A stretch of 64,000 nt of DNA from Lachnospiraceae bacterium (GTDB taxonomy: Bacteria > Bacillota > Clostridia > Lachnospirales > Lachnospiraceae), in the NCBI GenBank assembly GCA_910575005.1, contig CAJTCL010000004.1:1-64000 (forward strand), given 5' to 3'. The position numbers and the translations under genes were made by a program. The notes beneath the pieces were generated by a model. It made no database searches. It was not told the origin of the DNA and was given only the letters and a program-made list of their open reading frames with translations. This document shows positions 1 to 64,000 of this stretch, piece by piece. Numbering within the stretch: position 1 is the stretch's first letter; each line of letters opens with the position of its first letter.

Positions 1-231
1 TTTCAGGGGGCTTTTCTCTCTCCAGAAGAAAGAAGAAACCCAGTGGTTTCAAGGGAAGGAGAAGGGAAAGAAGGAAGAGAAAAAAGATGAGGTGATTGGC
101 TTGGAGGATGGGATTTTTAGGGGCAGGCTAGAGGAATGGAAAGAAGGAAGAAAAGAAAGAAGAAGACCTTGAAAGATGGGTGTCTTACAAGGTCCTCTGT
201 TTACTCTTTTATTCTGTTTTTTGTTGCCCTG
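1..231. other. Left edge: possible host flank with open partial frame
   Basis: No recognisable gene lies here. The plus strand is very purine-rich (G/A) and one frame is open from base 2 to a TGA near 172, giving a Lys/Glu/Gly-rich tail without any recognised domain, so it may be the end of a gene cut by the window edge or only open by composition. The recombinase gene of the mobile element starts its stop codon at 232, so the left junction of the element probably lies in or close to this stretch. I could not identify the attachment core. Confidence 0.3.
165..194 (-). terminator. Possible terminator left of the recombinase gene
   Basis: Perfect 7-bp inverted repeat (GACCTTG at 165-171, CAAGGTC at 188-194). 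Read on the minus strand it is followed by a pyrimidine tract rich in T. It could end the recombinase transcript, or could be the original terminator of ppdK if the element inserted just after that gene. Which of the two is not decidable here. Confidence 0.4.
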
Positions 232-1968
232 TCAGGATAAATTATAATCTGCCAGCAGGATATGGAGCTTCTGCTGTGACAAGAATGGTTTTCGCCTATC
301 TTTGTGATATAGCCGCCTGTGCTGCTGTGACGTATCAGAGGAAAGTTCTGTTTGGGTTACTTTATAATTGTTGCTCCTGCCTTCGACATCGAGTTTATAA
401 TCATCCGGGAAGAAATTCAATTTCCAGATGAAGCAATCTCGGCAAACCACTATCTCCTTTACGAAAGCATCTATTATTTCCTCTGGAATATGTTTGGTTG
501 AAAAGTTAAAGTCTTGCTCTAACCCGTATTTTAACACTTCCAGCTTGTCCTTGTAAATATCATCTGTGATTTCTTCCTCCTTTTCAAGCAAAACCAACTG
601 CTCCCTTAGTTTCTCCTGCTCTTTTTGTAGCTGCGCCCGCTTTTCATCATAACGATCCTTCTCAATCTCGCCAGCCATACGCATATTTAAGAGGTTATCA
701 TATTTCCTATCCCACTTTTCCAATTTCTGCTCAAGCTCATGCTTTTTCTCCAAAGCCTCATTATCCTGCTCATTGTCATAGCATTTATCCAACATTTCAT
801 TGGCAATAGTCAAGACACCCTCTCTGTCATTCCAAAACTTCTGAAAAATCACATCTGCCATAGCTTCCAGTTTCCAACGAGCTACCATTTTTGTAACGCA
901 CATTCCCTCTGTGCTAAGCCCTTTTTTCTCTCTGGTCTTTGCAGAACCGAAACGTACCTGACTATAACATTGATACGCATATTGCGGTCCGCCTGCGCCA
1001 TAATGCCAAACCACTCTATTGTAGGTATGACCACATTCACAAATCAGTTTTCTGCACCATACATCTTTGGAAACTTTTTTCCCACGTCTGCCCTTATTAT
1101 TTATAGATGCTGATTTACCGTCCAGCATTTCCTGAACCTTTTGAAACTGTTCCTTAGTAACAATCGGTGTATGGCTTCCTTCCACCACTATTTTATCAAC
1201 ATCTCCGAAATTATTGATTTTCTTTTGTTCCAAAAAATCAGGTACATACTGTTTCCGATAAACGATTGTTCCACAGTAAAATGGATTACGGAGAATCCTG
1301 CTTATATTTCCCGGCTGCCACTTTGTCAACCCGGTTGCTGTAAGATGACCTTCCTTTTCAATAATAAACTGTATCTTTCTGACACCATTACCATCTAAGT
1401 ATAAGTCAAATATTCTTCTGACTGTAGCTGCTTGAGATTCGTTAATTACAAACTCCTTATCAATCCTGTCATATCCTAATATATTTCCGTTCCCATACGG
1501 TACGGCATTTTGAAAGGAAATCATTTGTCCTGCCTTTACTCTGAGTGATGTCTTTTTACTCTCGTTCTGCGCCAATGTTGCCATGATAGTTAAACGAAGT
1601 TCTCCATCCTCATCGTTCATTGTCCAAATATTATCTTCCGTAAAATATACTTCAACGCCCTGTTTCTTTAATATTCGTGTCTGTTGCAGAGTGTCCACTG
1701 TATTCCTCGCAAATCGTGAAACCTCTCTTGTAATGACCAGATCAAATTTTCCTTCGGAAGCATCTTTCATCATTCGCATAAAATTCTTCCGCTTTTTTAC
1801 AGATGTTCCAGTTATTCCTTCATCTATGTAACGGTCATAAAGTTCCCAATCAGGGTGTTGGGCTAATAAATTATCATAATACTGAACCTGATTGCCTAAA
1901 GCGGATATTTGCGCCTCATGTTCTGTTGATACTCTGGCATATATTGCCACTACCCTTTTCTTATACAT
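232..1968 (-). CDS. Large serine recombinase (site-specific integrase/excisionase)
   Basis: Member of the large serine recombinases, which cut and rejoin att sites to integrate and excise mobile elements. The N-terminal resolvase domain (about residues 5-150) has the nucleophile Ser14 in YARVSTEHE and the arginine-rich motif EVSRFARN. The Recombinase domain (about 165-270) contains ILRNPFYCG. A zinc-ribbon follows (CRKLICECGHTYN near 310-325), then a coiled coil rich in Glu/Lys (about 410-490). At 578 residues it has the usual length. The last 40 residues after LNFFPDDYK are polar and unlike the conserved end of the family, so the C-terminus may have been altered by the neighbouring att junction. 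The start is the ATG at 1968, preceded by AAAGGCG. It probably mobilises the whole element of about 52 kb. Confidence 0.92.
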   Translation of the reverse strand: MYKKRVVAIYARVSTEHEAQISALGNQVQYYDNLLAQHPDWELYDRYIDEGITGTSVKKRKNFMRMMKDASEGKFDLVITREVSRFARNTVDTLQQTRILKKQGVEVYFTEDNIWTMNDEDGELRLTIMATLAQNESKKTSLRVKAGQMISFQNAVPYGNGNILGYDRIDKEFVINESQAATVRRIFDLYLDGNGVRKIQFIIEKEGHLTATGLTKWQPGNISRILRNPFYCGTIVYRKQYVPDFLEQKKINNFGDVDKIVVEGSHTPIVTKEQFQKVQEMLDGKSASINNKGRRGKKVSKDVWCRKLICECGHTYNRVVWHYGAGGPQYAYQCYSQVRFGSAKTREKKGLSTEGMCVTKMVARWKLEAMADVIFQKFWNDREGVLTIANEMLDKCYDNEQDNEALEKKHELEQKLEKWDRKYDNLLNMRMAGEIEKDRYDEKRAQLQKEQEKLREQLVLLEKEEEITDDIYKDKLEVLKYGLEQDFNFSTKHIPEEIIDAFVKEIVVCRDCFIWKLNFFPDDYKLDVEGRSNNYKVTQTELSSDTSQQHRRLYHKDRRKPFLSQQKLHILLADYNLS

Positions 1969-2012
1969 TTATTCGCCTTTCGCTTTTTCCTCGTTTTGTT
2001 CACACATATATA

Positions 2013-2171
2013 TTAGCATGAATTTTTTGATTCTTCAAGCCCTTTCTTTTCATATTGCGATAATATTTTCTTATATACTTTTTCAGATATTTTTCCTTGA
2101 TTAAGCAAATGCTTCATTAAAGCCAAAGCCATTGTTGTATTGATTTGTTCCTTTGTTATCTTGCTGCTCAT
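2013..2171 (-). CDS. Small SHOCT-like protein upstream of the recombinase
   Basis: A 52-codon gene starting with ATG at 2171, with GGGAGG spaced five bases upstream. The product begins MSSKITKEQINTTMALALMK and ends ...KNSC. The segment LLNQGKISEKVYKKILSQYEKKG resembles the SHOCT helical hairpin (short C-terminal type domain, often 'L..G.IS...Y...K..L'). It lies 44 nt upstream of the serine recombinase in the same direction, so both are probably cotranscribed; small proteins of this kind often sit in front of recombinases in Firmicutes elements. Its role is unknown; a helper or directionality function is only a guess. Composition is Lys-rich and soluble, with no membrane segment. Confidence 0.7.
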   Translation of the reverse strand: MSSKITKEQINTTMALALMKHLLNQGKISEKVYKKILSQYEKKGLEESKNSC

Positions 2172-2721
2172 ATTTCCTCCCTTCTATTGCATATATCTTA
2201 TCTGCCCATGACAACCACGAATCTCTTTCCCGGCTCTCATCAGCAGACAAAATTCCTTTCCTGCTTTTTCAAAAAACACATACGAGTGACAGCTCATTAC
2301 ACTGTCCACATCGGTATCGCACCGTCATTCTAAACTGACCGGAAAACCCGGAAGTATCATTATCAAAGATACGCTTCGTTGCCTCATGTAACTGCTACAC
2401 TTTTTGCCAGACATTCATCGCTCCCCGCCTTAACTTCAATATCAGAAAACAATATTCCCTCGTATGCACTCCCACATCAGAATGGAAGCAGGCTTCTCTT
2501 GGCGTGTCCGCATAGCGGCTCCACATATCCCACACGTCCCGTATGTATTTCGCATATTCAATTTTCAAGGTACACACGCCAACTTACGTTGACGGGCAGG
2601 TTTCCCTGCCTGTTTTGGATAAAATCATCTGCTGTACTTGTCAGCCCAAAAAGCACATAAGCACTCACGTCTGCTATGGACGGTTCTGTAAAAGATTATG
2701 TGCTTTATAGGAATGACAAGT
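2172..2721. other. Intergenic, no convincing gene
   Basis: About 550 bp between the recombinase operon and the HTH gene. Short open frames on both strands have no ribosome binding site and no recognised domain; one minus frame at 2395-2577 encodes a 60-residue Trp/Tyr-rich peptide that I do not accept. An 11-bp inverted repeat (2650-2660 with 2696-2706, core AAGCACATAA) with a 35-nt spacer lies just after the stop of the HTH gene and may mark its 3' end, though it lacks a T tract. Confidence 0.4.
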
Positions 2722-3051
2722 TTACACTTCCAGTTTATCGGGACCGTATTTCCTGATTATCTGTAACAGAATTTTCTTTTGTACCCCTTCTGCCTGCTCG
2801 TACACATCACGCAAAGTTTTCAGTTCATCAGCGGAAAGGGTATTTATGTATGGCTTGTAACTTTCTTCTATGAAAATCCCACCAGCCCCGCCCTGCTGCG
2901 TGTAAATCGGATACCCCGGAGATAAAGCCTGAATATCTTTCCGTATCGTGCGGGTGGTAACACCAAATTCCTCTGCAAGCTCTCTTGCTGTTGTGTGCCG
3001 CCGGACAACCAGAATGTTAATAATTTCCATTCTGCGGTCTGACGTATTCAT
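2722..3051 (-). CDS. HTH transcriptional regulator (DeoR/HTH_11 type)
   Basis: A 109-residue protein whose N-terminal half is a winged helix-turn-helix of the HTH_11/DeoR type (about residues 5-60: RRMEIINILVVRRHTTAREL then VTTRTIRKDIQAL as the recognition helix). The C-terminal half (ELKTLRDVYEQAEGVQKKIL) is a helical segment with no known ligand domain, so it is shorter than full DeoR regulators. A good Shine-Dalgarno (GGGAGGTGAAGC) precedes the ATG at 3051. A perfect 10-bp inverted repeat overlapping its -35 region indicates autoregulation. It lies between the recombinase operon and the oriT/mobilization region, so it may also control excision or transfer genes. This last point is inference. 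Confidence 0.8.
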   Translation of the reverse strand: MNTSDRRMEIINILVVRRHTTARELAEEFGVTTRTIRKDIQALSPGYPIYTQQGGAGGIFIEESYKPYINTLSADELKTLRDVYEQAEGVQKKILLQIIRKYGPDKLEV

Positions 3052-3080
3052 GCTTCACCTCCCTCCATGAATAAGCCCCA

Positions 3081-3122
3081 ATCATAGTCTACAAAACGTA
3101 TAGGAACCAAACGTTCCTATAC
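3081..3122 (-). promoter_or_regulatory. Promoter and palindromic operator of the HTH gene
   Basis: Minus-strand -35 TTGGTT (3105-3110) and -10 TATGAT (3081-3086) with an 18-bp spacer. A perfect inverted repeat, GTATAGGAAC (3098-3107) and GTTCCTATAC (3113-3122) with a 5-bp spacer, covers the -35 box. This is the expected geometry for a repressor blocking its own promoter. Confidence 0.6.
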
Positions 3123-3218
3123 AAAAAAATATTTTTACAAAAATCTGCTGACTGTTCCGGTATCTTCTCCATGCTGAAAGTAAAGCCAGTTTTTTTGGTT
3201 TTTGTATGGTATCTTTTG

Positions 3219-3247
3219 TTGACTTTCCTCCTTGCGCTTGTTAAAAT
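3219..3247 (+). promoter_or_regulatory. Sigma-A type promoter toward oriT/mobC
   Basis: TTGACT (3219-3224), 17-bp spacer, TAAAAT (3242-3247) on the plus strand. It is the only strong plus-strand promoter seen upstream of mobC, about 470 bp away, and would transcribe through the hairpin-rich oriT candidate. Confidence 0.55.
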
Positions 3248-3416
3248 CTTTAGTGGATAAAATCATAAAGTTTTTCAACAAAACTCAAACTGCTATGAAC
3301 TGATGCGGGGCAATCATGCCCTGCTCTGGTTGTAGCGGTTTTTTTATTTGCCGGGGCAGGAACTCCGGCAGCCGGACAGATACAAGCCTGTCCAAAAGCT
3401 GGGCGGTAACGCCCTT

Positions 3417-3660
3417 ATGTGTTGTGGAACACTCGCCTATGCTCGTACAACACGCAAACTCCCTGCGGGCAGTTTGCCAAAGATAGCAAGCACTGCTTAC
3501 GGACGTCCGTAAGCCTCAATTTCCCCAAGTTTCTTACAAGTGGAAACTTGCAGAAATTGGCTTGCAGAGGGCATATCCCCCTGACCCCCTTTGCGCTCCA
3601 AAATCAAGAAATACCCTCTGCGGGATTTCCTGATTTTTACGCTTGAAAAACCTCCCTGCC
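3417..3660 (+). other. oriT: Candidate origin of transfer (oriT) with a hairpin cluster
   Basis: Between the plus-strand promoter and mobC lie five inverted repeats: 3419-3425/3447-3453 (GTGTTGT), 3454-3460/3471-3477 (GCAAACT, with an inner CCC/GGG), a perfect 20-bp palindrome at 3495-3514 centred on GGACGTCC, 3526-3533/3543-3550 (CAAGTTTC) and an 11-of-12 repeat near 3600-3640. Just after the fourth hairpin comes a C-rich stretch, ATATCCCCCTGACCCCCT (about 3573-3590), of the kind found at nick regions next to relaxase genes. Location directly upstream of mobC and the relaxase fits an oriT. The nick position is not known from the sequence. Confidence 0.55.
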
Positions 3661-3715
3661 GGATACGGCATATTGCAAAAATCCTCACAGAAATAATGAA
3701 AGGAGATTTACAAAA

Positions 3716-4057
3716 ATGGAAAACAGAGAACGCCAAAACCGCATGACGCTCCGTTTGAGCGATGATGAGCTTTACATACTGGAACAGAAATTCAAAGCCT
3801 CCAACATGAAAGACCGATCCGCCTTCCTGCGGCATTTAATCATTTACGGTTATGTCTATGACGTTGACTATTCCGAGCTGCGGGAATACAACTCTGCACT
3901 TGCCAAAATCGGAAACAACCTGAACCAGATTGCAAAGCGCATGAACGCAACGGGCAACGTATATGAAGCCGATGTAAAAGAGGTAAAGGAGCTGATGAAT
4001 AAGGTATGGCATACACAAAAATCCATGCTATCACGTCAACCGTCGGTAAAGCAGTAG
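3716..4057 (+). CDS. mobC: MobC-like relaxosome accessory protein
   Basis: A 113-residue basic protein. The N-terminus (MTLRLSDDELYILEQKFKAS) is a ribbon-helix-helix DNA-binding segment and the later part (NSALAKIGNNLNQIAKRMNA) is the hallmark of the bacterial mobilization protein MobC family, which binds oriT and helps the relaxase open and nick the DNA. A strong AAAGGAG precedes the ATG at 3716. The 3' end overlaps the relaxase gene by 52 nt, so the two are translationally coupled. Their orientation (plus) is opposite to that of nearly the whole element. Confidence 0.88.
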   Translation: MENRERQNRMTLRLSDDELYILEQKFKASNMKDRSAFLRHLIIYGYVYDVDYSELREYNSALAKIGNNLNQIAKRMNATGNVYEADVKEVKELMNKVWHTQKSMLSRQPSVKQ

Positions 4058-5409
4058 ACTATATCTGCAACCCGGAAAAAACAGACGGAAGCATACTGAT
4101 TTCTTCTTACGGCTGCAGCCCTGAAACAGCCGCCTATGATTTCAAATTTGCGCTGTCAAAAACAAAGCAGTCCGATATTAACAAAGCCTACCATTTGATA
4201 CAGTCCTTTCTCCCCGGTGAAGTATCTTATGAGGAAGCACATAAAATCGGTGTGGAGCTTGCCGACAAACTTTTAGAGGGAAAATACTCTTATATTGTCA
4301 GCACACATATAGACAAAGGACACGTTCACAACCACATCATTTTTTGTGCAGCCGATAACATAAACCATCAAAAATACCATGACTGCAAACAGACCTACCG
4401 CCACATCCGCAGCCTGAGTGACAACCTCTGCAAAGAGCATGATTTGTCTGTCATCACTCCGGGAGAAAAACGGGGCAAAACTTACAAGGAATGGCAGTCG
4501 GTCAAAAGCAATTCCTCATGGAAAGAAACGCTCAAAGCTGACATTGACGAAGCCATAAAAAACGCCGCAAATTATGAGGACTGCATTGAGCTGATTAAGG
4601 CAAAAGGCTATGAGGTTAAGGGCGAAGGCTTCGGGGAAAAATCCCACAAATTTATCGCTTTCCGTCCTCTGGATAAAGAGCATTTTGTCCGGGGCAGCGC
4701 CAAGTCTTTGGGTACTGAATATACCAAAGAACGGATAAAGGAACGCATTGAAGAAAAAGCGCTTGCAAAGGATAAAAAGCGTGTGCCATTCCCCACAAGG
4801 AAAAAGCCCGTTGTCAAAGATTATTCAAAGAAAAATCTTATTGACACCACCGAGGACAAATTTACACAAAGCCCCAGCTTGAAGCATTGGGCTGACATCC
4901 AAAACCTCAAAATCGCCGCCGCAAGTTACAGTCAGGCAGGTTCGATTGCGGAGCTTGAAAAGCAGATTGCCGCCAAGTCCGCACTGGCAAAAACAGCCCG
5001 TGAAAGCCTTGTGGAAACCGAGCATAAGCTGAAAGATTTAGGGCAGGTTTTGAAATATGCGGAGCAGTACAAAACCAACCATATCTATCATGTGCGCTAC
5101 CAGAAGTCAAAGGACAAGGACGCATATTTCCGGCGGCATGAAAGCGAACTGATCCTCCATGACGGTGCGGAAAATATGTTAAAACGCTTCGGCATCAACC
5201 CGAAAACAGTTGACATCGAAAAACTCCGCAGCGATTACAATGCGCTTTATGCCAAAAAGCAGGAATTACAGAAAACCTATAAATCCGCTGAAAAGGAAGC
5301 TGCTGACATGAACCGCAAGCTGGATAACCTCAATCAGTACCTTGACCGCACTCCGGAACCATCACAAAATACAGACAGAAAAACGGATAAAGGGATAAAT
5401 TCCCTCTAA
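4006..5409 (+). CDS. MOBP-type relaxase / mobilization nuclease
   Basis: A 467-residue relaxase that should nick oriT and stay bound to the transferred strand. The relaxase domain fills about residues 1-250: a probable catalytic tyrosine is Tyr19 (KAVDYICNP), and the metal-binding triple-histidine motif is THIDKGHVHNHIIF near 103-116. The C-terminal part (about 300-450) is a Lys/Glu-rich coiled coil (AELEKQIAAKSALAKTARES). It starts inside mobC at the ATG at 4006, with AAAGGAG about 15 bases upstream. It pairs with the VirD4 coupling protein at 45-47 kb. Family membership is clear; the exact subgroup within MOBP is not assigned here. Confidence 0.92.
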   Translation: MAYTKIHAITSTVGKAVDYICNPEKTDGSILISSYGCSPETAAYDFKFALSKTKQSDINKAYHLIQSFLPGEVSYEEAHKIGVELADKLLEGKYSYIVSTHIDKGHVHNHIIFCAADNINHQKYHDCKQTYRHIRSLSDNLCKEHDLSVITPGEKRGKTYKEWQSVKSNSSWKETLKADIDEAIKNAANYEDCIELIKAKGYEVKGEGFGEKSHKFIAFRPLDKEHFVRGSAKSLGTEYTKERIKERIEEKALAKDKKRVPFPTRKKPVVKDYSKKNLIDTTEDKFTQSPSLKHWADIQNLKIAAASYSQAGSIAELEKQIAAKSALAKTARESLVETEHKLKDLGQVLKYAEQYKTNHIYHVRYQKSKDKDAYFRRHESELILHDGAENMLKRFGINPKTVDIEKLRSDYNALYAKKQELQKTYKSAEKEAADMNRKLDNLNQYLDRTPEPSQNTDRKTDKGINSL

Positions 5410-5425
5410 ATTCGACACCAATAAA

Positions 5426-5474
5426 AAGAGGTGAACCGCAGAGCATTTTCTTTCTGCCCTGCGGTTCACCTCTT
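5426..5474. repeat. Perfect 16-bp inverted repeat after the relaxase gene
   Basis: Arms at 5426-5441 and 5459-5474 (AAGAGGTGAACCGCAG) with a 17-nt loop, 17 nt after the relaxase stop. On the plus strand no T tract follows; on the minus strand the hairpin is followed by TTTTTAT, so as a terminator it would stop transcription entering from the right. Confidence 0.6.
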
Positions 5475-5638
5475 GTGGTACAAAACCCCTTATTCTCTTT
5501 GATATATCCCTTGCCCCTAACTTTGTTCTTTTCCTCTTTTTCCGTACTTTCATTCACTAAACCTCATATTTAATATTCATTGTACTGTAATTCACACCAA
5601 ACGATATGTAGTGTAGTCTATAAAGGAGGTGAATTACA

Positions 5639-5968
5639 ATGCAGAATTCCAAAATTAACCTTGCTGATGCAATCCGTGAAGCCCGAACTAAGTGCGGACT
5701 ATCACAGGAAAAACTCGCAGAGGCAGTCGGATTGTCCAACCATGCAATCATTAAGATTGAATCCGGAGAGGGTAATCCCAAATTTGAAAACTTATACAAA
5801 ATCGTTACATATCTGAAGATGTCAACCGATAGGATTTTTTATCCCGAAACCAAAAATGAACGCCCGAATCTTCAGAGACTCACAATGGAGCTTTCCGATT
5901 GCAGCGAAGATGAAGCTGAAAGGCTTCTCCCTGCTGTACGGTATCTGCTGGAACTAATGCACAAATAA
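5639..5968 (+). CDS. Xre-family HTH transcriptional regulator
   Basis: A 109-residue regulator with a classical HTH_3 domain (about residues 8-65: IREARTKCGLSQEKLAEAVG then HAIIKIESGEGNPKFENLYK). The C-terminal 40 residues are helical and acidic (LQRLTMELSDCSEDEAERLL), typical of short phage/ICE regulators. An ideal AAAGGAGGTGA precedes the ATG at 5639. It follows the relaxase gene in the same direction after a long inverted repeat, so it is probably expressed separately. Likely a regulator of transfer or excision genes; targets are not known. Confidence 0.85.
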   Translation: MQNSKINLADAIREARTKCGLSQEKLAEAVGLSNHAIIKIESGEGNPKFENLYKIVTYLKMSTDRIFYPETKNERPNLQRLTMELSDCSEDEAERLLPAVRYLLELMHK

Positions 5969-5987
5969 TCTGATAGGAAAAGCAAAA

Positions 5988-6030
5988 CAGAGCCGATAAA
6001 CCGTACTTTCTCACAAGTTCATCGGCTCTG
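5988..6030 (+). terminator. Hairpin after the Xre regulator
   Basis: Perfect 10-bp inverted repeat CAGAGCCGAT / ATCGGCTCTG (5988-5997 and 6021-6030) starting 19 nt after the stop codon. There is no clear T tract, so termination is only probable. Confidence 0.45.
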
Positions 6031-6313
6031 CGTCTAAGTGTCTGGCTCTTTGATGACGGTCACTTGCAAATTCTTTGCTTTAATCAAACTATCTTGCTTG
6101 CATTTCGGGCAGTAGAGCGGAAAATGTTTCAATTCTGTATCCTCTCGCATTTACAACCTTGTTTTATTTCCACAAGCAGGGCTGTGTATTCATTCTATTT
6201 TTTCCATAATGACATCTCATTTCCCATAGCAAAAGTCAAAAAATCATTATACCCAAATCGTTATTTTCTGATTTGGGTTTTCTTCACTATGGAAACTAAT
6301 ATGGTATAGTTCT
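6031..6313. terminator. Intergenic with ilvBN terminator (stem 6251-6278)
   Basis: No supported gene. A 9-bp stem ACCCAAATC / GATTTGGGT (6251-6259, 6270-6278) lies 35 nt beyond the ilvN stop. It is followed by a T-rich run on the plus strand and by ATAATGATTTTTT on the minus strand, so it may work both ways between the converging ilvN and Xre transcripts. Confidence 0.6.
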
Positions 6314-6814
6314 CTATCTTTCTGAAATGCTGACAGCTTCAACCGCAACACTTCCGCCCCTTACAATCTCAATCCTGTTTACAAACTTTCTTTTCAGCAA
6401 AGCTATCAAATCATCATTCCTGTTTTCTGTCTGGGTACATTCCAAAAGAACAGTAGTGCCATCATAGTCAATAATTGCAACCCCGAATACTTTTGAAATC
6501 CGAAACAGTTCCGTTATGTCTGCATCTGAACAATGATTCACCTTAACAAATAAGATTTCTTTCATGTGAATAGGTGTATCTGTATAATCCACCACTTTGA
6601 TTACCTCAACACTTCTGCTAAGCTGCTTTTTTATCTGCTCAAAAGTCCTGTCATCGCTTGTTAAACTGATTGTCATTCGTGATATAGTGCTGTCCTCAGT
6701 AACTCCGACTGTTAAGCTGTCCAGATTATAAGCCTTTCCAGAAAACAAACCCGAAATACGAGCAAGCACACCTATTTCATTTTCAACAAATAAACAAATC
6801 CATCTTTTTTTCAT
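6314..6814 (-). CDS. ilvN: Acetolactate synthase small (regulatory) subunit
   Basis: Regulatory subunit of acetolactate synthase, the first committed enzyme of branched-chain amino acid synthesis. The N-terminal ACT domain (about residues 3-75) has the family signature VENEIGVLARISGLFSGKAYNLDSLTVG; the C-terminal ACT-like half (about 80-160) is the ALS_ss_C region. Its 166 residues match the usual length. The ACT domain normally binds valine for feedback inhibition. The gene overlaps ilvB by 4 nt (ATGA), so translation is coupled and the subunits should be made in step. It is cargo of the mobile element, downstream of a TetR regulator. Confidence 0.93.
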   Translation of the reverse strand: MKKRWICLFVENEIGVLARISGLFSGKAYNLDSLTVGVTEDSTISRMTISLTSDDRTFEQIKKQLSRSVEVIKVVDYTDTPIHMKEILFVKVNHCSDADITELFRISKVFGVAIIDYDGTTVLLECTQTENRNDDLIALLKRKFVNRIEIVRGGSVAVEAVSISER

Positions 6815-8550
6815 TCTCCGCTTTCCTCACTTTCCAAAATCATGTCATTAAGGGAGTTCCCCGGCGGGACAATCGGCATAACATTAGCTTCTCTGTCTAT
6901 GATAAACTCAATAACCGTAGGTGTTTTTGTATTCTGTTTTGCACTGTCCAATGCTGATTTTATATCCTCTGCCTTTGTGACACGGATTCCTTTTGCACCA
7001 TAACTTTCTGCCAGTGCAATGAAATCCGGCGTATATTCCGGACAGCAATGATCAGGCTTGTTACAGCCTATTTCACAGCTTCTCCGATAACGCATACAGG
7101 TACTCGAATACCGCCTGTCATAAAACATTTCCTGCCACTGCCGCACATTCCCTAAATATCCGTTATTCAGTATGCAGATGATAATTGGCAGTTCATAAAC
7201 AACCGCAGTCGCCATTTCCTGAATATTCATCTGCATACCGCCATCGCCAGATATGACAATAACATCCTTATTGGGATTTCCAAGTTTTGCTCCGATTGCA
7301 GCCGGAAAACCATACCCCATTGTTCCCAAGCCGCCCGATGTCAGCATTTGATTATTCTCAACAATATCAAGAAATTGTGTTGTCCATAATTGATTTTGAC
7401 CTACATCCGTAGCAACAATAGCATCTTGGAACAATTCATTTATGGATTGAATGATCATCTGCGGTGTCAAACCCACTTTCCCCATATCAATCGGATATTC
7501 CTTTTTCCAACGGTTGATTTCATCTGTCCACTCTGAAATATGAAGCGGCTGTGCCTTTTCAAGCAAAGCGCATATTGCCTTTTTTGCATCGGCTACAATA
7601 GGAACATCTACATCAATATTCCGGGAAATTGATGCCGCATCCACATCAATATGGATAATCTTTGCATTTGCCGCAAATTCTTCTACTTTCCCCGTAATGC
7701 GGTCATTGAACCTTGTTCCTATTGAAAAGAGGACATCACAGTTACTGATCGCTGAATTGGCAGCATAACTTCCATGAATACCTATATTGCCAACATATAA
7801 ACTGTTCGTTGTAGGAATTGCCCCTTTCCCCATGATAGTAGTAATAACAGGTACACCTGTCAGCTCCGCAAGCTGTGTCATTTCTTTATTTGCATGGGCA
7901 ATATTAACTCCGCCGCCTAAAAGAAAAACAGGCTTCACCGCACGATTTAAAATGTCCAGTGCTTTATTTAACTGCCCCACATGTACGGAAGTATTCGGCT
8001 TATAACCTCTGACCATGATTTCCTTTGGGTAAAAATCACTGCCATAAGCCCTCTGGACATCCTTTGGCAGATCAACAACCACCACCCCCGGTTTTCCAGT
8101 CTTTGCAATATAAAACGCCTTTTTAATCGTTTCTGCCAAATCTTCCCTCTTTTGTACCATTACAGCATACTTACAGATACTTCTTGTAACACCCACAATG
8201 TCCACTTCCTGAAAGGTATCATTTCCAATAAGGTGTGTTGGCACCTGTCCCGTAAAGCACACCAGCGGAACACTGTCATAATTTGCGGTAGCAATTCCTG
8301 TGACGAGATTCGTAGCCCCTGGTCCACTTGTAACAAGACAGACACCAACTTTTCCCGTAGAACGTGCATAACCATCCGCCGCATGGATTAAGCCCTGTTC
8401 ATGACGTGGCAGAATCACATCTATTTCTCTTTCTCCATACAGTGCATTAAACAAATCTATCGCCTGTCCCCCCGGATAAGCGAACAATGTATCAACGGCT
8501 TCTTCTTTTAGTGCTTTCACAAATAAATCTGCACCTGTAATCTGTTTCAT
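6811..8550 (-). CDS. ilvB: Acetolactate synthase large (catalytic) subunit
   Basis: Thiamine-diphosphate enzyme that joins two pyruvates to acetolactate, or pyruvate and 2-oxobutyrate to acetohydroxybutyrate. Domains in order: TPP_enzyme_N (about 1-170, with the catalytic glutamate in PRHEQGLIHAA), central domain (about 190-325), and TPP_enzyme_C with GDGGMQMN near 437 followed by NNGYLGNVRQW for TPP/Mg binding. Between RRYSSTC and YTPDFIALAES (about 480-510) there is a Cys-rich insertion containing CMRYRRSCEIGC and CC. The ATG at 8550 (MKQITGADLF) is preferred, because the in-frame ATG at 8562 lies inside its Shine-Dalgarno (GGAGGAAGTT). It needs TPP, which the neighbouring thi operon helps to make. 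Confidence 0.95.
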   Translation of the reverse strand: MKQITGADLFVKALKEEAVDTLFAYPGGQAIDLFNALYGEREIDVILPRHEQGLIHAADGYARSTGKVGVCLVTSGPGATNLVTGIATANYDSVPLVCFTGQVPTHLIGNDTFQEVDIVGVTRSICKYAVMVQKREDLAETIKKAFYIAKTGKPGVVVVDLPKDVQRAYGSDFYPKEIMVRGYKPNTSVHVGQLNKALDILNRAVKPVFLLGGGVNIAHANKEMTQLAELTGVPVITTIMGKGAIPTTNSLYVGNIGIHGSYAANSAISNCDVLFSIGTRFNDRITGKVEEFAANAKIIHIDVDAASISRNIDVDVPIVADAKKAICALLEKAQPLHISEWTDEINRWKKEYPIDMGKVGLTPQMIIQSINELFQDAIVATDVGQNQLWTTQFLDIVENNQMLTSGGLGTMGYGFPAAIGAKLGNPNKDVIVISGDGGMQMNIQEMATAVVYELPIIICILNNGYLGNVRQWQEMFYDRRYSSTCMRYRRSCEIGCNKPDHCCPEYTPDFIALAESYGAKGIRVTKAEDIKSALDSAKQNTKTPTVIEFIIDREANVMPIVPPGNSLNDMILESEESGE

Positions 8551-8568
8551 AACTTCCTCCATTTCTAA

Positions 8569-8588
8569 ATGCGTGTGCTTGCACGCAT
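8569..8588. promoter_or_regulatory. Probable TetR operator in front of ilvB
   Basis: Palindrome with 7-bp arms (ATGCGTG, CACGCAT) and a 6-bp centre, 18 bp upstream of the ilvB start. Thirteen of 15 bases (CGTGCAAGCACACGC against CATGCAAGTACACGC) recur at the tetR promoter, which supports binding by the adjacent TetR protein. Confidence 0.6.
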
Positions 8589-8602
8589 AATATTTATTTT
8601 TT

Positions 8603-8626
8603 AGGCACTGCCATCTGACAGCGCCT
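8603..8626 (-). terminator. Hairpin between tetR and ilvB
   Basis: 8-bp stem with one G-U pair (AGGCGCTG / CAGTGCCT on the minus strand), 4 nt after the tetR stop. It is followed by A-rich rather than T-rich sequence, so it may be an intercistronic stabilising or processing hairpin rather than a full terminator. Confidence 0.4.
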
Positions 8627-8630
8627 AAAC

Positions 8631-9206
8631 CTACTGATTGATTCCTTCTACAAACATCTGCACACTCTCTTTTATGTACACATCTTTTTCAACATCTGTA
8701 AGTTCTTTTCCGAACGATGCATTCAGAAATGTGTAGCCGAATGTCGCCGAAAATACCGTCAATGCCAATGCCTTAAAATCTTTCTCTGGTATTTTTCCCA
8801 TCTCACACATCTTATTCAGGTAATCAGTAAATGTTATCAAAAAAGCCTGTGGAACTTTCATAATGAGCTGTTTGGTTTCCTCATAGAGCTGTGGCGCCCT
8901 CAGACCGATTGACAGATTGACGAAGTCCGGTGTCATCCTGTCAATATATGCCCTCATGAACATTTCCAAGTCTGCCTGCAAGTCCCACTTTACATTCTCA
9001 AAAATCTCCGGTGTGACATTCGCCCGCCAGCCTGTCTGGTTTGCTCCTTGTATAACAATATCCTTTTTACTCTCAAACTTGCGGAATAAGGTACATTCAT
9101 TTACACCAGCGACCCTTGCAATCTCTTTTGTAGTTGTTGCGACATATCCTTTGTCCCGGACTAATTCCATTGCTGCGTCAATTATTTTCTGGCTTGTTTC
9201 ATCCAC
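8631..9206 (-). CDS. TetR/AcrR family repressor, likely regulator of ilvBN
   Basis: A 191-residue TetR-type repressor. The N-terminal DNA-binding domain (about residues 5-52) reads QKIIDAAMELVRDKGYVATT then IARVAGVNECTLFRKFESKK, the typical recognition helix end. The rest is the helical ligand and dimer domain, whose ligand cannot be read from sequence. The start is a GTG at 9206, with AGGGGGAG spaced six bases upstream. A strong promoter lies upstream and a near-palindromic site overlaps its transcription start; a matching site precedes ilvB. The arrangement suggests that it represses itself and ilvBN and responds to a small molecule, perhaps related to branched-chain acids; the ligand is a guess. 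Confidence 0.88.
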   Translation of the reverse strand: MDETSQKIIDAAMELVRDKGYVATTTKEIARVAGVNECTLFRKFESKKDIVIQGANQTGWRANVTPEIFENVKWDLQADLEMFMRAYIDRMTPDFVNLSIGLRAPQLYEETKQLIMKVPQAFLITFTDYLNKMCEMGKIPEKDFKALALTVFSATFGYTFLNASFGKELTDVEKDVYIKESVQMFVEGINQ

Positions 9207-9251
9207 ATTCTGCTCCCCCTTTCTGTGAATTTATCCTTATCGACATGTTAT

Positions 9252-9299
9252 CATGCAAGTACACGCTATCATAATAGCAAATTGAATATCGAAAGTCAA
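9252..9299 (-). promoter_or_regulatory. tetR promoter with overlapping operator
   Basis: Minus-strand -35 TTGACT (9294-9299), 17-bp spacer and -10 TATTAT (9271-9276). The operator-like motif at about 9252-9267 (GCGTGTACTTGCATG read on the minus strand) sits at the expected transcription start, the usual place for autorepression. Confidence 0.7.
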
Positions 9300-9332
9300 T
9301 AGCATAATTCTCAGCCAGAAAGACTTAGTATT

Positions 9333-9818
9333 CTAAAATATTTCCTCTATATAATCAATCAACGGGTGTAACTTTCCGCTATGCAGCATATCAAATAGAA
9401 CCTCCCTGTTTACCCACTGAACACCGACAACTTCTGTTTCCTGCACTTTTATTTCAGATATATCTATATCAGCATGAAACAGCCATACATCATAGAAATC
9501 CTGAACCATTTCCCTTCTGGTATGGTAGATCATTTCAGCCTTGAATGGATTTAACATTATTCCTAATTCTTCTCTGACTTCCCGCATTGCGCCATTCAGA
9601 CTGTCTTCCCCTGCAAGGACAGAGCCGCCCGTACATTCCCAACAAAGCGGATATGTTTTTTGAGGGTGGCGCTGTGAAAGCAGATACTGCCCTTGACTGT
9701 TTACAATCCATGCACTGACTGTAAGATGATATAGCCCCTTCGGAACAGGCAAACAGCGTATTAAAACCTTCCCCGTTTTTTCTCTTTTGTCGTTATATAA
9801 GTCCCACATTTCCAACAT
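9333..9818 (-). CDS. Nudix hydrolase of the thiamine operon
   Basis: A 161-residue Nudix enzyme. The Nudix box is complete: G-x5-E-x7-RE-x2-EE-x-G in GSVLAGE...REVREELGI (about residues 65-87), giving the metal-binding glutamates. The sequence MWDLYNDKREKTGK at the N-terminus resembles isopentenyl-diphosphate isomerase-like and YfcD-like Nudix proteins. The ATG at 9818 is chosen because AGAGGAAA precedes it; the longer frame would need a TTG inside the HAD gene. It is the last gene of the tenA-thiN-thiD-thiE-HAD operon, 2 nt after the HAD stop, so a thiamine-related diphosphate is a likely substrate. Removal of damaged or analogue thiamine diphosphates is one known activity of Nudix relatives, but here that is inference. 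Confidence 0.85.
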   Translation of the reverse strand: MLEMWDLYNDKREKTGKVLIRCLPVPKGLYHLTVSAWIVNSQGQYLLSQRHPQKTYPLCWECTGGSVLAGEDSLNGAMREVREELGIMLNPFKAEMIYHTRREMVQDFYDVWLFHADIDISEIKVQETEVVGVQWVNREVLFDMLHSGKLHPLIDYIEEIF

Positions 9819-9820
9819 AT

Positions 9821-10477
9821 CTATTTTCCTCTGTCCGGCAAAGGTGCATACCTCCAATCAAACAGGTAACAGTCTGCAAGACTTTCCATTTCAATCCGGT
9901 GGCATTCTGAATACTTATCATATACGCCGCAGGCAAGCATCCCTGCCCGCTTTGCGCTTTTTATCGCCGGAAGGACATCATCAAAGACAATGCAGAGCTT
10001 CGGCTGTATACCGACTTTATGTGCTGCCAGTTCAAATACATCGGAATACTCTTTGCCACGCAGGACTTCATCCGTGGAGCATAAAGCATCAAATATTTCC
10101 AGCACATCATTGTTCCTTAAACAAGGAATATATAACTTTTCGGATAGTCCAGTAGCAACCGCCAGCTTAATGCCCGTGGCTTTCAGCCGCAACAGGTAAT
10201 CCAGCGCATGGGGCAACAGCCTGACATTATGTGCATATTCATATACTGCCATGTCATTCCATTCCTTGACGATATTCTCTGTATTCTCAGACAGCCCGAA
10301 TAAATCAATCGTGTACTGCGCTGCCTCTTTAAAACTCCGAGCGCATATTTCTGTCACATAGTTTTCCGGAACAGGCAAATTCCGTTTCTTTAAAAATGAA
10401 ATGTCTATATATTCCCATATATCCATTGAATTGAGAAGTGTCCCATCCAGATCAAAAATTGCCGCTTCAAAGTTCAT
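9821..10477 (-). CDS. HAD-family phosphatase, candidate thiamine-phosphate phosphatase
   Basis: A 218-residue haloacid dehalogenase-like hydrolase. Motif I with the nucleophile is FDLDGTLLNS (Asp9, Asp11); motif II is AVATG near 110; motif III/IV is VFDDVLPAIKSAKRAGM (about 170-186). A helical cap domain fills residues 15-95, so it is a subfamily I (beta-phosphoglucomutase-like) member. Its start overlaps thiE by 11 nt. In this operon ThiE makes thiamine monophosphate, while ThiN takes free thiamine and no ThiL kinase is present, so a phosphatase is needed between them. Plant TH2, a HAD-TenA fusion, gives a precedent. Substrate assignment is therefore inference from context. Confidence 0.85.
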   Translation of the reverse strand: MNFEAAIFDLDGTLLNSMDIWEYIDISFLKKRNLPVPENYVTEICARSFKEAAQYTIDLFGLSENTENIVKEWNDMAVYEYAHNVRLLPHALDYLLRLKATGIKLAVATGLSEKLYIPCLRNNDVLEIFDALCSTDEVLRGKEYSDVFELAAHKVGIQPKLCIVFDDVLPAIKSAKRAGMLACGVYDKYSECHRIEMESLADCYLFDWRYAPLPDRGK

Positions 10478-11108
10478 TCACAGCCTCCTTTCCGAAAAAC
10501 AGTGATTTTAAGTCAGCCGCCGACTTTTTTATATCAGGCTGGGCAATCACTGCGGAAACAACAGCCAGACCGTCAATCCCCATAGGCTGAAAAAGCATTG
10601 CATTTTCCCTGCTGATACCCCCGATCACAACAATCGGTATATCAACTGCCCTGCGGATTCTTCCAAGTTCCTCCATAGATACAAAGCCTGCATCCGGTTT
10701 TGTCCCCGTTTGGAACATAGCACCCACGCCTAAATAATCAGCTCCGGCTATTGCCGCATTTACAGCTTCCGTTACAGAAGTGGCAGAAACACCAAGCAGC
10801 ATATCTTTACCAATTACCTTCCGGGCAATATCTGCAGGAATATCTTTCTGCCCGATATGTACCCCGGCTGCGTCCACCGCCATAGCAATGTCGATGCGGT
10901 CATTTATGATAAGCGGAATGCCATATCTGTCAGTGGTCTTTTTCATTTCCGATGCCAGTACATAAAAATCCAATGATGAAATCTCTTTTTCCCGGAGCTG
11001 CACCAAAGTACATCCGCCAGCGATTGCCTGCTCCACTGCTTCCCCCAAAGTCTTTGCACTCATAAGCCGGCGGTCTGTTACAAGATATAAAGAATAATCA
11101 GGTTTCAT
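10467..11108 (-). CDS. thiE: Thiamine-phosphate synthase
   Basis: Condenses HMP diphosphate with the thiazole phosphate to give thiamine monophosphate. A TIM-barrel protein of 213 residues, the normal length. Family motifs are seen in order: YLVTDRRL, CTLVQLREKE (diphosphate-binding region), IINDRIDIAMAVDAAGVHIGQKD, GVSATSV, DYLGVGAMFQTGTK and VVIGGIS. It lies between thiD (4-nt overlap) and the HAD phosphatase gene (11-nt overlap). No thiazole synthase (ThiG) or thiazole kinase (ThiM) is in the window, so the thiazole moiety must come from elsewhere in the genome or from salvage. Confidence 0.95.
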   Translation of the reverse strand: MKPDYSLYLVTDRRLMSAKTLGEAVEQAIAGGCTLVQLREKEISSLDFYVLASEMKKTTDRYGIPLIINDRIDIAMAVDAAGVHIGQKDIPADIARKVIGKDMLLGVSATSVTEAVNAAIAGADYLGVGAMFQTGTKPDAGFVSMEELGRIRRAVDIPIVVIGGISRENAMLFQPMGIDGLAVVSAVIAQPDIKKSAADLKSLFFGKEAVNEL

Positions 11109-11923
11109 TTTCCACCATCCTTTTCTTCCTGCAGCCCATATTGATAAAGGTGCCAGAAATGATGTGTCGGTCCGCAGCCCTTCCCGATGTCAAGGGAATG
11201 CTCAATCGCCATCGTTACATAATCCTTTGCTTTTTGAACTGCCTCCCGTAAATTCACGCCTTTTGCAAGCTGTGAAGCAACGGCAGAAGAAAAGGTACAG
11301 CCTGTCCCATGCGTATTTTTCGTATCAATCCGGGTAGTGTCAAAATGACAGATTTCTTTTCCGTCAAACAACACATCCACCGCATTCCCTGCTGCATGAC
11401 CGCCTTTGACAACAACCGCCCTGCACCCAAAAGTATGGATTGCTTTTGCAGCTTTTTCCATGTCCGCAACCGATTTGATTCTGCCTCCCGTTATTTTTTC
11501 CGCTTCCGGAATATTTGGTGTCAGTACGTCAGCAAGCGGGATAACCGTCCCGATCAGCGTTTTAATTGCCGCAGGTTCCATGAGTGGACAGCCGTTCTTT
11601 GCATACATCACAGGATCAATCACAATATTTGCCGGGTGGTAATATTTCAATTTCGTGGCAACTTCATTCATACAGTCCGGTGTGGAAAGCATACCGACTT
11701 TCACTGCATCAACTTCAATATCTTCAAAAACAGCATCAATCTGTTTGCCAATCATATCCGGGCTGACATCCTGAATACCGATTACCCTGTCTGTGTTTTC
11801 TGCCACAACAGATACAATGACGCTCATTCCAAATACACCATGTGCGGAAAATGTCTTTAAATCTGCCTGTATGCCCGCACCGCCGCTACAGTCAGAACCT
11901 GCAATACTCAATACTTTTTTCAT
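11105..11923 (-). CDS. thiD: Hydroxymethylpyrimidine / HMP-phosphate kinase
   Basis: Bifunctional kinase making HMP phosphate and HMP diphosphate, the pyrimidine donor for ThiE. A ribokinase-fold protein of 272 residues starting MKKVLSIAGSDCSGGAGIQADLKTF cut here at the glycine-rich substrate loop (residues 8-20). Other motifs: VKVGMLS, VIDPVM, LTPNIPEAE and the catalytic/anion-hole segment THGTGCTFSSA near residues 214-224. It overlaps thiN and thiE by 4 nt each, so the operon is tightly coupled. The position after tenA and thiN fits salvage: TenA frees HMP, ThiD phosphorylates it. Confidence 0.95.
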   Translation of the reverse strand: MKKVLSIAGSDCSGGAGIQADLKTFSAHGVFGMSVIVSVVAENTDRVIGIQDVSPDMIGKQIDAVFEDIEVDAVKVGMLSTPDCMNEVATKLKYYHPANIVIDPVMYAKNGCPLMEPAAIKTLIGTVIPLADVLTPNIPEAEKITGGRIKSVADMEKAAKAIHTFGCRAVVVKGGHAAGNAVDVLFDGKEICHFDTTRIDTKNTHGTGCTFSSAVASQLAKGVNLREAVQKAKDYVTMAIEHSLDIGKGCGPTHHFWHLYQYGLQEEKDGGK

Positions 11924-12561
11924 TGTATGATCCTCTCCTTTGCTTCTTTTGGGAAAACAATAAATAAAGTTCCGTCACTCACTGATATACTGCTTTCCCG
12001 GTCAATAAATTCGTTGCTTACCCCGACAGGAAATGTATTGGTCAATACTGCGTTATTCAGTTCATATTTCAAACCGCATAAAGTTACTCCCTCCGCTTTT
12101 GTGGAACAGGAGAATACGGATACATATCCACATGGCATTTTCTCAAAACAAAGCCTGTCATTGGTGATCGCTGTAATGACGGTGCCATTGTCGAATAAGA
12201 AACCACGCATATTGTTTGCGGATAAATAAGCAAGCACTTGTAAATTAGCCATTGTGTGGTCTATACGCCCTCCCGTCCCGCAATAAATGTGGAAGCTGGT
12301 ATATCCCGCCCTGATACCCTCACGGACAGCCGCAAGCGTATCGGTATCGTCCTTTTCTGCACTTAACACTATGGTATTGGAGTGTTTGGGAGTACATTTA
12401 AGGGTATCAAAATCCCCGATTACAAGATCAGTCCTGATGCCCTGTTTCTCCAGACAGCACAGCCCCGCATCAGCAGCTATCACATAATCCCCCGTGACTG
12501 GCTGAAAATCAAGTCCATAATTTTCACCTGCACCTACTACATAACAAATTTTATCCTTCAT
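11920..12561 (-). CDS. thiN: Thiamine diphosphokinase
   Basis: Transfers diphosphate from ATP to free thiamine, giving the active cofactor in one step. The catalytic domain (about residues 1-130) shows YVIAADAGLCCLEKQGI, VIGDFDTLK and the acidic motif SAEKDDTDTLAAVREG, with CGTGGRIDHTMANLQ following; the C-terminal beta domain (about 140-210) binds thiamine. The length of 213 is typical. There is a 4-nt overlap with both tenA and thiD. Its presence in place of ThiL (thiamine-monophosphate kinase) explains why the operon also carries a phosphatase gene. Confidence 0.93.
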   Translation of the reverse strand: MKDKICYVVGAGENYGLDFQPVTGDYVIAADAGLCCLEKQGIRTDLVIGDFDTLKCTPKHSNTIVLSAEKDDTDTLAAVREGIRAGYTSFHIYCGTGGRIDHTMANLQVLAYLSANNMRGFLFDNGTVITAITNDRLCFEKMPCGYVSVFSCSTKAEGVTLCGLKYELNNAVLTNTFPVGVSNEFIDRESSISVSDGTLFIVFPKEAKERIIQ

Positions 12562-13217
12562 ACCTTTTTCCTCCTATATGCCATATTCCAAAAATCAAGC
12601 TCCAGATAACTCGCCCTCTCAAAAATACTGCATAGCTTTTTCTGGTCAGCTTCAGAAAGGCTCCCGCATTTCTTATCTGCAAAGCCACACCATTCCTTGC
12701 AGCTTTCAGCATATCGGTCATCGGCATAATCCTGAATGAAGTCCCAATACTTTGATTCCCGGCTTTCCGGTTGCTCTGCAAGTTTCCGGAATATATAGCT
12801 GTAACTCAGCATACACGGAAGTACCGCCATGAGTATTTCATACCCATTTCCACGCTCCGCAGTTTCAAACAGGAAATCAATATAATTCTGGTTTTCCGGC
12901 AACGGAGCAATAAATTCTATGTCATCATCCGTCATGCCGAACTGCCTCAGATAGTTCAGCCGAACCGCTGACTCTGTATCTGTAACAAAGTTCAGGATAG
13001 AATAGTAAAGCTGGATTTCCCTTAATGTTTCCGCATGGTATATTGCCTTGCCATACACACGGGCATAATTTTTCAAATAGATACTGTCCTGTATCATATA
13101 TTCCTTAAAATCCTCAATAGAGAGTTTTCCGTCCTTCATATCCTGCACAAACAGAGTGGCGCTACACTTGTCCCAGACAGGCTTATTCTGTTTCAAAATA
13201 CTTTCCATAAATGACAT
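12558..13217 (-). CDS. tenA: TenA-type aminopyrimidine aminohydrolase / thiaminase II
   Basis: Salvages the pyrimidine of degraded thiamine by hydrolysing aminomethyl-HMP to HMP. All-helical protein of about 219 residues. The conserved active residues of the Cys-type TenA group are visible: Asp and Tyr in QDSIYLKNYARVYGKA, the cysteine in LPCMLSYSYI, and a glutamate in ERASYLELDFW near the end. The ATG at 13217 (MSFMESILKQ) is preferred, with AAGGAGG eight bases upstream; a longer frame begins further out but lacks a site. It is the first gene after two tandem TPP riboswitches, so all six genes of the operon should be shut off when TPP is plentiful. Confidence 0.92.
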   Translation of the reverse strand: MSFMESILKQNKPVWDKCSATLFVQDMKDGKLSIEDFKEYMIQDSIYLKNYARVYGKAIYHAETLREIQLYYSILNFVTDTESAVRLNYLRQFGMTDDDIEFIAPLPENQNYIDFLFETAERGNGYEILMAVLPCMLSYSYIFRKLAEQPESRESKYWDFIQDYADDRYAESCKEWCGFADKKCGSLSEADQKKLCSIFERASYLELDFWNMAYRRKKV

Positions 13218-13235
13218 TTCCATTTCCTCCTTGTG

Positions 13236-13270
13236 ATAAAAAAATAGAGCTTCCAAATCATCAGAAGCTC
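13236..13270 (-). terminator. Riboswitch-controlled terminator before tenA
   Basis: Stem GAGCTTC / GAAGCTC (13247-13253, 13264-13270) followed on the minus strand by TATTTTTTT. It lies between the proximal TPP aptamer and the tenA ribosome binding site. Confidence 0.85.
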
Positions 13271-13292
13271 TTTCAGACGCAGTACGGCGTAA

Positions 13293-13380
13293 GAAATTGC
13301 TTCCCTACGCCGGTATTAGCCGACAGGTCAAGAGGTCAGGTCTTACCTTTTTCAACTTATTCAGTTCCCTCGCAAACACA
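13293..13380 (-). promoter_or_regulatory. TPP riboswitch (proximal copy)
   Basis: On the minus strand the aptamer signature is present: GTTGAAAAAGGTAAGACCT, then CTTGACCTG, then CGGCTAATACCGGCGTAGGGA. These match the thi-box consensus (CTGAGA, ACCTGAT, GNTAATNCCNGCGNAGGGA) with small deviations. The P1 ends are near 13297-13300 and 13372-13375. The 3' side GGCGTAGGGAAG can also pair with TTACGCC just downstream, a candidate switching helix before the terminator. Confidence 0.88.
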
Positions 13381-13398
13381 TATCATTCTTATTTAGTT

Positions 13399-13436
13399 AA
13401 AAACAAAAAGGACATTCCATGTGTAGGGAATATCCT
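13399..13436 (-). terminator. Terminator of the distal TPP riboswitch
   Basis: 9-bp stem with one G-U pair (GGATATTCC / GGAATGTCC on the minus strand, 13427-13435 and 13410-13418), 8-nt loop, then TTTTTGTTTT. A weaker 5-bp hairpin with its own T run lies just upstream at about 13440-13458. Confidence 0.85.
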
Positions 13437-13454
13437 AAAAAATACGGTATCGTA

Positions 13455-13540
13455 TCGTTCAGCTCCCTACGTTGGTATTAGCCAACAGGTTCAAAGGGTC
13501 AGGTTTTACCTTCTCAACTACATTGTAGTCCCCCCGCTTA
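13455..13540 (-). promoter_or_regulatory. TPP riboswitch (distal copy)
   Basis: Minus strand reads GTAGTTGAGAAGGTAAAACC, then GACCCTTTGAACCTG, then TGGCTAATACCAACGTAGGGA, a near-consensus thi-box closer to the canonical sequence than the proximal copy. Two complete aptamer-plus-terminator units in series precede tenA, an arrangement known for TPP control of tenA operons in some bacilli. Tandem units steepen or widen the response to TPP. Confidence 0.92.
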
Positions 13541-13546
13541 GATAAT

Positions 13547-13575
13547 AGTATAGGTGATATGGGATTGAAAGTCAA
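13547..13575 (-). promoter_or_regulatory. Promoter of the thiamine operon
   Basis: Minus-strand -35 TTGACT (13570-13575), 17-bp spacer and -10 TATACT (13547-13552), directly upstream of the distal riboswitch. Confidence 0.85.
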
Positions 13576-13641
13576 TAGACCTCCCCCCCCCCTCAAAAAC
13601 TATAACATTTTGTCTGTTACTTTTCACACGGTAGTCGGCAT

Positions 13642-13692
13642 AAAAAAACAAGCTCCCCATACCCACACTTTGCATGGGCAGGGAAGCCTGTT
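13642..13692 (-). terminator. Terminator of the backbone operon
   Basis: 12-bp stem with two G-U pairs (minus strand AACAGGCTTCCC / GGGGAGCTTGTT) followed by seven T. It lies 12 nt after the stop at 13704 and ends the long minus-strand transcript before the thi promoter, marking a clear border between backbone and cargo. Confidence 0.85.
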
Positions 13693-13703
13693 TCCGCTTT
13701 CAA

Positions 13704-13910
13704 TTATTCCGCTTCAATCAATGCAAGCTGCTCAAATTCCGTATCTGTCATATCCCGCAGTTTTCCAATCACTCTATGGGATAACTCCGTCATATCCGTA
13801 TCATCAAGATATGGCAAGGCTCTTTCGATGTCCGCTATGACCTCGTTCCTGCCTTCTCCTGCAAATATGCAGATTAAATTGCTTTCTTCCACTGTAAACT
13901 TTGTATTCAT
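13704..13910 (-). CDS. TTRAP-like transposon-transfer assisting protein
   Basis: A 68-residue acidic protein starting MNTKFTVEESNLICIFAGEG and ending LIEAE. It resembles the small 'transposon-transfer assisting protein' family found at the same place in Firmicutes conjugative elements, next to LtrC-like genes. The ATG at 13910 lies 4 nt after the upstream stop (13915) and is preceded by GAGGGAGA; an upstream in-frame extension of 30 basic residues is in fact the other-frame reading of the LtrC-like tail and is rejected. Function in the family is not established. It is the last gene of the backbone operon, followed at once by a strong terminator. Confidence 0.75.
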   Translation of the reverse strand: MNTKFTVEESNLICIFAGEGRNEVIADIERALPYLDDTDMTELSHRVIGKLRDMTDTEFEQLALIEAE

Positions 13911-13914
13911 ATTT

Positions 13915-16900
13915 TTACATCTCCCTCTGATTTTTCTTTTCATTTTCCTTTGCTTCATGGTCTTTGCCCTGACCGGAAACAATCGCCTTTTTCTCCGCAA
14001 GGCGGGCTTTTAAGGAAGTCCTTGCTGCCGGACGCTCCTGCTCCCTTCTGTTTTCTTCCTTTTGGGCTTTCTCCCCTGCCCCGTTATTCAGCACGTTGTC
14101 AATCATGTTATAGTTGTTTTCTTCCAGTTCCTCAATCTTGGCAAGGGGCTTGTATTCCGACAGCTTTTCAAGCAGTTCCGCCGCCTTCTTTGTTTCCTCC
14201 GGCTCTGCGCCCTCCACAAGCACATTGGCAAGCCAATCTGTCATATATCCGGTATCGCCTTTTTCTATGGCTTCCGCCCCGTCCGCCACATTTTCCGTCA
14301 TGCTCTGTATGCTGTCATGGTATTGGTTCCGGTCATAATCATACACAAAACGGTCAAACTCTACCGCAAGCTGTTCCGCAGGCGTCAGGTCAGGCATACG
14401 GATTTCCCACACCCTCGCTTCCATTTCCTCGCTCATCTTCCCGTCAATCTCCATGTCGGGCAGCTTCGCCGCAAGCTGGGCGATTACTTCCATCGCCTGC
14501 GGATTGTCCTTTATTTCAGGGATATAGTCTAATATCTCTAAATCAATCCGCCTGCCGGACAGTATATCCATTTCCGTATCCTGATATGGTTCATCGCCCG
14601 GTTTATGGATACTGACGCCGATTGCGGGTATCCCGTTCATGCGCTCCGGCGGTATCTGCTTCCAGATAGCGATTGCTTCATCAACAGTAGGGATATTCTC
14701 ATAAAACTCGCCTAAATTGTGGAACTCTCCGCACTCCGCAACGGTCAGCGTGACTTCCGGCTCTGCCCGCTCCGGGAATAAAGCTGCCCGCAGCCCTTTT
14801 TCCTCATGGTTTTCTCCGTCAAATATCGTGATCCGGTCAGTTTCCGCATTGAACTCTATGGAAAAGTCCAGCCTTTCCCCCTGCTGAATCTGTGCAAACT
14901 CCCCGATGTCAATCCGCTCTCCATACTGCCCCATATCCACAAAAGGCAGCCTGCACTCCGCATAGGCTCTGCACAGCCCTTCCGCATCAAGACCGCTTGT
15001 ATTCTTAAACCACCGTTCCTCGTCATTCATGCGGATATTGAAAAGGCTTATCAGCTCATGTTCTCTTGCTTCACGCACTCTGTCAAGATATTCCTCCACA
15101 TTCGGAAGGTACGTTTCAAGCGTTCCCGTCCTTTGGGCGGTAATCGGGTTTATATCCACTTTTATGCCGCCAATAGAAAGCCCGTCTGCATTGAATGTGT
15201 CAAACAGCACATCTTCACGCTCGTTTGTGGAAAGTTCCACCGCCACGTCAAGGTCAGAGCCGTTCCGCTCCAATCCCCGGCATCTGCTCCCGGTTACTGC
15301 CACGTCCACAATCTCCGCATCAATGCCGGATTCATCAATCTTTGCCTGCACATGGCATTTTACGGTTTCCTCAATCTCTGACGGGTTCATTTCGCTGATC
15401 TCATGGAATAATTCATCGGTCTTTGCCTTGAAGTCTGCGACCACATTTCCCTTCGGTTCGATTTTGTCTGCCGCTTCCACCCTTTCCATCAATCCATCAT
15501 AATCAATCGGTATCAGTTCGTCACTGTCACGGATATTCCCCCTTGCTCCGTTATCAAAAGGATTGTCTTTCAAATCTTCCACTATATTGTCAAGCGCTTC
15601 CCTGATGTCCACATCGGGATTGTCATACACACCACCGTCTATTTCCTTGTAATCCATTCCCATAATGGAATAATCATAGCCGCCCTCTGTTTCCTGTATG
15701 CTGATATAGCGGTCTGCTATCTGGAAGGCAAGCTCCGTTTCCGGCATTTTTTCCGGCTCTGCTGTCAGCTTCAAATCATGTCCAGAAGTGTCCTGCCTGT
15801 CCTCTAAGGATTGTTTCATCTCCGCAAGCACTTGTTCCCGTTCATCTCCGAGGTCAATGATCTCGTCCTCATCTTCCAAATCCAACGCTGCGGCTGTCTG
15901 CTTTGCTCCGGCTGGCTCTGCCTGCTGTTCAGACTGCTTCGGTTCTATCTGTTCCGGCTCTGCCTGTTTTGGTTCTGCGTCGGACTTCTGGACATCATGT
16001 CCAGAAGTTTCTTTTACTTCCTCCTGTTCCTCTGCGGCTCTGGCTTGAACAATATCCTTATACTCATTTTCCATCAGACCAAGAAATGCGCTTCCCATTT
16101 CTTCATAAGAAATATGTTTTTGGGCATTTCCCAAAGTGACTGTCACATCTTCAACTCCAAACACCGCAACAGCGTCATGTTCGCCTACTCCTATTACCCG
16201 TTCATAGCCGCCAATAAGAGCCTTTGCAAATTCCTCACGAATATCCTCTCCATTTTGCATACGGAAAGCTATATCATATATGTCAGGCTCTGATACCAAG
16301 CCGCCACCATACAACGCTTTTTCGCTTGGCTTAAATCTGTCAATATATCCGTCCTCAAAAAAGCGATACCCCAAATCTTCTATCTCATCCCACGCAAGAA
16401 ATTTTTTTGCAACCAAAGGCGCATTGTCTGTTTCAAGGAACTGCTTTTCTTCCTCTGTCAGTTCAATCCCCGTTCTGTCCGCCTCCTGCTCCTTTACGCC
16501 CTCCAATGCCCTTGTAAAATGCGGAAGTTCCGTAAACCCATAAGAATCTACAAAGTGTGTGCTGTTCTTCCCGTCCTCATGCAGCACAACAATGTCGCTG
16601 ACAGAAAGGGAATGTCCTTTGTAATCCGCCGGGTGGTCTATATTAAACTTTTCAAAAAGAGAATTGAGCCTTTGGCTTTGTGTCTGCCCCTGAATGTCCG
16701 AAAGTTCCCCCGTATAGATAAGATTGTAATTCCCCGGCTGGATTTCTTTGAAGTCATCAGACAGAAGATTCCTTCTTAGCAATTCCCCTGTGCCTGCAAA
16801 ATGAAAACCACGAAGCTCCGGGCTGTCTTTTAACTGGTAAATGCCATATTTGTCCGTATCTCCATATAATAGCTGCGCTTCTTTTTCCGGTGCGCCCTCC

Positions 16901-18870
16901 GCAAGTTCCTCCTGCATGGAACGGAACGCCCTCTCGTTTTCCCAATCGCCCTTTTCTATGCCAAAGATGCCCTCATACTCCGTAATCTGTTCCTCCCCCT
17001 CTATCAAGGTTTCCGAACCGTCCTCATGGAGCTGGTAGACAGGCAGGTCACGCTCAAACAGTTCCACCGCTGTTTCTTTTGTGAGCGGCAGCATTTCTTC
17101 CCATGTATATCCGTATTCGTGCATTTGTGACAGCCCGATCATGCCGTCAGGGAGCGCATCTATCTCCGCCTGCGCCCGATCCATTGTTTCCATAAGCAGG
17201 GAAATATCATCTTTCTGCCCCGCAATAGACCTTGCAAGGGAAACCGTTTCCTCCATGTTGTCCAGCTTATAAGCATGGTTCATAATCAGGTTCTTTTCCT
17301 CCATACCAAATACTGTCCCGGAAAATTCCATGCGGCTGATAAGCTGCTCTGCCTGCTGCATAGAGGAAAGGTGGTGTTTCATTGACACTTCTTTTTTATT
17401 CAGGTCAATCTCAAAGTCATTAAACTGCGGGTATCCGTCATTTCTGCCGCCGCCGACAATAATAGGGATATAATCAGCGTCATAATTTTCCAGACATCTG
17501 TGGACGCTCTTTATGCCCTTTTCTTCCAGCTTTGCAAGCGCCGCCATAATCTCCTGCACTTCCTCTGGCGTTTTATTGGTAATGCGCTCTACCTCAAAAC
17601 CGTCCGCATAGGTAATCTTCAAAATCACATCATCTGCCCCGATAGGCTCTTTTGCTTTTTCATTCAGTGCCATTTCTGCCTGCATATCAATCACTTCGTT
17701 TGTGTCAATATTATACCGGACATCAAGGCGGTACTCCCCAAACTCCTTTGTATCCTGATTGGCAATCTCCGTAGTCCATGCACCCCTGCTCTCCAGATAT
17801 GCGGCAGCGTTCAGCCTGTCATCCTCATTCATGCCAGAAAGCGCTTCCACAATCTCCGCTGCTTCCATGCCCTTTACGCTCAAAAGGCTGTATTCTGACA
17901 AGTCCTCTTTCTGTATCAGAAGAAGGCTCTCTTTTTCCTGCTCCTGCATGATTTCCCGGTCACGCTGTAATTCCTGAAGCTGCCCCTCAATGCCCGTTAT
18001 CAGTTCCGATGCAGTTTTCCGGATTGTGTCAAGGGAAGATTTTAACTCCCTCATGTCTTTTCCGCTGCTCCACCCGGCTATGTATCCGAAAGAATAATCT
18101 GATGTGTCTATGCCGAAGTGCTGGCACACCGTATAGGCAATACTTTCCGCTTCGACTTCTTTGGTGTTCCTGTCCTTTGCAGGAGCAAGCAGATTGTCAT
18201 TTTCCACTTCCCGGCTGTGCAGCATGGCATGTGCGGTTTCATGCACCATTGTTTTCAAAGTCTGGCTCTCGCCCATGCCCTCCTGCACCCCGATCCGGTT
18301 CTCTGCGGGGCTGAAATATCCCTTTGAATCGCCGGGAATTTCCTCAAAGCTGATTGATACGGGGGAAACATAGGTAATTGCCTTGATAAAGTCCTCATAG
18401 CCCTCCACTGTCGCTAATAATTCCTTTGCTTCCAGTTCCGGGATAGGCTCTCCGTCCGTCTGCGATACGTCAAATACGGACACCGCACGAAAAGCGGGAA
18501 TCTTTACCTCCACTTCCTCGGTCTGCGGCATACCGTCCTTGTCAAACACCACTTCGCCTGTTACCGGGTCTAACTTATCCCGTTCCTCTTTTATCTTATA
18601 TGGGGCAGGGGCAAGGATACGGATTCCCTTTTCCCCTTTATTTACATGGCGGTTGAAATTGGTCTGCCATGCCTTGAAGCCTGCGACTAAGGTTGCGTCG
18701 GGCTTTTGTAAGGCTATCAAAAGCGTGTTGTTGACGCTGTAATTATGGAATTTTGACATAGTGGAGAGATAATTTTTGTACTTCTCGCTCTCAAATAATT
18801 CTTTTAAGCCTTCTTCCAGCTTGTCGGTGATTTCTTTTACTTTCTGTTTTTCTGTTTTTGCGTCTGCCAT
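13915..18870 (-). CDS. LtrC/ArdC-like giant multidomain protein with zincin and nucleotidyltransferase modules
   Basis: A 1651-residue protein. Residues 1-150 are the ArdC N-terminal ssDNA-binding-type domain (FHNYSVNNTLLIALQKPDAT, NKGEKGIRILAPAPYK). At about 160-290 follows a zincin metallopeptidase fold with HETAHAMLHS (His near 212-216) and a downstream glutamate in EVEAESIAYTVC. Residues about 390-950 hold polyvalent domains without a catalytic motif that I recognise. A disordered Gln/Glu/Pro linker (about 950-1060) carries TSGHDVQ and a partial second copy. At about 1160-1260 there is a nucleotidyltransferase-like segment (GSRCRGLERNGSDLDVAVEL). Proteins of this type protect or prepare incoming DNA in recipients; that role is inferred from ArdC relatives. 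The ATG at 18870 has AAAGGA upstream. Confidence 0.82.
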   Translation of the reverse strand: MADAKTEKQKVKEITDKLEEGLKELFESEKYKNYLSTMSKFHNYSVNNTLLIALQKPDATLVAGFKAWQTNFNRHVNKGEKGIRILAPAPYKIKEERDKLDPVTGEVVFDKDGMPQTEEVEVKIPAFRAVSVFDVSQTDGEPIPELEAKELLATVEGYEDFIKAITYVSPVSISFEEIPGDSKGYFSPAENRIGVQEGMGESQTLKTMVHETAHAMLHSREVENDNLLAPAKDRNTKEVEAESIAYTVCQHFGIDTSDYSFGYIAGWSSGKDMRELKSSLDTIRKTASELITGIEGQLQELQRDREIMQEQEKESLLLIQKEDLSEYSLLSVKGMEAAEIVEALSGMNEDDRLNAAAYLESRGAWTTEIANQDTKEFGEYRLDVRYNIDTNEVIDMQAEMALNEKAKEPIGADDVILKITYADGFEVERITNKTPEEVQEIMAALAKLEEKGIKSVHRCLENYDADYIPIIVGGGRNDGYPQFNDFEIDLNKKEVSMKHHLSSMQQAEQLISRMEFSGTVFGMEEKNLIMNHAYKLDNMEETVSLARSIAGQKDDISLLMETMDRAQAEIDALPDGMIGLSQMHEYGYTWEEMLPLTKETAVELFERDLPVYQLHEDGSETLIEGEEQITEYEGIFGIEKGDWENERAFRSMQEELAEGAPEKEAQLLYGDTDKYGIYQLKDSPELRGFHFAGTGELLRRNLLSDDFKEIQPGNYNLIYTGELSDIQGQTQSQRLNSLFEKFNIDHPADYKGHSLSVSDIVVLHEDGKNSTHFVDSYGFTELPHFTRALEGVKEQEADRTGIELTEEEKQFLETDNAPLVAKKFLAWDEIEDLGYRFFEDGYIDRFKPSEKALYGGGLVSEPDIYDIAFRMQNGEDIREEFAKALIGGYERVIGVGEHDAVAVFGVEDVTVTLGNAQKHISYEEMGSAFLGLMENEYKDIVQARAAEEQEEVKETSGHDVQKSDAEPKQAEPEQIEPKQSEQQAEPAGAKQTAAALDLEDEDEIIDLGDEREQVLAEMKQSLEDRQDTSGHDLKLTAEPEKMPETELAFQIADRYISIQETEGGYDYSIMGMDYKEIDGGVYDNPDVDIREALDNIVEDLKDNPFDNGARGNIRDSDELIPIDYDGLMERVEAADKIEPKGNVVADFKAKTDELFHEISEMNPSEIEETVKCHVQAKIDESGIDAEIVDVAVTGSRCRGLERNGSDLDVAVELSTNEREDVLFDTFNADGLSIGGIKVDINPITAQRTGTLETYLPNVEEYLDRVREAREHELISLFNIRMNDEERWFKNTSGLDAEGLCRAYAECRLPFVDMGQYGERIDIGEFAQIQQGERLDFSIEFNAETDRITIFDGENHEEKGLRAALFPERAEPEVTLTVAECGEFHNLGEFYENIPTVDEAIAIWKQIPPERMNGIPAIGVSIHKPGDEPYQDTEMDILSGRRIDLEILDYIPEIKDNPQAMEVIAQLAAKLPDMEIDGKMSEEMEARVWEIRMPDLTPAEQLAVEFDRFVYDYDRNQYHDSIQSMTENVADGAEAIEKGDTGYMTDWLANVLVEGAEPEETKKAAELLEKLSEYKPLAKIEELEENNYNMIDNVLNNGAGEKAQKEENRREQERPAARTSLKARLAEKKAIVSGQGKDHEAKENEKKNQREM
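15775..15788. repeat. Half copy of the 23-bp palindrome
   Basis: Carries the right arm ATGTCCAGAAG and centre; the left arm is lost. The reading frame gives DTSGHDLKL, very close to the [10 protein letters not shown] of the copy at 20453, suggesting decay of a once complete element inside the LtrC-like linker. Confidence 0.6.
15985..16007. repeat. 23-bp dispersed palindrome, in LtrC-like gene
   Basis: Arms CTTCTGGACAT and ATGTCCAGAAG around one base, perfect. Read in the gene as [10 protein letters not shown] within a disordered linker. Confidence 0.85.
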
Positions 18871-18894
18871 AGTTTCAATCCTTTCTTTGCATGA

Positions 18895-18926
18895 AAAAAA
18901 GACAATCCAATCCGACTGTCTTTTTT
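18895..18926. terminator. Bidirectional terminator-like hairpin upstream of the LtrC-like gene
   Basis: Perfect 10-bp stem AAAAAAGACA / TGTCTTTTTT with a 12-nt loop. The A/T ends give a T tract in both directions. It lies 24 bp upstream of the LtrC-like start, so that gene would need its own promoter or readthrough. Confidence 0.7.
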
Positions 18927-18939
18927 CCTGAAAACAGAA

Positions 18940-18980
18940 AAAGCAGCGAACCGATTTCTAAAAATCCTGTTCACTGCTTT
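18940..18980 (-). terminator. Terminator of the Rpn-like gene
   Basis: 12-bp stem with one G-U pair (AAAGCAGTGAAC / GTTCGCTGCTTT on the minus strand) followed by TTCTGTTTT, 28 nt after the Rpn-like stop codon. Confidence 0.7.
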
Positions 18981-19007
18981 ACTGTATTTGTTATTAAGTT
19001 TCTTTGA

Positions 19008-19958
19008 TTATGCCAATATTGGCTCTGCTCTCTCAATGATAGCTTCTACTTCCCTAACACTCTTTTCTACAATTTCTGCTATCTGTTCAGATGTATAGCC
19101 TTTCTTGTGCATATTCATAATTACGCCTGCTAAGGCATTATCCGTTGCTTTTTCCCTGATTCCCTGCGACAAATTACACATAGCGCTCACGTCCTCTCTT
19201 ATTCTATCGTCTACCGCAATACTATATTCTTTTTCCATAATCCCTAATTTTTCATCAACCGAAAGTTCCATTGACAAAAGCGTACTCAGCAGGCGATGCA
19301 GCTCATATTTATCATCATGCTCCGGAAGTTCATTTGCTATACCGATCAATACAATATTCAGCAGGTCAAGCCCACCTTTCCACTGATAAGAGCCAAGTAA
19401 ATCATCCTTTGCCAGATGCACATAAGCCATGCTGTTCTCATCCATGTTCATACAAACCCAAATGGAAAAAACACGTTTTATGTCATTATAATTTGTCTTA
19501 ACAAAATCCCTTTCCTTCTGCGAGGAAACAAGGCGGCTTACATAGAATACTGCCCGGTTCAGGATATGGTAGCCTGTCGGCTCGTCTTTTTGTGCTTCCA
19601 CATTCAAAATCACCTGTGAAATACCGTCTTTCATGCGTACATAAAAAATAATGTCAAACCGGATAAGCCCTTCGTTAATCTCCGCATTTTCCGTATTCAG
19701 CCCGACAATCCGCTGCCCGTTTTCTTCCCTTTCTATGTTGGTAAGCCCCGGTTCCACCGGAACCACACCGATAAAAGGCTCTCCCTCAATGTATGATACG
19801 GCATCTTTCGGGTCCATTCCCTTAAACTCATCTACCGTTTTTACCAGTATATGCGCCAGAATACTCTTATTTCCCAACAGGCGTTTTGCCCTGTCATCGT
19901 ATTGTGCGTCTTTATCCGCCGCATTTACCGCATTTTTTATTTCTGTGTCCACAGCCAT
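19008..19958 (-). CDS. Rpn/PD-(D/E)XK nuclease-family protein
   Basis: A 316-residue protein of the Rpn / 'PD-(D/E)XK nuclease family transposase' type, proteins that promote recombination. The nuclease-like core is about residues 20-180: FKGMDPKDAVSYIEGEPF, then IRFDIIFYVRMKDG and the catalytic-type segment ILNVEAQKDEPTGYHILNRAVFY (the E-x-Q motif). The C-terminus (MHKKGYTSEQIAEIVEKSVREVEAII) is a helix-turn-helix-like pair common in the family. Good GGAGGTCTATGGC context at the start (9 nt spacing is short but AAAGGAGG is present). It stands between two terminators, separate from the two giant genes around it, so it looks like an independent insertion. Confidence 0.82.
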   Translation of the reverse strand: MAVDTEIKNAVNAADKDAQYDDRAKRLLGNKSILAHILVKTVDEFKGMDPKDAVSYIEGEPFIGVVPVEPGLTNIEREENGQRIVGLNTENAEINEGLIRFDIIFYVRMKDGISQVILNVEAQKDEPTGYHILNRAVFYVSRLVSSQKERDFVKTNYNDIKRVFSIWVCMNMDENSMAYVHLAKDDLLGSYQWKGGLDLLNIVLIGIANELPEHDDKYELHRLLSTLLSMELSVDEKLGIMEKEYSIAVDDRIREDVSAMCNLSQGIREKATDNALAGVIMNMHKKGYTSEQIAEIVEKSVREVEAIIERAEPILA

Positions 19959-20179
19959 AGACCTCCTTTTGTATATTTGCCGGAAACGTCAAAGCCATTC
20001 CCATAGGTATATGACCTCAAATTCATTATACCCTGAAAGTCCTGTTAAATCAATCGGAACTTTTTAAGCGGCTGGACGATTATAACTAAATCGCATAAAT
20101 TTTTAATCCTTATAACACTTCCTCCCTTCCCTGCTAATGCGGGGAAAGGACAACACTATGGCTGTCCTCCCCGAAATAG
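19959..20179. other. Intergenic with a GC hairpin
   Basis: No gene. A hairpin at 20141-20172 (GGGGAAAGGACA / TGTCCTCCCC, one bulge) lies just after the stop of the 3531-residue gene and may protect or end its message; no T tract follows. AT-rich sequence at 20020-20110 could hold the promoter of the Rpn-like gene on the minus strand only weakly; none is convincing. Confidence 0.45.
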
Positions 20180-23100
20180 TTATAAAGTTTCTTCTTTGTC
20201 TTTTTCCTTTTTCGGCATGGTCTTTTCCATATCCCCTCCGGCAACCTTTCTTTTAAACGCTTCCAGCTTCTCCTTTAATGAGGTTCTCTGTGCGGGCTTG
20301 TCACCCATCGCCGCTACAAATTTCAGCCCCTGCGGATTGCCATTGTCCACTGTGTAATTGTGTCTTGCGTTTTCAACCGGGTATGGTATCGGCGTGTCGG
20401 CGGCAGTTTCCACCGTTTCCGATTTCTCAATGGCAGGTTCTTCCTGATTTAACTTCTGGACATCATGTCCAGAAGTGTCCTGACCGTCTTTTTCTTCCTC
20501 CCCGGCATTATCCATATCAGGACTGTCGTCCATGCCGAGGGCATTATCGCCTTTTTCGTCCATATTGAGCAGGGCGTTTAAGGCGGAAAGGCGTTCCAGC
20601 TTTTCCGCAAGCTCCGCTTCCTGTGCAAAAGGCTTGTTTACCTCCGCTTTGGCTGTTTCAAGCTGCCGCTCCACCGTTTCCAGTTTCGTTTTTGCTTCAG
20701 AAAGCTGTTTCGGCATGGATTCCAGCGCATGGTTGATACGGGCAAGGTTTCCGAGAGGGTCAGAGCCGACCTCAAGGTTATGGGAGAGCTGCCCTTTTAA
20801 GTTCATTACAAACTTATGGTTAAGCGAATCAAAGGACACAGACATCTTAAACCCGGCATATTCCCCCACTGTGGCAGGCACATTGACGGTTTTCATCTCC
20901 TTGCACATCTCTATGAGTGCGGTTCCGGCTTCCTTTCTGTCCGTATAGGTTTTATCCCCGACTTTCATAACAAACTGCTCCTTGTCTGCCGGGAGGTTTG
21001 TTTTTGCCCTTTGTATGTCAGCCTCCATGCCGCCGATCCGCTCTTTCAGAATGGCTATCTGCTGTGGGTAATGCTTTGCGATATTGTCCTCAAGGCGGTA
21101 TTTCTGGCTGGTATGGTTCGCTTTCATCAGCTTTAGCTTTGATACCTGAATATCGAGATCCATCTTTTCTTTTATATAGGGATTACCTGTCGCAAGGGCT
21201 TTTACCTCCGCATAAGTGAGCGCCGCTTCGTCCACGTCCTCGCAGCTACGCACCGGGCTTTTGCTTGTCATTATCTGCGAAATAAATTTCTGTTTATTTT
21301 CAATGACCTGCCATGAGTAGCTGTCAAATGTTCCCTCCGTCACATAACGGAAAATCTTGACTTTCTCATTCTCATTTCCCTGACGCAGAATCCGCCCCTC
21401 CTGCTGTTCGATGTCGGAAGGACGCCACGGCACATCAAGGTGGTGTAATGCGATGAGCCTGTCCTGCACGTTCGTTCCCGCCCCCATTTTCTGTGTCGAA
21501 CCCAATAAAAAACGAACCTGCCCGCTTCTCACTTTCCCGAACAGCTCCGCTTTCCGTGTGTCTGTATTCGCACTATGGATAAACGCTATCTCATTCTCCG
21601 GCACTCCTTTCTCTGCCAGTTTGTTTTTTATATCCTCATAGACGTTAAATGTTCCGTCATTTTTTGGTGTGGACAGATCACAGAAAATGAGCTGCGCCGA
21701 TTTCTGCTCTTTGGTCTGCTCCCATATCTCAAACGCCTTGTTTACACACATTACCGCTTTGGAATCCTCATTGTCCGGCAGCATATCATTGATAAGGCGC
21801 TGGTCTAAGGCTAACTTCCGCCCGTCACTGGTTATCTTGAGCATATTATCCTGATATGGTTCAACAAGCCTGTTGCGTACCGCTTCGGCTCTGTCAGCAA
21901 GCGAAGAAACCATATTCTGCTGGTACTCGCTCGGTTTTAGCACCACGTTTTCATACTCTGCTTCCGGCACAGGCAGCTTCAACATATCCGGTGTCTGAAT
22001 GTCAGCGCTTTCTTTAAATAAAGAGATAAGCTCCGGCAAATTAAAGAACTTTGCAAACCTTGTCTTTGCCCGGTATCCAGTTCCCTCCGGGGCTAATTCT
22101 ATCGCTGTTTGAGTTTCGCCAAAAGAGGAAGCCCAACTGTCAAAATGCCCAAGCCCTAACTTCTGTAACGTACCGTACTGGAGATAGCGCATATTGGTGT
22201 AAAGTTCCGTCATACTGTTGCTGATCGGTGTTCCGGTTGCAAATGTCACACCCTTGCCGCCCGTTATTTCATCGAGGTACTGGCACTTCGCAAACATATC
22301 CGAGGACTTCTGCGCTTCCGACTGCGCTATGCCCGCCACGTTCCGCATTTTTGTGTAGAGGAACAGGTTCTTGTAATAATGGCTTTCATCTACAAAGAGC
22401 CTGTCAACGCCAAGCTGCTCAAAAGTCACTACGCTGTCTTTCCTTGAAGTGTCATTCAGCTTATCAAGCCTTGTAAAGAGCGACTTTTTCGTTTTCTCCA
22501 TCTGCTTAATGGTGTAGCGTTCCCCATTATCTTCCTTTGCCTGCTGTATGGCAAGCTCTATCTCGCTGATCTGGCGCTCTATCATCGCCTGCTGGCGTTC
22601 CATTGAAAGGGGGATTTTCTCAAACTGCGAATGTCCGATAATGACCGCATCATAATCGCCTGTTGCAATCCTCGAACAGAATTTCTTCCGGTTTGCCGGC
22701 TCAAAATCTTTTTTCGTGGCAGCTAAGATATTAGCGCCCGGATATAGGCGTAAAAAATCGCTTGCCCACTGCTCCGTCAAATGGTTTGGCACGACAAATA
22801 AACTCTTTTGGCATAATCCCAACCGCCTGCTCTCCATAGCCGCCGCTGTCATTTCAAAGGTCTTGCCCGCCCCGACACAGTGCGCCAGTAAGGTATTATC
22901 CCCGTATAAAACGTGTGCGACTGCGTTTTTCTGGTGCGGTTTCAGTGTAATGTCCGGCGTCATGCCGGGGAATTTCAGGTGCGCCCCGTCATACTCCCTC
23001 GGTCTTGTGGAATTAAATAGCTTGTTGTACTTTGCCACCAAGTCCTGCCTGCGCTCCGGCTCCCGGAATATCCAGTCCTTAAAGGCTTCCCTTATGGTTT

Positions 23101-26100
23101 CCTGCTTCTGCGCCGCAAGGGTGGTTTCTTTTTTGTTCAGGACTCTCTTTTCCTTCCCGTCCTCCACGATTGTATCATATACCCGGCTGTCTTTCAGGTT
23201 CAGCGAATCCTCTAATATCTGGTAGGCGTTCCTGCGGCTCGTTCCGTAGGTCATATTCACAAGGGCATTTCCATAGTCCGCATTTTTGCCTTTTACGTTC
23301 CACTGCCCCGTCACGTCCGAAAACTGTATGCCCATTACTTTTTTATCAAACAGATGCTGCGGCGTTTCAAAAATATCACGCATGAAGTCCTCAAGGTATT
23401 CTGGCTTAACCCATGTTGCGCCGATACGCACCTCAATCTCCGATGCGTCAAGCTCCTTTGGCTGTACCTGCGTGAGCGCCTGCACGTTCACGTTAAATTC
23501 CGGGTGGTTCTCCGCATAAACTTTTGCTGTTTCCAGCTTATCCCTCACGTTTCCGCTCAGATACTCGTCCGCTGTTTCCCATTTGTCCGTTACGGGATTT
23601 TTAAAGATTACCCCCGCAAGTTCTTCCGTTATCTTATCAATCATCTTCCCGTAGGCTTCCCCGTCCGTATATTCCTTATCGTCCATGAGCAGGTCAGCCA
23701 TATAGTCAAGGTCAACTTTCGCTTTCTCCGACAAAGATACCGCAAGGGCTTCTGTCGGCGTGTCTACGCTCGTAACAGCTTCCGCTTTCTTGATCGTCCG
23801 CCTTGTGAACATATCTGCCTTGCCCTTAAACTTGCCTTCCTCGTCCGTCTTTTCAAGGGAGCATAACAGACAATAGCTGCTGTCCTGATTGAATGCCCGC
23901 TTGTTTGTCTGGGAATTGATAAGACCGTATTTCTTGGTAAAATCATCATACAGCCTGTTTAATTCTGCCTGCTTGTCTTTGATAACGCTGTCCGGGTATT
24001 CCTCAAGCTGCACATTGATTAACTCCTGCGTACAGTCCCGGATAGCCACCATGCCCTGAATCCTCTCAAGCATGGAATCTTTCATGTCTACGGGCTTCAT
24101 TATGGAATTTTCCCGGTAATAGACTTTGCCCTCCACAAGCGCATAGCTGTAATTCTTCACATCCGGGTCTGCCGGGATAGTCTGGTCAGCAAGGTCATCG
24201 GCAAGCTCGTCTATCTCCACTTCCTCGATTTCTCCCTCAATACGGCTCACCGCTTCCGCAAGCTGCTCTGCAAACGGTCTTGTGGTGTCGGGGCTGCAGG
24301 TGCTTTCCATGCCATAGGGACCGGAAACCATCTCCATTTTACCCACAATCATCTCCGGGTGTCCGGCAAAATAGCTGTTCATGGCAATTCCGTTCTCATC
24401 TTCCGAGAGGTGTACCCAGTCCGGCTCTATATCCATCACCCGGTCACGCTTTTTCAAGAATAAAATATCGGAAGTGACTTCCGTTCCCGCATTTTCCTTA
24501 AATGCGGTATTGGGCAGCCTGACCGCCCCCAAAAGCTCCGCCCTCTGTGCAAGGTATTTCCGCACTTCCGGGCTTTTCTTATCCATTGTACCCTTGCTTG
24601 TCACAAAGGCAACCACGCCGCCCGGACGCACTTTATCTAAGGTCTTGGCGAAAAAGTAATCATGTATCAGGAAATTGTTTTTATCATACTGCCTGTCAGA
24701 CACTTTATATTGTCCAAAAGGCACATTTCCTACCGCCACATCAAAAAAATCGTTCGGATAGTCTGTCTTTTCAAAACCGGAAATTTTGATATTTGCGGTT
24801 GGGTAAAGCTGTTTTGCGATGCGCCCGGTAATCCCGTCAAGTTCCACGCCGTACAGCCTGCTCTCCTGCATTTTTTCCGGCAGCATACCAAAGAAATTGC
24901 CGATGCCCATAGCAGGCTCTAATACATTCCCTTTTTCAAATCCCATGTTTTCCAATGCCTGATAGATGCTGCGGATAATAACCGGGCTTGTGTAATGGGC
25001 ATTTAAGGTACTCTCCCTTGCGGAAGCGTATTCCTGCTCTGACAAAAGGCTTTTTAATTCCTGATATTCCCCCGCCCATGCGCTTTTGCTCTCATCAAAG
25101 GCATCGGCAAGACCGCCCCACCCGACATACTGGCTTAAAATCTTCTGTTCCTCCGGTGTGACTGTGCGGTTTTCTCCCTCAATCTGTTCGAGGGTGCGGA
25201 TTGCTTCAATGTTCCTCCTGAATTTCTCTTTAGGCGAAAAACCTGTGTTCGCCTTCGCCGCATCAGCGCCGAAGGCATCATCTGTAATGCGGAAGTTGAC
25301 CGCATTGGATTTGTCAATCTGCGGCTCTGCCAGTTTTGCGGGGCTTTGTTTTTTCGGTTCAGACAGAGTATTTTCTGTTTCTTCTGCTAAAAGACGCTCA
25401 AAATTCTCCCTGCTTTCCGCCCGGAAGATTGGGTAAAACAGCTTCGGGTCACGAAGCTGCACCTCCCTGTCGGAAATGCCCTCAATAATAAACTCCGTTC
25501 CCTCAATAGTTACGGTATCGCCAATCTTATATTCCTGCTTTTCCTGTTCTGCTTTCTCCGGCTTATCAAAATGTAGTTTCTCAATAACCACATCATAGGG
25601 CAGGTTGTTTTTTTCTCCCGGATAGACCGCCGCTGTTTCCGTTGTGTAGCCCGTCTGTTCAGCTTCTTTTTCTTCCGGTGTAAACAGGTGTGCGTTCCGT
25701 TCATCCTGCCGCAGCAGCTTCGCAAAGTTCTCCCTGCTTTCCAAGCGGCGAGGGGGATTGAACAGGGAGCGATCCATAATCTCCACATTCCAATCGTCGG
25801 TTCTGACAATCTCATAGGGCTTATTGTCTATATATACGGTATTCCCAACCCGGTAATCCGGCTTTTCCGGTGTAGCTTCCTCCGGTTCATGCCCCTGTGC
25901 GAATATCTCTTTTACCTGCTCCTGTGTCAATTCTCCGTTTTCTAACTTTTCCAACAATTCCCGGCACTGTTCCGGCGTTCCCACAAAAAGCACATCACGG
26001 GGGATTGCCCTCCCATTTCCCTCATTCTCGTAAGCCTGTAAGAAAAAGCGGTCATTTATACTCTCGCTGCGGGGATTGGCTTCCATCTGGTAAAAATATT

Positions 26101-29100
26101 CCGGTTCTGTAGCTGACAGTTCTCCTTCTCTTTGGGAGAAATCTTTCCATACCCTCTCTGAAACAGCCCTGAAATAAGAAGATTCATCTTCCATAATCTC
26201 ATATTCAATCTCCTTCAATTCCTCAAGGCTTTCTGCATCTGCTATCTTTTCATGGTATTTAAAATACACTGCTTCCCGGCTGAGAATCCCCTCCAACCGT
26301 TCCAGTTCCGGCTCTGGCATACGCTCCCATATATCGTCCTTTTCTGTATGGATGGTAAAGCCTTCCCCGTCATCGTGGTATTGCAGGGTATATTGCAGGG
26401 AATCATGTTCCCCACGAATGTCACACTCAAAATCATAGACGGTAGTCCGGGAACCAGCAGAATATTCCCTGTTAATCAATACCAGATTCTGTATATCGTC
26501 TGCGGTCAGCGGCTTCTCTGCACTGTCTTTTTGCACTCCTGCCTTTGCCTGTTCCACATACGCCCACTCTGCCGCTTCCTGCCTGTCGGTTTCCTTTTCC
26601 ACCTGTTCAAGATATTCCCCTGCTTTTTCTCTTGTTGCAAATGTGTGTACTGTTCCGTCACTGTCACGGTAATACTCATCACGAATATCATCCCAAATGG
26701 CAAAATCTTCCCCTGGCGCAAAAGCATCACTTGTTTCTGTTACGGAAAATCTTTTGTATGATTCAACCTCGTTTTCCTTTGCAACCTGTTCCGCAAAGGC
26801 AAGCATGGCATCCACTTCTTTGTCCGCTTCGCCATTCTCCAACTTTTCACGGACTGCGGCGGCATTAATATCCGGGAAATCATCACTGCCCTTTCCTGAC
26901 CTCTGGACATCATGTCCAGAAGTTTCCCCCTGTGCCTGCTCCCTTTTGTATTCGCTCTGTTTCTGCATGGAGCTGAACACCATCTCATCATATCCGATCA
27001 CATCAATCAGGTCTATATGGCTGTCTATGTATTCCTGCGCCAGTCCACGGTTGATAAAGAATCGGTTATGCTCCGGGTAAGGCACAAGAAGCCCGTCCTC
27101 CCCAGGTGTCACAAGGCGGTAGCGCACTCCCTCCCTGCCATCGGCATATTGGTGTGTATAAAAACCTATTTCCGGCTCTGAATAATCCTCCGATGATTCC
27201 AGTGCAACCGTAATCTTTTCCACTTTCTCTGCATGATCAGCGGCAAATTCTTTTGCGTAATCCTCCCCGTCCTCTTTTGCCCCGTCCAGTGTTTCCGAAA
27301 CAGAAAGGGGGCTTGCGTCTGTATGGTGGGTATTATATAAGGCATACCCCTCCGTTTCCTTGTCAATCCATAAAAATCCCCCGTCAGGCAGCTTCGCCGC
27401 CCACTCCGTAGGCTGACCATTATCATCGTCCATATCATGTACGATATGCCAGTCCAGTTCCCCCTCGGAAACATCTGAAATATCATAATTGTTCTGCTCC
27501 TCCGCCTGCTTTTCTTCTGCCCGTATCGTAAGTTCTTTCTCAATCTCAATATATCTTCTTGCCTGATTGACAAAGCCATTCAGGACAGCAGGGTGCGAAG
27601 CGGCAACTATATCCCGGTTTTCATACATGGCATAAGGCTCAATAGACTTTGCCCACTCCTTATTTTCCGGGGAAATCCTGTCCTCCTGCCTGCGGTGCAT
27701 AATAGTGTTTGCAAGCACATAACTGACACGTTCGATACCGTATTCCTTTATGACACCCTCTGCTGTTCCTTTGGGCAGGCGGTATCCGTCAAAGTTTTCA
27801 GCGATTACCCGGTCTATGGCATCTTTGCAGGCAACTTTTGTGTCACGCTCCATTTTCGCCTGCGCTTTTTCAAGTTCTTTCTGTGCCTGTTCTTCTTTAT
27901 ATACTGCAAATGCTTCTTTTCCTTTCGGGGATAAATACTTATCTTCCTGAACGAGCTTGCGGATACGCTTTTCCACCACTTTCCAAGACAAAAGCACATC
28001 TGCGTAAGGCTCTGAAATATTGCCTTTCCTCAATCTGATGCCTTTAAAATCGTGATCCTCCCAACTGTGGTCACTCCCGGCAAGGGCATGGGAGCTGCCG
28101 CCTGTGCCATATTCTTTTTTCAGGAAATCAGCGGCTTCTTTGCTGTCATGCCCCTCCATGAAATAGTCATAGATACGGAATGAACCATGATGATAACCGC
28201 TCCCGCTTCCGAGCCTGTGGTCTATCTCGTCCTGCGTGATAAAATCTTCTTTTCTGACTTCCACGCTGTCAGATACCGGAAACGTCTTTTTTTCCAGAAG
28301 AAGGTTGTCAAGCTCCGCCCTTAATTCCTCATTTGACATGACAAAACGGACACGCATTTTTTTCTCGCCGCTTTCAAGCTGCGCTAACGCCTTATCCATG
28401 TGGGAAGCAGCCAGATCAACGCCCTCCGGCGTTGACAACAGTTCTATCAATCCCGCATGGGAATCCGGATAATTATTCGCCTTTAATTCCAGTTCTTCCG
28501 GCATCTCCCCAATACCGTCACGGAAAAAGAAATACAGGCGGTCAGCGATGCGCCCCCGCTCCACTTCATCCACAAGGTAGGCTTCGTTTGCGCCCATATA
28601 AGCGCCGCTCTCTACCTGAGAACGTATCTGCTGTTCTATCTCCTGCCAGCCCATTGTAAACTTTGGACGTTCAAGGGCAGATGTGCCATAGCCGACTGTC
28701 ATTCCCTGACCGTCAAACCATACCGCTACCTGCTTTCCGTCAAACTCGAAGCCCTTTCCGGTGGTTTTGTATTCCCTTTTGAGAAATTCTGCCATTTCCT
28801 CCGGTGTTTTGCCCTGCTGGTACTTGGCGTAAATGCGCTTGCGGCTGTTATCCCTGCCACCCCCGCTCCGCAGGATTGCGTCAAGCTGTTCTTTTGGCAA
28901 AGTTTCCTTTTTCGGTTCGGGGCTTGCCTTTTCTGGCTGGACACTGCCCTGCTCCGCCTCTTTCATGGCGATGCTACCCACCTGCTCCGCAAACATGGAG
29001 AACAGGTCAAGCTGCTGGTACATTCCATTTGTGTCAATCTGTTCCGCCTTTTCTCCCGGAAGCAGATATACCCCGTCCTCCATATAGGAATTTACCCAAT

Positions 29101-30775
29101 ACCTCGCATCTTCCCATGATATGGTGGTTTCATTCTCCATTCCCGGCTTCCCGCTCATGTTGATGTGAAGCCCTTCCTCGTTGGCGTGGAATCCTATGGG
29201 AGTTCCCGCCACACTAAAACCGTAATATGTGCCGAAATGGAAACAGTTTTTAAAATATTCCGTTTGCAGCCTTGTATCCTGCTCCATCGCAAAATAGCCC
29301 GCAATCTCCGGTCTTTTATGGATAAGGAAATGGTCAGAGCATAAAACCCCTTTCTGAATCTCCATCGCCTTTTCTGCAAAAGAAAGGTTATCCGAAAAAG
29401 AGCCGGATAATGAATCTTCTCCATTATCCGGCTCTCCCATTTCCATATTCGTTTGTGCTTCGCCGCTTACAGGCTGTAAACCAGCTCCGTCAGCACGATT
29501 TCCTCCGCCGAGTGTTTGATGTTGTTCATCATCTGCACCCACTTCATCTGATCGGACGCTTTCAGTTCCTCGTCCACTCCCTCTGCTTTCGCCATCTGCT
29601 CCATCAGAACGTCCAACCTCCGCTCTGCCTGCTTCTGTATCTCCAGACAATGTGCTTTCAGGCTTCCCTCCAGAAGCATCCCGCTGTAAATCCCTCTCCG
29701 GTGTTCCTTCAGATAGTTCCTCCGCATCAGCCCGTACTTGGTCAGCGCTTCCTCCGGCTCGCTGTTGGGTGTCAGATTGGGTATCAGATAATCCCCGTTC
29801 TTCTCGTATGTCAGTTCCATGTGCAGTTCCCTCCGTTTCTATGTGATTGGTGTCTGTTTCCGGTTGTGGTTCGTTTTCGCTTTCACGCTTTAAAGCATTA
29901 TAGCGTGGATCAGGGGCATTTGCAAGCATTTTCTCGGCATTTTTTTCAGGTCTTTCAGGCTGTACCCCGTTTGCCTTTTCCTGCGCCTTATTCCGGGCAG
30001 TCTGGCGGTCATAAGCCGCAACCGTCCTCCCGATTTCCATAAGAATCGGCTTGCACATATCCGTTGTGGCGTTTCCGATTACGGACAACACTTTTGTGGT
30101 GTTAAACTCACTGATATAGCTAAAATCAAGCTCATCTTTCCAGTAATCCATATCAGCGCCGCAGCGTGACAAAAGAGTGTAGGCGATGCTTGCGGAGAGC
30201 GTGTCACGCAGCCTTACCCCTACATTCAATTCATCCAGTTCCTCTAAAAAGCTGTCCTCTTTCGCATAAGACAATTCCGGCAGGATTTCCATGTAATAAT
30301 CTTCCGCAATCCCTCTGGCAATCTCCATGAGCCTGCCCTCAAAAGTATTCTGTTTATCCGTTGCCCCGTATGTCTTTTCAAGCTGTGCAAGCACCGCTTC
30401 CTTGTGTTCTTCCCGAAGTTCCCACAGGTACGGGTCTTTGCCGATCCGCCTCGCCTTATGTACGTCTGATACGTCAAAGACATATTTCAGTCTTGGGCGC
30501 TCACTCTCCCGGTCTAAAAGCGCAATCCCCTTTGCCCCTCTGTTTACCCAACAGAACATTTTTTCATTCCATATCTCCATTGTGGCGCAGGCATTGGCGT
30601 CCGGTCTTTGGGCATAGATAAGCATCTGATCCTCAAAGGCATATTTATACAGCCTTGCGGCTGTGTTCAGGTATTTCGCCCATTCCTCCCCGTTCTTCGT
30701 TACCTGCTTTGCGGTTTCCCCTGCAAGCATGGAGATTTCATGGTATTTCTTTGAAACATAATATTGTTCAGCCAT
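20180..30775 (-). CDS. 3531-residue SNF2-type helicase / N6-adenine methylase-like protein
   Basis: One of the longest genes in such elements (relatives are often 2000-2900 residues). Order: conserved N-terminal domain (about 1-290); disordered linker (about 290-460) that also encodes tnpV in another frame; two similar domains around 640-770 and 860-980 (each with a [19 protein letters not shown] segment); duplicated small domains near 1643 ([17 protein letters not shown]) and 1752 ([18 protein letters not shown]); methylase domain with motif [12 protein letters not shown] near 1957 and [10 protein letters not shown] near 2018, where NPPY is replaced by NVPF; SF2/SNF2 helicase with GAGKTFE near 2635, VDESHYYKN near 2797, [10 protein letters not shown] near 2853 and [11 protein letters not shown] near 3125; coiled coil to the end. 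Two TSGHDVQ palindromes (near 1288 and 3437). Probably acts on transferred DNA. AAGGAGGG precedes the ATG. Confidence 0.9.
20453..20475. repeat. 23-bp dispersed palindrome, in helicase-methylase gene (3' copy)
   Basis: Perfect arms around one base. Read as [12 protein letters not shown] in a disordered stretch near residue 3437. Confidence 0.85.
26900..26922. repeat. 23-bp dispersed palindrome, in helicase-methylase gene (middle copy)
   Basis: One mismatch in the left arm (CCTCTGGACAT). Read as [12 protein letters not shown] near residue 1288, between domains. Confidence 0.85.
29467..29820 (-). CDS. tnpV: TnpV-like protein nested in another frame of the helicase gene
   Basis: A 117-residue protein beginning [20 protein letters not shown], with [29 protein letters not shown] and [17 protein letters not shown]. 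This is the pattern of the TnpV family named from Tn4451-type elements, small transposon proteins of unknown role. It is wholly inside the 20180-30775 gene on the same strand in a different frame, across its low-complexity linker (residues 319-436). It has its own ribosome binding site, GGAGGGAACTGCACATG (spacing 8), embedded in the larger gene. Both frames are open over 354 nt. The conserved family pattern plus the ribosome binding site make it a true overlapping gene rather than a chance frame; expression itself is not shown. Confidence 0.75.
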
Positions 30776-30786
30776 TCATGCCCTCC

Positions 30787-31137
30787 TTAATCATAAAACC
30801 CGTTTTCCTCTATGCCCTTTTCCAGAATGGACGCTATCAGAGCGTCAAGCTCCACCCCGTTAATCTCGCTGACTACAATCAGCTTCGCAAGGGTGTCTTT
30901 TTCCACAGGAACCGCATAATGCTCCTTGTCAGGACACAGATTACGCACACAGACATCAAGTGCATCCGCAATTTTACAGAGGGTAGCCATATCTGGCTCC
31001 CGTATGCCTGCCATAATGTCAAGCAGCGTGTTTTCATGGACGCCGGACAGCGCCGCCAGTCCCGGTATGCTCATCTCCATCTCTTTCATCGTGTGCAGTA
31101 TCTTATCCCCTGTGCTTAAAATTTCCATTCCTATCAT
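30787..31137 (-). CDS. Xre-like HTH regulator
   Basis: A 116-residue protein with an HTH_3/Xre domain in the first half (DKILHTMKEMEMSIPGLAALSG then HENTLLDIMAGIREPDMATL). The C-terminal half (VEKDTLAKLIVVSEINGVELDALI) is a short helical segment. The ATG at 31137 is preferred, with AGGAGGG about 9 nt upstream; a longer frame starts inside the preceding gene. It sits 12 nt upstream of the giant helicase gene and directly after the small gene ending at 31151, so it belongs to the same operon and could tune expression of the giant. Its target is unknown. Confidence 0.78.
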   Translation of the reverse strand: MIGMEILSTGDKILHTMKEMEMSIPGLAALSGVHENTLLDIMAGIREPDMATLCKIADALDVCVRNLCPDKEHYAVPVEKDTLAKLIVVSEINGVELDALIASILEKGIEENGFYD

Positions 31138-31150
31138 CGTTCCTGCCCTC

Positions 31151-31432
31151 CTATTCTGCCTTGTTCCCAAAGGAAAAGGCGGTAGTTTCTTTCGCTTTTA
31201 CAGCGGTAAACTTTGCCTTTACTTCCGCAACCTTTGATTCCAGAACCGAGAACATCGCCTCCACCTGCTCCGGCGTGTAGTCATAGGCGGAACGGTTGGC
31301 AAGGTTCTCAAGCCTGCCGATAGCGTAGGTAGCTTTGTTGATGCGGTACTCCCCAAGACGGACAAATTTCTCCGCTTTGGTTTCCTCTGTCTTTGCTGTG
31401 TTTTCTGTTACGTTTTCCATCGCTTCACTCAT
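31151..31432 (-). CDS. Small conserved-looking ICE protein, function unknown
   Basis: A 93-residue soluble protein starting MSEAMENVTENTAKTEETKA. I do not recognise a named domain. The middle (FVRLGEYRINKATYAIGRLENLANRSAY) is basic and helical, followed by an acidic-basic coiled segment (YTPEQVEAMFSVLESKVAEVKAKF). The ATG at 31432 is used because the in-frame ATG at 31447 forms part of its Shine-Dalgarno (GGAGGACTTTATA). It lies between topB and the Xre-like gene in the backbone operon. Proteins of this size and place are common in related elements. Confidence 0.7.
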   Translation of the reverse strand: MSEAMENVTENTAKTEETKAEKFVRLGEYRINKATYAIGRLENLANRSAYDYTPEQVEAMFSVLESKVAEVKAKFTAVKAKETTAFSFGNKAE

Positions 31433-31508
31433 TATAAAGTCCTCCATTTTTTATAGATTTAAGGGCATACAGACAATCCCGTATGCCCCATGCAAAAAAT
31501 ATTTTCTG

Positions 31509-33626
31509 TTACTTTTTCTTTTTGGGAAATTCCAGCTTTATCTTATACTGTGAGCCTTTTACTTCCTTTCCGTCTTTGGTGTAGGAATAATCTTCCACGC
31601 CCTCCGGGATAAGGTACGCATCATAGCTGCCCTTTTTGCCTTTCAAGCCTTTTACAAGCGTCTTTTTCCCGTCCAGCAGGCTTTTTATCTGGCTGTCGGT
31701 AAGCGCTGCGCCCATAACCTTTGACACGTTCATGCCGCACTTATTTTTGCAGTAAGCGCCGAATTTCCCTTTTACCACATCGCCGCCGCACTTCGGGCAT
31801 TTTCCATAAACTTCCGCATTTCCGTTTCCAAACATGGATTTCTGTTCCTCACTGATGCAGTGGTAAGTCTGGACAAGACCGTTTACCAGATCGGCAATCC
31901 CCTCCATAAATGCCTGCATGGGATATTCGCCTTTTGCGACCAGTGTCAGGGCATTTTCCCATTCGGCGGTAAGGTGCGGAGATTTTACCACATCAGGAAG
32001 GACGGTAATGAGCTTTACTCCGTCCTCTGTCGGTATCAATCTGCAAACTGAACTCCGTTCAGTTTTCTCACGCTTCACAAACCCATCCCGGACTAACTTT
32101 TCAATGATGTCAGCCCTTGTTGCAGGTGTGCCAAGCCCTTTCCGCTCTACATCATCGCCCATGTCCTCCGCCCCGGCACGTTCCATTGCGGATAATAATA
32201 AATCTTCTGTAAAACGCTTCGGCGGGGAAGTAAAATGCTCCGTTACCTTTGTCTGTACTCCCTCAAATGACATTCCCTCCGAAAGTTCCGGCAGCTTCCT
32301 GTCCTCGTTTTCCCCCTCTGCCTTGTCTGTCTTATAAGAACGCTTCAAAGCGGCTTCAAAGTCCTTCCAGCCGTTCTGCAGCACAGATTTTCCGGAAACC
32401 GTAAAAACAGTGTCATTACAGCCAAATTCTGCTTTGACGGTTTCATACTCATGCTTTTCCCCGGCAGCGCAGAGCAGGCGGTTCGCCGCAAGGGAAAGTA
32501 TCTTCATCTCACCCTCCGGCACAGCGGAAAGGTCAGCCTTTGCAATCTCCATAGTAGGGATAATTGCGTGGTGGTCTGTGACCTTTCTGCTGTCCATTAC
32601 CCTTTTTATGTCCAGCTCTGCCCCGGACGGTTCTTCAAAGAGAATGGCTTTGTAGACAGCGCCAATCACGCCCCTTGCGGTATCTTCCATATCGTCCGAT
32701 AAATACTGGCTGTCCGTCCGGGGATATGTAACCAGCTTTTTCTCATAAAGGCTCTGGGTGTATTCTAAGGTCTGCTTTGCGGTAAAACCAAATAAGCGGT
32801 TCGCATCCCTCTGCAACGTGGTAAGGTCATAGAGCTTCGGCGGCTGGAGGGATTTCTTCTCCTTTGTGACCGAGATAACCGAAGCGGCTCTGCTTTCACA
32901 GGCTGCAGCAATACGTTCCGCCTGCGCCTTGTCCTCTATCCGCTCCGTTGCCGCATCCACCCCGTCCATGAGGATATGTGCCACATAATACTTCTCTTTC
33001 TTAAAACTCCTGATTTTTTCCTCCCGCTCTACAAGCATGGCAAGCGTCGGTGTCTGCACCCTGCCGACCTTTAACACCTTGCCGCCGTACAGAACCGTAA
33101 AAAGCCTTGTACCGTTCAAGCCTACAAGCCAGTCCGCCCTCTGCCTGCATAAAGCGGATTCATACAGACCGTCATAATCGCTCCCCGGCTTCAGGTTCGC
33201 AAATCCCTCCCGGATTGCGCTTTCTTCCATTGAGGAAATCCAGAGCCGCTTTATGGGCTTGCTGCACCCTGCCTGATGATACACAAGGCGGAAGATCAGT
33301 TCCCCCTCCCGCCCTGCGTCGGTGGCGCATACAACGCTGTCCACCCTTGTATCGTGCATCAGCCCTTTTAATACTTTATACTGTGCCGCTGTATCTCCCT
33401 TAACCTCTGTCTGCCATTCCTCCGGTATCATGGGCAAGCCCTCGTAATCCCACTTTTTCCATGCCTCCGAATAGGCTTCCGGCTTCGCAAGCTCCACCAG
33501 ATGCCCGATGCACCATGAAACAATATACCCGTTCCCCTCCATGTACCCGTCTTTTCTTTCATTTGCCCCGATTACATGGGCAACCGACTGTGCCACACTC
33601 GGCTTTTCCGTTATCACAAGCTGCAT
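31509..33626 (-). CDS. topB: DNA topoisomerase III
   Basis: Type IA topoisomerase of 705 residues, plasmid/ICE-type. The TOPRIM domain at the N-terminus has ITEKPSVAQ and the acidic DAGREGELIF near residue 103; the active tyrosine is in LVTYPRTDSQYL near residue 300, followed by DHHAIIPT. A C-terminal zinc motif (CPKCGGDVVKGKFGAYCKNKCG) and a short TopoIII-associated segment end the protein. Conjugative elements of this family carry their own TopB, presumably to relax or decatenate DNA during transfer and replication. The stop codon of the upstream gene overlaps its ATG by one base (TAATG), so they are coupled. Confidence 0.95.
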   Translation of the reverse strand: MQLVITEKPSVAQSVAHVIGANERKDGYMEGNGYIVSWCIGHLVELAKPEAYSEAWKKWDYEGLPMIPEEWQTEVKGDTAAQYKVLKGLMHDTRVDSVVCATDAGREGELIFRLVYHQAGCSKPIKRLWISSMEESAIREGFANLKPGSDYDGLYESALCRQRADWLVGLNGTRLFTVLYGGKVLKVGRVQTPTLAMLVEREEKIRSFKKEKYYVAHILMDGVDAATERIEDKAQAERIAAACESRAASVISVTKEKKSLQPPKLYDLTTLQRDANRLFGFTAKQTLEYTQSLYEKKLVTYPRTDSQYLSDDMEDTARGVIGAVYKAILFEEPSGAELDIKRVMDSRKVTDHHAIIPTMEIAKADLSAVPEGEMKILSLAANRLLCAAGEKHEYETVKAEFGCNDTVFTVSGKSVLQNGWKDFEAALKRSYKTDKAEGENEDRKLPELSEGMSFEGVQTKVTEHFTSPPKRFTEDLLLSAMERAGAEDMGDDVERKGLGTPATRADIIEKLVRDGFVKREKTERSSVCRLIPTEDGVKLITVLPDVVKSPHLTAEWENALTLVAKGEYPMQAFMEGIADLVNGLVQTYHCISEEQKSMFGNGNAEVYGKCPKCGGDVVKGKFGAYCKNKCGMNVSKVMGAALTDSQIKSLLDGKKTLVKGLKGKKGSYDAYLIPEGVEDYSYTKDGKEVKGSQYKIKLEFPKKKK

Positions 33627-35302
33627 TATTCTTCCTCCTTGTCATCAAAAAAATCATCTTCCGAACCGTCCTCCGGCTCATCTTCGTTTTCGTATTCGCC
33701 CTCATCTTCCTCGTCCTCATCTTCGTCCTCGATAAAGTCCTCTTTCTTTTTGCGGACAACCTTGAAATAATAAGCGCCGCCGATAAAGGCTATGGCAAGT
33801 GCGCCCATGAGGATATAGGAAACCATAGGGTTAGGCTCTGACGCTTTTTCTTCCGGCTCTGTTTCCTCTGTATTTTCCGTATCTTCCGCATTTTCTTCAT
33901 CTTCGGTATTTCCCTCTGCCTGCTCCTGATCTTCCGGAAGTTCCCCGTTATTGTTTGGCAGAGCGCCGCCCTCTGTCGGGATTGCGGATTCTAAGGCTGC
34001 AGAATTTTTCGGCAGCGTTTCGCTGTTACCGGAAGTGGCGTTTAACAGGTCATTTTCCGTAATCTCCGTAAGGAAATACACCAGTTCTTCCTCTCCGTCC
34101 CGGTCAATGATTAAATAGAAAACCTTGTCCGTTGCGGTCTGGATTGTATAAAATTCCTTCCCCTGCCCGGACTTCTCATTTTCGGTATCCTTATCCCCGC
34201 TTTCCGCTTTTTCAGCGGCATCCGCCTCCGCCATCGCCTGCTTTTTCTGCTCCTGCGGCGTCTGTGAAACGGTGTTCCCCTCGCTGTCCGTTTTGGTATG
34301 CTCTGTTACCGTTCCTGTGGCGCTCCCCGGTTTGGTGGCTTCGGCATTTACCGGGAGCTGCTCTGCCGGGTTTTCGTCACTCTCATCAGCAGGGTCTTTG
34401 TAATACGGGTTTTTCGTTTTATAGACTTCTGACATATTCCCGGCGTTGTCCATAGCGGAAATGGTAAAATATTCATACCCGGCGTCAAACTGCTGTAACC
34501 GTACATTCAATGTTCCATTTGTCAGCTCCGTAAACTCATAACCGTTTACATAGACCGCTTTTGCGCCGGAATCCGTATCATGCACCTGAATACTTAAAAG
34601 CCCATCGCTGACCGCAGCGTTGAGCGTGGGTTTTGTGGTATCAAAGCATTTGATCGTCCTGCTCCGCTCGTATGTATTGCCTTTCTGGTCTGTGACCTGC
34701 ACATAAATAGTGCAGTTTTCAGAGATTTCCAGTTTCTTATCTTCCGTCACGTCCGTCCAGCTCCCATTCTGCCCGACTTTCGCCTGAATCTTTGCGGTTT
34801 CAAAATTGCCCGTATGCGCCGCATCAGTTACGGTAAACGTGACCGTTGCCCTTTCGTTATGCCACCCGCCCGGACTGTTGATGTTAATCACAACATTCGG
34901 TGTCTTATACTCACAGTCTTTGTAATCGGCGGCACACACTTCACAGTCTTTGTCATAATCGTATGCGCCGCATTTCTTTTCACAGGTACATACCGGCTCA
35001 ACTTCGTTGCCCGATACGGTTCCGCCCTCGGTTTCTTCCTCTGTGCCGCTCCCCGTCTGTTCCCCCGGACTTTCCTCTGTACTGCCCTCCGTTTCCTGCT
35101 CCGCAGCGCTTTCTTCCTTACCGTTTTCTGTTTCCTGCCCCGCTGAATCTTCCTCTGCACTGCTTTCTGTTTCTTCCTCTGCCCTTGCTTCAATGGCATT
35201 GTTCCCGTTCATGGAAAATGCCACTGCTGGCATGGTCAGTAAAATCATGGATAAAAAGAGCGATAATGCCGCCCTATAACGTAGCTTCATTTTTTTGTTC
35301 AT
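33626..35302 (-). CDS. CD1107-like surface protein with signal peptide and C-terminal membrane anchor
   Basis: A 558-residue secreted or membrane-anchored protein. A signal peptide spans about residues 1-41 (RAALSLFLSMILLTMPAVAF). A long acidic Glu/Thr/Ser linker follows, then a Cys-rich segment (CTCEKKCGAYDYDKDCEVC) and Ig-like folds (ATVTFTVTDAAHTGNFETAK, KPTLNAAVSDGLLSIQVHDT). Near 485-508 is a single membrane helix (SYILMGALAIAFIGGAYYF), followed by KKK and an extremely acidic cytosolic tail of Asp/Glu. This is the layout of the CD1107-like / DUF4366 proteins of Clostridioides conjugative transposons. Probably part of the mating surface, in a module with the hydrolase and DUF4315 genes. 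The Shine-Dalgarno GGGAGG precedes the ATG. Confidence 0.82.
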   Translation of the reverse strand: MNKKMKLRYRAALSLFLSMILLTMPAVAFSMNGNNAIEARAEEETESSAEEDSAGQETENGKEESAAEQETEGSTEESPGEQTGSGTEEETEGGTVSGNEVEPVCTCEKKCGAYDYDKDCEVCAADYKDCEYKTPNVVININSPGGWHNERATVTFTVTDAAHTGNFETAKIQAKVGQNGSWTDVTEDKKLEISENCTIYVQVTDQKGNTYERSRTIKCFDTTKPTLNAAVSDGLLSIQVHDTDSGAKAVYVNGYEFTELTNGTLNVRLQQFDAGYEYFTISAMDNAGNMSEVYKTKNPYYKDPADESDENPAEQLPVNAEATKPGSATGTVTEHTKTDSEGNTVSQTPQEQKKQAMAEADAAEKAESGDKDTENEKSGQGKEFYTIQTATDKVFYLIIDRDGEEELVYFLTEITENDLLNATSGNSETLPKNSAALESAIPTEGGALPNNNGELPEDQEQAEGNTEDEENAEDTENTEETEPEEKASEPNPMVSYILMGALAIAFIGGAYYFKVVRKKKEDFIEDEDEDEEDEGEYENEDEPEDGSEDDFFDDKEEE

Positions 35303-35561
35303 GGCTTGCCGCCTCCCTCTCTGTTTGCTGTGTCTGTTCCTCCTGCTCCTTTTTCCGAAGCAGGCTTAAAATTTCTTCCTCGCTGACTTTATTCAGCAGA
35401 ATCAGGCGTTCAAGGGAGATTTTATTTTTTTCAATGAATTTCATTTTCTCCGCATCTTCCGCCATCTGCAACTGGCTCTCCAAGTCCTTCTGCTTTTCCT
35501 GCAAATCCGCAAGCTGCCCCCGGACTTTGGAAAGCTCTTTTTTAATCCGTTCCTTTGTCAC
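35274..35561 (-). CDS. DUF4315-family coiled-coil protein
   Basis: A small helical protein of about 95 residues. Residues 1-50 are a coiled coil (KERIKKELSKVRGQLADLQE), then EKNKISLERLILLNKVSEEEIL, the conserved end of the DUF4315 family seen between the cell-wall hydrolase and CD1107-like genes in Firmicutes conjugative elements. The best start is a GTG at 35561 (AAGGAG seven bases upstream); the ATG at 35579 overlaps the Shine-Dalgarno. The 3' end overlaps the CD1107-like gene by 29 nt. Function unknown; possible scaffold of the transfer machine. Confidence 0.8.
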   Translation of the reverse strand: MTKERIKKELSKVRGQLADLQEKQKDLESQLQMAEDAEKMKFIEKNKISLERLILLNKVSEEEILSLLRKKEQEEQTQQTEREAASHEQKNEATL

Positions 35562-35606
35562 ATTTCTTCTCCTTTCCATGCCAGAATAACAGGCATTTTT
35601 TAACTT

Positions 35607-38327
35607 CTAATTTAATCTGCCAAACGCATAGAAGTGGCTCTGCCAGTAAGACGTGTTGATACTGGCGTATTTGATCGGATCGCCGCAGTGTATCATCACG
35701 CCGTTTCCGCAGTATATCCCCACATGGCTCACGGGTCCTGCCGAGTTGTATGTACCCGTAAAAAAGATAATGTCCCCTGCCTTTGCGTCCGCCGCCGATA
35801 CAGGCGTACACTGGTCATAAATCCCCTGTGCTGTTGTCCGTGGCAGATTGTGTACCCCGCTGTTGGTAAATACCCAGCAGACAAAACCGGAACAGTCGAA
35901 AGACGTGGACGGGCTTGAGCCGCCCCACACATACGGATAGCCTAAATATTTTGCGGCTTCTTCCATAAGCGCCTGCACCGTTGCATCATCATAAGAATCC
36001 GGCGGTATGGCATTTCCCCCGCCGCTCCCTGCACCCGGCGTTTCCCCGTAAAGAGTTCCCTCCCCGGCTTCAAAATAAAATAACGGGTTATAATACTCCC
36101 CGTTATACAGACACTCAATATGCAGGTGGCTTCCGGTGCTGCTCCCCGTATTCCCCGTTGTTCCTATGGTATCGCCATGCTTTACGCTCTGCCCCGCACT
36201 GACGCTCAACGTGTCCATGTGGGCATATTTGGTACAGTACCCCTTATCGTCCTCTATGACGATATAATTCCCATAATAGCTGTCATAGGCGGCTGTGGTG
36301 ACTGTGCCATCCATCGCCGCAAGGACTTCCGTTCCGGTTGGCACTGCAATATCCACGCCCCGGTGGAACTGTTCTGCCCCCGTTACCGGGTTGATGCGGT
36401 AGCCATAATAGCTGCTCACATAGTTGTACCAGTATAAATTTAAAGGCGTGTAAAACTGCTGTGTCAGACCATGCGTTTCATTGTAAAGCGCATAAATGTC
36501 TTTCTGCTCGCTGTTCATGTGTCCGGCTACCACTACATTCAAATTTTTTGCGGTCAGCGTGACTTCCAGTATGGTTACGGTATATTCTTCTTCCTCCTCA
36601 TACTCATATTCTTCCTCCGTTTCCTCCCCCGTTACCGGGTCTGTGACGGTTCGTGTGCCTGTCTTTGTTACCGTCCTTGTCCTCGTTTCCGTTGTCGGGT
36701 TTAAGGTCAGCTCATACATCTCGTCAAAAAGGCTCTCGACCTCCCCCTGCACGTCCGCCGCTGTAAATTCGGTATGGACTGCGGAAAGGTAGCTGATGAG
36801 TGCGAACGGGTCATGCCCGATTGCGTCAAGGTTATAACGGTACTCGTCATAATCCGGATAATCCGTTTCTATGGAATCAATCTCTTTCTGCAATTCCATT
36901 TCCAGCTCTGAAAAAGCTAAATCCGCAGCGTCGATCTCTGCCGGAACGCTCATATAGCTGCCCGCCAGCGTGGTACTTATTCCATTTGAGAACATCGCCC
37001 CGCATGAGGACACAGAGGTCATTATCATAATAAGCAGGACTGCAAACGCACCGACAGCCACAAGTGCGGAAGCGTGTTTTGCCGCTATCTCCTGCAATTT
37101 CTTTGCAACCGTTGTGGTAATGTTTGCGGATTTTACAGCCGCCTCTTTTGTATTTTTTGCCGCCTGCCCCGCCCGTTTTGCCTTTGCGTACTCACGCTTG
37201 ATGCGCTGTTTCTGTAACCGTTTCTGCAACTGCTTCTTTAGGGTCTTTTCCTGCATTTCCGGGTTTTCCTCAAGGAATTTCTGGTAGCGGAAATTGACTT
37301 CTTTCTTAAACTGCTTTTTCTCCAGTTTTTCCACTTTCGCCCGCTGCCGCTGTTCCTTCCCCTTGTAATGACGCTTTATGAAGCGGTAGCCATCTTCGGC
37401 TTTCTGTTCTGTCTTATGTGCGCCCTCCACTGCGGAATTATCTTTCTCCGCTTCGGCAACCTTGCCATGTGCGTAATTCGTAAACTCCGAGCCTGCCCTG
37501 CCCGCCATGCGCTTCACCGGATTGTCCGCATGGAAAGGCTTTTCCTTTACCTCTGCGGTCAGCACATATCTTGCCCTGCCCGTCTTTTCGTCAAAGACAC
37601 GCTCTAAGGAATACTCTTTCTTCTTTGGCAGCTTCTTCCTTGCCTTTTGGGTACGCTCTGCCGCTTTTTCAGCCTTTCCCTGCAACTTATTTAATTTCTT
37701 GCTGCCCTGAAACTCCGGCTCTGCGCCATCGGTAAAGGCATCGTCTTTTGCAAAGGTGGCATCTTTTGTCTGGAAGTCACGCTCAAAATCAGATTTTTTC
37801 GTGCGCTCCCTGTCCTGATGCTCCCGCCTACGGTATCTGCCCTTTTTTTCGCTCTGGTGGTAAGTATCCCTGCGGCGGTAATCGTCCTTAAAATCTTTTG
37901 TTTCCCCGGTCTGCTCCCCGCCGCTGTCCTCTGTAAAAGCGTTTTCTTCCTTTGTAAAGCCGCCCTGCGTCTTGCCCTCCACACCGCCGCTCCCCGGATT
38001 CTCATTTTCCTTAAAAAAACTGTTCTCCTTTTGGAACTGCCTTGACTGCCTGCGCTTTTTTTCTCCGGGCTTTGCTTTCTGTCCGGCTGTTTTCTCTGTA
38101 CTGCCCTGAAAACTGTTCCGGCTCTCCCCAAAACCGCCGCCCTCCGGTTTTTCTTTGGGCTTTTGGACATTGTGTCCAGAAGTTTTATCCGCATCTCTCG
38201 GCTGGTGTGCGCCGGACTGTTTCCGCTTTGCATTTTTGGCATTATCTCCCTTTGTGGGAGCGCCGCCTGCAAAAGCATTTTTATCCTTTGCAAATTCAGC
38301 CGACTGTTTTTTCTTTTCTTCTGCCAC
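35607..38327 (-). CDS. Bifunctional cell-wall hydrolase (M23 peptidase + NlpC/P60), VirB1-like
   Basis: A 906-residue transfer protein that should open peptidoglycan for the mating channel. Residues 1-400 are Lys/Glu/Gln-rich, disordered and cytosolic, with a TSGHNVQ palindrome near 50. One membrane helix (about 417-441, ALVAVGAFAVLLIMIMTSVS) leads outside. The M23 domain has HRGVDIAVP near 659 and GSHLHIE near 733 (zinc ligands). The NlpC/P60 domain at the end has FDCSGF (Cys near 811), SHVGIY (His near 867) and IHCG. All catalytic residues are present in both domains. The start is a GTG at 38327 with GGAGGTG upstream, overlapping the context of the preceding stop. Confidence 0.92.
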   Translation of the reverse strand: MAEEKKKQSAEFAKDKNAFAGGAPTKGDNAKNAKRKQSGAHQPRDADKTSGHNVQKPKEKPEGGGFGESRNSFQGSTEKTAGQKAKPGEKKRRQSRQFQKENSFFKENENPGSGGVEGKTQGGFTKEENAFTEDSGGEQTGETKDFKDDYRRRDTYHQSEKKGRYRRREHQDRERTKKSDFERDFQTKDATFAKDDAFTDGAEPEFQGSKKLNKLQGKAEKAAERTQKARKKLPKKKEYSLERVFDEKTGRARYVLTAEVKEKPFHADNPVKRMAGRAGSEFTNYAHGKVAEAEKDNSAVEGAHKTEQKAEDGYRFIKRHYKGKEQRQRAKVEKLEKKQFKKEVNFRYQKFLEENPEMQEKTLKKQLQKRLQKQRIKREYAKAKRAGQAAKNTKEAAVKSANITTTVAKKLQEIAAKHASALVAVGAFAVLLIMIMTSVSSCGAMFSNGISTTLAGSYMSVPAEIDAADLAFSELEMELQKEIDSIETDYPDYDEYRYNLDAIGHDPFALISYLSAVHTEFTAADVQGEVESLFDEMYELTLNPTTETRTRTVTKTGTRTVTDPVTGEETEEEYEYEEEEEYTVTILEVTLTAKNLNVVVAGHMNSEQKDIYALYNETHGLTQQFYTPLNLYWYNYVSSYYGYRINPVTGAEQFHRGVDIAVPTGTEVLAAMDGTVTTAAYDSYYGNYIVIEDDKGYCTKYAHMDTLSVSAGQSVKHGDTIGTTGNTGSSTGSHLHIECLYNGEYYNPLFYFEAGEGTLYGETPGAGSGGGNAIPPDSYDDATVQALMEEAAKYLGYPYVWGGSSPSTSFDCSGFVCWVFTNSGVHNLPRTTAQGIYDQCTPVSAADAKAGDIIFFTGTYNSAGPVSHVGIYCGNGVMIHCGDPIKYASINTSYWQSHFYAFGRLN
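38160..38182. repeat. 23-bp dispersed palindrome variant, in hydrolase gene
   Basis: Left arm CTTTTGGACAT, right arm TGTGTCCAGAAG (two changes from the consensus). Read as KTSGHNVQKP in the disordered N-terminal region. Confidence 0.8.
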
Positions 38328-38333
38328 TGATTA

Positions 38334-39041
38334 TTACACCTCCAGATTTTTTATTCTGCCTTGCGAAACCTCAAACCACCTTCTTTCCTTTTCCACACCG
38401 ATAAACTCCCTGCCAGCCTTTATGCAAGCCTCCCCTGTCGGGCAGCTCCCCATGAACGGGTCAAGGCACACCTCGTTTTCAAGCGTGGAACACCTTACCA
38501 GATGCTCTATCATCGGCACTGGCTTTTCTGTCGGGTGCCGCTTTTCTTTTCCTCTGGGAATCCTTGTTTCGATTACTGTCGATCCGGAAAAATGCACTTT
38601 CCGGTAATTCCCTTTCCGGTACATAAGGATAAACTCTGCCCGCTTGGGATAATATGTGGAAGGCACAGTCATTTTCTTGTCCATTACCAGTAACTCACAG
38701 AACTTAAAGCCGCTTGCGATGCAGGCATCATGCAGGGAAAAAAGATTCCTGTCATTGGACATCACATAAAAATACCGTTCCCTTTTCAATATCCGGTACA
38801 CTTCCGGCACCCAGTCCTTAAACTTGATTTCTTTCGTGCTGAATCCGCAGTTTTGGAACACCTCTCCGCCCTCATAGAGCAGCTTTCCTTTTTTCATGCC
38901 GCCGCCCGTCAGCTCAAATGGCGGGTCAGTAAAGACCATATCCACGCTTTCAGCTTCCATGTTGCCCGCAATCCTCAAAAAATCAGCATGGTGCAAAGCA
39001 GCCCTGCCCCCGGCATATATGGCTGCAGCCCTTTCTCCCAT
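38334..39041 (-). CDS. DNA methyltransferase (beta-class, TDPPF motif)
   Basis: A 235-residue S-adenosylmethionine-dependent DNA methyltransferase. The catalytic motif IV is VFTDPPFEL near residue 37-45, at the N-terminal side, and the SAM-binding motif I (DPFMGSCPTGEACIKAGREFIGVEKE) comes near the C-terminus, which is the beta-class order used by N6-adenine and N4-cytosine enzymes. It is short with little room for a separate target-recognition domain. No restriction endonuclease is adjacent, so it is an orphan. It is separated from a second methyltransferase by a radical SAM gene, in the middle of the transfer operon. AAAGGGGGA precedes the ATG at 39041. Confidence 0.85.
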   Translation of the reverse strand: MGERAAAIYAGGRAALHHADFLRIAGNMEAESVDMVFTDPPFELTGGGMKKGKLLYEGGEVFQNCGFSTKEIKFKDWVPEVYRILKRERYFYVMSNDRNLFSLHDACIASGFKFCELLVMDKKMTVPSTYYPKRAEFILMYRKGNYRKVHFSGSTVIETRIPRGKEKRHPTEKPVPMIEHLVRCSTLENEVCLDPFMGSCPTGEACIKAGREFIGVEKERRWFEVSQGRIKNLEV

Positions 39042-39064
39042 CTATCTTCCCCCTTTCTGGACGG

Positions 39065-39976
39065 TCATTCCTGCCGCCCTTTTTTCTTGTAGCCGCTTGG
39101 CACATAATCCTTAAAATCTTTTACGGAGTAAAACAGCCACTTGTTGTTTACCCATCTCTGTATCTTCCTTGTTTCCTCCGGCGCTGTGGGCTTTTCGTAT
39201 ATCATCACATACGGGTCATACCCCATATCCCGCAGGGTATAAATACGGTACAAATCCTGCTCATGGGTGCTTCCATAGTTGGTAAGCACATAGACACGCC
39301 TTTTCCGCTTGTCCTTTACGGTTGTATGTTCCAAAAACTTTTGGAAATAGGGGATTAAATCATCTTCCGGATTATCCCATGCGAAATGCAGCGTTTTTAT
39401 TTTTATCTGGTTGAGCGCCGCCACTTTCTCCGGCGTGATGAGCCGCACATCAAGCCCCTGCGTAAAATCAACAGTTGCCCCGCTATCCGCAAGCTGCCCT
39501 AAAAGCCTTTCCCAATCAGGGCAGGCTAAGATATTTGCGTCTAAGAGTTTGATCTCCTTTTCTCCGCCCCAAAACTCGGAAAGGTCAGCCACCGCCTCCG
39601 TTTTTCTTCCCTCTTTATCCCCAACGATACAGAAGCCACACCCACGAGGACAGCCCCTTGAAAGGAAACCGTAAGCAGTTCCCGCAAACTGCGGGTACAG
39701 CCCATAGTCCGGGTGCGTATGCTCCACGATGTCAGGCAGCTTATTGTCAAGACCGTACCCTGTGCCGCCTTTTATGACGTGGTAAGCCTTTACGCTGCCT
39801 TCATAATCTTTTGAATAAGTGTCAGTGAATACCCTGCTCATATAAACAAGGTCATACCACTTGTTTTTGTCGTACCATTCCACCGTATCGCCCCTTGCCT
39901 TATGGTAGGCGGACAGCTTCATCAGGCAGAGGTTGGGGAAATTATGACCGTCTACGTCAATCAGCCCTACTTTCAA
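39065..39976 (-). CDS. Radical SAM protein of unknown function
   Basis: About 303 residues. The iron-sulfur motif is C-x3-C-x2-C in SRGCPRGCGFCIVGDKEG (about 105-112 of the shorter form). The N-terminal part (VGLIDVDGHNFPNLCLMKLS, YDLVYMSRVF) resembles the Rossmann-like domain that precedes radical SAM cores in the B12-binding class, but no DxHxxG cobalamin motif is evident. The likely start is the TTG at 39976, five bases after GGAGG; the ATG at 40021 lies within the upstream methyltransferase gene and has no site. It overlaps that gene by 20 nt. Substrate unknown; its place between two DNA methyltransferases suggests a role in nucleic acid modification, which is speculation. Confidence 0.8.
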   Translation of the reverse strand: MKVGLIDVDGHNFPNLCLMKLSAYHKARGDTVEWYDKNKWYDLVYMSRVFTDTYSKDYEGSVKAYHVIKGGTGYGLDNKLPDIVEHTHPDYGLYPQFAGTAYGFLSRGCPRGCGFCIVGDKEGRKTEAVADLSEFWGGEKEIKLLDANILACPDWERLLGQLADSGATVDFTQGLDVRLITPEKVAALNQIKIKTLHFAWDNPEDDLIPYFQKFLEHTTVKDKRKRRVYVLTNYGSTHEQDLYRIYTLRDMGYDPYVMIYEKPTAPEETRKIQRWVNNKWLFYSVKDFKDYVPSGYKKKGRQE

Positions 39977-40922
39977 TGAAACCTCCAATCCGTTCTCCTG
40001 CGAGGACACAATATTCTCCATTCAGTTCAATGCCGATGTACTGTCTGCCGTTTCTTACCGCCGCCAGCCCCGTTGTGCCGCTCCCAAAGAATGGGTCAAG
40101 CACGATGCCGCCCTCCGGACAGCCTGCGAGTATGCACCTTTCCGCCAGTTTCGGGGGATAAGCCGCAAAGTGCTTCCCCCGGTAGGGTACGGTATTGATC
40201 AGCCACACATCCCGGCAGTTCCTGAAAAGGGAAATATCTTCCTCCTTGATTTCCCCTGCTTTTCGTGGTCTGTTAAAGCTCTGCACCCCCGCCTGCCCCG
40301 GCACTTCGCCGGAATATTTATGGCTTCCCCCACGCCCGCCCATGTACCGCCTTGCGGTATCTTCCGCAATCGGTTCTGCAATCGCCGCAGCGTCATAAAA
40401 ATACTTCTGTGACTTGGCAAGCAGAAAAATATGCTCATAGCTGCGTGTCAGCCGGTCCTTTACGCTCTCCGGCATGGCGTTCCCTTTCTGCCAGATGATG
40501 TCATTCCGCAGATACCATCCCCTATCCCGGAGCGCAAAAGCCAGCATCCAGGGGATACCGATTAAGTCCTTATGCTTGCAGCCTGCCACGTTCTGGGCTA
40601 TGGAAACTTTCTGACCGTTCCTGCCCTCCGGGTTCTTTGGGTCTGTCAATCCCCCTTTGCTTCCCGTACCGCAGTATGTATCTGAAATATTCAGCCAGCA
40701 CGTTCCGTCCGTTTTCAGCACCCGGTAAACCTCCATAAAAATCTCTGCCAGTTTCGCAATATACTGTTCCGGCGTCGCTTCCCTGCCGACCTGCCCTTTT
40801 ATGCCATAATCACGCAGACCGTAATAAGGCGGCGAAGTGACACAGCAGTGGACGCTCTCATCGGGCATATCTTTTAAGGCGGCAAGGCAGTCATTATGGA
40901 TAATCGTGTTTGTTTCCATCAC
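39957..40922 (-). CDS. DNA methyltransferase (beta-class, TSPPYYGLRDY motif)
   Basis: A 321-residue enzyme of the beta class. Motif IV is CVTSPPYYGLRDYG near 28-41, the form usual for N4-cytosine and some N6-adenine methyltransferases; motif I is VLDPFFGSGTTGLAAVRNGRQYIGIEL near 280-305. Between them lies a region of about 240 residues that could include target recognition (DVWLINTVPYRGKHFAAYPPKL is conserved in the family). It overlaps the virB4 3' end by 29 nt and the radical SAM gene by about 20 nt. No partner endonuclease is visible. It may protect the element against host restriction; this is inference. Confidence 0.9.
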   Translation of the reverse strand: MMETNTIIHNDCLAALKDMPDESVHCCVTSPPYYGLRDYGIKGQVGREATPEQYIAKLAEIFMEVYRVLKTDGTCWLNISDTYCGTGSKGGLTDPKNPEGRNGQKVSIAQNVAGCKHKDLIGIPWMLAFALRDRGWYLRNDIIWQKGNAMPESVKDRLTRSYEHIFLLAKSQKYFYDAAAIAEPIAEDTARRYMGGRGGSHKYSGEVPGQAGVQSFNRPRKAGEIKEEDISLFRNCRDVWLINTVPYRGKHFAAYPPKLAERCILAGCPEGGIVLDPFFGSGTTGLAAVRNGRQYIGIELNGEYCVLAGERIGGFIESRAD

Positions 40923-43404
40923 TTCCCGCCTCCGTTCGTGCGTTATTTTCCTCCTGCTTTACCGATTCTTCGGGTCTTGTGTTCATAATTGCAAAAGTTT
41001 TCGTGTCAGACGGGTACTTATCCACGAATGGGATAACCACGTTGTCAAAGAGGATAAGCCCGCTCCCCGGTTCGGAGTTTGTCACATGGGCAAGCTGCTT
41101 TTCTGACAGCCCTAACTTGTCGGCAAGTATCGTTTGGTCTTTTGCGTTCTGGTTCAGCAGATAAACAAAATCAGAGTTGCCAAGAATCCCCTCGATTTCC
41201 TCTGATTTCAAAAAATCGCCCACATTCTGCGTTAAGCCTGTGGGTATGCCGCCCCATTTACGGAACCTTTTCCAAATCTCCACGCTGTAAATGGCTGTCT
41301 GTTTTTCTTTTAAAAGCAAATGGAACTCATCACAGTAGTACCTTGTGGCAACTTTCCTCTCCCGGTTCTGTGAAACCCGGTTCCAGACCGCATCCTGCAC
41401 AATCAACATGCCAAGCTCTTTTAACTGGTTTCCCAAATCCCTGATGTCAAAGCACATGATACGGTTCTGTGAATCCACGTTTGTATGGTGGTTGAAATAA
41501 TTCTGCGAGCCATGCACATATAAGACAAGGCTGTTGGCGATCCGCACCGCCTTCTGCTTCGCTTCTTTCTGCATCTCCGGGGCTACATCCCTCGGCTCAT
41601 ACTTTAACAGCGCATTATATAAATCCTCCAAAAGCGGCATATTCTCCGGCTTCGGCTCTTTGAAATACCTGTCATAGATATGCTTGATGCAGGTGTCGAT
41701 AATGCCTTTCTCGTCATTCTCAAGACCGTTCTTCCCTCCGGCTATCAGGTCACACAGCGTTATGATAAAGTCTGATTTCAGCTTTAACGCTTCCTTGTCA
41801 TTCTTATGGGAGAGCTGAATGTCCATCGGGTTTAAGTAGTCCTTTGAGTTTGTCGCAAGCCTCACCACCTGCCCATGCAGCGCATCCACAAGGGCAAAAT
41901 ACTCTCCCTCCGGATCACAGACAATCACATCATCTTTTGTCATAAGGAAACAGGATAAAATCTCCCGCTTTGCGCTGAATGATTTCCCGGAGCCGGGTGT
42001 GCCAAGAATTACCCCGTTTGGTGTCCGAAGCCGCTTTCTGTCTGCCATAATCATGTTGTTGGAAAGTGCGTTCAGACCATAATAGATTGCCGGGGCAGGC
42101 ATGAATAATTCCTGCGTACAGAAAGGCACTAAGATAGCTGTGCTTTTTGTGGTAAGCACCCTTTCAATGCCCGTATCGTTGCACCCAATCGGCGCAGACG
42201 CCATAAGCCCCTGCTCCTGAAGGTACTGTAAGCACCGCAGGTTGCAGTTCGCCTGCTGGATAATGCCGGACACCCTCTGCGTGATATTCTCCAATGCCCT
42301 TTTGCTCCTGCCATAGCAGGTAATGAGGAACGTCATTTTGATGATTTTCTGGTTGCTTGTGTTCAGATCGTCAAGCAGTTCCAGCGTGTCTTTTTCGTAA
42401 GTGATGATGTCTGTCGGCAGAATGTCCATATCATAACCTGACCTGACTGCCTTCTTCTGTTCCTCGATCTTCATTTTCTGAATGTTCGTTAATGCGCCCT
42501 TTAACATCTTGATTGCCTTTACCGGGTCCATCGTCTGCATGTGCATTGTGATTGTAAGGTTATCATCAATGTCCAGCAGCTTTTTTAACAGCTCGTCATT
42601 GAACCTCGGCGCAATAATGTCAAGGAAATGGACACTCCCGTACATTTTCCCCGACTTGAAGCGGCTCGGATAGCGGAAGTCAAACCCCGGCGGGGCGATG
42701 TAGTCCTTGACGCTCTTTCCTGACTCTGACAGTTCCTTAAAAGAAAAACGAAACGCCTCCATTGTGTCCTGATTGAAATACTCATGCAGGATACGCAGGC
42801 GTTCCTTTCCGTCAAGGCTTTTCGCATGGGTGCCGAGGTTTAAGAAATTCTTGATGACATCAGCTTCAATGCTGGACAGCTTCGCCTTTGCTTCCCGGTA
42901 TCCTTTGCACTGGATACCAAAGATAAGGTATTTTGACTTGATGATACCGTTGTTTCCCTTTGCCGACTGTTTCTGTAACATCAATCGGTATTCCTCACGA
43001 ATATCGTCAAAATCATCGCCCTGCAAGGGTATGTCAAACTGGTCTGTCAAAGTCTGCTCGTTGACCTGCCTGTTGAATAAAAACAATTCAAACCGTATGG
43101 ACGGGTCAAAGTAATTGATGAGCCTGCTGTACTGCTCTAAAATCTCCCCCTGATCCTCTATCTCCAGAAGGTCATAGTTGATGTCATAAAACTCCACCAT
43201 CTTTGTATAATAATCGGAATCCACCTGACAGATGCCGTCCCGGTACATCTTTTTGAACGTGATTGTTTTCTGCGCTGTGTCCGGCTTTTCCTGTTTTTTG
43301 TCATTCCCGGCAAGGGTACTCTTTAGCTCCCTCAACCGTTTCTTTTCTGAAAAATTAAGCCCCGCTTTCGGCTTGTTTTCTCTTGCCTGCGGCTTTTTCT
43401 TCAA
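40894..43404 (-). CDS. virB4: VirB4/TraE-type conjugation ATPase
   Basis: An 836-residue ATPase that powers assembly and substrate movement of the type IV secretion apparatus. The N-terminal third (about 30-330) is the VirB4-like recognition domain; the P-loop is ILGTPGSGKSFSAKREI near residue 473, and DVIVCDPEGEYFALVDAL follows. YYCDEFHLLL near 660 is the Walker B. It is cytosolic and would sit at the channel base with the PrgI and VirB6-like proteins, whose genes are directly upstream. It overlaps the PrgI gene by 50 nt at its start. Confidence 0.95.
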   Translation of the reverse strand: MKKKPQARENKPKAGLNFSEKKRLRELKSTLAGNDKKQEKPDTAQKTITFKKMYRDGICQVDSDYYTKMVEFYDINYDLLEIEDQGEILEQYSRLINYFDPSIRFELFLFNRQVNEQTLTDQFDIPLQGDDFDDIREEYRLMLQKQSAKGNNGIIKSKYLIFGIQCKGYREAKAKLSSIEADVIKNFLNLGTHAKSLDGKERLRILHEYFNQDTMEAFRFSFKELSESGKSVKDYIAPPGFDFRYPSRFKSGKMYGSVHFLDIIAPRFNDELLKKLLDIDDNLTITMHMQTMDPVKAIKMLKGALTNIQKMKIEEQKKAVRSGYDMDILPTDIITYEKDTLELLDDLNTSNQKIIKMTFLITCYGRSKRALENITQRVSGIIQQANCNLRCLQYLQEQGLMASAPIGCNDTGIERVLTTKSTAILVPFCTQELFMPAPAIYYGLNALSNNMIMADRKRLRTPNGVILGTPGSGKSFSAKREILSCFLMTKDDVIVCDPEGEYFALVDALHGQVVRLATNSKDYLNPMDIQLSHKNDKEALKLKSDFIITLCDLIAGGKNGLENDEKGIIDTCIKHIYDRYFKEPKPENMPLLEDLYNALLKYEPRDVAPEMQKEAKQKAVRIANSLVLYVHGSQNYFNHHTNVDSQNRIMCFDIRDLGNQLKELGMLIVQDAVWNRVSQNRERKVATRYYCDEFHLLLKEKQTAIYSVEIWKRFRKWGGIPTGLTQNVGDFLKSEEIEGILGNSDFVYLLNQNAKDQTILADKLGLSEKQLAHVTNSEPGSGLILFDNVVIPFVDKYPSDTKTFAIMNTRPEESVKQEENNARTEAGSDGNKHDYP

Positions 43405-43759
43405 GGTAACGCACCTCCTTCTTTATTTTTTCCCTTTCCTCCAACTGCTTGTAGAGGTTTTCCGATTTATAAGGGCGGATTCCCGGCGTGAGTATCTTCT
43501 GCCGCACCATGAAGTACAGTATCTTCTCCGCCGGGAAACCGTCTTTTTCATACATTGCCAGAAAGAAGAATGGCAGCATGAGGGCTACCATGACAAGCGC
43601 CGACGCCTGCGTACCCAATACCCCTTTTGTCACAAGGTAAAACGGTATGCCCACCGCTGCGGCGCTGCCAAAGCAGATAAGCTGGCGTTTCGTAAGGTTC
43701 ATCGCCACCTTTGTCTTGATGCCGCTCAAATCTTTCGGCACTGCTACTGATATTGCCAT
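43355..43759 (-). CDS. PrgI-family conjugation membrane protein
   Basis: A protein of about 134 residues with two membrane helices (CFGSAAAVGIPFYLVTKGVL and ALVMVALMLPFFFLAMYEKD) and a basic cytosolic tail (EEREKIKKEVRYLEEKAAGKRK). PrgI-type proteins are VirB3-like partners of VirB4 and usually lie directly before it, as here. The ATG at 43759 (MAISVAVPKDL) with AAGGGA upstream is preferred over the codon two residues earlier. Confidence 0.88.
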   Translation of the reverse strand: MAISVAVPKDLSGIKTKVAMNLTKRQLICFGSAAAVGIPFYLVTKGVLGTQASALVMVALMLPFFFLAMYEKDGFPAEKILYFMVRQKILTPGIRPYKSENLYKQLEEREKIKKEVRYLEEKAAGKRKQAESGA

Positions 43760-43784
43760 AAGCATTTCCCTTTCCTGATATTTT

Positions 43785-44657
43785 TTAATGTGCGTTCAGC
43801 ACCGACTTCGCAAGTGAGCCTGTCTTGAAAAGGCTGAAGCAGAGGATAACGGTGTATGCCGCCACCGACCACAAGGCTGTGTGCAGGTTGCTGGCAACCG
43901 CAACACTGGCAACGAGTACGGAATAAATGCCGACACATACCATGATGAAGAACCCCTGAAACGCCAGAGCGCAAAGCCCCTTGATGTAATTGTTCCCGAT
44001 GCTGCCCCATTCCCGGTTGCTTAATGTCGCAAAGGGAACGGGTGCCACTGATATATAAAGGTATATTTCTATCATGCGCCCATATAAAACGACGGTGATG
44101 AGGACGGACATGATTTTCATGCACAGGCTGACAATCATGGTTTCTATCCCAAGCCCGATCAGTTCGCCAATGCCCATAGTGGAAAGCTGGTTGTTGAACA
44201 TGTTTGTCAGCGTAGTCGTCACATCAAGGCTCGTAGAGCCTGATATAGCGCCCGCCGCATTTGTAACGATATGGTTTCCCACATCGAAGATCGCCATTGT
44301 GATGTCAAAAGTCTTGGAGAGCATCATCACAGCGATACATGCTTTTACGAGGTAGCGGAAGAAAAATTCACTCCCTACCTCGTGCATGTTGTTTTTGTCC
44401 ATTACCATTGTTATCAGCTCATAACATAAAATTGCGCTGATGATAAGCCCCGCTATGGGAATCATGACATTCTCTGAAAGGTTTTTTATCATGGAAAATA
44501 TGCCTGCGTTCCATGCGCTGGGCGTCTGCCCGACTTCCCCGGCAATCTCGCCCACTTTCGTATTTACGTCCGTGAACATCGTGCCGAGGTTGTCAAGCAC
44601 CCACCCCTGAAGCATCTCCTTTATAAATTCAGTGATCTTGTCAATGATTGCGCCCAT
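43785..44657 (-). CDS. VirB6/TrbL-like polytopic channel protein
   Basis: A 290-residue membrane protein with about six hydrophobic helices: MIPIAGLIISAILCYELITM, FFRYLVKACIAVMMLSKTF, MIVSLCMKIMSVLITVVLYG, LYISVAPVPFATL, GLCALAFQGFFIMVCVGIYS and LWSVAAYTVILCFSLFKTG. The motif SVAPVPFATLSN is common in the TrbL/VirB6 proteins of Gram-positive conjugative elements. It should form the inner membrane channel. The gene follows the Maff2 gene after only 3 nt and precedes the PrgI gene. Confidence 0.88.
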   Translation of the reverse strand: MGAIIDKITEFIKEMLQGWVLDNLGTMFTDVNTKVGEIAGEVGQTPSAWNAGIFSMIKNLSENVMIPIAGLIISAILCYELITMVMDKNNMHEVGSEFFFRYLVKACIAVMMLSKTFDITMAIFDVGNHIVTNAAGAISGSTSLDVTTTLTNMFNNQLSTMGIGELIGLGIETMIVSLCMKIMSVLITVVLYGRMIEIYLYISVAPVPFATLSNREWGSIGNNYIKGLCALAFQGFFIMVCVGIYSVLVASVAVASNLHTALWSVAAYTVILCFSLFKTGSLAKSVLNAH

Positions 44658-44660
44658 GAA

Positions 44661-44876
44661 TTATGAGAACAGTGTTGTAAGCTGTGGAATCACCGTCTGC
44701 GCCACGATTACAATGCCTCCGCCTGCCATCAACTGTTTAATGCCCTGTGATTTTGCACCCGGATTATCATTTCCATATCCCTCAAGCAGATTGATAACGC
44801 CCCATACTGCCACGCCTGCGCCGATTGCTGTAACGACTGTCTTTAAACCTGTAACTGCTGTTGTGAAAAAACTCAT
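44661..44876 (-). CDS. Maff2-family small membrane protein
   Basis: A 71-residue hydrophobic protein with two helices (VVTAIGAGVAVWGVINLLEG and GIKQLMAGGGIVIVAQTVIP) separated by a Gly/Asn/Pro loop. This is the Maff2 family, small VirB2-like proteins of conjugative elements. The 3' end is 3 nt before the VirB6-like start. AAAGAGGT precedes the ATG. Confidence 0.88.
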   Translation of the reverse strand: MSFFTTAVTGLKTVVTAIGAGVAVWGVINLLEGYGNDNPGAKSQGIKQLMAGGGIVIVAQTVIPQLTTLFS

Positions 44877-45182
44877 AATTTCTACCTCTTTCTTTCCTTA
44901 AATTTGATTTTTTGATAAAGAAAGAGCTTTGATATGTAAATTCCCCGCCCTTTGTGGTAAAATAAGGGCAGGGAAATCCTTTGGGAGAACCCCTGTGGGC
45001 ATCCGGTACATTCTGTTTGGCGATAGGCTGTGCCGGGTGTCTTATTTCTGTGCTTTCCCAAATACAATCAAAACTCCGTTTCCTGACTTCCGGTCTTTTA
45101 TCCGGAAACCGGTGGCTGGTTTACAGTTCCATATTCAGTTGTCTTTTCTGCACTTCTGGACATCATGTCCAGAAGCCGCTAT
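44877..45182. other. Intergenic between virD4 and Maff2 gene
   Basis: No gene. It contains the 23-bp palindrome (45153-45175) and a 12-bp direct repeat TATTCAGTTGTC flanking it (45132-45143 and 45180-45191, the second running into the virD4 stop). An imperfect stem near 45090-45115 (CCGGTC..., ACCGG) may be a leader structure of the Maff2 operon. No clear promoter was found. Confidence 0.5.
45153..45175. repeat. 23-bp dispersed palindrome, after virD4
   Basis: Perfect arms around one base, 7 nt beyond the virD4 stop codon, enclosed by 12-bp direct repeats. Confidence 0.85.
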
Positions 45183-47048
45183 TCAGTTGTCCGGGGATTC
45201 ACTTTCCTGCCTGCTGACTTCCCCACAGTCAAAGGCTTCGTCCACCTCTGTATTCGGAGTGACTTTCATGTGGTGCAGATGCTTCACATAGTCCTCAATG
45301 TCAAAGGCGTTTTTCTGGTCATAATCGGACAGCTCCTTGTACCTGCCATGCTTCGTTATATCAAATTTATCCGAGAAGAATGGTCTGACACCTCTAAGCT
45401 GCATGATACATTTCCCGCCATCCATGACCGCAATCTCATCTTGGCTCATCAATTCTTTTCCGGTCTTTTGGTAGTTCAGACCGTAGGACTGCGACGTACC
45501 CCTTGTGTCCGAGGTATTGTAAAGGTCTATCGTTTCCTTGCCCAAAACCTCCGCCAGCTCTTTCAGGGTGGTTTTCTCCTTGCCGCCGAGGAATAAGGTG
45601 GTGTCACAATTCCCTTCGATTGTGTCAGCGTTGTCCTTGTAAATTGCTTTAAGCTGTGATTTAGACTGCAAAATGATAGATGCCGATATTTCCCTGCTCC
45701 GGATTGTGGCGATCAGCTTTTCAAACTGCGGAATCTGCCCGATGTTCGCAAACTCATCAAGTAACATCCTGACATGAACCGGGAGCCTCCCGTTATAAAC
45801 ATCATCCGCCTTGTCGCAGAGCAGGTTAAAAAGCTGTGAATACATAATTGACACAACAAAGTTAAAAGTGGCGTCCGTATCGGAAATAATGACGAACAAC
45901 GCTGTTTTCTGCTCTCCGAGCGTGTCAAGCTCCAGATCGTCATACTCCATCAGGTCACGCAGCTCCTTGATGTCAAATGGCGCTAAACGTGCGCCGCAGC
46001 TAATTAAAATCGACTTTGCCGTTTTGCCCGCCGCTAATTTATACTTGGCATACTGCCGTACTGCAAAGTGGTTCGGGTCTTTCTCCGCCAATTCATCAAA
46101 CAGAAGGTCAACGGCGTTCTTAAAATTCTCATCATCTTCCCTTGCTTCGCTTGCGTCAATCATATCAATCAGCATGGCGAAATTCTGTTCTTCCTCCGGG
46201 GCTTCGTACCAGATATAGGCGATAAGCGCTGTGTAATACAGTTTTTCCGCTTTCACCCAAAAGTCTTCTCCGGATTGCTGCCCCTCCCCTTTGGTATTGA
46301 CAATAATCGTGTTTACGAGTTTCAAAATGTCCTTTTCGCTCCGAAGATAGGCGAAAGGATTGTAGTGCATGGACTTCGCAAAGTTTATGGTATTGAGGAC
46401 TTTTATCTTATATTTGCCCTTTTTCAGCATCTTTCCGCATTCGATCAGCACTGTGCCTTTCGGATCAGTGACAACATACGAACTATGGAGCTGCATCAGG
46501 TTCGGTTTTACAAAAAACCTCGTCTTGCCCGAACCAGAGCCGCCGATAACAAGGATATTTTTATTTCTTGCGTATTTCGGCTGTTTCGGTCTGCCTGACA
46601 TCATCAGCCGCTCCGTCTGCGTCAAGAGGATATTGTTCTCAAACTCCGAATCCATATATGGCTCGATGTCCTTCGCATTTCCCCAACGTGCCGAACCGTA
46701 CTCCACGCCCTGCCGGAACTTCTTGGCATTTTTCGCCTTGAAATACACTGCAAGCCGCAGCGCCACTCCGCAGCACACCCCGATCAGCAGGTCTTTCGGG
46801 TAAAAACTTGGCAACGGGTTGGAAAATAAATCCTCCATCCCCGCCATGACCGCCATCATCTTTGCGGAAGCGTCCTGCCCAGGCGATACCCGCCACAGCC
46901 ACGCTATTTTGTCACAGAAATACCCGGCAAGCACATAGGGCAGGTTCATCAGGACAAGTTTCTTTTTATCCAGATTCCCGGTCTTTGCCTTGAGGTTCTT
47001 CGGAATGGCTTTTAAGTCTTTGGCTATGCCGCTTACGATATTGCTCAT
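45183..47048 (-). CDS. virD4: VirD4/TraG-type coupling ATPase
   Basis: A 621-residue coupling protein that brings the relaxase-DNA complex to the channel. Two membrane helices lie near the N-terminus (LPYVLAGYFCDKIAWLW and LLIGVCCGVALRLAVYF). Walker A is VIGGSGSGKTRFFVKPNL near 172, the Walker B region LLDEFANIGQIPQFEKLIAT near 429, with ISASIILQSKSQLKAIYKD after it. It overlaps the PcfB gene by 4 nt. Family assignment is secure. Confidence 0.95.
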   Translation of the reverse strand: MSNIVSGIAKDLKAIPKNLKAKTGNLDKKKLVLMNLPYVLAGYFCDKIAWLWRVSPGQDASAKMMAVMAGMEDLFSNPLPSFYPKDLLIGVCCGVALRLAVYFKAKNAKKFRQGVEYGSARWGNAKDIEPYMDSEFENNILLTQTERLMMSGRPKQPKYARNKNILVIGGSGSGKTRFFVKPNLMQLHSSYVVTDPKGTVLIECGKMLKKGKYKIKVLNTINFAKSMHYNPFAYLRSEKDILKLVNTIIVNTKGEGQQSGEDFWVKAEKLYYTALIAYIWYEAPEEEQNFAMLIDMIDASEAREDDENFKNAVDLLFDELAEKDPNHFAVRQYAKYKLAAGKTAKSILISCGARLAPFDIKELRDLMEYDDLELDTLGEQKTALFVIISDTDATFNFVVSIMYSQLFNLLCDKADDVYNGRLPVHVRMLLDEFANIGQIPQFEKLIATIRSREISASIILQSKSQLKAIYKDNADTIEGNCDTTLFLGGKEKTTLKELAEVLGKETIDLYNTSDTRGTSQSYGLNYQKTGKELMSQDEIAVMDGGKCIMQLRGVRPFFSDKFDITKHGRYKELSDYDQKNAFDIEDYVKHLHHMKVTPNTEVDEAFDCGEVSRQESESPDN

Positions 47049-47521
47049 AGGCTCTGCCCCCTGTCCTTGTTTTTCTCCCTGCTCCGTTCCCAGTTCTTAT
47101 CCTGCGATACTGCGTCCTTGAAATGCTTCAATTTTTCCCTCACGGAAACTTTGCCTTTCTTCTTCTCATTACCATAAACAAATTCCTTGAATGCCTGCGC
47201 TATCGCATCGGCATCTTTACCCTTGAAAAAGACCAGATATTTCGGCGGTTCGCACGTCTTATCTTTCTTTATGGCAAAACCAACATTGTACTTTTTCGCC
47301 ACACGCTCAAAAGATTTGATGTTGCCGTCAGTGACTTCGATTGACGATACTCCCACGCCCTCGCCAACGAGCTTTTTCACAGAAGTTTTTCCATGCGTTT
47401 TCTGTGCTTTCTGCTTCCGGTGGTTTAAGTACATCCTCATGGCGGCTTTCAGCACGTTGGCGTCTAATTTTGCGGTCTTAATCACAAGGGCGATTGTTTT
47501 CTGTGTTACTTCCTCCTGCAT
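47045..47521 (-). CDS. PcfB-family (DUF3801) transfer protein
   Basis: A 158-residue basic protein starting MQEEVTQKTIALVIKTAKLD, with YKVGFAIKKD-like core NVGFAIKKDKTCEPPKYLVFFKGKD, the typical DUF3801/PcfB pattern. In pCF10-type systems PcfB helps dock DNA substrates to the coupling protein, and here the gene directly precedes virD4 with a 4-nt overlap. The C-terminus is a Lys/Arg-rich tail. Confidence 0.85.
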   Translation of the reverse strand: MQEEVTQKTIALVIKTAKLDANVLKAAMRMYLNHRKQKAQKTHGKTSVKKLVGEGVGVSSIEVTDGNIKSFERVAKKYNVGFAIKKDKTCEPPKYLVFFKGKDADAIAQAFKEFVYGNEKKKGKVSVREKLKHFKDAVSQDKNWERSREKNKDRGQSL

Positions 47522-47658
47522 GAAACACCTCCTTGTTAATTCCTGCTAAAATACACGCACTAAGGGGGAATCCCCCGGCAGGTAATGTCATAAATGATTT
47601 TCACTGTAAAATACATTCTTTTCTCCTTCCTACCTCTGGACATCATGTCCAGAAGTTA
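47522..47658. other. Short intergenic with palindrome
   Basis: 137 bp with no gene; it holds the palindrome at 47633-47655 and a Shine-Dalgarno AAGGAGG for the PcfB gene. Confidence 0.6.
47633..47655. repeat. 23-bp dispersed palindrome, after the 47659 gene
   Basis: One mismatch in the left arm (CCTCTGGACAT). It begins 3 nt after the stop codon of the minus-strand gene to its right. Confidence 0.85.
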
Positions 47659-48321
47659 TTATTTTTCGTTCAGGCAGTAGATTGTGTGGAGATTCGCACA
47701 CAGCCTGCCATCCCCGTATTCCACATCATCAAGGAGAAGCGCCTGAAACAGCACATCTCCCACATTTTCAAGCAGCGCAGTCTTTTGTTCCCGTTCCGCA
47801 AGATGTCCGTATTCCACACCGTCCGGAACAACGGATTTCCTTGCCGCCTCACAGTGGGTAAACAGTCCGAGGATATATTTATTTGACATGATAAAAGCAT
47901 AGGTTTCCTGCCCCTCATGGGTCATTCTGCATTTCTCCGCTTCCCCCTCTGGAAGCGTAAAGATACACCGTACCGTTTCAAGGCAAAGCCCGCTTTCATA
48001 GTCCGGGTTCAGTTTCTTTTTATACCTCTGCACCCTTGCGTAAATCCCCTCACGCTCCATAATAGAATGGGTACGCTTAAACTGCGGCTTCTTGCAGAAC
48101 ATATCCAAATCCATATACACGTTGTTGATGACCGTCTTTTCCGCATACTGCCGGAAAGATTTCAGCCTTAACAGATAGGCGAGAACCTCATCCAGTTTTT
48201 CCTCTGACAAGATAAACTGGAAAGGCTTTTCTCCAAACCCGATCCTTTCAAACAGGAGCGGGCAGCTCCCTTTTTTGGCTTCCCGTTCCATTACCCTCCT
48301 GACATCACGCAGCGATTCCAT
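47659..48321 (-). CDS. Conserved-looking ICE protein, function unknown
   Basis: A protein of about 220 residues, soluble, with no domain that I recognise. It begins MESLRDVRRVMEREAKKGSC and contains YLLRLKSFRQYAEKTVINNV and AFIMSNKYILGLFTHCEAAR. The ATG at 48321 is chosen because AAAGGAG lies seven bases upstream; an upstream extension overlaps the terminator region. It lies between the structured region (48365-48530) and the PcfB gene, so it may be an accessory transfer protein. Confidence 0.7.
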   Translation of the reverse strand: MESLRDVRRVMEREAKKGSCPLLFERIGFGEKPFQFILSEEKLDEVLAYLLRLKSFRQYAEKTVINNVYMDLDMFCKKPQFKRTHSIMEREGIYARVQRYKKKLNPDYESGLCLETVRCIFTLPEGEAEKCRMTHEGQETYAFIMSNKYILGLFTHCEAARKSVVPDGVEYGHLAEREQKTALLENVGDVLFQALLLDDVEYGDGRLCANLHTIYCLNEK

Positions 48322-48364
48322 ATCTTTCTCCTTTCCGTTTCCCGGTATGCTGACCGGAAACAAT

Positions 48365-48409
48365 AAAAAAAGGGCAGCTACAAATCTCTACTGACTTATA
48401 ACTGCCCTT
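48365..48409 (-). terminator. Strong terminator within the transfer operon
   Basis: 8-bp stem AAGGGCAG / CTGCCCTT (48370-48377, 48402-48409) with a 24-nt loop, followed on the minus strand by TTTTTTTATT. It closes the structured segment to its right and lies about 44 nt before the 48321 start, so downstream transfer genes depend on readthrough or another promoter. Confidence 0.75.
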
Positions 48410-48530
48410 ACGCTGTTCTCCTGTTATACTGTTTTTAAAACAGAGGTCTTCCACCTCCGTACCTCTGGAAACCTTGCCGGAAGTGTGATTGAAAAGATAA
48501 TCACACTTCCAACAAGGCTTGAATGTGCCG
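48410..48530 (-). ncRNA. Candidate structured RNA with stacked hairpins
   Basis: Read on the minus strand, three perfect stems follow one another before a terminator: a two-tier stem (GGAAGTGTGATT at 48479-48490 with its complement at 48499-48510, and outer CCTTG/CAAGG at 48472-48476 and 48513-48517), CAGAGGT/ACCTCTG (48441-48447, 48461-48467) and CTGTTTT/AAAACAG (48429-48443). Such density, ending in a T-tract terminator, suggests a small RNA or an attenuator leader rather than a gene. One frame through it encodes a Cys-containing peptide (CWKC, CSC), so a small protein cannot be excluded. Confidence 0.5.
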
Positions 48531-48550
48531 CCCACTACACTTTGTCTGGC

Positions 48551-48919
48551 TTATGGCATCTCTATTCCCGCTATCTCTGCGAAATGCTGTTTCCAGCCCA
48601 TAAGCTCCCTCTGCTTTTCTTCCGTCAGCCGCTGAAACACATCATCATACACAATATTGGATATTCCCATTTCCTTTGCGAGTATGATAAGCTGCGTGTG
48701 CAGCCATTCCTCCCACAAATCCTCAAAAAGCTCCATGCTCTCCGTAAAGGTAATGTCATTTTCAAAACCCTTTTGCGGCACATAATATTGCAGCTTGACA
48801 AAGCCATACCTGCCGACATCGACCACAACAACGTCCACATCTTCAAGCTCCGCAAAGGCATCCGCCACCTTCCGGCATTTTCTCCGTTCTTCCTCTGTAA
48901 TATATGTTTCTTTCACCAT
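48551..48919 (-). CDS. Small acidic ICE protein, function unknown
   Basis: About 122 residues starting MVKETYITEEERRKCRKVAD. No named domain is recognised. The sequence is strongly acidic in the middle (AFAELEDVDVVVVDVGRYGFVKLQYYVP) and helical at the end. The ATG at 48919 has GGAGGAATTT directly upstream and is preferred over a start 13 codons earlier. It is the gene just downstream of repA and just upstream of the structured RNA candidate. Confidence 0.72.
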   Translation of the reverse strand: MVKETYITEEERRKCRKVADAFAELEDVDVVVVDVGRYGFVKLQYYVPQKGFENDITFTESMELFEDLWEEWLHTQLIILAKEMGISNIVYDDVFQRLTEEKQRELMGWKQHFAEIAGIEMP

Positions 48920-48978
48920 AAATTCCTCCGTTTCCAGTTCCATAGCAGTATCATACACCCTGCCTTAAATTTTTTCCA

Positions 48979-49001
48979 CCTCTGGACATTGTGTCCAGAA
49001 G
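48979..49001. repeat. 23-bp dispersed palindrome variant, after repA
   Basis: CCTCTGGACAT with TGTGTCCAGAAG, starting 4 nt beyond the repA stop codon. Confidence 0.8.
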
Positions 49002-49005
49002 TCCG

Positions 49006-50082
49006 TTATGTAATTCCTTTTTCCGCCCACCCTCCGCCATACATATCATGCTGAACCGCCTGCTGGTAATAGTGGCTCATGGTTGAGGGGGCATTGTAAA
49101 GGGCAGTGATCAGGTATGCCCTGATGTTTGTAATCTTTGTAACGGTATCTTTCATGCACCCCATGACATACTCCACATGACCGCTGTTCAGCTTCAGGAA
49201 GCGTGATTTTACAAGCTCATAAGGGTATTCCTCCCCATTGATGCGGATTATCTGCCGCCTCACGCATACTACGTCACAGATTGTTTCGTAGATTTCCTCA
49301 TACATCTCCTTATCGCCATGCTGGTCATATTTCATGTGATGCTCGTATTCAATGTTATCACGAATGAGTTGCATATATGCTGCTGTTTCATCAATCACAT
49401 CAATCCTATCCTCTTTTTCATGCACTCCTGAACTATCTGCATTTCCCTCTGATTGATTGATAGGATTGGTATAACTCAAATCAGTATAATTATAGTTAGT
49501 ATAATTAGGGTCTGATTTTTGAACTTCTTGAGGTTCATTTTCTGAACTTCCAGAAGTCTGTTTTTTGGACTTCTGCAAGTCTAAATCCTGAACTTCTTGA
49601 GGTTCAGATTTTGAACTTCCAGAAGTATAATTATTGAACTTCTTGAAGTTCAGATTTTGAACTTCTGTGGATTTATCAGTATTTGCGGCTGTTTTTTCCG
49701 GTTCTTTGCCCTCTGCCGCCGCAAAATTTTTCACATAAATAATGTCAGGTTTGCCAAGTCCCCTGCGTTTTTTCTCTATTAACCCAATCCCGTTATCACT
49801 GTCAAGCTCTTTTATAACCTTCACACAAGTTGCCTTTGCACAGCCCAAATCTTCCATTATGTTGTCAACCGTATAAATGATATATGCCCGGTTTTCATCG
49901 TCCAGCCACCCATTTTTCATAGATAGCGCCATTCTGTCAAGCATCAGCCCGTATAGGAGCTTAGCATCGCTGCTAAGCCCCCTGAAACGCTCGTCCTTTA
50001 TCAAAAGGCGGGGAACACGGTAAAAAGAAAACTGCTCCGCTTCAACGCCATAGTAATAATCAAACTTTAATGGCTCGCCCAT
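49006..50082 (-). CDS. repA: RepA_N-type replication initiator
   Basis: A 358-residue initiator. The N-terminal domain (about 10-120) has the RepA_N/Firmicutes initiator pattern: FSFYRVPRLLIKDERFRGLS, DAKLLYGLMLDRMALSMKNGW, IMEDLGCAKATCVKVIKEL (a winged helix) and GLIEKKRRGLGKPDIIYVKNF. The middle (about 135-225) is a repetitive disordered linker (EVQNLNFKKF, SEPQEVQDLDLQKSKKQTSGSS, ENEPQEVQKSDP). The C-terminal domain (about 235-350, ETICDVVCVRRQIIRINGEEYP, YVMGCMKDTVTKITNIRAYL) is the DUF6017-like end. In RepA_N plasmids the origin is often inside rep itself, and the linker here is a candidate. With ParA/ParB upstream it implies an autonomously replicating excised form. Confidence 0.85.
   Translation of the reverse strand: MGEPLKFDYYYGVEAEQFSFYRVPRLLIKDERFRGLSSDAKLLYGLMLDRMALSMKNGWLDDENRAYIIYTVDNIMEDLGCAKATCVKVIKELDSDNGIGLIEKKRRGLGKPDIIYVKNFAAAEGKEPEKTAANTDKSTEVQNLNFKKFNNYTSGSSKSEPQEVQDLDLQKSKKQTSGSSENEPQEVQKSDPNYTNYNYTDLSYTNPINQSEGNADSSGVHEKEDRIDVIDETAAYMQLIRDNIEYEHHMKYDQHGDKEMYEEIYETICDVVCVRRQIIRINGEEYPYELVKSRFLKLNSGHVEYVMGCMKDTVTKITNIRAYLITALYNAPSTMSHYYQQAVQHDMYGGGWAEKGIT
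49520..49670. repeat. Palindromic repeat array in the repA linker (origin candidate)
   Basis: Three copies of an 18-bp palindrome TGAACTTCTTGARGTTCA at 49520-49537, 49589-49606 and 49635-49652 (the last perfect), interleaved with two TGAACTTCCAGAAGT copies (49543-49557, 49612-49626) and partial copies at 49566 and 49658. The repeat period of 69 and 46 bp is read in frame as EPQEVQ / TSGSS repeats. Iteron-like arrays inside rep genes serve as origins in RepA_N plasmids. Confidence 0.65.
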
Positions 50083-50095
50083 GTTACCGCCCCTT

Positions 50096-50971
50096 TCACT
50101 GTTTCCTCTGCCATTCCTCCAAAAGCTGGATAATGATGCCCTCTATATCGTCATTGGAATAGTCCTCTGAAAAATACTGGCTGATCTTATCGCCCTTGAT
50201 TGTTACTTTCCTCTCTTTCGGCTTTTCCTCCGCCAGTATCAGCCGCACCATCGCAAGCGTCAGTTCGCCGCTTTTCCCATACTCTTTCAGCTTTGTCGCC
50301 TGTGCGTTGGAAACCGACGCTCCCGTTTCCTGAAGAACAACCTCCACATACTGCTGCTGTTCCTCCGGCAGAAAGGAAATATCCACGCCCTGCGATATTC
50401 CTATCTTCTTTGCGTCCACCATGCCAAGAAGTTCATCAGACAGCCGGGAGAGCCATACATACCTCTGCACCGTCTTTCCGCTTTCCCCGGCAGCTTCCCC
50501 CACTTCGTCAAGGGTGCTTCCCCCTTTGCTGCCCTGATGCTTCATCGCTTCATACTTCATGGCATAAGCCTTTGCTTTCTCGCTCGGCAGAATGTCCTCC
50601 CGCTGGATATTGGAATCCACCATGATAATTGTGGCTTCATCGTCCGTATAATTCCTGACTATGACGGGCATGGTATCAAGCCCTGCCAGTTCCGAACCCC
50701 GTTTCCTCCGGTGTCCGGCTATGATCTCATAGCCGCCCCCTTCCCTCGGTCTTGCAAGCCCCGGCACAAGCACACCGTATTTGCCGATGCTCTCTGTGGT
50801 TTCCTCCATTTTTTCATCATCAAGGACACGGAACGGGTGTCCTTTGAAAGTGTGCAGATCGGTCAGCTTCGCATGGATAATCTGCTCCCCCGTCTGGTTT
50901 TCCGCACCTCCAAATAAATCGTCAAAACTGTTCAGCCTGACTTTTGATGCACTCCCTGCCTTACCTGCCAT
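50096..50971 (-). CDS. parB: ParB/KorB-like DNA-binding partition protein
   Basis: About 291 residues. The ParB N-terminal nuclease-like domain has the motif IIAGHRRKRGSEL near 90 and GKYGVLVPGLARPREGGG before it; the KorB/HTH domain follows (STLDEVGEAAGESGKTVQRY, a helix-turn-helix). The C-terminus is short, with a dimerisation-like acidic helix. Binds a centromere-like site and works with ParA. The ATG at 50971 is preferred, with GGAGG upstream; the TTG two codons earlier lies in the parA overlap. KorB-type relatives bind many dispersed operators, which is relevant to the dispersed palindrome of this element. Confidence 0.85.
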   Translation of the reverse strand: MAGKAGSASKVRLNSFDDLFGGAENQTGEQIIHAKLTDLHTFKGHPFRVLDDEKMEETTESIGKYGVLVPGLARPREGGGYEIIAGHRRKRGSELAGLDTMPVIVRNYTDDEATIIMVDSNIQREDILPSEKAKAYAMKYEAMKHQGSKGGSTLDEVGEAAGESGKTVQRYVWLSRLSDELLGMVDAKKIGISQGVDISFLPEEQQQYVEVVLQETGASVSNAQATKLKEYGKSGELTLAMVRLILAEEKPKERKVTIKGDKISQYFSEDYSNDDIEGIIIQLLEEWQRKQ

Positions 50972-51746
50972 TCTCAAGCACCTCCTTTGTCAAGGACTGG
51001 TATGCCCCCGCAACTTTGCCTTTTGGGTCATGCTGGTAAATGCTGATGCCCTCTGCGGAAGTTTCCGCCGCCCTCACCGACATCGGTATGCTGTTTTTGA
51101 ATATCCTTACATTTTTTCCATAATTCTCAACAAGTAATGCTGTAATATCCCTTGCATAGTTTGTCCGGCTGTCAACCATTGTCAGAAGGATTCCCTCAAT
51201 CTCCAGTTTCGGGTTAATCTGCCGCTTTACCTTGCCTATGGTCTTAATAAGCTGTTCCAATCCCTTAACGGGCAGATATGCCGCCTGAACGGGAATCAAA
51301 ATGCTGTCGGCACACGCAAAGGCGTTTATGGTTATCATGCCGAGGGAAGGCATACAGTCAATCAGGATATAATCGTACTGCTCCTTAACCATCTCCACAT
51401 AAGAGCGCATCATAATCTCCCGGCTCATTACATTCACAAGGGAAACTTCCAAGCCGGAGAGTTCAATATTCCCCGGCATCAAGTCAATGCCCTCGCCATG
51501 CTTTAAGATACCGTAATCCGGCTCTATTTCCTCGTCATTGATGACCTTTTCCATTATGTTCGCAAGGGTAACTTCCAGCTTGTCCGGCTCTGTGAAGCCG
51601 AGGCTTGCGGTCAGACTGCCCTGTGCGTCCGCATCTATGACTAAAACTTTCTTTCCCTGCTTTGCCAGCCCGATCCCTAAGCTGCTTGTGGTGGTGGTCT
51701 TGCCCACACCGCCCTTCTGGTTTGCGATTGCTATAATTTTACACAT
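50961..51746 (-). CDS. parA: ParA-family partition ATPase
   Basis: A 261-residue deviant Walker ATPase. NQKGGVGKTTTTSSLGIGLA (residues 9-28) is the deviant P-loop, VLVIDADAQGSLT the switch region and YDYILIDCMPSLG the Walker B. ILVPVQAAYLPVKGL-type segment SILIPVQAAYLPVKGLEQL follows. Closest to ParA/Soj proteins of plasmids and conjugative elements. It overlaps parB by 11 nt in the chosen start, so both are coexpressed and should segregate the excised replicon. Confidence 0.93.
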   Translation of the reverse strand: MCKIIAIANQKGGVGKTTTTSSLGIGLAKQGKKVLVIDADAQGSLTASLGFTEPDKLEVTLANIMEKVINDEEIEPDYGILKHGEGIDLMPGNIELSGLEVSLVNVMSREIMMRSYVEMVKEQYDYILIDCMPSLGMITINAFACADSILIPVQAAYLPVKGLEQLIKTIGKVKRQINPKLEIEGILLTMVDSRTNYARDITALLVENYGKNVRIFKNSIPMSVRAAETSAEGISIYQHDPKGKVAGAYQSLTKEVLENGR

Positions 51747-51763
51747 GGTTTTATTCCTCCGTA

Positions 51764-51946
51764 TCAGTCAGATTTTTCTTTGATGTTGGCTTTCTGCACT
51801 TCCACATAAGCCCGGTAATACCTGTTTGTACCTTTGTTCCGGTACAGTTCGGAAAACTCCGTAACAGCTACTTGGGGCTGTCTTCGCAAAAATTTCCCGA
51901 ACCATTTAATATCATTTTTCGTTCCCATCAGTCGAATTTTCAGCAC
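51764..51946 (-). CDS. DUF3970-like small protein
   Basis: About 60 residues starting at a GTG (51946): MLKIRLMGTKNDIKWFGKFL, then SELYRNKGTNRYYRAYVEVQ. The opening KIRLMGT..DI is typical of DUF3970-type proteins of Firmicutes elements. GAGAGGAAAC lies upstream of the GTG; the larger open frame through the DUF6075 gene is a shadow. It overlaps that gene by 35 nt. Function unknown. Confidence 0.7.
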   Translation of the reverse strand: MLKIRLMGTKNDIKWFGKFLRRQPQVAVTEFSELYRNKGTNRYYRAYVEVQKANIKEKSD

Positions 51947-52430
51947 GTTTCCTCTCCATTTCCGCAAGGATTTCCTCAATGGATTTCTGTTTCTCGCAGT
52001 ATTCCGGGTAGCGGAGCCTGATACCCTGCCAGAAATACATCGCATAGCCGCAGCAGAAAATATCACTTACCGAATACTCCCTGCACTCCCCGATCTGCTC
52101 GTCCTCGCTCTCATAGTCATCAACGCTTGGCGTTCCGTCCGTATAAAGGTTAAAGGCAAGCCGTACTACCTTTACACTTCCGCTGGTCTGCCAGCCCTGA
52201 TGCAGACACTCTGGCTTGATATACCCGGACTTGATGTCGTAAATCTGGCTGAAATGATTCCTTGTGTCCTCTGAAATACCGAGAATGTAAATCAATGCCT
52301 TGTGGTAACAGTCCTGATACCTCGCCTTTTCCAGTTTCTCAAAATAAAATTTCTCATGTTCCCCGTTTGCAAAAACCATGTGTGTGTTGTTGGCGCTCTG
52401 CGCCCCTGCTCTTAACGCTGTGTTGTTCAT
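51912..52430 (-). CDS. DUF6075-like protein
   Basis: A 172-residue protein with VFANGEHEKFYFEKLEKARYQ, YHKALIYILGISEDTRNHFSQIYD, ECLHQGWQTSGSVKVVRLAF and NLYTDG, the conserved core of a DUF6075-type family found at the start of transfer regions in Lachnospiraceae elements. A strong GGAGGTTCAGGC precedes the ATG at 52430. It is the first gene of the backbone in transcription order, next to the right junction. Function unknown. Confidence 0.78.
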   Translation of the reverse strand: MNNTALRAGAQSANNTHMVFANGEHEKFYFEKLEKARYQDCYHKALIYILGISEDTRNHFSQIYDIKSGYIKPECLHQGWQTSGSVKVVRLAFNLYTDGTPSVDDYESEDEQIGECREYSVSDIFCCGYAMYFWQGIRLRYPEYCEKQKSIEEILAEMERKRAENSTDGNEK

Positions 52431-52461
52431 GCCTGAACCTCCTTCATTAAAGATATTGAAT

Positions 52462-52498
52462 AAAAAAAGGGAACAAACCCGAAATAGGGTCTATTCCC
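52462..52498 (-). terminator. Terminator near the right end of the element
   Basis: Stem GGGAA / TTCCC (52469-52498) with inner ACCC/GGGT, followed on the minus strand by TTTTTTTATTC. It lies upstream of the DUF6075 gene and insulates it from transcripts of ppdK or the remnant to the right. Confidence 0.7.
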
Positions 52499-52508
52499 AA
52501 ACATCAAA

Positions 52509-52535
52509 CAAGGGAAAGCGCTTTGCTTTCCCTTG
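52509..52535 (-). terminator. Hairpin after the gene remnant
   Basis: Perfect 11-bp stem CAAGGGAAAGC / GCTTTCCCTTG with a 5-nt loop, 6 nt beyond the stop of the remnant at 52542, followed by TTTGATGTTT on the minus strand. Confidence 0.65.
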
Positions 52536-52541
52536 CAGAAC

Positions 52542-52643
52542 TTATATATAGACTTTTACTACAATATCTTTAAATCTGTTAGCCTTTGTGTACTCCGGAC
52601 GTTCAGCCATAAATGCCCTTACATCTTCCCTTGTCACCGTTAA
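52542..52643 (-). pseudogene. 3' remnant of an unidentified gene at the right junction
   Basis: An open frame on the minus strand ends at 52542 and encodes LTVTREDVRAFMAERPEYTK followed by ANRFKDIVVKVYI. The composition is protein-like and a strong hairpin follows the stop, but there is no start codon with a ribosome binding site, and upstream the frame runs into the 3' end of ppdK. It looks like the tail of a gene whose front was left behind when the element integrated. The family cannot be named. Confidence 0.45.
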
Positions 52644-52668
52644 GGTACAGAAGTAAATATATTGTTGT

Positions 52669-55302
52669 CTAATTCCTCTTTTCGTTAATAGCCGCCTGTG
52701 CTGCAGCCAATCTTGCAATTGGCACACGGAATGGAGAACAGGAAACATAATCCAAACCAATCTTATGGCAGAATTCTACGGAAGAAGGATCTCCGCCGTG
52801 CTCGCCACAGATACCGATATGAAGATTTGGATTTACTGGTTTTCCTAACTTAATTGCGGTATCCATTAATTTACCAACGCCAGTCTGGTCAAGTTTTGCA
52901 AATGGATCGTTCTCAAAGATCTTTGCATCATAATATGCTTCCAGGAACTTACCTGCATCATCACGGGAGAATCCAAAGGTCATCTGTGTCAAGTCATTGG
53001 TACCGAAGCAGAAGAAGTCAGCTTCTTTTGCGATCTCATCTGCAGTCAGAGCAGCTCTTGGGATCTCAATCATAGTACCTACTTCATACTCTAATTCAAC
53101 ACCTGCTGCAGCGATCTCTGCATCAGCAGTCTCTACTACAACCTTCTTCACATACTTTAACTCTTTGATATCGCCAATCAATGGAATCATAATTTCTGGT
53201 TTTAAATTCCAATCAGCATGTGCTTTCTTAACATTGATCGCTGCACGAATTACAGCGCTTGTCTGCATCTTTGCAATTTCTGGATAAGTAACTGCAAGAC
53301 GGCATCCACGATGTCCCATCATTGGGTTAAATTCATGTAAAGAATCAATCAAAGCTTTGATATCTTCAACAGATTTGCCCTGAGCATCTGCAAGTTTCTT
53401 GATATCATCTTCCTCAGTAGGAACAAACTCATGCAGTGGCGGATCTAAGAAACGGATGGTAACTGGATTGCCTTCCAGAGCCTCATACAATTTTTCAAAA
53501 TCTCCCTGCTGATAAGGAAGAATCTTAGCCAATGCAGCTTCTCTCTCTTCTACTGTGTCAGCACAGATCATCTCACGGAATGCAGCAATTCTGTCTTCCT
53601 CAAAGAACATATGCTCTGTACGGCAAAGACCGATACCTTCTGCACCCAGCTCACGAGCTTTTTTAGCATCTGCAGGAGTATCTGCATTAGTACGAACTTT
53701 CAAAGTTCTGTACTTGTCAGCCCATGCCATAATTCTTCCAAACTCACCTGCAATAGTTGCATCCACTGTTGGGATCAGGCCATCATAGATATTACCTGTA
53801 GTTCCATCAATAGAGATTGGATCTCCTTCATGATATTCCTTGCCAGCTAAAGTGAATTTCTTATTCTCTTCATCCATAGCAATATCTCCGCAGCCAGATA
53901 CACAGCAAGTACCCATACCACGTGCAACAACGGCTGCATGGCTGGTCATACCACCACGAACAGTCAAGATACCCTGAGCTGCCTTCATACCTGTAATATC
54001 CTCTGGAGAGGTCTCAAGACGAACCAATACAACTTTCTCGCCTTTTTCAGCCCAAGCAACTGCATCATCTGCTGTAAATACAACTTTACCACAAGCAGCT
54101 CCAGGAGAAGCGCCAAGTCCTTTTCCGGCTGGAGTAGCAGCCTTCAATGCTGCTGCATCGAACTGAGGATGTAATAAGGTATCAAGATTACGAGGATCAA
54201 TCATAGCTACTGCTTCTTCCTCTGTTCTCATACCTTCATCTACCAAATCACAAGCAATCTTAAGAGCTGCCTGAGCGGTTCTCTTACCATTACGTGTCTG
54301 CAGCATATAGAGCTTCTCATTCTCAACGGTAAATTCCATATCCTGCATATCTCTGTAGTGATTCTCCAGAGTTGCACAAACTTCTGTAAACTGTTTGAAT
54401 GCATCTGGGAATTTCTCTTCCATCTGAGCAATCGGCATTGGTGTACGAACACCTGCAACTACGTCTTCGCCCTGTGCGTTGGTAAGGAATTCTCCCATCA
54501 GCTTCTTCTCGCCAGTAGCTGGATCACGCGTAAATGCAACACCTGTACCGCAGTCATCACCCATATTACCAAATGCCATACTCTGTACATTTACAGCAGT
54601 ACCCCAAGAATATGGAATATCATTGTCACGGCGATATACATTTGCACGAGGGTTGTCCCAAGAACGGAATACCGCTTTTACTGCTCCCATCAACTGTTCC
54701 TTAGGATCATCTGGGAAATCCTCACCAATCTTCTCTTTATATTCAGCCTTAAATTGAGAAGCAAGCTCTTTTAAGTCGTCTGCGGTAAGCTCAACGTCCT
54801 GAGTAACACCTCTGTCTGCTTTCATCTTATCGATCAGCTCTTCAAAATACTTCTTACCAACTTCCATAACTACGTCAGAATACATCTGAATAAATCTTCT
54901 GTAGCAGTCCCAAGCCCAACGGGGATTGTTAGATTTCTCAGCAATGACATTTACAACAGTCTCATTCAGTCCCAAATTCAGAATAGTATCCATCATACCA
55001 GGCATGGAAGCTCTCGCACCAGAACGAACAGATACCAGAAGCGGATTCTCAGTATCACCAAATTTCTTTCCTGTGATCTCTTCCATTTTACCAATATACT
55101 CATTGATCTGTCCCTGAATCTCTTCATTGATCTGGCGTCCATCCTCATAATACTGAGTACAAGCCTCTGTTGTAATTGTGAAACCCTGCGGAACTGGAAG
55201 ACCTAAGCTGGTCATTTCAGCAAGGTTTGCTCCTTTTCCTCCAAGAAGCTCACGCATGTTTGCATTTCCCTCTTTGAAGAGATAAACCCATTTGTTTGCC
55301 AT
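52669..55302 (-). CDS. ppdK: Pyruvate, phosphate dikinase
   Basis: Interconverts pyruvate and phosphoenolpyruvate using ATP/AMP and phosphate; in clostridia it often takes the place of pyruvate kinase or drives gluconeogenesis. About 877 residues. The N-terminal ATP-grasp region begins MANKWVYLFKEGNANMREL and has LLGGKGANLAEMTSLGLPVP. The central phosphohistidine domain has GGMTSHAAVVARGMGTCCVSG (His near 452). The C-terminal TIM barrel has the catalytic Cys in GICGEHGGDP near 835. The ATG at 55302 with AGGAGGAATTTTCAA is preferred over an upstream in-frame codon. Codon use is AT-rich compared with the element to its left, marking the chromosome. Confidence 0.97.
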   Translation of the reverse strand: MANKWVYLFKEGNANMRELLGGKGANLAEMTSLGLPVPQGFTITTEACTQYYEDGRQINEEIQGQINEYIGKMEEITGKKFGDTENPLLVSVRSGARASMPGMMDTILNLGLNETVVNVIAEKSNNPRWAWDCYRRFIQMYSDVVMEVGKKYFEELIDKMKADRGVTQDVELTADDLKELASQFKAEYKEKIGEDFPDDPKEQLMGAVKAVFRSWDNPRANVYRRDNDIPYSWGTAVNVQSMAFGNMGDDCGTGVAFTRDPATGEKKLMGEFLTNAQGEDVVAGVRTPMPIAQMEEKFPDAFKQFTEVCATLENHYRDMQDMEFTVENEKLYMLQTRNGKRTAQAALKIACDLVDEGMRTEEEAVAMIDPRNLDTLLHPQFDAAALKAATPAGKGLGASPGAACGKVVFTADDAVAWAEKGEKVVLVRLETSPEDITGMKAAQGILTVRGGMTSHAAVVARGMGTCCVSGCGDIAMDEENKKFTLAGKEYHEGDPISIDGTTGNIYDGLIPTVDATIAGEFGRIMAWADKYRTLKVRTNADTPADAKKARELGAEGIGLCRTEHMFFEEDRIAAFREMICADTVEEREAALAKILPYQQGDFEKLYEALEGNPVTIRFLDPPLHEFVPTEEDDIKKLADAQGKSVEDIKALIDSLHEFNPMMGHRGCRLAVTYPEIAKMQTSAVIRAAINVKKAHADWNLKPEIMIPLIGDIKELKYVKKVVVETADAEIAAAGVELEYEVGTMIEIPRAALTADEIAKEADFFCFGTNDLTQMTFGFSRDDAGKFLEAYYDAKIFENDPFAKLDQTGVGKLMDTAIKLGKPVNPNLHIGICGEHGGDPSSVEFCHKIGLDYVSCSPFRVPIARLAAAQAAINEKRN

Positions 55303-55710
55303 TTGAAAATTCCTCCTAATATAGTTAGTAATTATTATGTGATTGATCCGTGTCCTGACAATCACTTATCCATATACAGGAACTACTTTCCAAGCGCTTT
55401 TTGTCTAAATCAAGAAAAGAGCCTGTCCGTGGATAAGTGATTGACCCCTCAACTGCGGATTTTCACAAATGAACCCTGTGTATGTACCTTACCTGCAAAA
55501 GCACACACAATTATTGTAACATACTTTTGTCGATTGGCAACAATTTTTTCATAAATTCTACCTAATTTTTTCCAAACAGGATGGGGGTGTCGCTTTAACG
55601 AATGAAAATTCGTGAAGCAGCAGCTTCCTTTTTGACTTTTTTATGTCTATATTCACGCTATTCTATTAGAAAAGTTGTCCTGAAATAAAAAAGGACGTAC
55701 TTTAACACAC
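55303..55710. promoter_or_regulatory. ppdK leader with long inverted repeat
   Basis: About 400 bp without a gene. A perfect 14-bp inverted repeat CAATCACTTATCCA (55359-55372) and its complement (55430-55443) with a 57-nt spacer lies 57-141 bp upstream of the ppdK start; a related CAATCACATA lies closer to the gene on the minus strand. It may bind a regulator or fold in the leader RNA. Upstream of it, toward the IS remnant, I see nothing definite. Confidence 0.5.
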
Positions 55711-57197
55711 CTATAAAACAAGACGCAAAAACCTGAAAAAACTTTTTGACTTTTCGAAATTTATGCACTTTGTTATAGGGAATAAATATCTTCCTGTTCT
55801 TCCTTTTTGTATCTTATTATGAAGCTTGTTCACATTTCCTGCCATTGCAAGCAAAACACTTTCGGCAAGAACATTTGGTGTACCCCGACTCAAATATCTT
55901 CGGAACTGCATGTCCTGTTTCAACTCGCCAAAAGAACCTTCCGCCTGGATAAATGTCTTTGCCACAGAAAGAACCTTGTTGCGTTCTTCCATTGGCGTTT
56001 TGCAGTTATTCCCTTTGATGCGGTCCTTTTTGTAAGGGCAGCCTTTACATTCGCTGCATTGATAAATACTTTTTTCGCTGGCATAGCCTGTTTTTAACTT
56101 TGACCAGCGTACATATGCAAATGGTAGTTTTTTCCCATTCCTGCAAGTGTAGGAATCACTCGTTTCATCATAATCCATATTTTCCATCCGGCCAATATCG
56201 TTTTTATATTTTCTCGTTTTCGATATTTCATAATTCGATGGCTTGATATATGCCAACTGCTGATTCTCATCTAAGAAAACGTAATTCTCTTCACTTTCAT
56301 ACCGTGCATCTGCGATAATCTTTTTATGCTTGAAGGACAGATATTCTCCGGCTTCTTTTAAAAATGGAATCAGCGTGGTGGTGTCTGTAGGTTGTGGCCC
56401 AATCGTTAGCCAGACAATATATTCTGCATCTTCCCCATGCTATATGCCGGTTTTAGCTGTCCATTGCCCATAGCATCTTCCTTCATGCGCATAAAAGCCG
56501 CATCCTGGTCTGTTTTTGAAAAACTGTTTCTTTTTCCGCAGATATGCAGCTTTTGCGTCTATCCTTTCAAACGCTTCAGGTAACCTTCCAGTGTTTCAAT
56601 GCTCTTTTGCAGCGCAGATTTTCTCTTGCCTATTCCATGTACAAACGCAATGTTTTCCTCCTGTTTTAATGCATACAGTTTTTTGCGCAACCGTTTTACA
56701 TGTTTCATTTTGACGGTATCTCCATGAACAATCCGATTCCCGTAAAGCTGCTCACATTCGGCAATGAGGTCAGCGATTTTTATCAACAGTTTTCCCTGGT
56801 TTCTTGTGACGGCCTTTTTCCAAACAAATGTATATTTATTGGCGCAAGCCTCGATTTTTGTGCCATCAATAAAAACCGTTTCCCCTGAGATTTCCCCGAG
56901 ATCATAAAGAAGGTGGGACATTTCAGCGGGAATGCGTTTCGCGCATGGGGCAAAATGAATGCTACGAAACCGTGCAAAAGTGGCATGGTCACAAACTGGC
57001 TTTCCTTCTAAAAGATACATGAAGTTAATATCCCGCTTACAGTTAAGCTCCATAGAGCGGGAGGAATAGTCACCATTCATGTATGAGTACAAAACAATCT
57101 TCAGGAGAGTTCTTGGAGAAAACGTATTTATTCTTTTGTAAGTAGGATATAAATCAGTTAAATCCATGACCTCCACAAACTGACTCAGTAATCGCAC
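55711..57197 (-). pseudogene. Degenerate IS1182-type transposase
   Basis: Remains of an IS1182-family DDE transposase. The N-terminal part (56559-57197) is intact in one frame: DLTDLYPTYKRINTFSPRTL, YSYMNGDYSSRSMELNCKRD and GETVFIDGTKIEACANKYTF. The C-terminal part (55711 to about 56400) is in another frame: ASEKSIYQCSECKGCPYKKD and AEGSFGELKQDMQFRRYLSRG. Between them, frame breaks lie near 56565 and 56440 ([20 protein letters not shown] switches frame to [20 protein letters not shown]). Therefore no full transposase can be made. I did not find clear terminal inverted repeats. Confidence 0.85.
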
Positions 57198-57427
57198 AGA
57201 ATCATCTACCAGAATAATTGTTTCTAAAATTTAAGGGAAGTTTTAGTTGATATCCTTCCCCATTCAAAGTATAATTCTTGTGTAATGATATAAGGGTTTG
57301 CATACTTATATTTTACACCAACAGCCGGATTTTTCGAAGTCTGGCTGTATTTTTTCACAGAAAAGGAACTGCGCACTAATTGCTTCGTGCCACAGCCCCT
57401 TGTTTACCATATAAAAAATATTACTAT
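57198..57427. other. Intergenic with a plus-direction terminator-like hairpin
   Basis: No gene. Stem ACAGCCGGA / TCTGGCTGT with one G-T pair (57321-57329, 57340-57348) is followed by ATTTTTT on the plus strand. On the minus strand it follows the surface protein gene by about 80 nt and could aid termination. Confidence 0.45.
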
Positions 57428-60400
57428 TTATTTCTTTGTGGTAACACTCTTGGTCTTTGACCATCCAGAATAAATCTTTCGGGTCTTTCCACCTTGTTTT
57501 ATGGTCTTATAAGTACGGATCCTTAGATAATATTTCTTTTTAGCCTTTAATGCTTTCTTGGGTTTTGCTGTGGTCTTACTTTTGGCCACATTCAAAATCG
57601 TTGTGTTCTTTTTGGCAAATTTCGCATTGGGAGCATATGCCACTTCATAGCCTGTAGTCTGTTTTGCCTGTTTTTTCCAGGTAACAATAAAACTCTTTTT
57701 CTTAGGCGTTATTGTGGAAATAGATGTCTCTTTGGGTGTAATGGTATAAATTCTTGTCACTGCTCCCATATAGTTGCCTTTGAACTTGATTTTTACGGTA
57801 TAGATCCCTACATTCTTTACTGTTTTGGGATATGATATGGTATAATCCTTTTGCTTGCTTAAGGTCTTGCCTTTGTTGTCATTAATGATAACGGAAGGCT
57901 TTTGGTTTTTACCATTGTAGACATAAGAAGTTTTGGATAACTTTACAGTTTTTACAGCATAAATAGTTGTTTTATCCTTCTCACTTCCACATTTGCTGCA
58001 CTTCTCAGTAATGCTGCCATTTTTCTTTTTACTTGCTTTGATGATTTCTTTTTGGTAAGTATGGCCGAATGCCGGAATAGTTTCTTGTTTTTTCAATACT
58101 TCCTGGCATACTTCACAATGGCTTCCTTCTGTCTTTCCTTCTTCTGTACAGGTCGCTTCTTTTCCTGTATCTTTTACTTCTTTATGGCCTAGTGCTGGTA
58201 TTATTTCCTGTTCCTTCAATACGGTCTGGCATACTTCACAGTGGCTTCCTTCTGTCTTTCCTTCCTCTATACAGGTCGCTTCTTTGGCTGGGTCTGTTAT
58301 TTCTCTGTGCCCTATCACTGGTATTACTTCCTGCTGTTTTAGTACTTCCTGGCATACTTCACAATGGCTTCCTTCTGTCTTTCCTTCCTCTGTACAGGTC
58401 GCTTCCTTTCCTATATCTTTTACTTCACTATGACCTAATGCTGGTATTGTCTCCCGCTTCTCTACGTCTCCACATTTTGTACAGATAGAAACTTTTTCTC
58501 CCGCAGTTGTACAGGTTGGTTCTACGGTCTGAGTGATATAGTTATGTTCACATGCTGCTGGATCACGATATTTCATATCATTTTCTTTCGCATAAGATTC
58601 TCCATAGCTGCCTGGTGTCACCTGTAATGTTAATTCCTGGCTGCAGCCTGAAAATGTATCTGTCCCAATACTTACCACACTCTCTGGAATCACCACACTT
58701 ACTAAATTGCTGCAACCAGAAAACGCACCTGCTCCTATGCTTACCACACCCTCTGGAAGAATTATACTTGTCAGTTTCGTGCAATTTAAAAATGCATGTT
58801 CTCCAATTTTAGTAACTATTTTATCATTTAATTTTTCTGGAATCACTAATTCCGCGTCATTTCCAGCATATTTCGTAATCTCCAGCGAACCATCCTCTAA
58901 TTCACGATAAGTATAATTTCCCTGGGAACTGCCGGTATGATCTGCAAGTATCGCAAAGCTTCGCTCCACTGTCCCTGTGTAAATTCCTGATAATGTAATA
59001 GTTATGGTATATGTACCTTCCTCTTTCGCGTCTTCAGGGTAAGATACGGTATAATCCCTCTGTTCCTGTAAAGCATTTCCCTGGCTGTCCTTTATCATCA
59101 CAGATGGTTTTTTGATACTTCCATCATAGATATAAGAAGTTTCAGACAATTCTATCTTTTCGACAGCGTATATGATAGTTGGCTCTCCCTCAACAGCCTG
59201 GCATTCTGTGCATTGCTTGGTGATACTTCCATTTTCTTTTTCTGTTGCTTTTTTTACAATCGTTTTATAAGTATGCTCACACTCCTCAATATAACGATAA
59301 TTAATATTATTTTCCTGTGCATAACGCTCTGCACAACTATCATGATAAACACATAAAACAATATTATTACATCCTTGGAATACATATCTACCAATACTTG
59401 TCACACTTTTGGGTATAACCACTTCTTTCAACATAGAATTCCAAATAAATGCCATGATTCCGATGCTTGTTACTCCCTCTGGGATGGTTACACTTGTCAG
59501 ATTACAATTACTAAATGCACCATCTTCTATATTCTTTACTCCCTTTGGAATCTCCACATTTGTTAGATTAATGCAGCCGCCAAATGCAGCTTCTCCAATA
59601 GTTGTCACCCCTTCTGGAATGGTTACACTAGTTAGATTTGTGCAGCCACCAAATGCACCTTCTCCAATAATTGTCACCCCTTCTGGAATGGTTATACTTG
59701 TTAATCCACTATAATTAAATAATTCCTTCTCTAAGCTTTTTATTCCTTGCGGAAGTGTTACACTCTTTAAACTGCAACTTGCAAATGCTCTTTGTTCTAT
59801 ACTTGTCACACTCTCTGGAATGATTACACTTACCAGATTCTTACAATCAGAAAATGCATGTGCTGCAATTTTTGAAACTATTTTATCATCTATTTTCTCT
59901 GGAATCACTAATTCTGTTTCTTTTCCAGCATATTTCGTAATCTCCAGCGAACCATCCTCTAATTCACGATAGGTATAATCTTCCTGGGGATCTCCTGTAA
60001 GATCTGGCATTATAGTAAATGTTCGCTCCACTGTCCCTGTATAATTTTCTGAAAATGTGATATCTATGGTATATGTGCCTGGTTCTATCGCATATGGGTA
60101 ATTTATTGTATAATCTATCATTTTCTGTAAAGCGTTTCCTTGACTGTCTTCTATCGTTATGGATGGCATCTTAACACTGCCATCACGGACAAAAGAAGTT
60201 TCAGACAATTCTATCTTCTCGACAGCGTATATGATAGTTGGCTCTCCCTCAATAGCCTGGCATTTTGTGCATTGCTTGGTGATACTTCCATTTTGTTTTT
60301 CTGTCGCTTTCTTGATAATCTCTTCATAATTATGTTCACATTCTTGATCTGTTACTTCCTGCTCTGCATAGACAGTATTTTGTGACAATCCAGAGCATAG

Positions 60401-60445
60401 CAGTACTGTCGCCATTACCAAACTTAACAACTTCTTGCTAAACAT
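57428..60445 (-). CDS. Secreted BspA-like leucine-rich repeat surface protein
   Basis: About 1005 residues, exported. A signal peptide covers about 1-27 (LLSLVMATVLLCSGLSQNTVYA). Two homologous halves follow, each with a Cys-pair module (ITKQCTKCQAIEGEPTIIYA and ITKQCTECQAVEGEPTIIYA), an Ig-like piece (YTIDITFSENYTGTVERTFT) and LRR_5 repeats of the form LTSVTIPEGVTxIGEGAFGGC. The first half has about eight LRRs, the second about three. Three to four tandem ATCTEEGKTEGSHCEVCQ modules and a lysine-rich Fn3-like domain (SFIVTWKKQAKQTTGYEVAY) end the protein. No sortase motif or transmembrane anchor is seen. BspA-like proteins bind host or other cell surfaces. The ATG at 60445 with AAGGAGGTAGGAAAATT is used. 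Confidence 0.88.
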   Translation of the reverse strand: MFSKKLLSLVMATVLLCSGLSQNTVYAEQEVTDQECEHNYEEIIKKATEKQNGSITKQCTKCQAIEGEPTIIYAVEKIELSETSFVRDGSVKMPSITIEDSQGNALQKMIDYTINYPYAIEPGTYTIDITFSENYTGTVERTFTIMPDLTGDPQEDYTYRELEDGSLEITKYAGKETELVIPEKIDDKIVSKIAAHAFSDCKNLVSVIIPESVTSIEQRAFASCSLKSVTLPQGIKSLEKELFNYSGLTSITIPEGVTIIGEGAFGGCTNLTSVTIPEGVTTIGEAAFGGCINLTNVEIPKGVKNIEDGAFSNCNLTSVTIPEGVTSIGIMAFIWNSMLKEVVIPKSVTSIGRYVFQGCNNIVLCVYHDSCAERYAQENNINYRYIEECEHTYKTIVKKATEKENGSITKQCTECQAVEGEPTIIYAVEKIELSETSYIYDGSIKKPSVMIKDSQGNALQEQRDYTVSYPEDAKEEGTYTITITLSGIYTGTVERSFAILADHTGSSQGNYTYRELEDGSLEITKYAGNDAELVIPEKLNDKIVTKIGEHAFLNCTKLTSIILPEGVVSIGAGAFSGCSNLVSVVIPESVVSIGTDTFSGCSQELTLQVTPGSYGESYAKENDMKYRDPAACEHNYITQTVEPTCTTAGEKVSICTKCGDVEKRETIPALGHSEVKDIGKEATCTEEGKTEGSHCEVCQEVLKQQEVIPVIGHREITDPAKEATCIEEGKTEGSHCEVCQTVLKEQEIIPALGHKEVKDTGKEATCTEEGKTEGSHCEVCQEVLKKQETIPAFGHTYQKEIIKASKKKNGSITEKCSKCGSEKDKTTIYAVKTVKLSKTSYVYNGKNQKPSVIINDNKGKTLSKQKDYTISYPKTVKNVGIYTVKIKFKGNYMGAVTRIYTITPKETSISTITPKKKSFIVTWKKQAKQTTGYEVAYAPNAKFAKKNTTILNVAKSKTTAKPKKALKAKKKYYLRIRTYKTIKQGGKTRKIYSGWSKTKSVTTKK

Positions 60446-60501
60446 AATTTTCCTACCTCCTTCTCCACATTTGTGCATTATGTATAAAAAAATCTATATT
60501 T

Positions 60502-60530
60502 ATTATAATCCTATATCTATTTTTTTGCAA
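60502..60530 (-). promoter_or_regulatory. Promoter of the surface protein gene
   Basis: Minus-strand -35 TTGCAA (60525-60530), 17-bp spacer and consensus -10 TATAAT (60502-60507), about 57 bp upstream of the start codon. Confidence 0.8.
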
Positions 60531-60804
60531 AAAAATACTGGCATCTTTGTATATATTTACTATCTGATGATAATCATCTAATCCACCATCCGGCGCTTGT
60601 TATCAAAGAATACTCTGCTCCATGTGCCGTGGTGGACAGTGTGGTGTTTATCTACAAAGGACTCCAGCTAAATTTATAATAGATTGAATAGGGAGGATAA
60701 GGCAGTTCTGACTTGTATTAACACATAGTGATCTATTTTAAAACTACTCCCGAACAAATCATAAATCGGGAGTAATTTTTATTTAAACATATTTATATTT
60801 ACAC
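60531..60804. terminator. Intergenic with terminator of the ABC-F gene (stem 60745-60774)
   Basis: No gene. Perfect 9-bp stem TACTCCCGA / TCGGGAGTA with a 12-nt loop, 31 nt after the ABC-F stop. A T-rich run follows on the plus strand and GTTTT on the minus strand. The remainder (60540-60740) shows nothing recognisable. Confidence 0.6.
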
Positions 60805-62718
60805 TTACTCCTCCATCAACTGTTCCCACACCTCATACAGCTTTTCCAACTCCTGCTGTTTTATGGCGTATTCCTGATGAAGTTCCTGAAGTTTGGCAGA
60901 ATTGGTGGCAATTTCACTGTCCGCAAAAGCTTTCTCCAATTCATGGATGCGCTGTTCTGTCTGTTCAATTGCATCCTCTGTCTTCTTACGGTCATTTTCC
61001 AGCTTCCGCTGTCTTGCCTGTGCTTCTTTCTGCTGTTTCCAATCCAATTTACTACTGCTCTCTGGCTCTGATTTTACTGCTTCTTCCTTTCCAGGTGCAT
61101 AAATTTGTGTGAGTTCCCTGCATTTTTCCAGATAGTAGTCATAATTTCCAATATAATTGACCACAGTCTCTCCTGTAAGATTTAGAATCCGCGTTGCCAC
61201 TTTATTGATAAAATATCGGTCATGAGAGACAAACAATACTGTCCCAGTATACCGATTTAATGCCTGCTCTAATATCTCTTTTGAAACGATATCCAAATGG
61301 TTGGTCGGCTCGTCCAAAATCAAGAAATTTGCCTCCGACAGCATCAATTTGGCAAGCGACACCCGTCCGCGTTCCCCGCCGCTGAGATCAGAGATTCGTT
61401 TAAACACCTCGTCCCCAGTAAACAAAAATGCTGCCAAGACATTTCGTATCTCGGTATTGGTAAGACTTGGATAGGCGTCAGAAATCTCCTCTACCAGCGT
61501 CTTATCTTGATGAAGAATCTGGTGCTCCTGATCATAATAACCGATATGTACATTCGCACCCAGTGTCAATGTTCCATGATCGGCCTCCACCATCTGATTG
61601 ATAATCTTTAAAATGGTAGTCTTGCCTGTGCCATTATCGCCGATTAACGCCACACGTTCCCCACGCTTCAATTCAAACGAGAGATCTGAAAATAGATTTT
61701 GGCCTGGAAACGCTTTTGCCAGATGTTCCACCTTTAGCACATCATTGCCGCTGACTACCCGAGGTTCTAAATTTAGATGGATATCGGTATTCTCTTCCAC
61801 TGGTTTTTCCAGCCGTTCTATTTTATCCAGCATTTTTTCGCGGCTCTCTGCACGTTTGATTGATTTTTCACGGTTAAAAGATTTGAGCTTGGCAATCACT
61901 TCTTCTTGGCGCCGGATCTCTTGCTGCTGATTATAATACTGTTTGAGCTGTGCCTCACGTACCTGAGCTTTTTTGACCGCATAATCACTGTAATTTCCAG
62001 AAAACACGGATACTTTATGAAGATCGAGTTCCACTACTTTATGCACGATTCGATCAAGAAAATAACGGTCATGGCTGACAATCACCACCGCTCCCTTATA
62101 ATTCAGTAAAAAAGTCTCCAGCCAAGTAATAGAACCGATATCCAGATGGTTGGTCGGCTCGTCTAGTAAAATGATATCTGGTTTTGTCACCAAAAGTTTG
62201 CCCAGACAAACTCTGGTGCGCTGTCCTCCCGACAATTCCTGCATGTGTTTGCCAAATTCTTCCTCCGTAAATCCCAGACCTTTCAATACTCCTGTAATCT
62301 CACTCTTATAGGAAGACCCCCCCTTCATTTCAAATGCAGTATTGAGCCGATTATAACTCTCCATGAGCTGTTCTAGCTGCTCACCTCTTAAACTGCTCAT
62401 TTTCTCTTCCATAGAGATCAATGTTTCCTGCATGGAAATAAGTTCTTCCTTGGCTGACAGCACTTCCTCATAGATTGTTTTATTTCCCTCTATATCAGGA
62501 TTTTGCGGCAGATAACCAATGGTTCTGTTTTTGGCCAGAATCACTTCTCCACGATCTGCCTCCAACTCCCCCATAATAATCCGAAGCAGGGTGGTCTTCC
62601 CTGCTCCGTTAATTCCTACAATTGCCATCTTCTCATTTTCTTCCACATGAAAAGAAGCATGTTGTATGATTTCATCGGTGCCAAAGGCTTTGCTGATATT
62701 TTGGCAGGCTAAAATCAT
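60805..62718 (-). CDS. ABC-F ribosome-associated ATPase
   Basis: A 637-residue soluble protein with two ABC domains and no membrane segment. The first has GINGAGKTTLLRI near 35, LSGGQRTRVCLGKLL and LLDEPTNHLD; the second has GDNGTGKTTILKI near 355, LSGGERGRVSLAKLM and LDEPTNHLD. The linker between them is a long charged helix pair (QIRRQEEVIAKLKSFNREKS), the PtIM region; the C-terminus is a coiled coil (QRIHELEKAFADSEIATNSA). ABC-F proteins act on ribosomes, either as translation factors or as antibiotic protection proteins. This one looks like the housekeeping YdiF/YfmR-type group; resistance is not implied. Confidence 0.92.
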   Translation of the reverse strand: MILACQNISKAFGTDEIIQHASFHVEENEKMAIVGINGAGKTTLLRIIMGELEADRGEVILAKNRTIGYLPQNPDIEGNKTIYEEVLSAKEELISMQETLISMEEKMSSLRGEQLEQLMESYNRLNTAFEMKGGSSYKSEITGVLKGLGFTEEEFGKHMQELSGGQRTRVCLGKLLVTKPDIILLDEPTNHLDIGSITWLETFLLNYKGAVVIVSHDRYFLDRIVHKVVELDLHKVSVFSGNYSDYAVKKAQVREAQLKQYYNQQQEIRRQEEVIAKLKSFNREKSIKRAESREKMLDKIERLEKPVEENTDIHLNLEPRVVSGNDVLKVEHLAKAFPGQNLFSDLSFELKRGERVALIGDNGTGKTTILKIINQMVEADHGTLTLGANVHIGYYDQEHQILHQDKTLVEEISDAYPSLTNTEIRNVLAAFLFTGDEVFKRISDLSGGERGRVSLAKLMLSEANFLILDEPTNHLDIVSKEILEQALNRYTGTVLFVSHDRYFINKVATRILNLTGETVVNYIGNYDYYLEKCRELTQIYAPGKEEAVKSEPESSSKLDWKQQKEAQARQRKLENDRKKTEDAIEQTEQRIHELEKAFADSEIATNSAKLQELHQEYAIKQQELEKLYEVWEQLMEE

Positions 62719-62770
62719 AATAATTTCCCTCTACTTTCCTCAGACTATCAAGGCAATTTTAAGTTCTACC

Positions 62771-63979
62771 TTATAACAGTCCTTCCAAATTTTTCCTAAT
62801 TGCCTTAATAAACTCCTCGCTGTTTAATACCGTAGGCTGCTCTAAGGTCGTAATCAAAGCCAGATCCTTAGTCATTTTTCCAGATTCAATTGTTGACAGA
62901 CATGCCTGTTCCAATTTATCTGCAAACGCAGACAACTCTGGCAGTTTGTCAAGCTCTCCACGTTTTTTCAATGCTCCTGTCCAGGCAAAGATGGTAGCTA
63001 CTGAGTTTGTGGAAGTCTCCTCTCCCTTTAAATGTTTGTAATAATGACGCTGTACGGTTCCATGTGCCGCTTCATATTCATAGAAGCCTTCTGGAGATAC
63101 CAGCACCGAAGTCATCATTGCCAATGAGCCAAAAGCAGAGCTTACCATATCACTCATCACATCCCCATCATAATTCTTACATGCCCAGATAAATCCACCC
63201 TCCGCTTTCATAATCCGTGCCACAGCATCATCAATCAATGTATAGAAATATTCAATTCCTGCTGCCTTAAATTTTTCGTCATACTCCTGATCATAGATCT
63301 CCTGAAAAATATCTTTAAACGTGTGGTCATATTTCTTAGAAATCGTGTCCTTGGTGGCAAACCACAAATCCTGTTTGGTATCTATGGCATAATTGAAACA
63401 GCTTCTGGCAAAGCTTTCAATGGAGTCATTTAAGTTGTGCTGTCCCTGAATAATTCCTGCACCTGTAAAGTTATGAATCAATTCCCTGGTCTCTGTTCCA
63501 TCCTCAGCCGTGTAGACAAGCTCACATTTTCCAGCACCTGGGATCTTCATCTCACTTGCCTTATAGACATCCCCATAGGCATGACGGGCAATCGTAATTG
63601 GTTTCTTCCAATTCTTTACACATGGCTCTATGCCCTTTACTGTAATGGGAGTACGAAATACAGTTCCATCTAAAATGGCACGGATGGTACCATTTGGGCT
63701 TTTCCACATTTCTTTTAAATCATATTCATCCATTCGTGCTGCATTGGGCGTAATTGTAGCACATTTCACCGCAACACCATACTTTTTGGTTGCATTTGCA
63801 GAATCAAATGTCACCTGGTCATCTGTCTCATTGCGATGTTCCAGTCCCAAGTCATAATACTCTGTTTTTAAATCAATAAAAGGCATCAATAATTCATCCT
63901 TAATTATTTTCCAGAGAATACGTGTCATCTCGTCTCCATCCATCTCTACCAATGGTGTTGTCATCTTAATCTTTTCCAT
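62771..63979 (-). CDS. icd: NADP-dependent isocitrate dehydrogenase (eukaryote-like type)
   Basis: Oxidises isocitrate to 2-oxoglutarate with NADP, supplying carbon for glutamate. The 402 residues match the homodimeric eukaryote-like type II enzymes rather than the E. coli type: [24 protein letters not shown] start ([14 protein letters not shown]), the substrate-binding stretch [19 protein letters not shown], and [29 protein letters not shown] with the metal-binding aspartates. [23 protein letters not shown] holds the NADP site. AGGAGGACAAGAAA precedes the ATG at 63979. It lies upstream of the ABC-F gene but is spaced by 52 nt. Confidence 0.95.
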
Positions 63980-64000
63980 TTTCTTGTCCTCCTGTTATCT

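Follow-up and report, generated by a model that had tools for sequence, protein, structure and literature searches.

A 23-bp palindrome recurs across an integrative and conjugative element (ICE) in the window, the whole 64,000-nucleotide stretch of Lachnospiraceae DNA analysed here. Judged from sequence, each copy is very probably a parS-like site where the element's own ParB binds as a dimer, and this ParB would act within a ParA–ParB–RepA_N module. A ParB reader was one of two ideas in the initial annotation, the other being a palindromic element that inserts into coding sequence. It is strongly supported at the level of sequence comparison: residues of the ParB recognition helix covary with letters of the site, parB genes of relatives contain sites of their own, ICEs with the closest ParBs carry the same word, and ParBs from outside the original sample fit the rule.

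The element is labelled Tn1549-like from its gene content, which comprises a serine recombinase, relaxase, VirD4, VirB4, TrbL, an M23/NlpC hydrolase and two very large multidomain proteins, with ParA, ParB and a RepA_N/DUF6017 protein at its right end. The par pair matches the Pfam families ParB_N and AAA_31/ParA, with HTH_ParB slightly below the cut-off. The ParB is a family member of CTPase fold with a helix-turn-helix (HTH), and its gene adjoins that of ParA; the site at 48979 follows repA, which in turn follows parB. The sites and the genes of the module are:

15778–15788, minus strand: half site (left arm alone) in the ArdC/LPD16 gene
15985–16007: palindromic site in the ArdC/LPD16 gene, reading TSGHDVQK on the minus strand
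20453–20475: palindromic site in the gene for a 3531-aa protein of helicase/methylase type
26900–26922: palindromic site, second copy in the 3531-aa gene
38160–38182: palindromic site in the M23/NlpC gene, reading TSGHNVQK
45153–45175: palindromic site 7 nt past the VirD4 stop codon
47633–47655: palindromic site 3 nt past the stop codon of the uncharacterised ORF 47659–48363
48979–49001: palindromic site 4 nt past the RepA_N/DUF6017 stop codon
49006–50082: RepA_N/DUF6017 replication initiator, minus strand
50096–50977: ParB (ParB_N and HTH), the proposed site reader, minus strand
50393–50395: codon of S195 (R in ParBs with C10 sites), minus strand
50474–50476: codon of K168 in the recognition helix, which tracks half-site base 7 (and base 6), minus strand
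50961–51746: ParA ATPase, minus strand

All seven near-complete copies located by the initial annotation were recovered, each with at most two mismatches to CTTCTGGACATNATGTCCAGAAG, as against none in 100 dinucleotide shuffles. The half copy that it had placed near 15775 is an exact 11-mer on the minus strand. With one mismatch allowed, 19 half-site matches were observed against approximately 1.1 expected by chance per window. The cargo part (1–13,900) had been described as free of copies and contains neither a full nor a half site, although a half site with one mismatch lies within it at 8050. The cargo itself, at 6314–13256, encodes an acetolactate-synthase-like TPP enzyme and, by eye, thiamine-type genes; it has no palindromes. 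A stricter pattern, CTGGACANNRTGTCCAG, occurs at six places in the 4.29-Mb genome, all within this element (control, 0), and allowing up to three mismatches to CTTCTGGACANNNTGTCCAGAAG gives nine places: the seven of the window and two on contig C1, both within regions of other ParB-bearing elements.

As the initial annotation saw, the sites are tolerated in frame within proteins. Four full copies lie in minus-strand genes of three different proteins, all in one common frame, and read TSGHDVQK (twice), TSGHDVQR and TSGHNVQK; the other three stand at the distances from stop codons listed above, also as first noted. By eye, the flanks of the intragenic copies are rich in E, Q and K and are located at domain junctions. 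The common frame is weak evidence for a role in the proteins, because frame 1 is the harmless one: frame 3 runs into TGA where the centre reads ATGAT, and frame 2 would encode LLDMMSRS. Frame 1 is probably used because it is free of stops and hydrophilic.

The initial annotation had proposed searching related ICEs for the motif. The core TCTGGACANNNTGTCCAGA is present in 14 of 200 family genomes (the own genome included), and the ICEs with the closest ParBs (93, 89 and 86% identical) carry the word, partly at the same places as in the window. Other elements have the same layout with other half-site words: CTTYGGGACA (9–12 copies in G220, depending on method), CTTTRCGACA, CTTCGGGYCA (13–16 copies in each G566 element, again by method), CTTYAGGACC, CTTCYCGACA and CTTYTGGTCA. 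De novo palindrome clustering, in which no letters were assumed, found at least three 23-mers of one layout in 17 of 49 regions, many of which had been picked because they bear the motif, and in 5 of 20 regions picked by ParB alone. The letters of the clustered 23-mers are element-specific. In the control, a single dinucleotide-block shuffle of each region, clusters appeared in AT-rich G536 alone; some real regions also yielded clusters of unrelated palindromes. With one genome per species, the type A word occurs in at least 117 stretches, which among the 80 matches listed are mostly from Clostridia, with a few other groups in metagenome assemblies; six stretches are in viral contigs.

Placement is also shared among relatives. 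Across the window and G212, G221, G225 and G226, all 20 copies within ArdC/LPD16, 3531-aa or M23/NlpC genes are in frame 1, and many other copies lie 0–22 nt past stop codons or follow stretches that, by eye, resemble terminators. In their N-terminal linker region, M23/NlpC proteins read TSGHNVQK in type A elements, TFGQKVQK in type E and TSGQNVPK in type B, the sites not being at one alignment column. After the ORF equivalent to that at 47659, A and E elements each have their own letters. The sites recur at domain junctions, and one relative shows the order motif–DUF3849–motif; the idea of a recombination site or domain cassette was set aside, this pattern being a likely effect of linkers.

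ParB genes themselves provide a second class of sites. A palindrome of 8–10 pairs occupies the loop preceding the HTH in 32 of 103 unique ParB relatives, always in frame 1. The remainder, including the window ParB, have at most seven pairs in the loop, except L174 (nine pairs in a different frame, and outside the 32). In 33 distinct in-parB palindromes, two-sided changes occur at all ten pairs (82 of 330 cells), 25 cells are unpaired and a single cell is G·U; the paired fraction of 92.4% is inflated, because palindromes were preselected at 8 or more of 10 pairs. The pair covariation score is 0.603, compared with 0.138 after shuffling and at most 0.144 after sliding. A weak covariation measure for further pair types was equalled or exceeded in 31 of 500 shuffles. 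L033 and G190, which have in-parB palindromes, were left out of the residue–base counts below for want of an automatic site. The 284-aa ParBs of G212 (2440k) were considered as a counterexample, which they proved not to be: the nearby type A sites lie in type A gene remnants, and these ParBs carry their own internal palindrome.

The letters of the site go with the DNA-contact region of ParB. Residues are numbered here by the ORF of the window ParB. All 39 representatives with K or R at residue 168 have G at half-site base 7, and none of the 15 others does. Among 283 ParB columns, residue 168 is the best predictor of base 7 (54/54 representatives). On a tree built without the HTH (residues 140–200 removed), base 7 has 8 changes, of which at least 7 are forced; residue 168 and base 7 go together in 7 of 7 independent pairs (P = 0.0156). 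The scan covered 283 columns and six positions, and base 7 alone had enough changes for the tree test. R195 goes with C10 in 53 of 53 representatives, yet with only 2 independent changes. The rule at base 6, by which K is matched with G and R with either C or T, holds in 3 of 4 independent pairs, which is not significant on the tree (P = 0.25), with G116 and L142 as exceptions; in dispersed sites outside parB (25 representatives), G6 accompanies K168 in all 18 cases and C6 accompanies R168 in 6 of 7.

The residue–base rule was noticed by eye before counting. An automatic site was missing for 29 of the 103 ParBs; 11 of them received a site manually and 18 were left siteless, 5 of the latter lacking the loop and being Spo0J-like in appearance. 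Removal of three doubtful rows (the second ParB of G533, L164 and L231) left 82, which were thinned to 54 representatives at 85% identity with equal half-site bases 4–9. Hand-set assignments, 17 in all, were made after the pattern had been noticed, and several concern imperfect palindromes, that of G546 being the weakest. Type A is over-represented, the type A pattern having served to retrieve many of its loci. In every non-G7 case, site and HTH are neighbours within one gene, and their joint swapping could therefore contribute to the base 7 signal. In G251 and G536, no site was found in 40 kb under the pattern used.

The starting observation, by eye, was that ParBs with GDSGRTVQR have CGACA sites. 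This also held at newly read loci in G525, G027, G559 and G535; for G540 and G532, for which GGTCA was expected, no site was found in the short stretches searched. None of these six expectations was written down in advance. Checks made after the rule had been written down used seven more ParB stretches of the own genome and nine of the ten named plasmid records that encode a ParB relative. Six of the seven own-genome ParBs are of ICE type, have an in-parB palindrome and fit at bases 7 and 10 (6/6), three being close duplicates of a single type that the set already contained; the seventh, Spo0J-like, has no in-parB palindrome of this layout. A strict in-parB palindrome was found in six of the nine plasmid records, one record being from Cohnella, a member of the Bacilli. 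Base 7 fits in all six, and the base 10 rule in its prior wording (C with R, otherwise A) in five, L351 having G. Relaxing the rules post hoc brought in L348 and L353, which fit at base 7 as well, and left L349 as the only one of the nine without a palindrome. The out-of-sample ParBs include kin of known types (L340, L342, L343 and L350, of one type, L347 and L352) and new recognition helices (L339, L341, L344, L346, L351 and L354).

Comparison with characterised ParBs aligns the covarying residues with the parS-contacting region. The HTH of the window ParB aligned without gaps to Thermus Spo0J (HMMER), with Thermus numbering anchored on G170-K171-S172-R173 and R204. In the Caulobacter ParB numbering of PMC7383237, L156, G167, K168 and S195 align with Q162, R173, S174 and G201, of which Q162, R173 and G201 contact parS; the arginine of Noc at position 201 bonds to a guanine, and S174 is not named as a contact in the available text of that paper. 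In an AlphaFold model (17 sequences, mean pLDDT 83.6), residue 168 lies in a helix spanning 167–176 and residue 195 in one spanning 194–200. Foldseek matches are to ParB, Noc and KorB (E values of 3e-11 to 6e-8, whole-chain TM scores of 0.3 to 0.6).

In the proposed mechanism, one HTH would bind each 10-bp half-site, the pair spanning the 3-bp centre. Relatives of ParB are CTP-dependent clamps (PMC12704722, PMC11790492). We infer that ParB loads at the sites as a clamp, allowing ParA to partition the excised or replicating element; the clamps may also affect the transfer operon, in a KorB-like manner. Several sites would be retained, past stop codons and within interdomain linkers, as an invariant 23-bp word does no harm where eight residues or an intergenic gap are dispensable. 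Co-diversification of site and recognition helix would allow several such elements to be present in one cell without cross-reaction.

Other readers and roles have to be weighed against partition by the element's own ParB. A host factor as reader was rejected because the own genome (G000), with 14 ParB matches, carries several in-parB or dispersed site types among those read, alongside different ParBs. It is possible, though we think it unlikely, that loading of ParB at the dispersed sites serves, in a KorB-like role, chiefly to silence or tune expression of the transfer operon and not partition. The position of many sites between a stop codon and the next ribosome-binding site (the latter by eye), the 13–16 copies, depending on method, in each G566 element and the inclusion of KorB among the fold matches would agree with such a role; the adjoining ParA gene and the sites deep in genes and after terminator-like stretches (by eye) speak against it.

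The palindrome could also act in RNA, as a hairpin in long transcripts that signals processing, protection or translation. It is a strong inverted repeat, often just 5′ of a Shine–Dalgarno-like stretch (by eye), and among 147 dispersed copies G·U exceeds C·A on the operon strand (85 versus 43). This tilt, which strand-biased mutation could produce, is reversed in type B (9 C·A versus 3 G·U) and absent from G566 (7 versus 7). Moreover, in-parB palindromes change on both sides, and their single G·U among 330 cells is better explained by a DNA dimer site than by an RNA stem; as the letters also track the ParB helix, we consider a hairpin very improbable. Rickettsia palindromic elements are repeats of approximately 100 bp or longer that spread by insertion. 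A self-spreading palindrome of this kind, entering genes in frame, would explain the copies in linkers of several proteins, the decayed half copy and the existence of ParB relatives with and without the insert. By eye, however, the flanks share no common body past approximately 25 bp; the letters follow ParB, and orthologous positions, such as that after the 47659 ORF, keep their place while the letters change with the element. This second idea of the initial annotation thus fared poorly, and we give it very little credence.

The proposed ParB sites resemble known systems in part. Canonical parS is 16 bp long, TGTTNCACGTGAAACA, and the window consensus differs from it in length and letters. 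In B. subtilis, one parS lies inside the parB gene, spo0J. The likeness to chromosomal ParB–parS and to Noc–NBS, the latter with a 16-bp site, is that of a palindrome with a ParB-family HTH as its proposed reader (PMC7383237). In contrast, the sites here have 23 bp with a 3-bp centre, their letters vary by element, and they are dispersed over a mobile element, in frame within unrelated proteins.

The KorB operators (OB), whose letters differ from those of the window site, repress promoters, directly or at a distance. Plasmid RK2, whose ParB-family clamp KorB has its operators on a transferable replicon (PMC11790492), is in this a counterpart of the window element with its proposed sites, whereas in the latter ParA is encoded beside ParB. 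The repABC parS sites (PMC9040568) and Burkholderiales centromeres (PMC5450999) are likewise replicon-linked, with specificity between ParB and centromere; they belong to other families, and in-frame placement in linkers is not mentioned in the available text of these papers. A literature search, mostly of listings, found no publication defining sites for the ParBs of Tn1549-like ICEs, and the string 'palindrom' is absent from PMC5512222, which deals with multidomain proteins, among them those of Tn1549-like elements.

Sites also occur in mobilizable elements. Five serine-recombinase loci (defined by a strict serine-recombinase string) and seven MOBV-type loci bear sites with no ParB ORF in stretches of 3.1–8.0 kb, ParB beyond the stretch being possible. 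Six of the seven MOBV-type loci combine a type A site with one of type B/H, type A being present by selection because all were fetched by the type A pattern. In four of these the two sites are 26 bp apart:

L148, 3057–3105: type A and B/H sites
L155, 4138–4186: type A and B/H sites
L184, 2642–2690: type A and B/H sites
L207, 1168–1216: type A and B/H sites

SGI1, a mobilizable element, mimics the parS of IncC plasmids and carries copies of its helper's sites (PMC10954446). The loci here are similar in that mobilizable elements hold candidate sites of other elements' ParBs, and differ in that they come from gut Clostridia, some have two site specificities side by side, and the case is made by sequence. 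We think it reasonably likely that a large class of elements in gut Clostridia shares a hypervariable centromere code, in which helix and 23-bp site co-diverge (K/R168 with G7, R195 with C10), many such ICEs can share a cell, and small mobilizable elements carry the sites of two ParB types to exploit either helper.

The analysis thus offers testable candidate cognate sites for the ParBs of Tn1549-like ICEs and an example of a gene-dense element that stores predicted binding sites inside proteins. It also provides dozens of natural ParB–site pairs, usable for learning DNA recognition, and suggests how many related ICEs could coexist in a cell without being incompatible, and how mobilizable elements might take advantage of them.

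Two further sets of insertions were observed. In L128 (G152:C14), a mobilizable element of approximately 8 kb (about 300–8460) encodes NikA and a serine recombinase, carries four type D palindromes and has no ParB match; BlaI/BlaR1-like genes are present by eye, and the element apparently splits an MBL-like gene. A NikA/MobC reader, suggested by this element, was dropped once the ParB covariation emerged. In G212, G226 and G221 (L070–L089 and L090–L093), insertions interrupt the VirD4 and helicase genes of related ICEs, and many of these insertions match serine recombinases; mobilizable elements inserted in such ICE genes have been described (PMC5704250). One of the G212 insertions disrupts the helicase reading frame within the palindrome, at its TSGHD.
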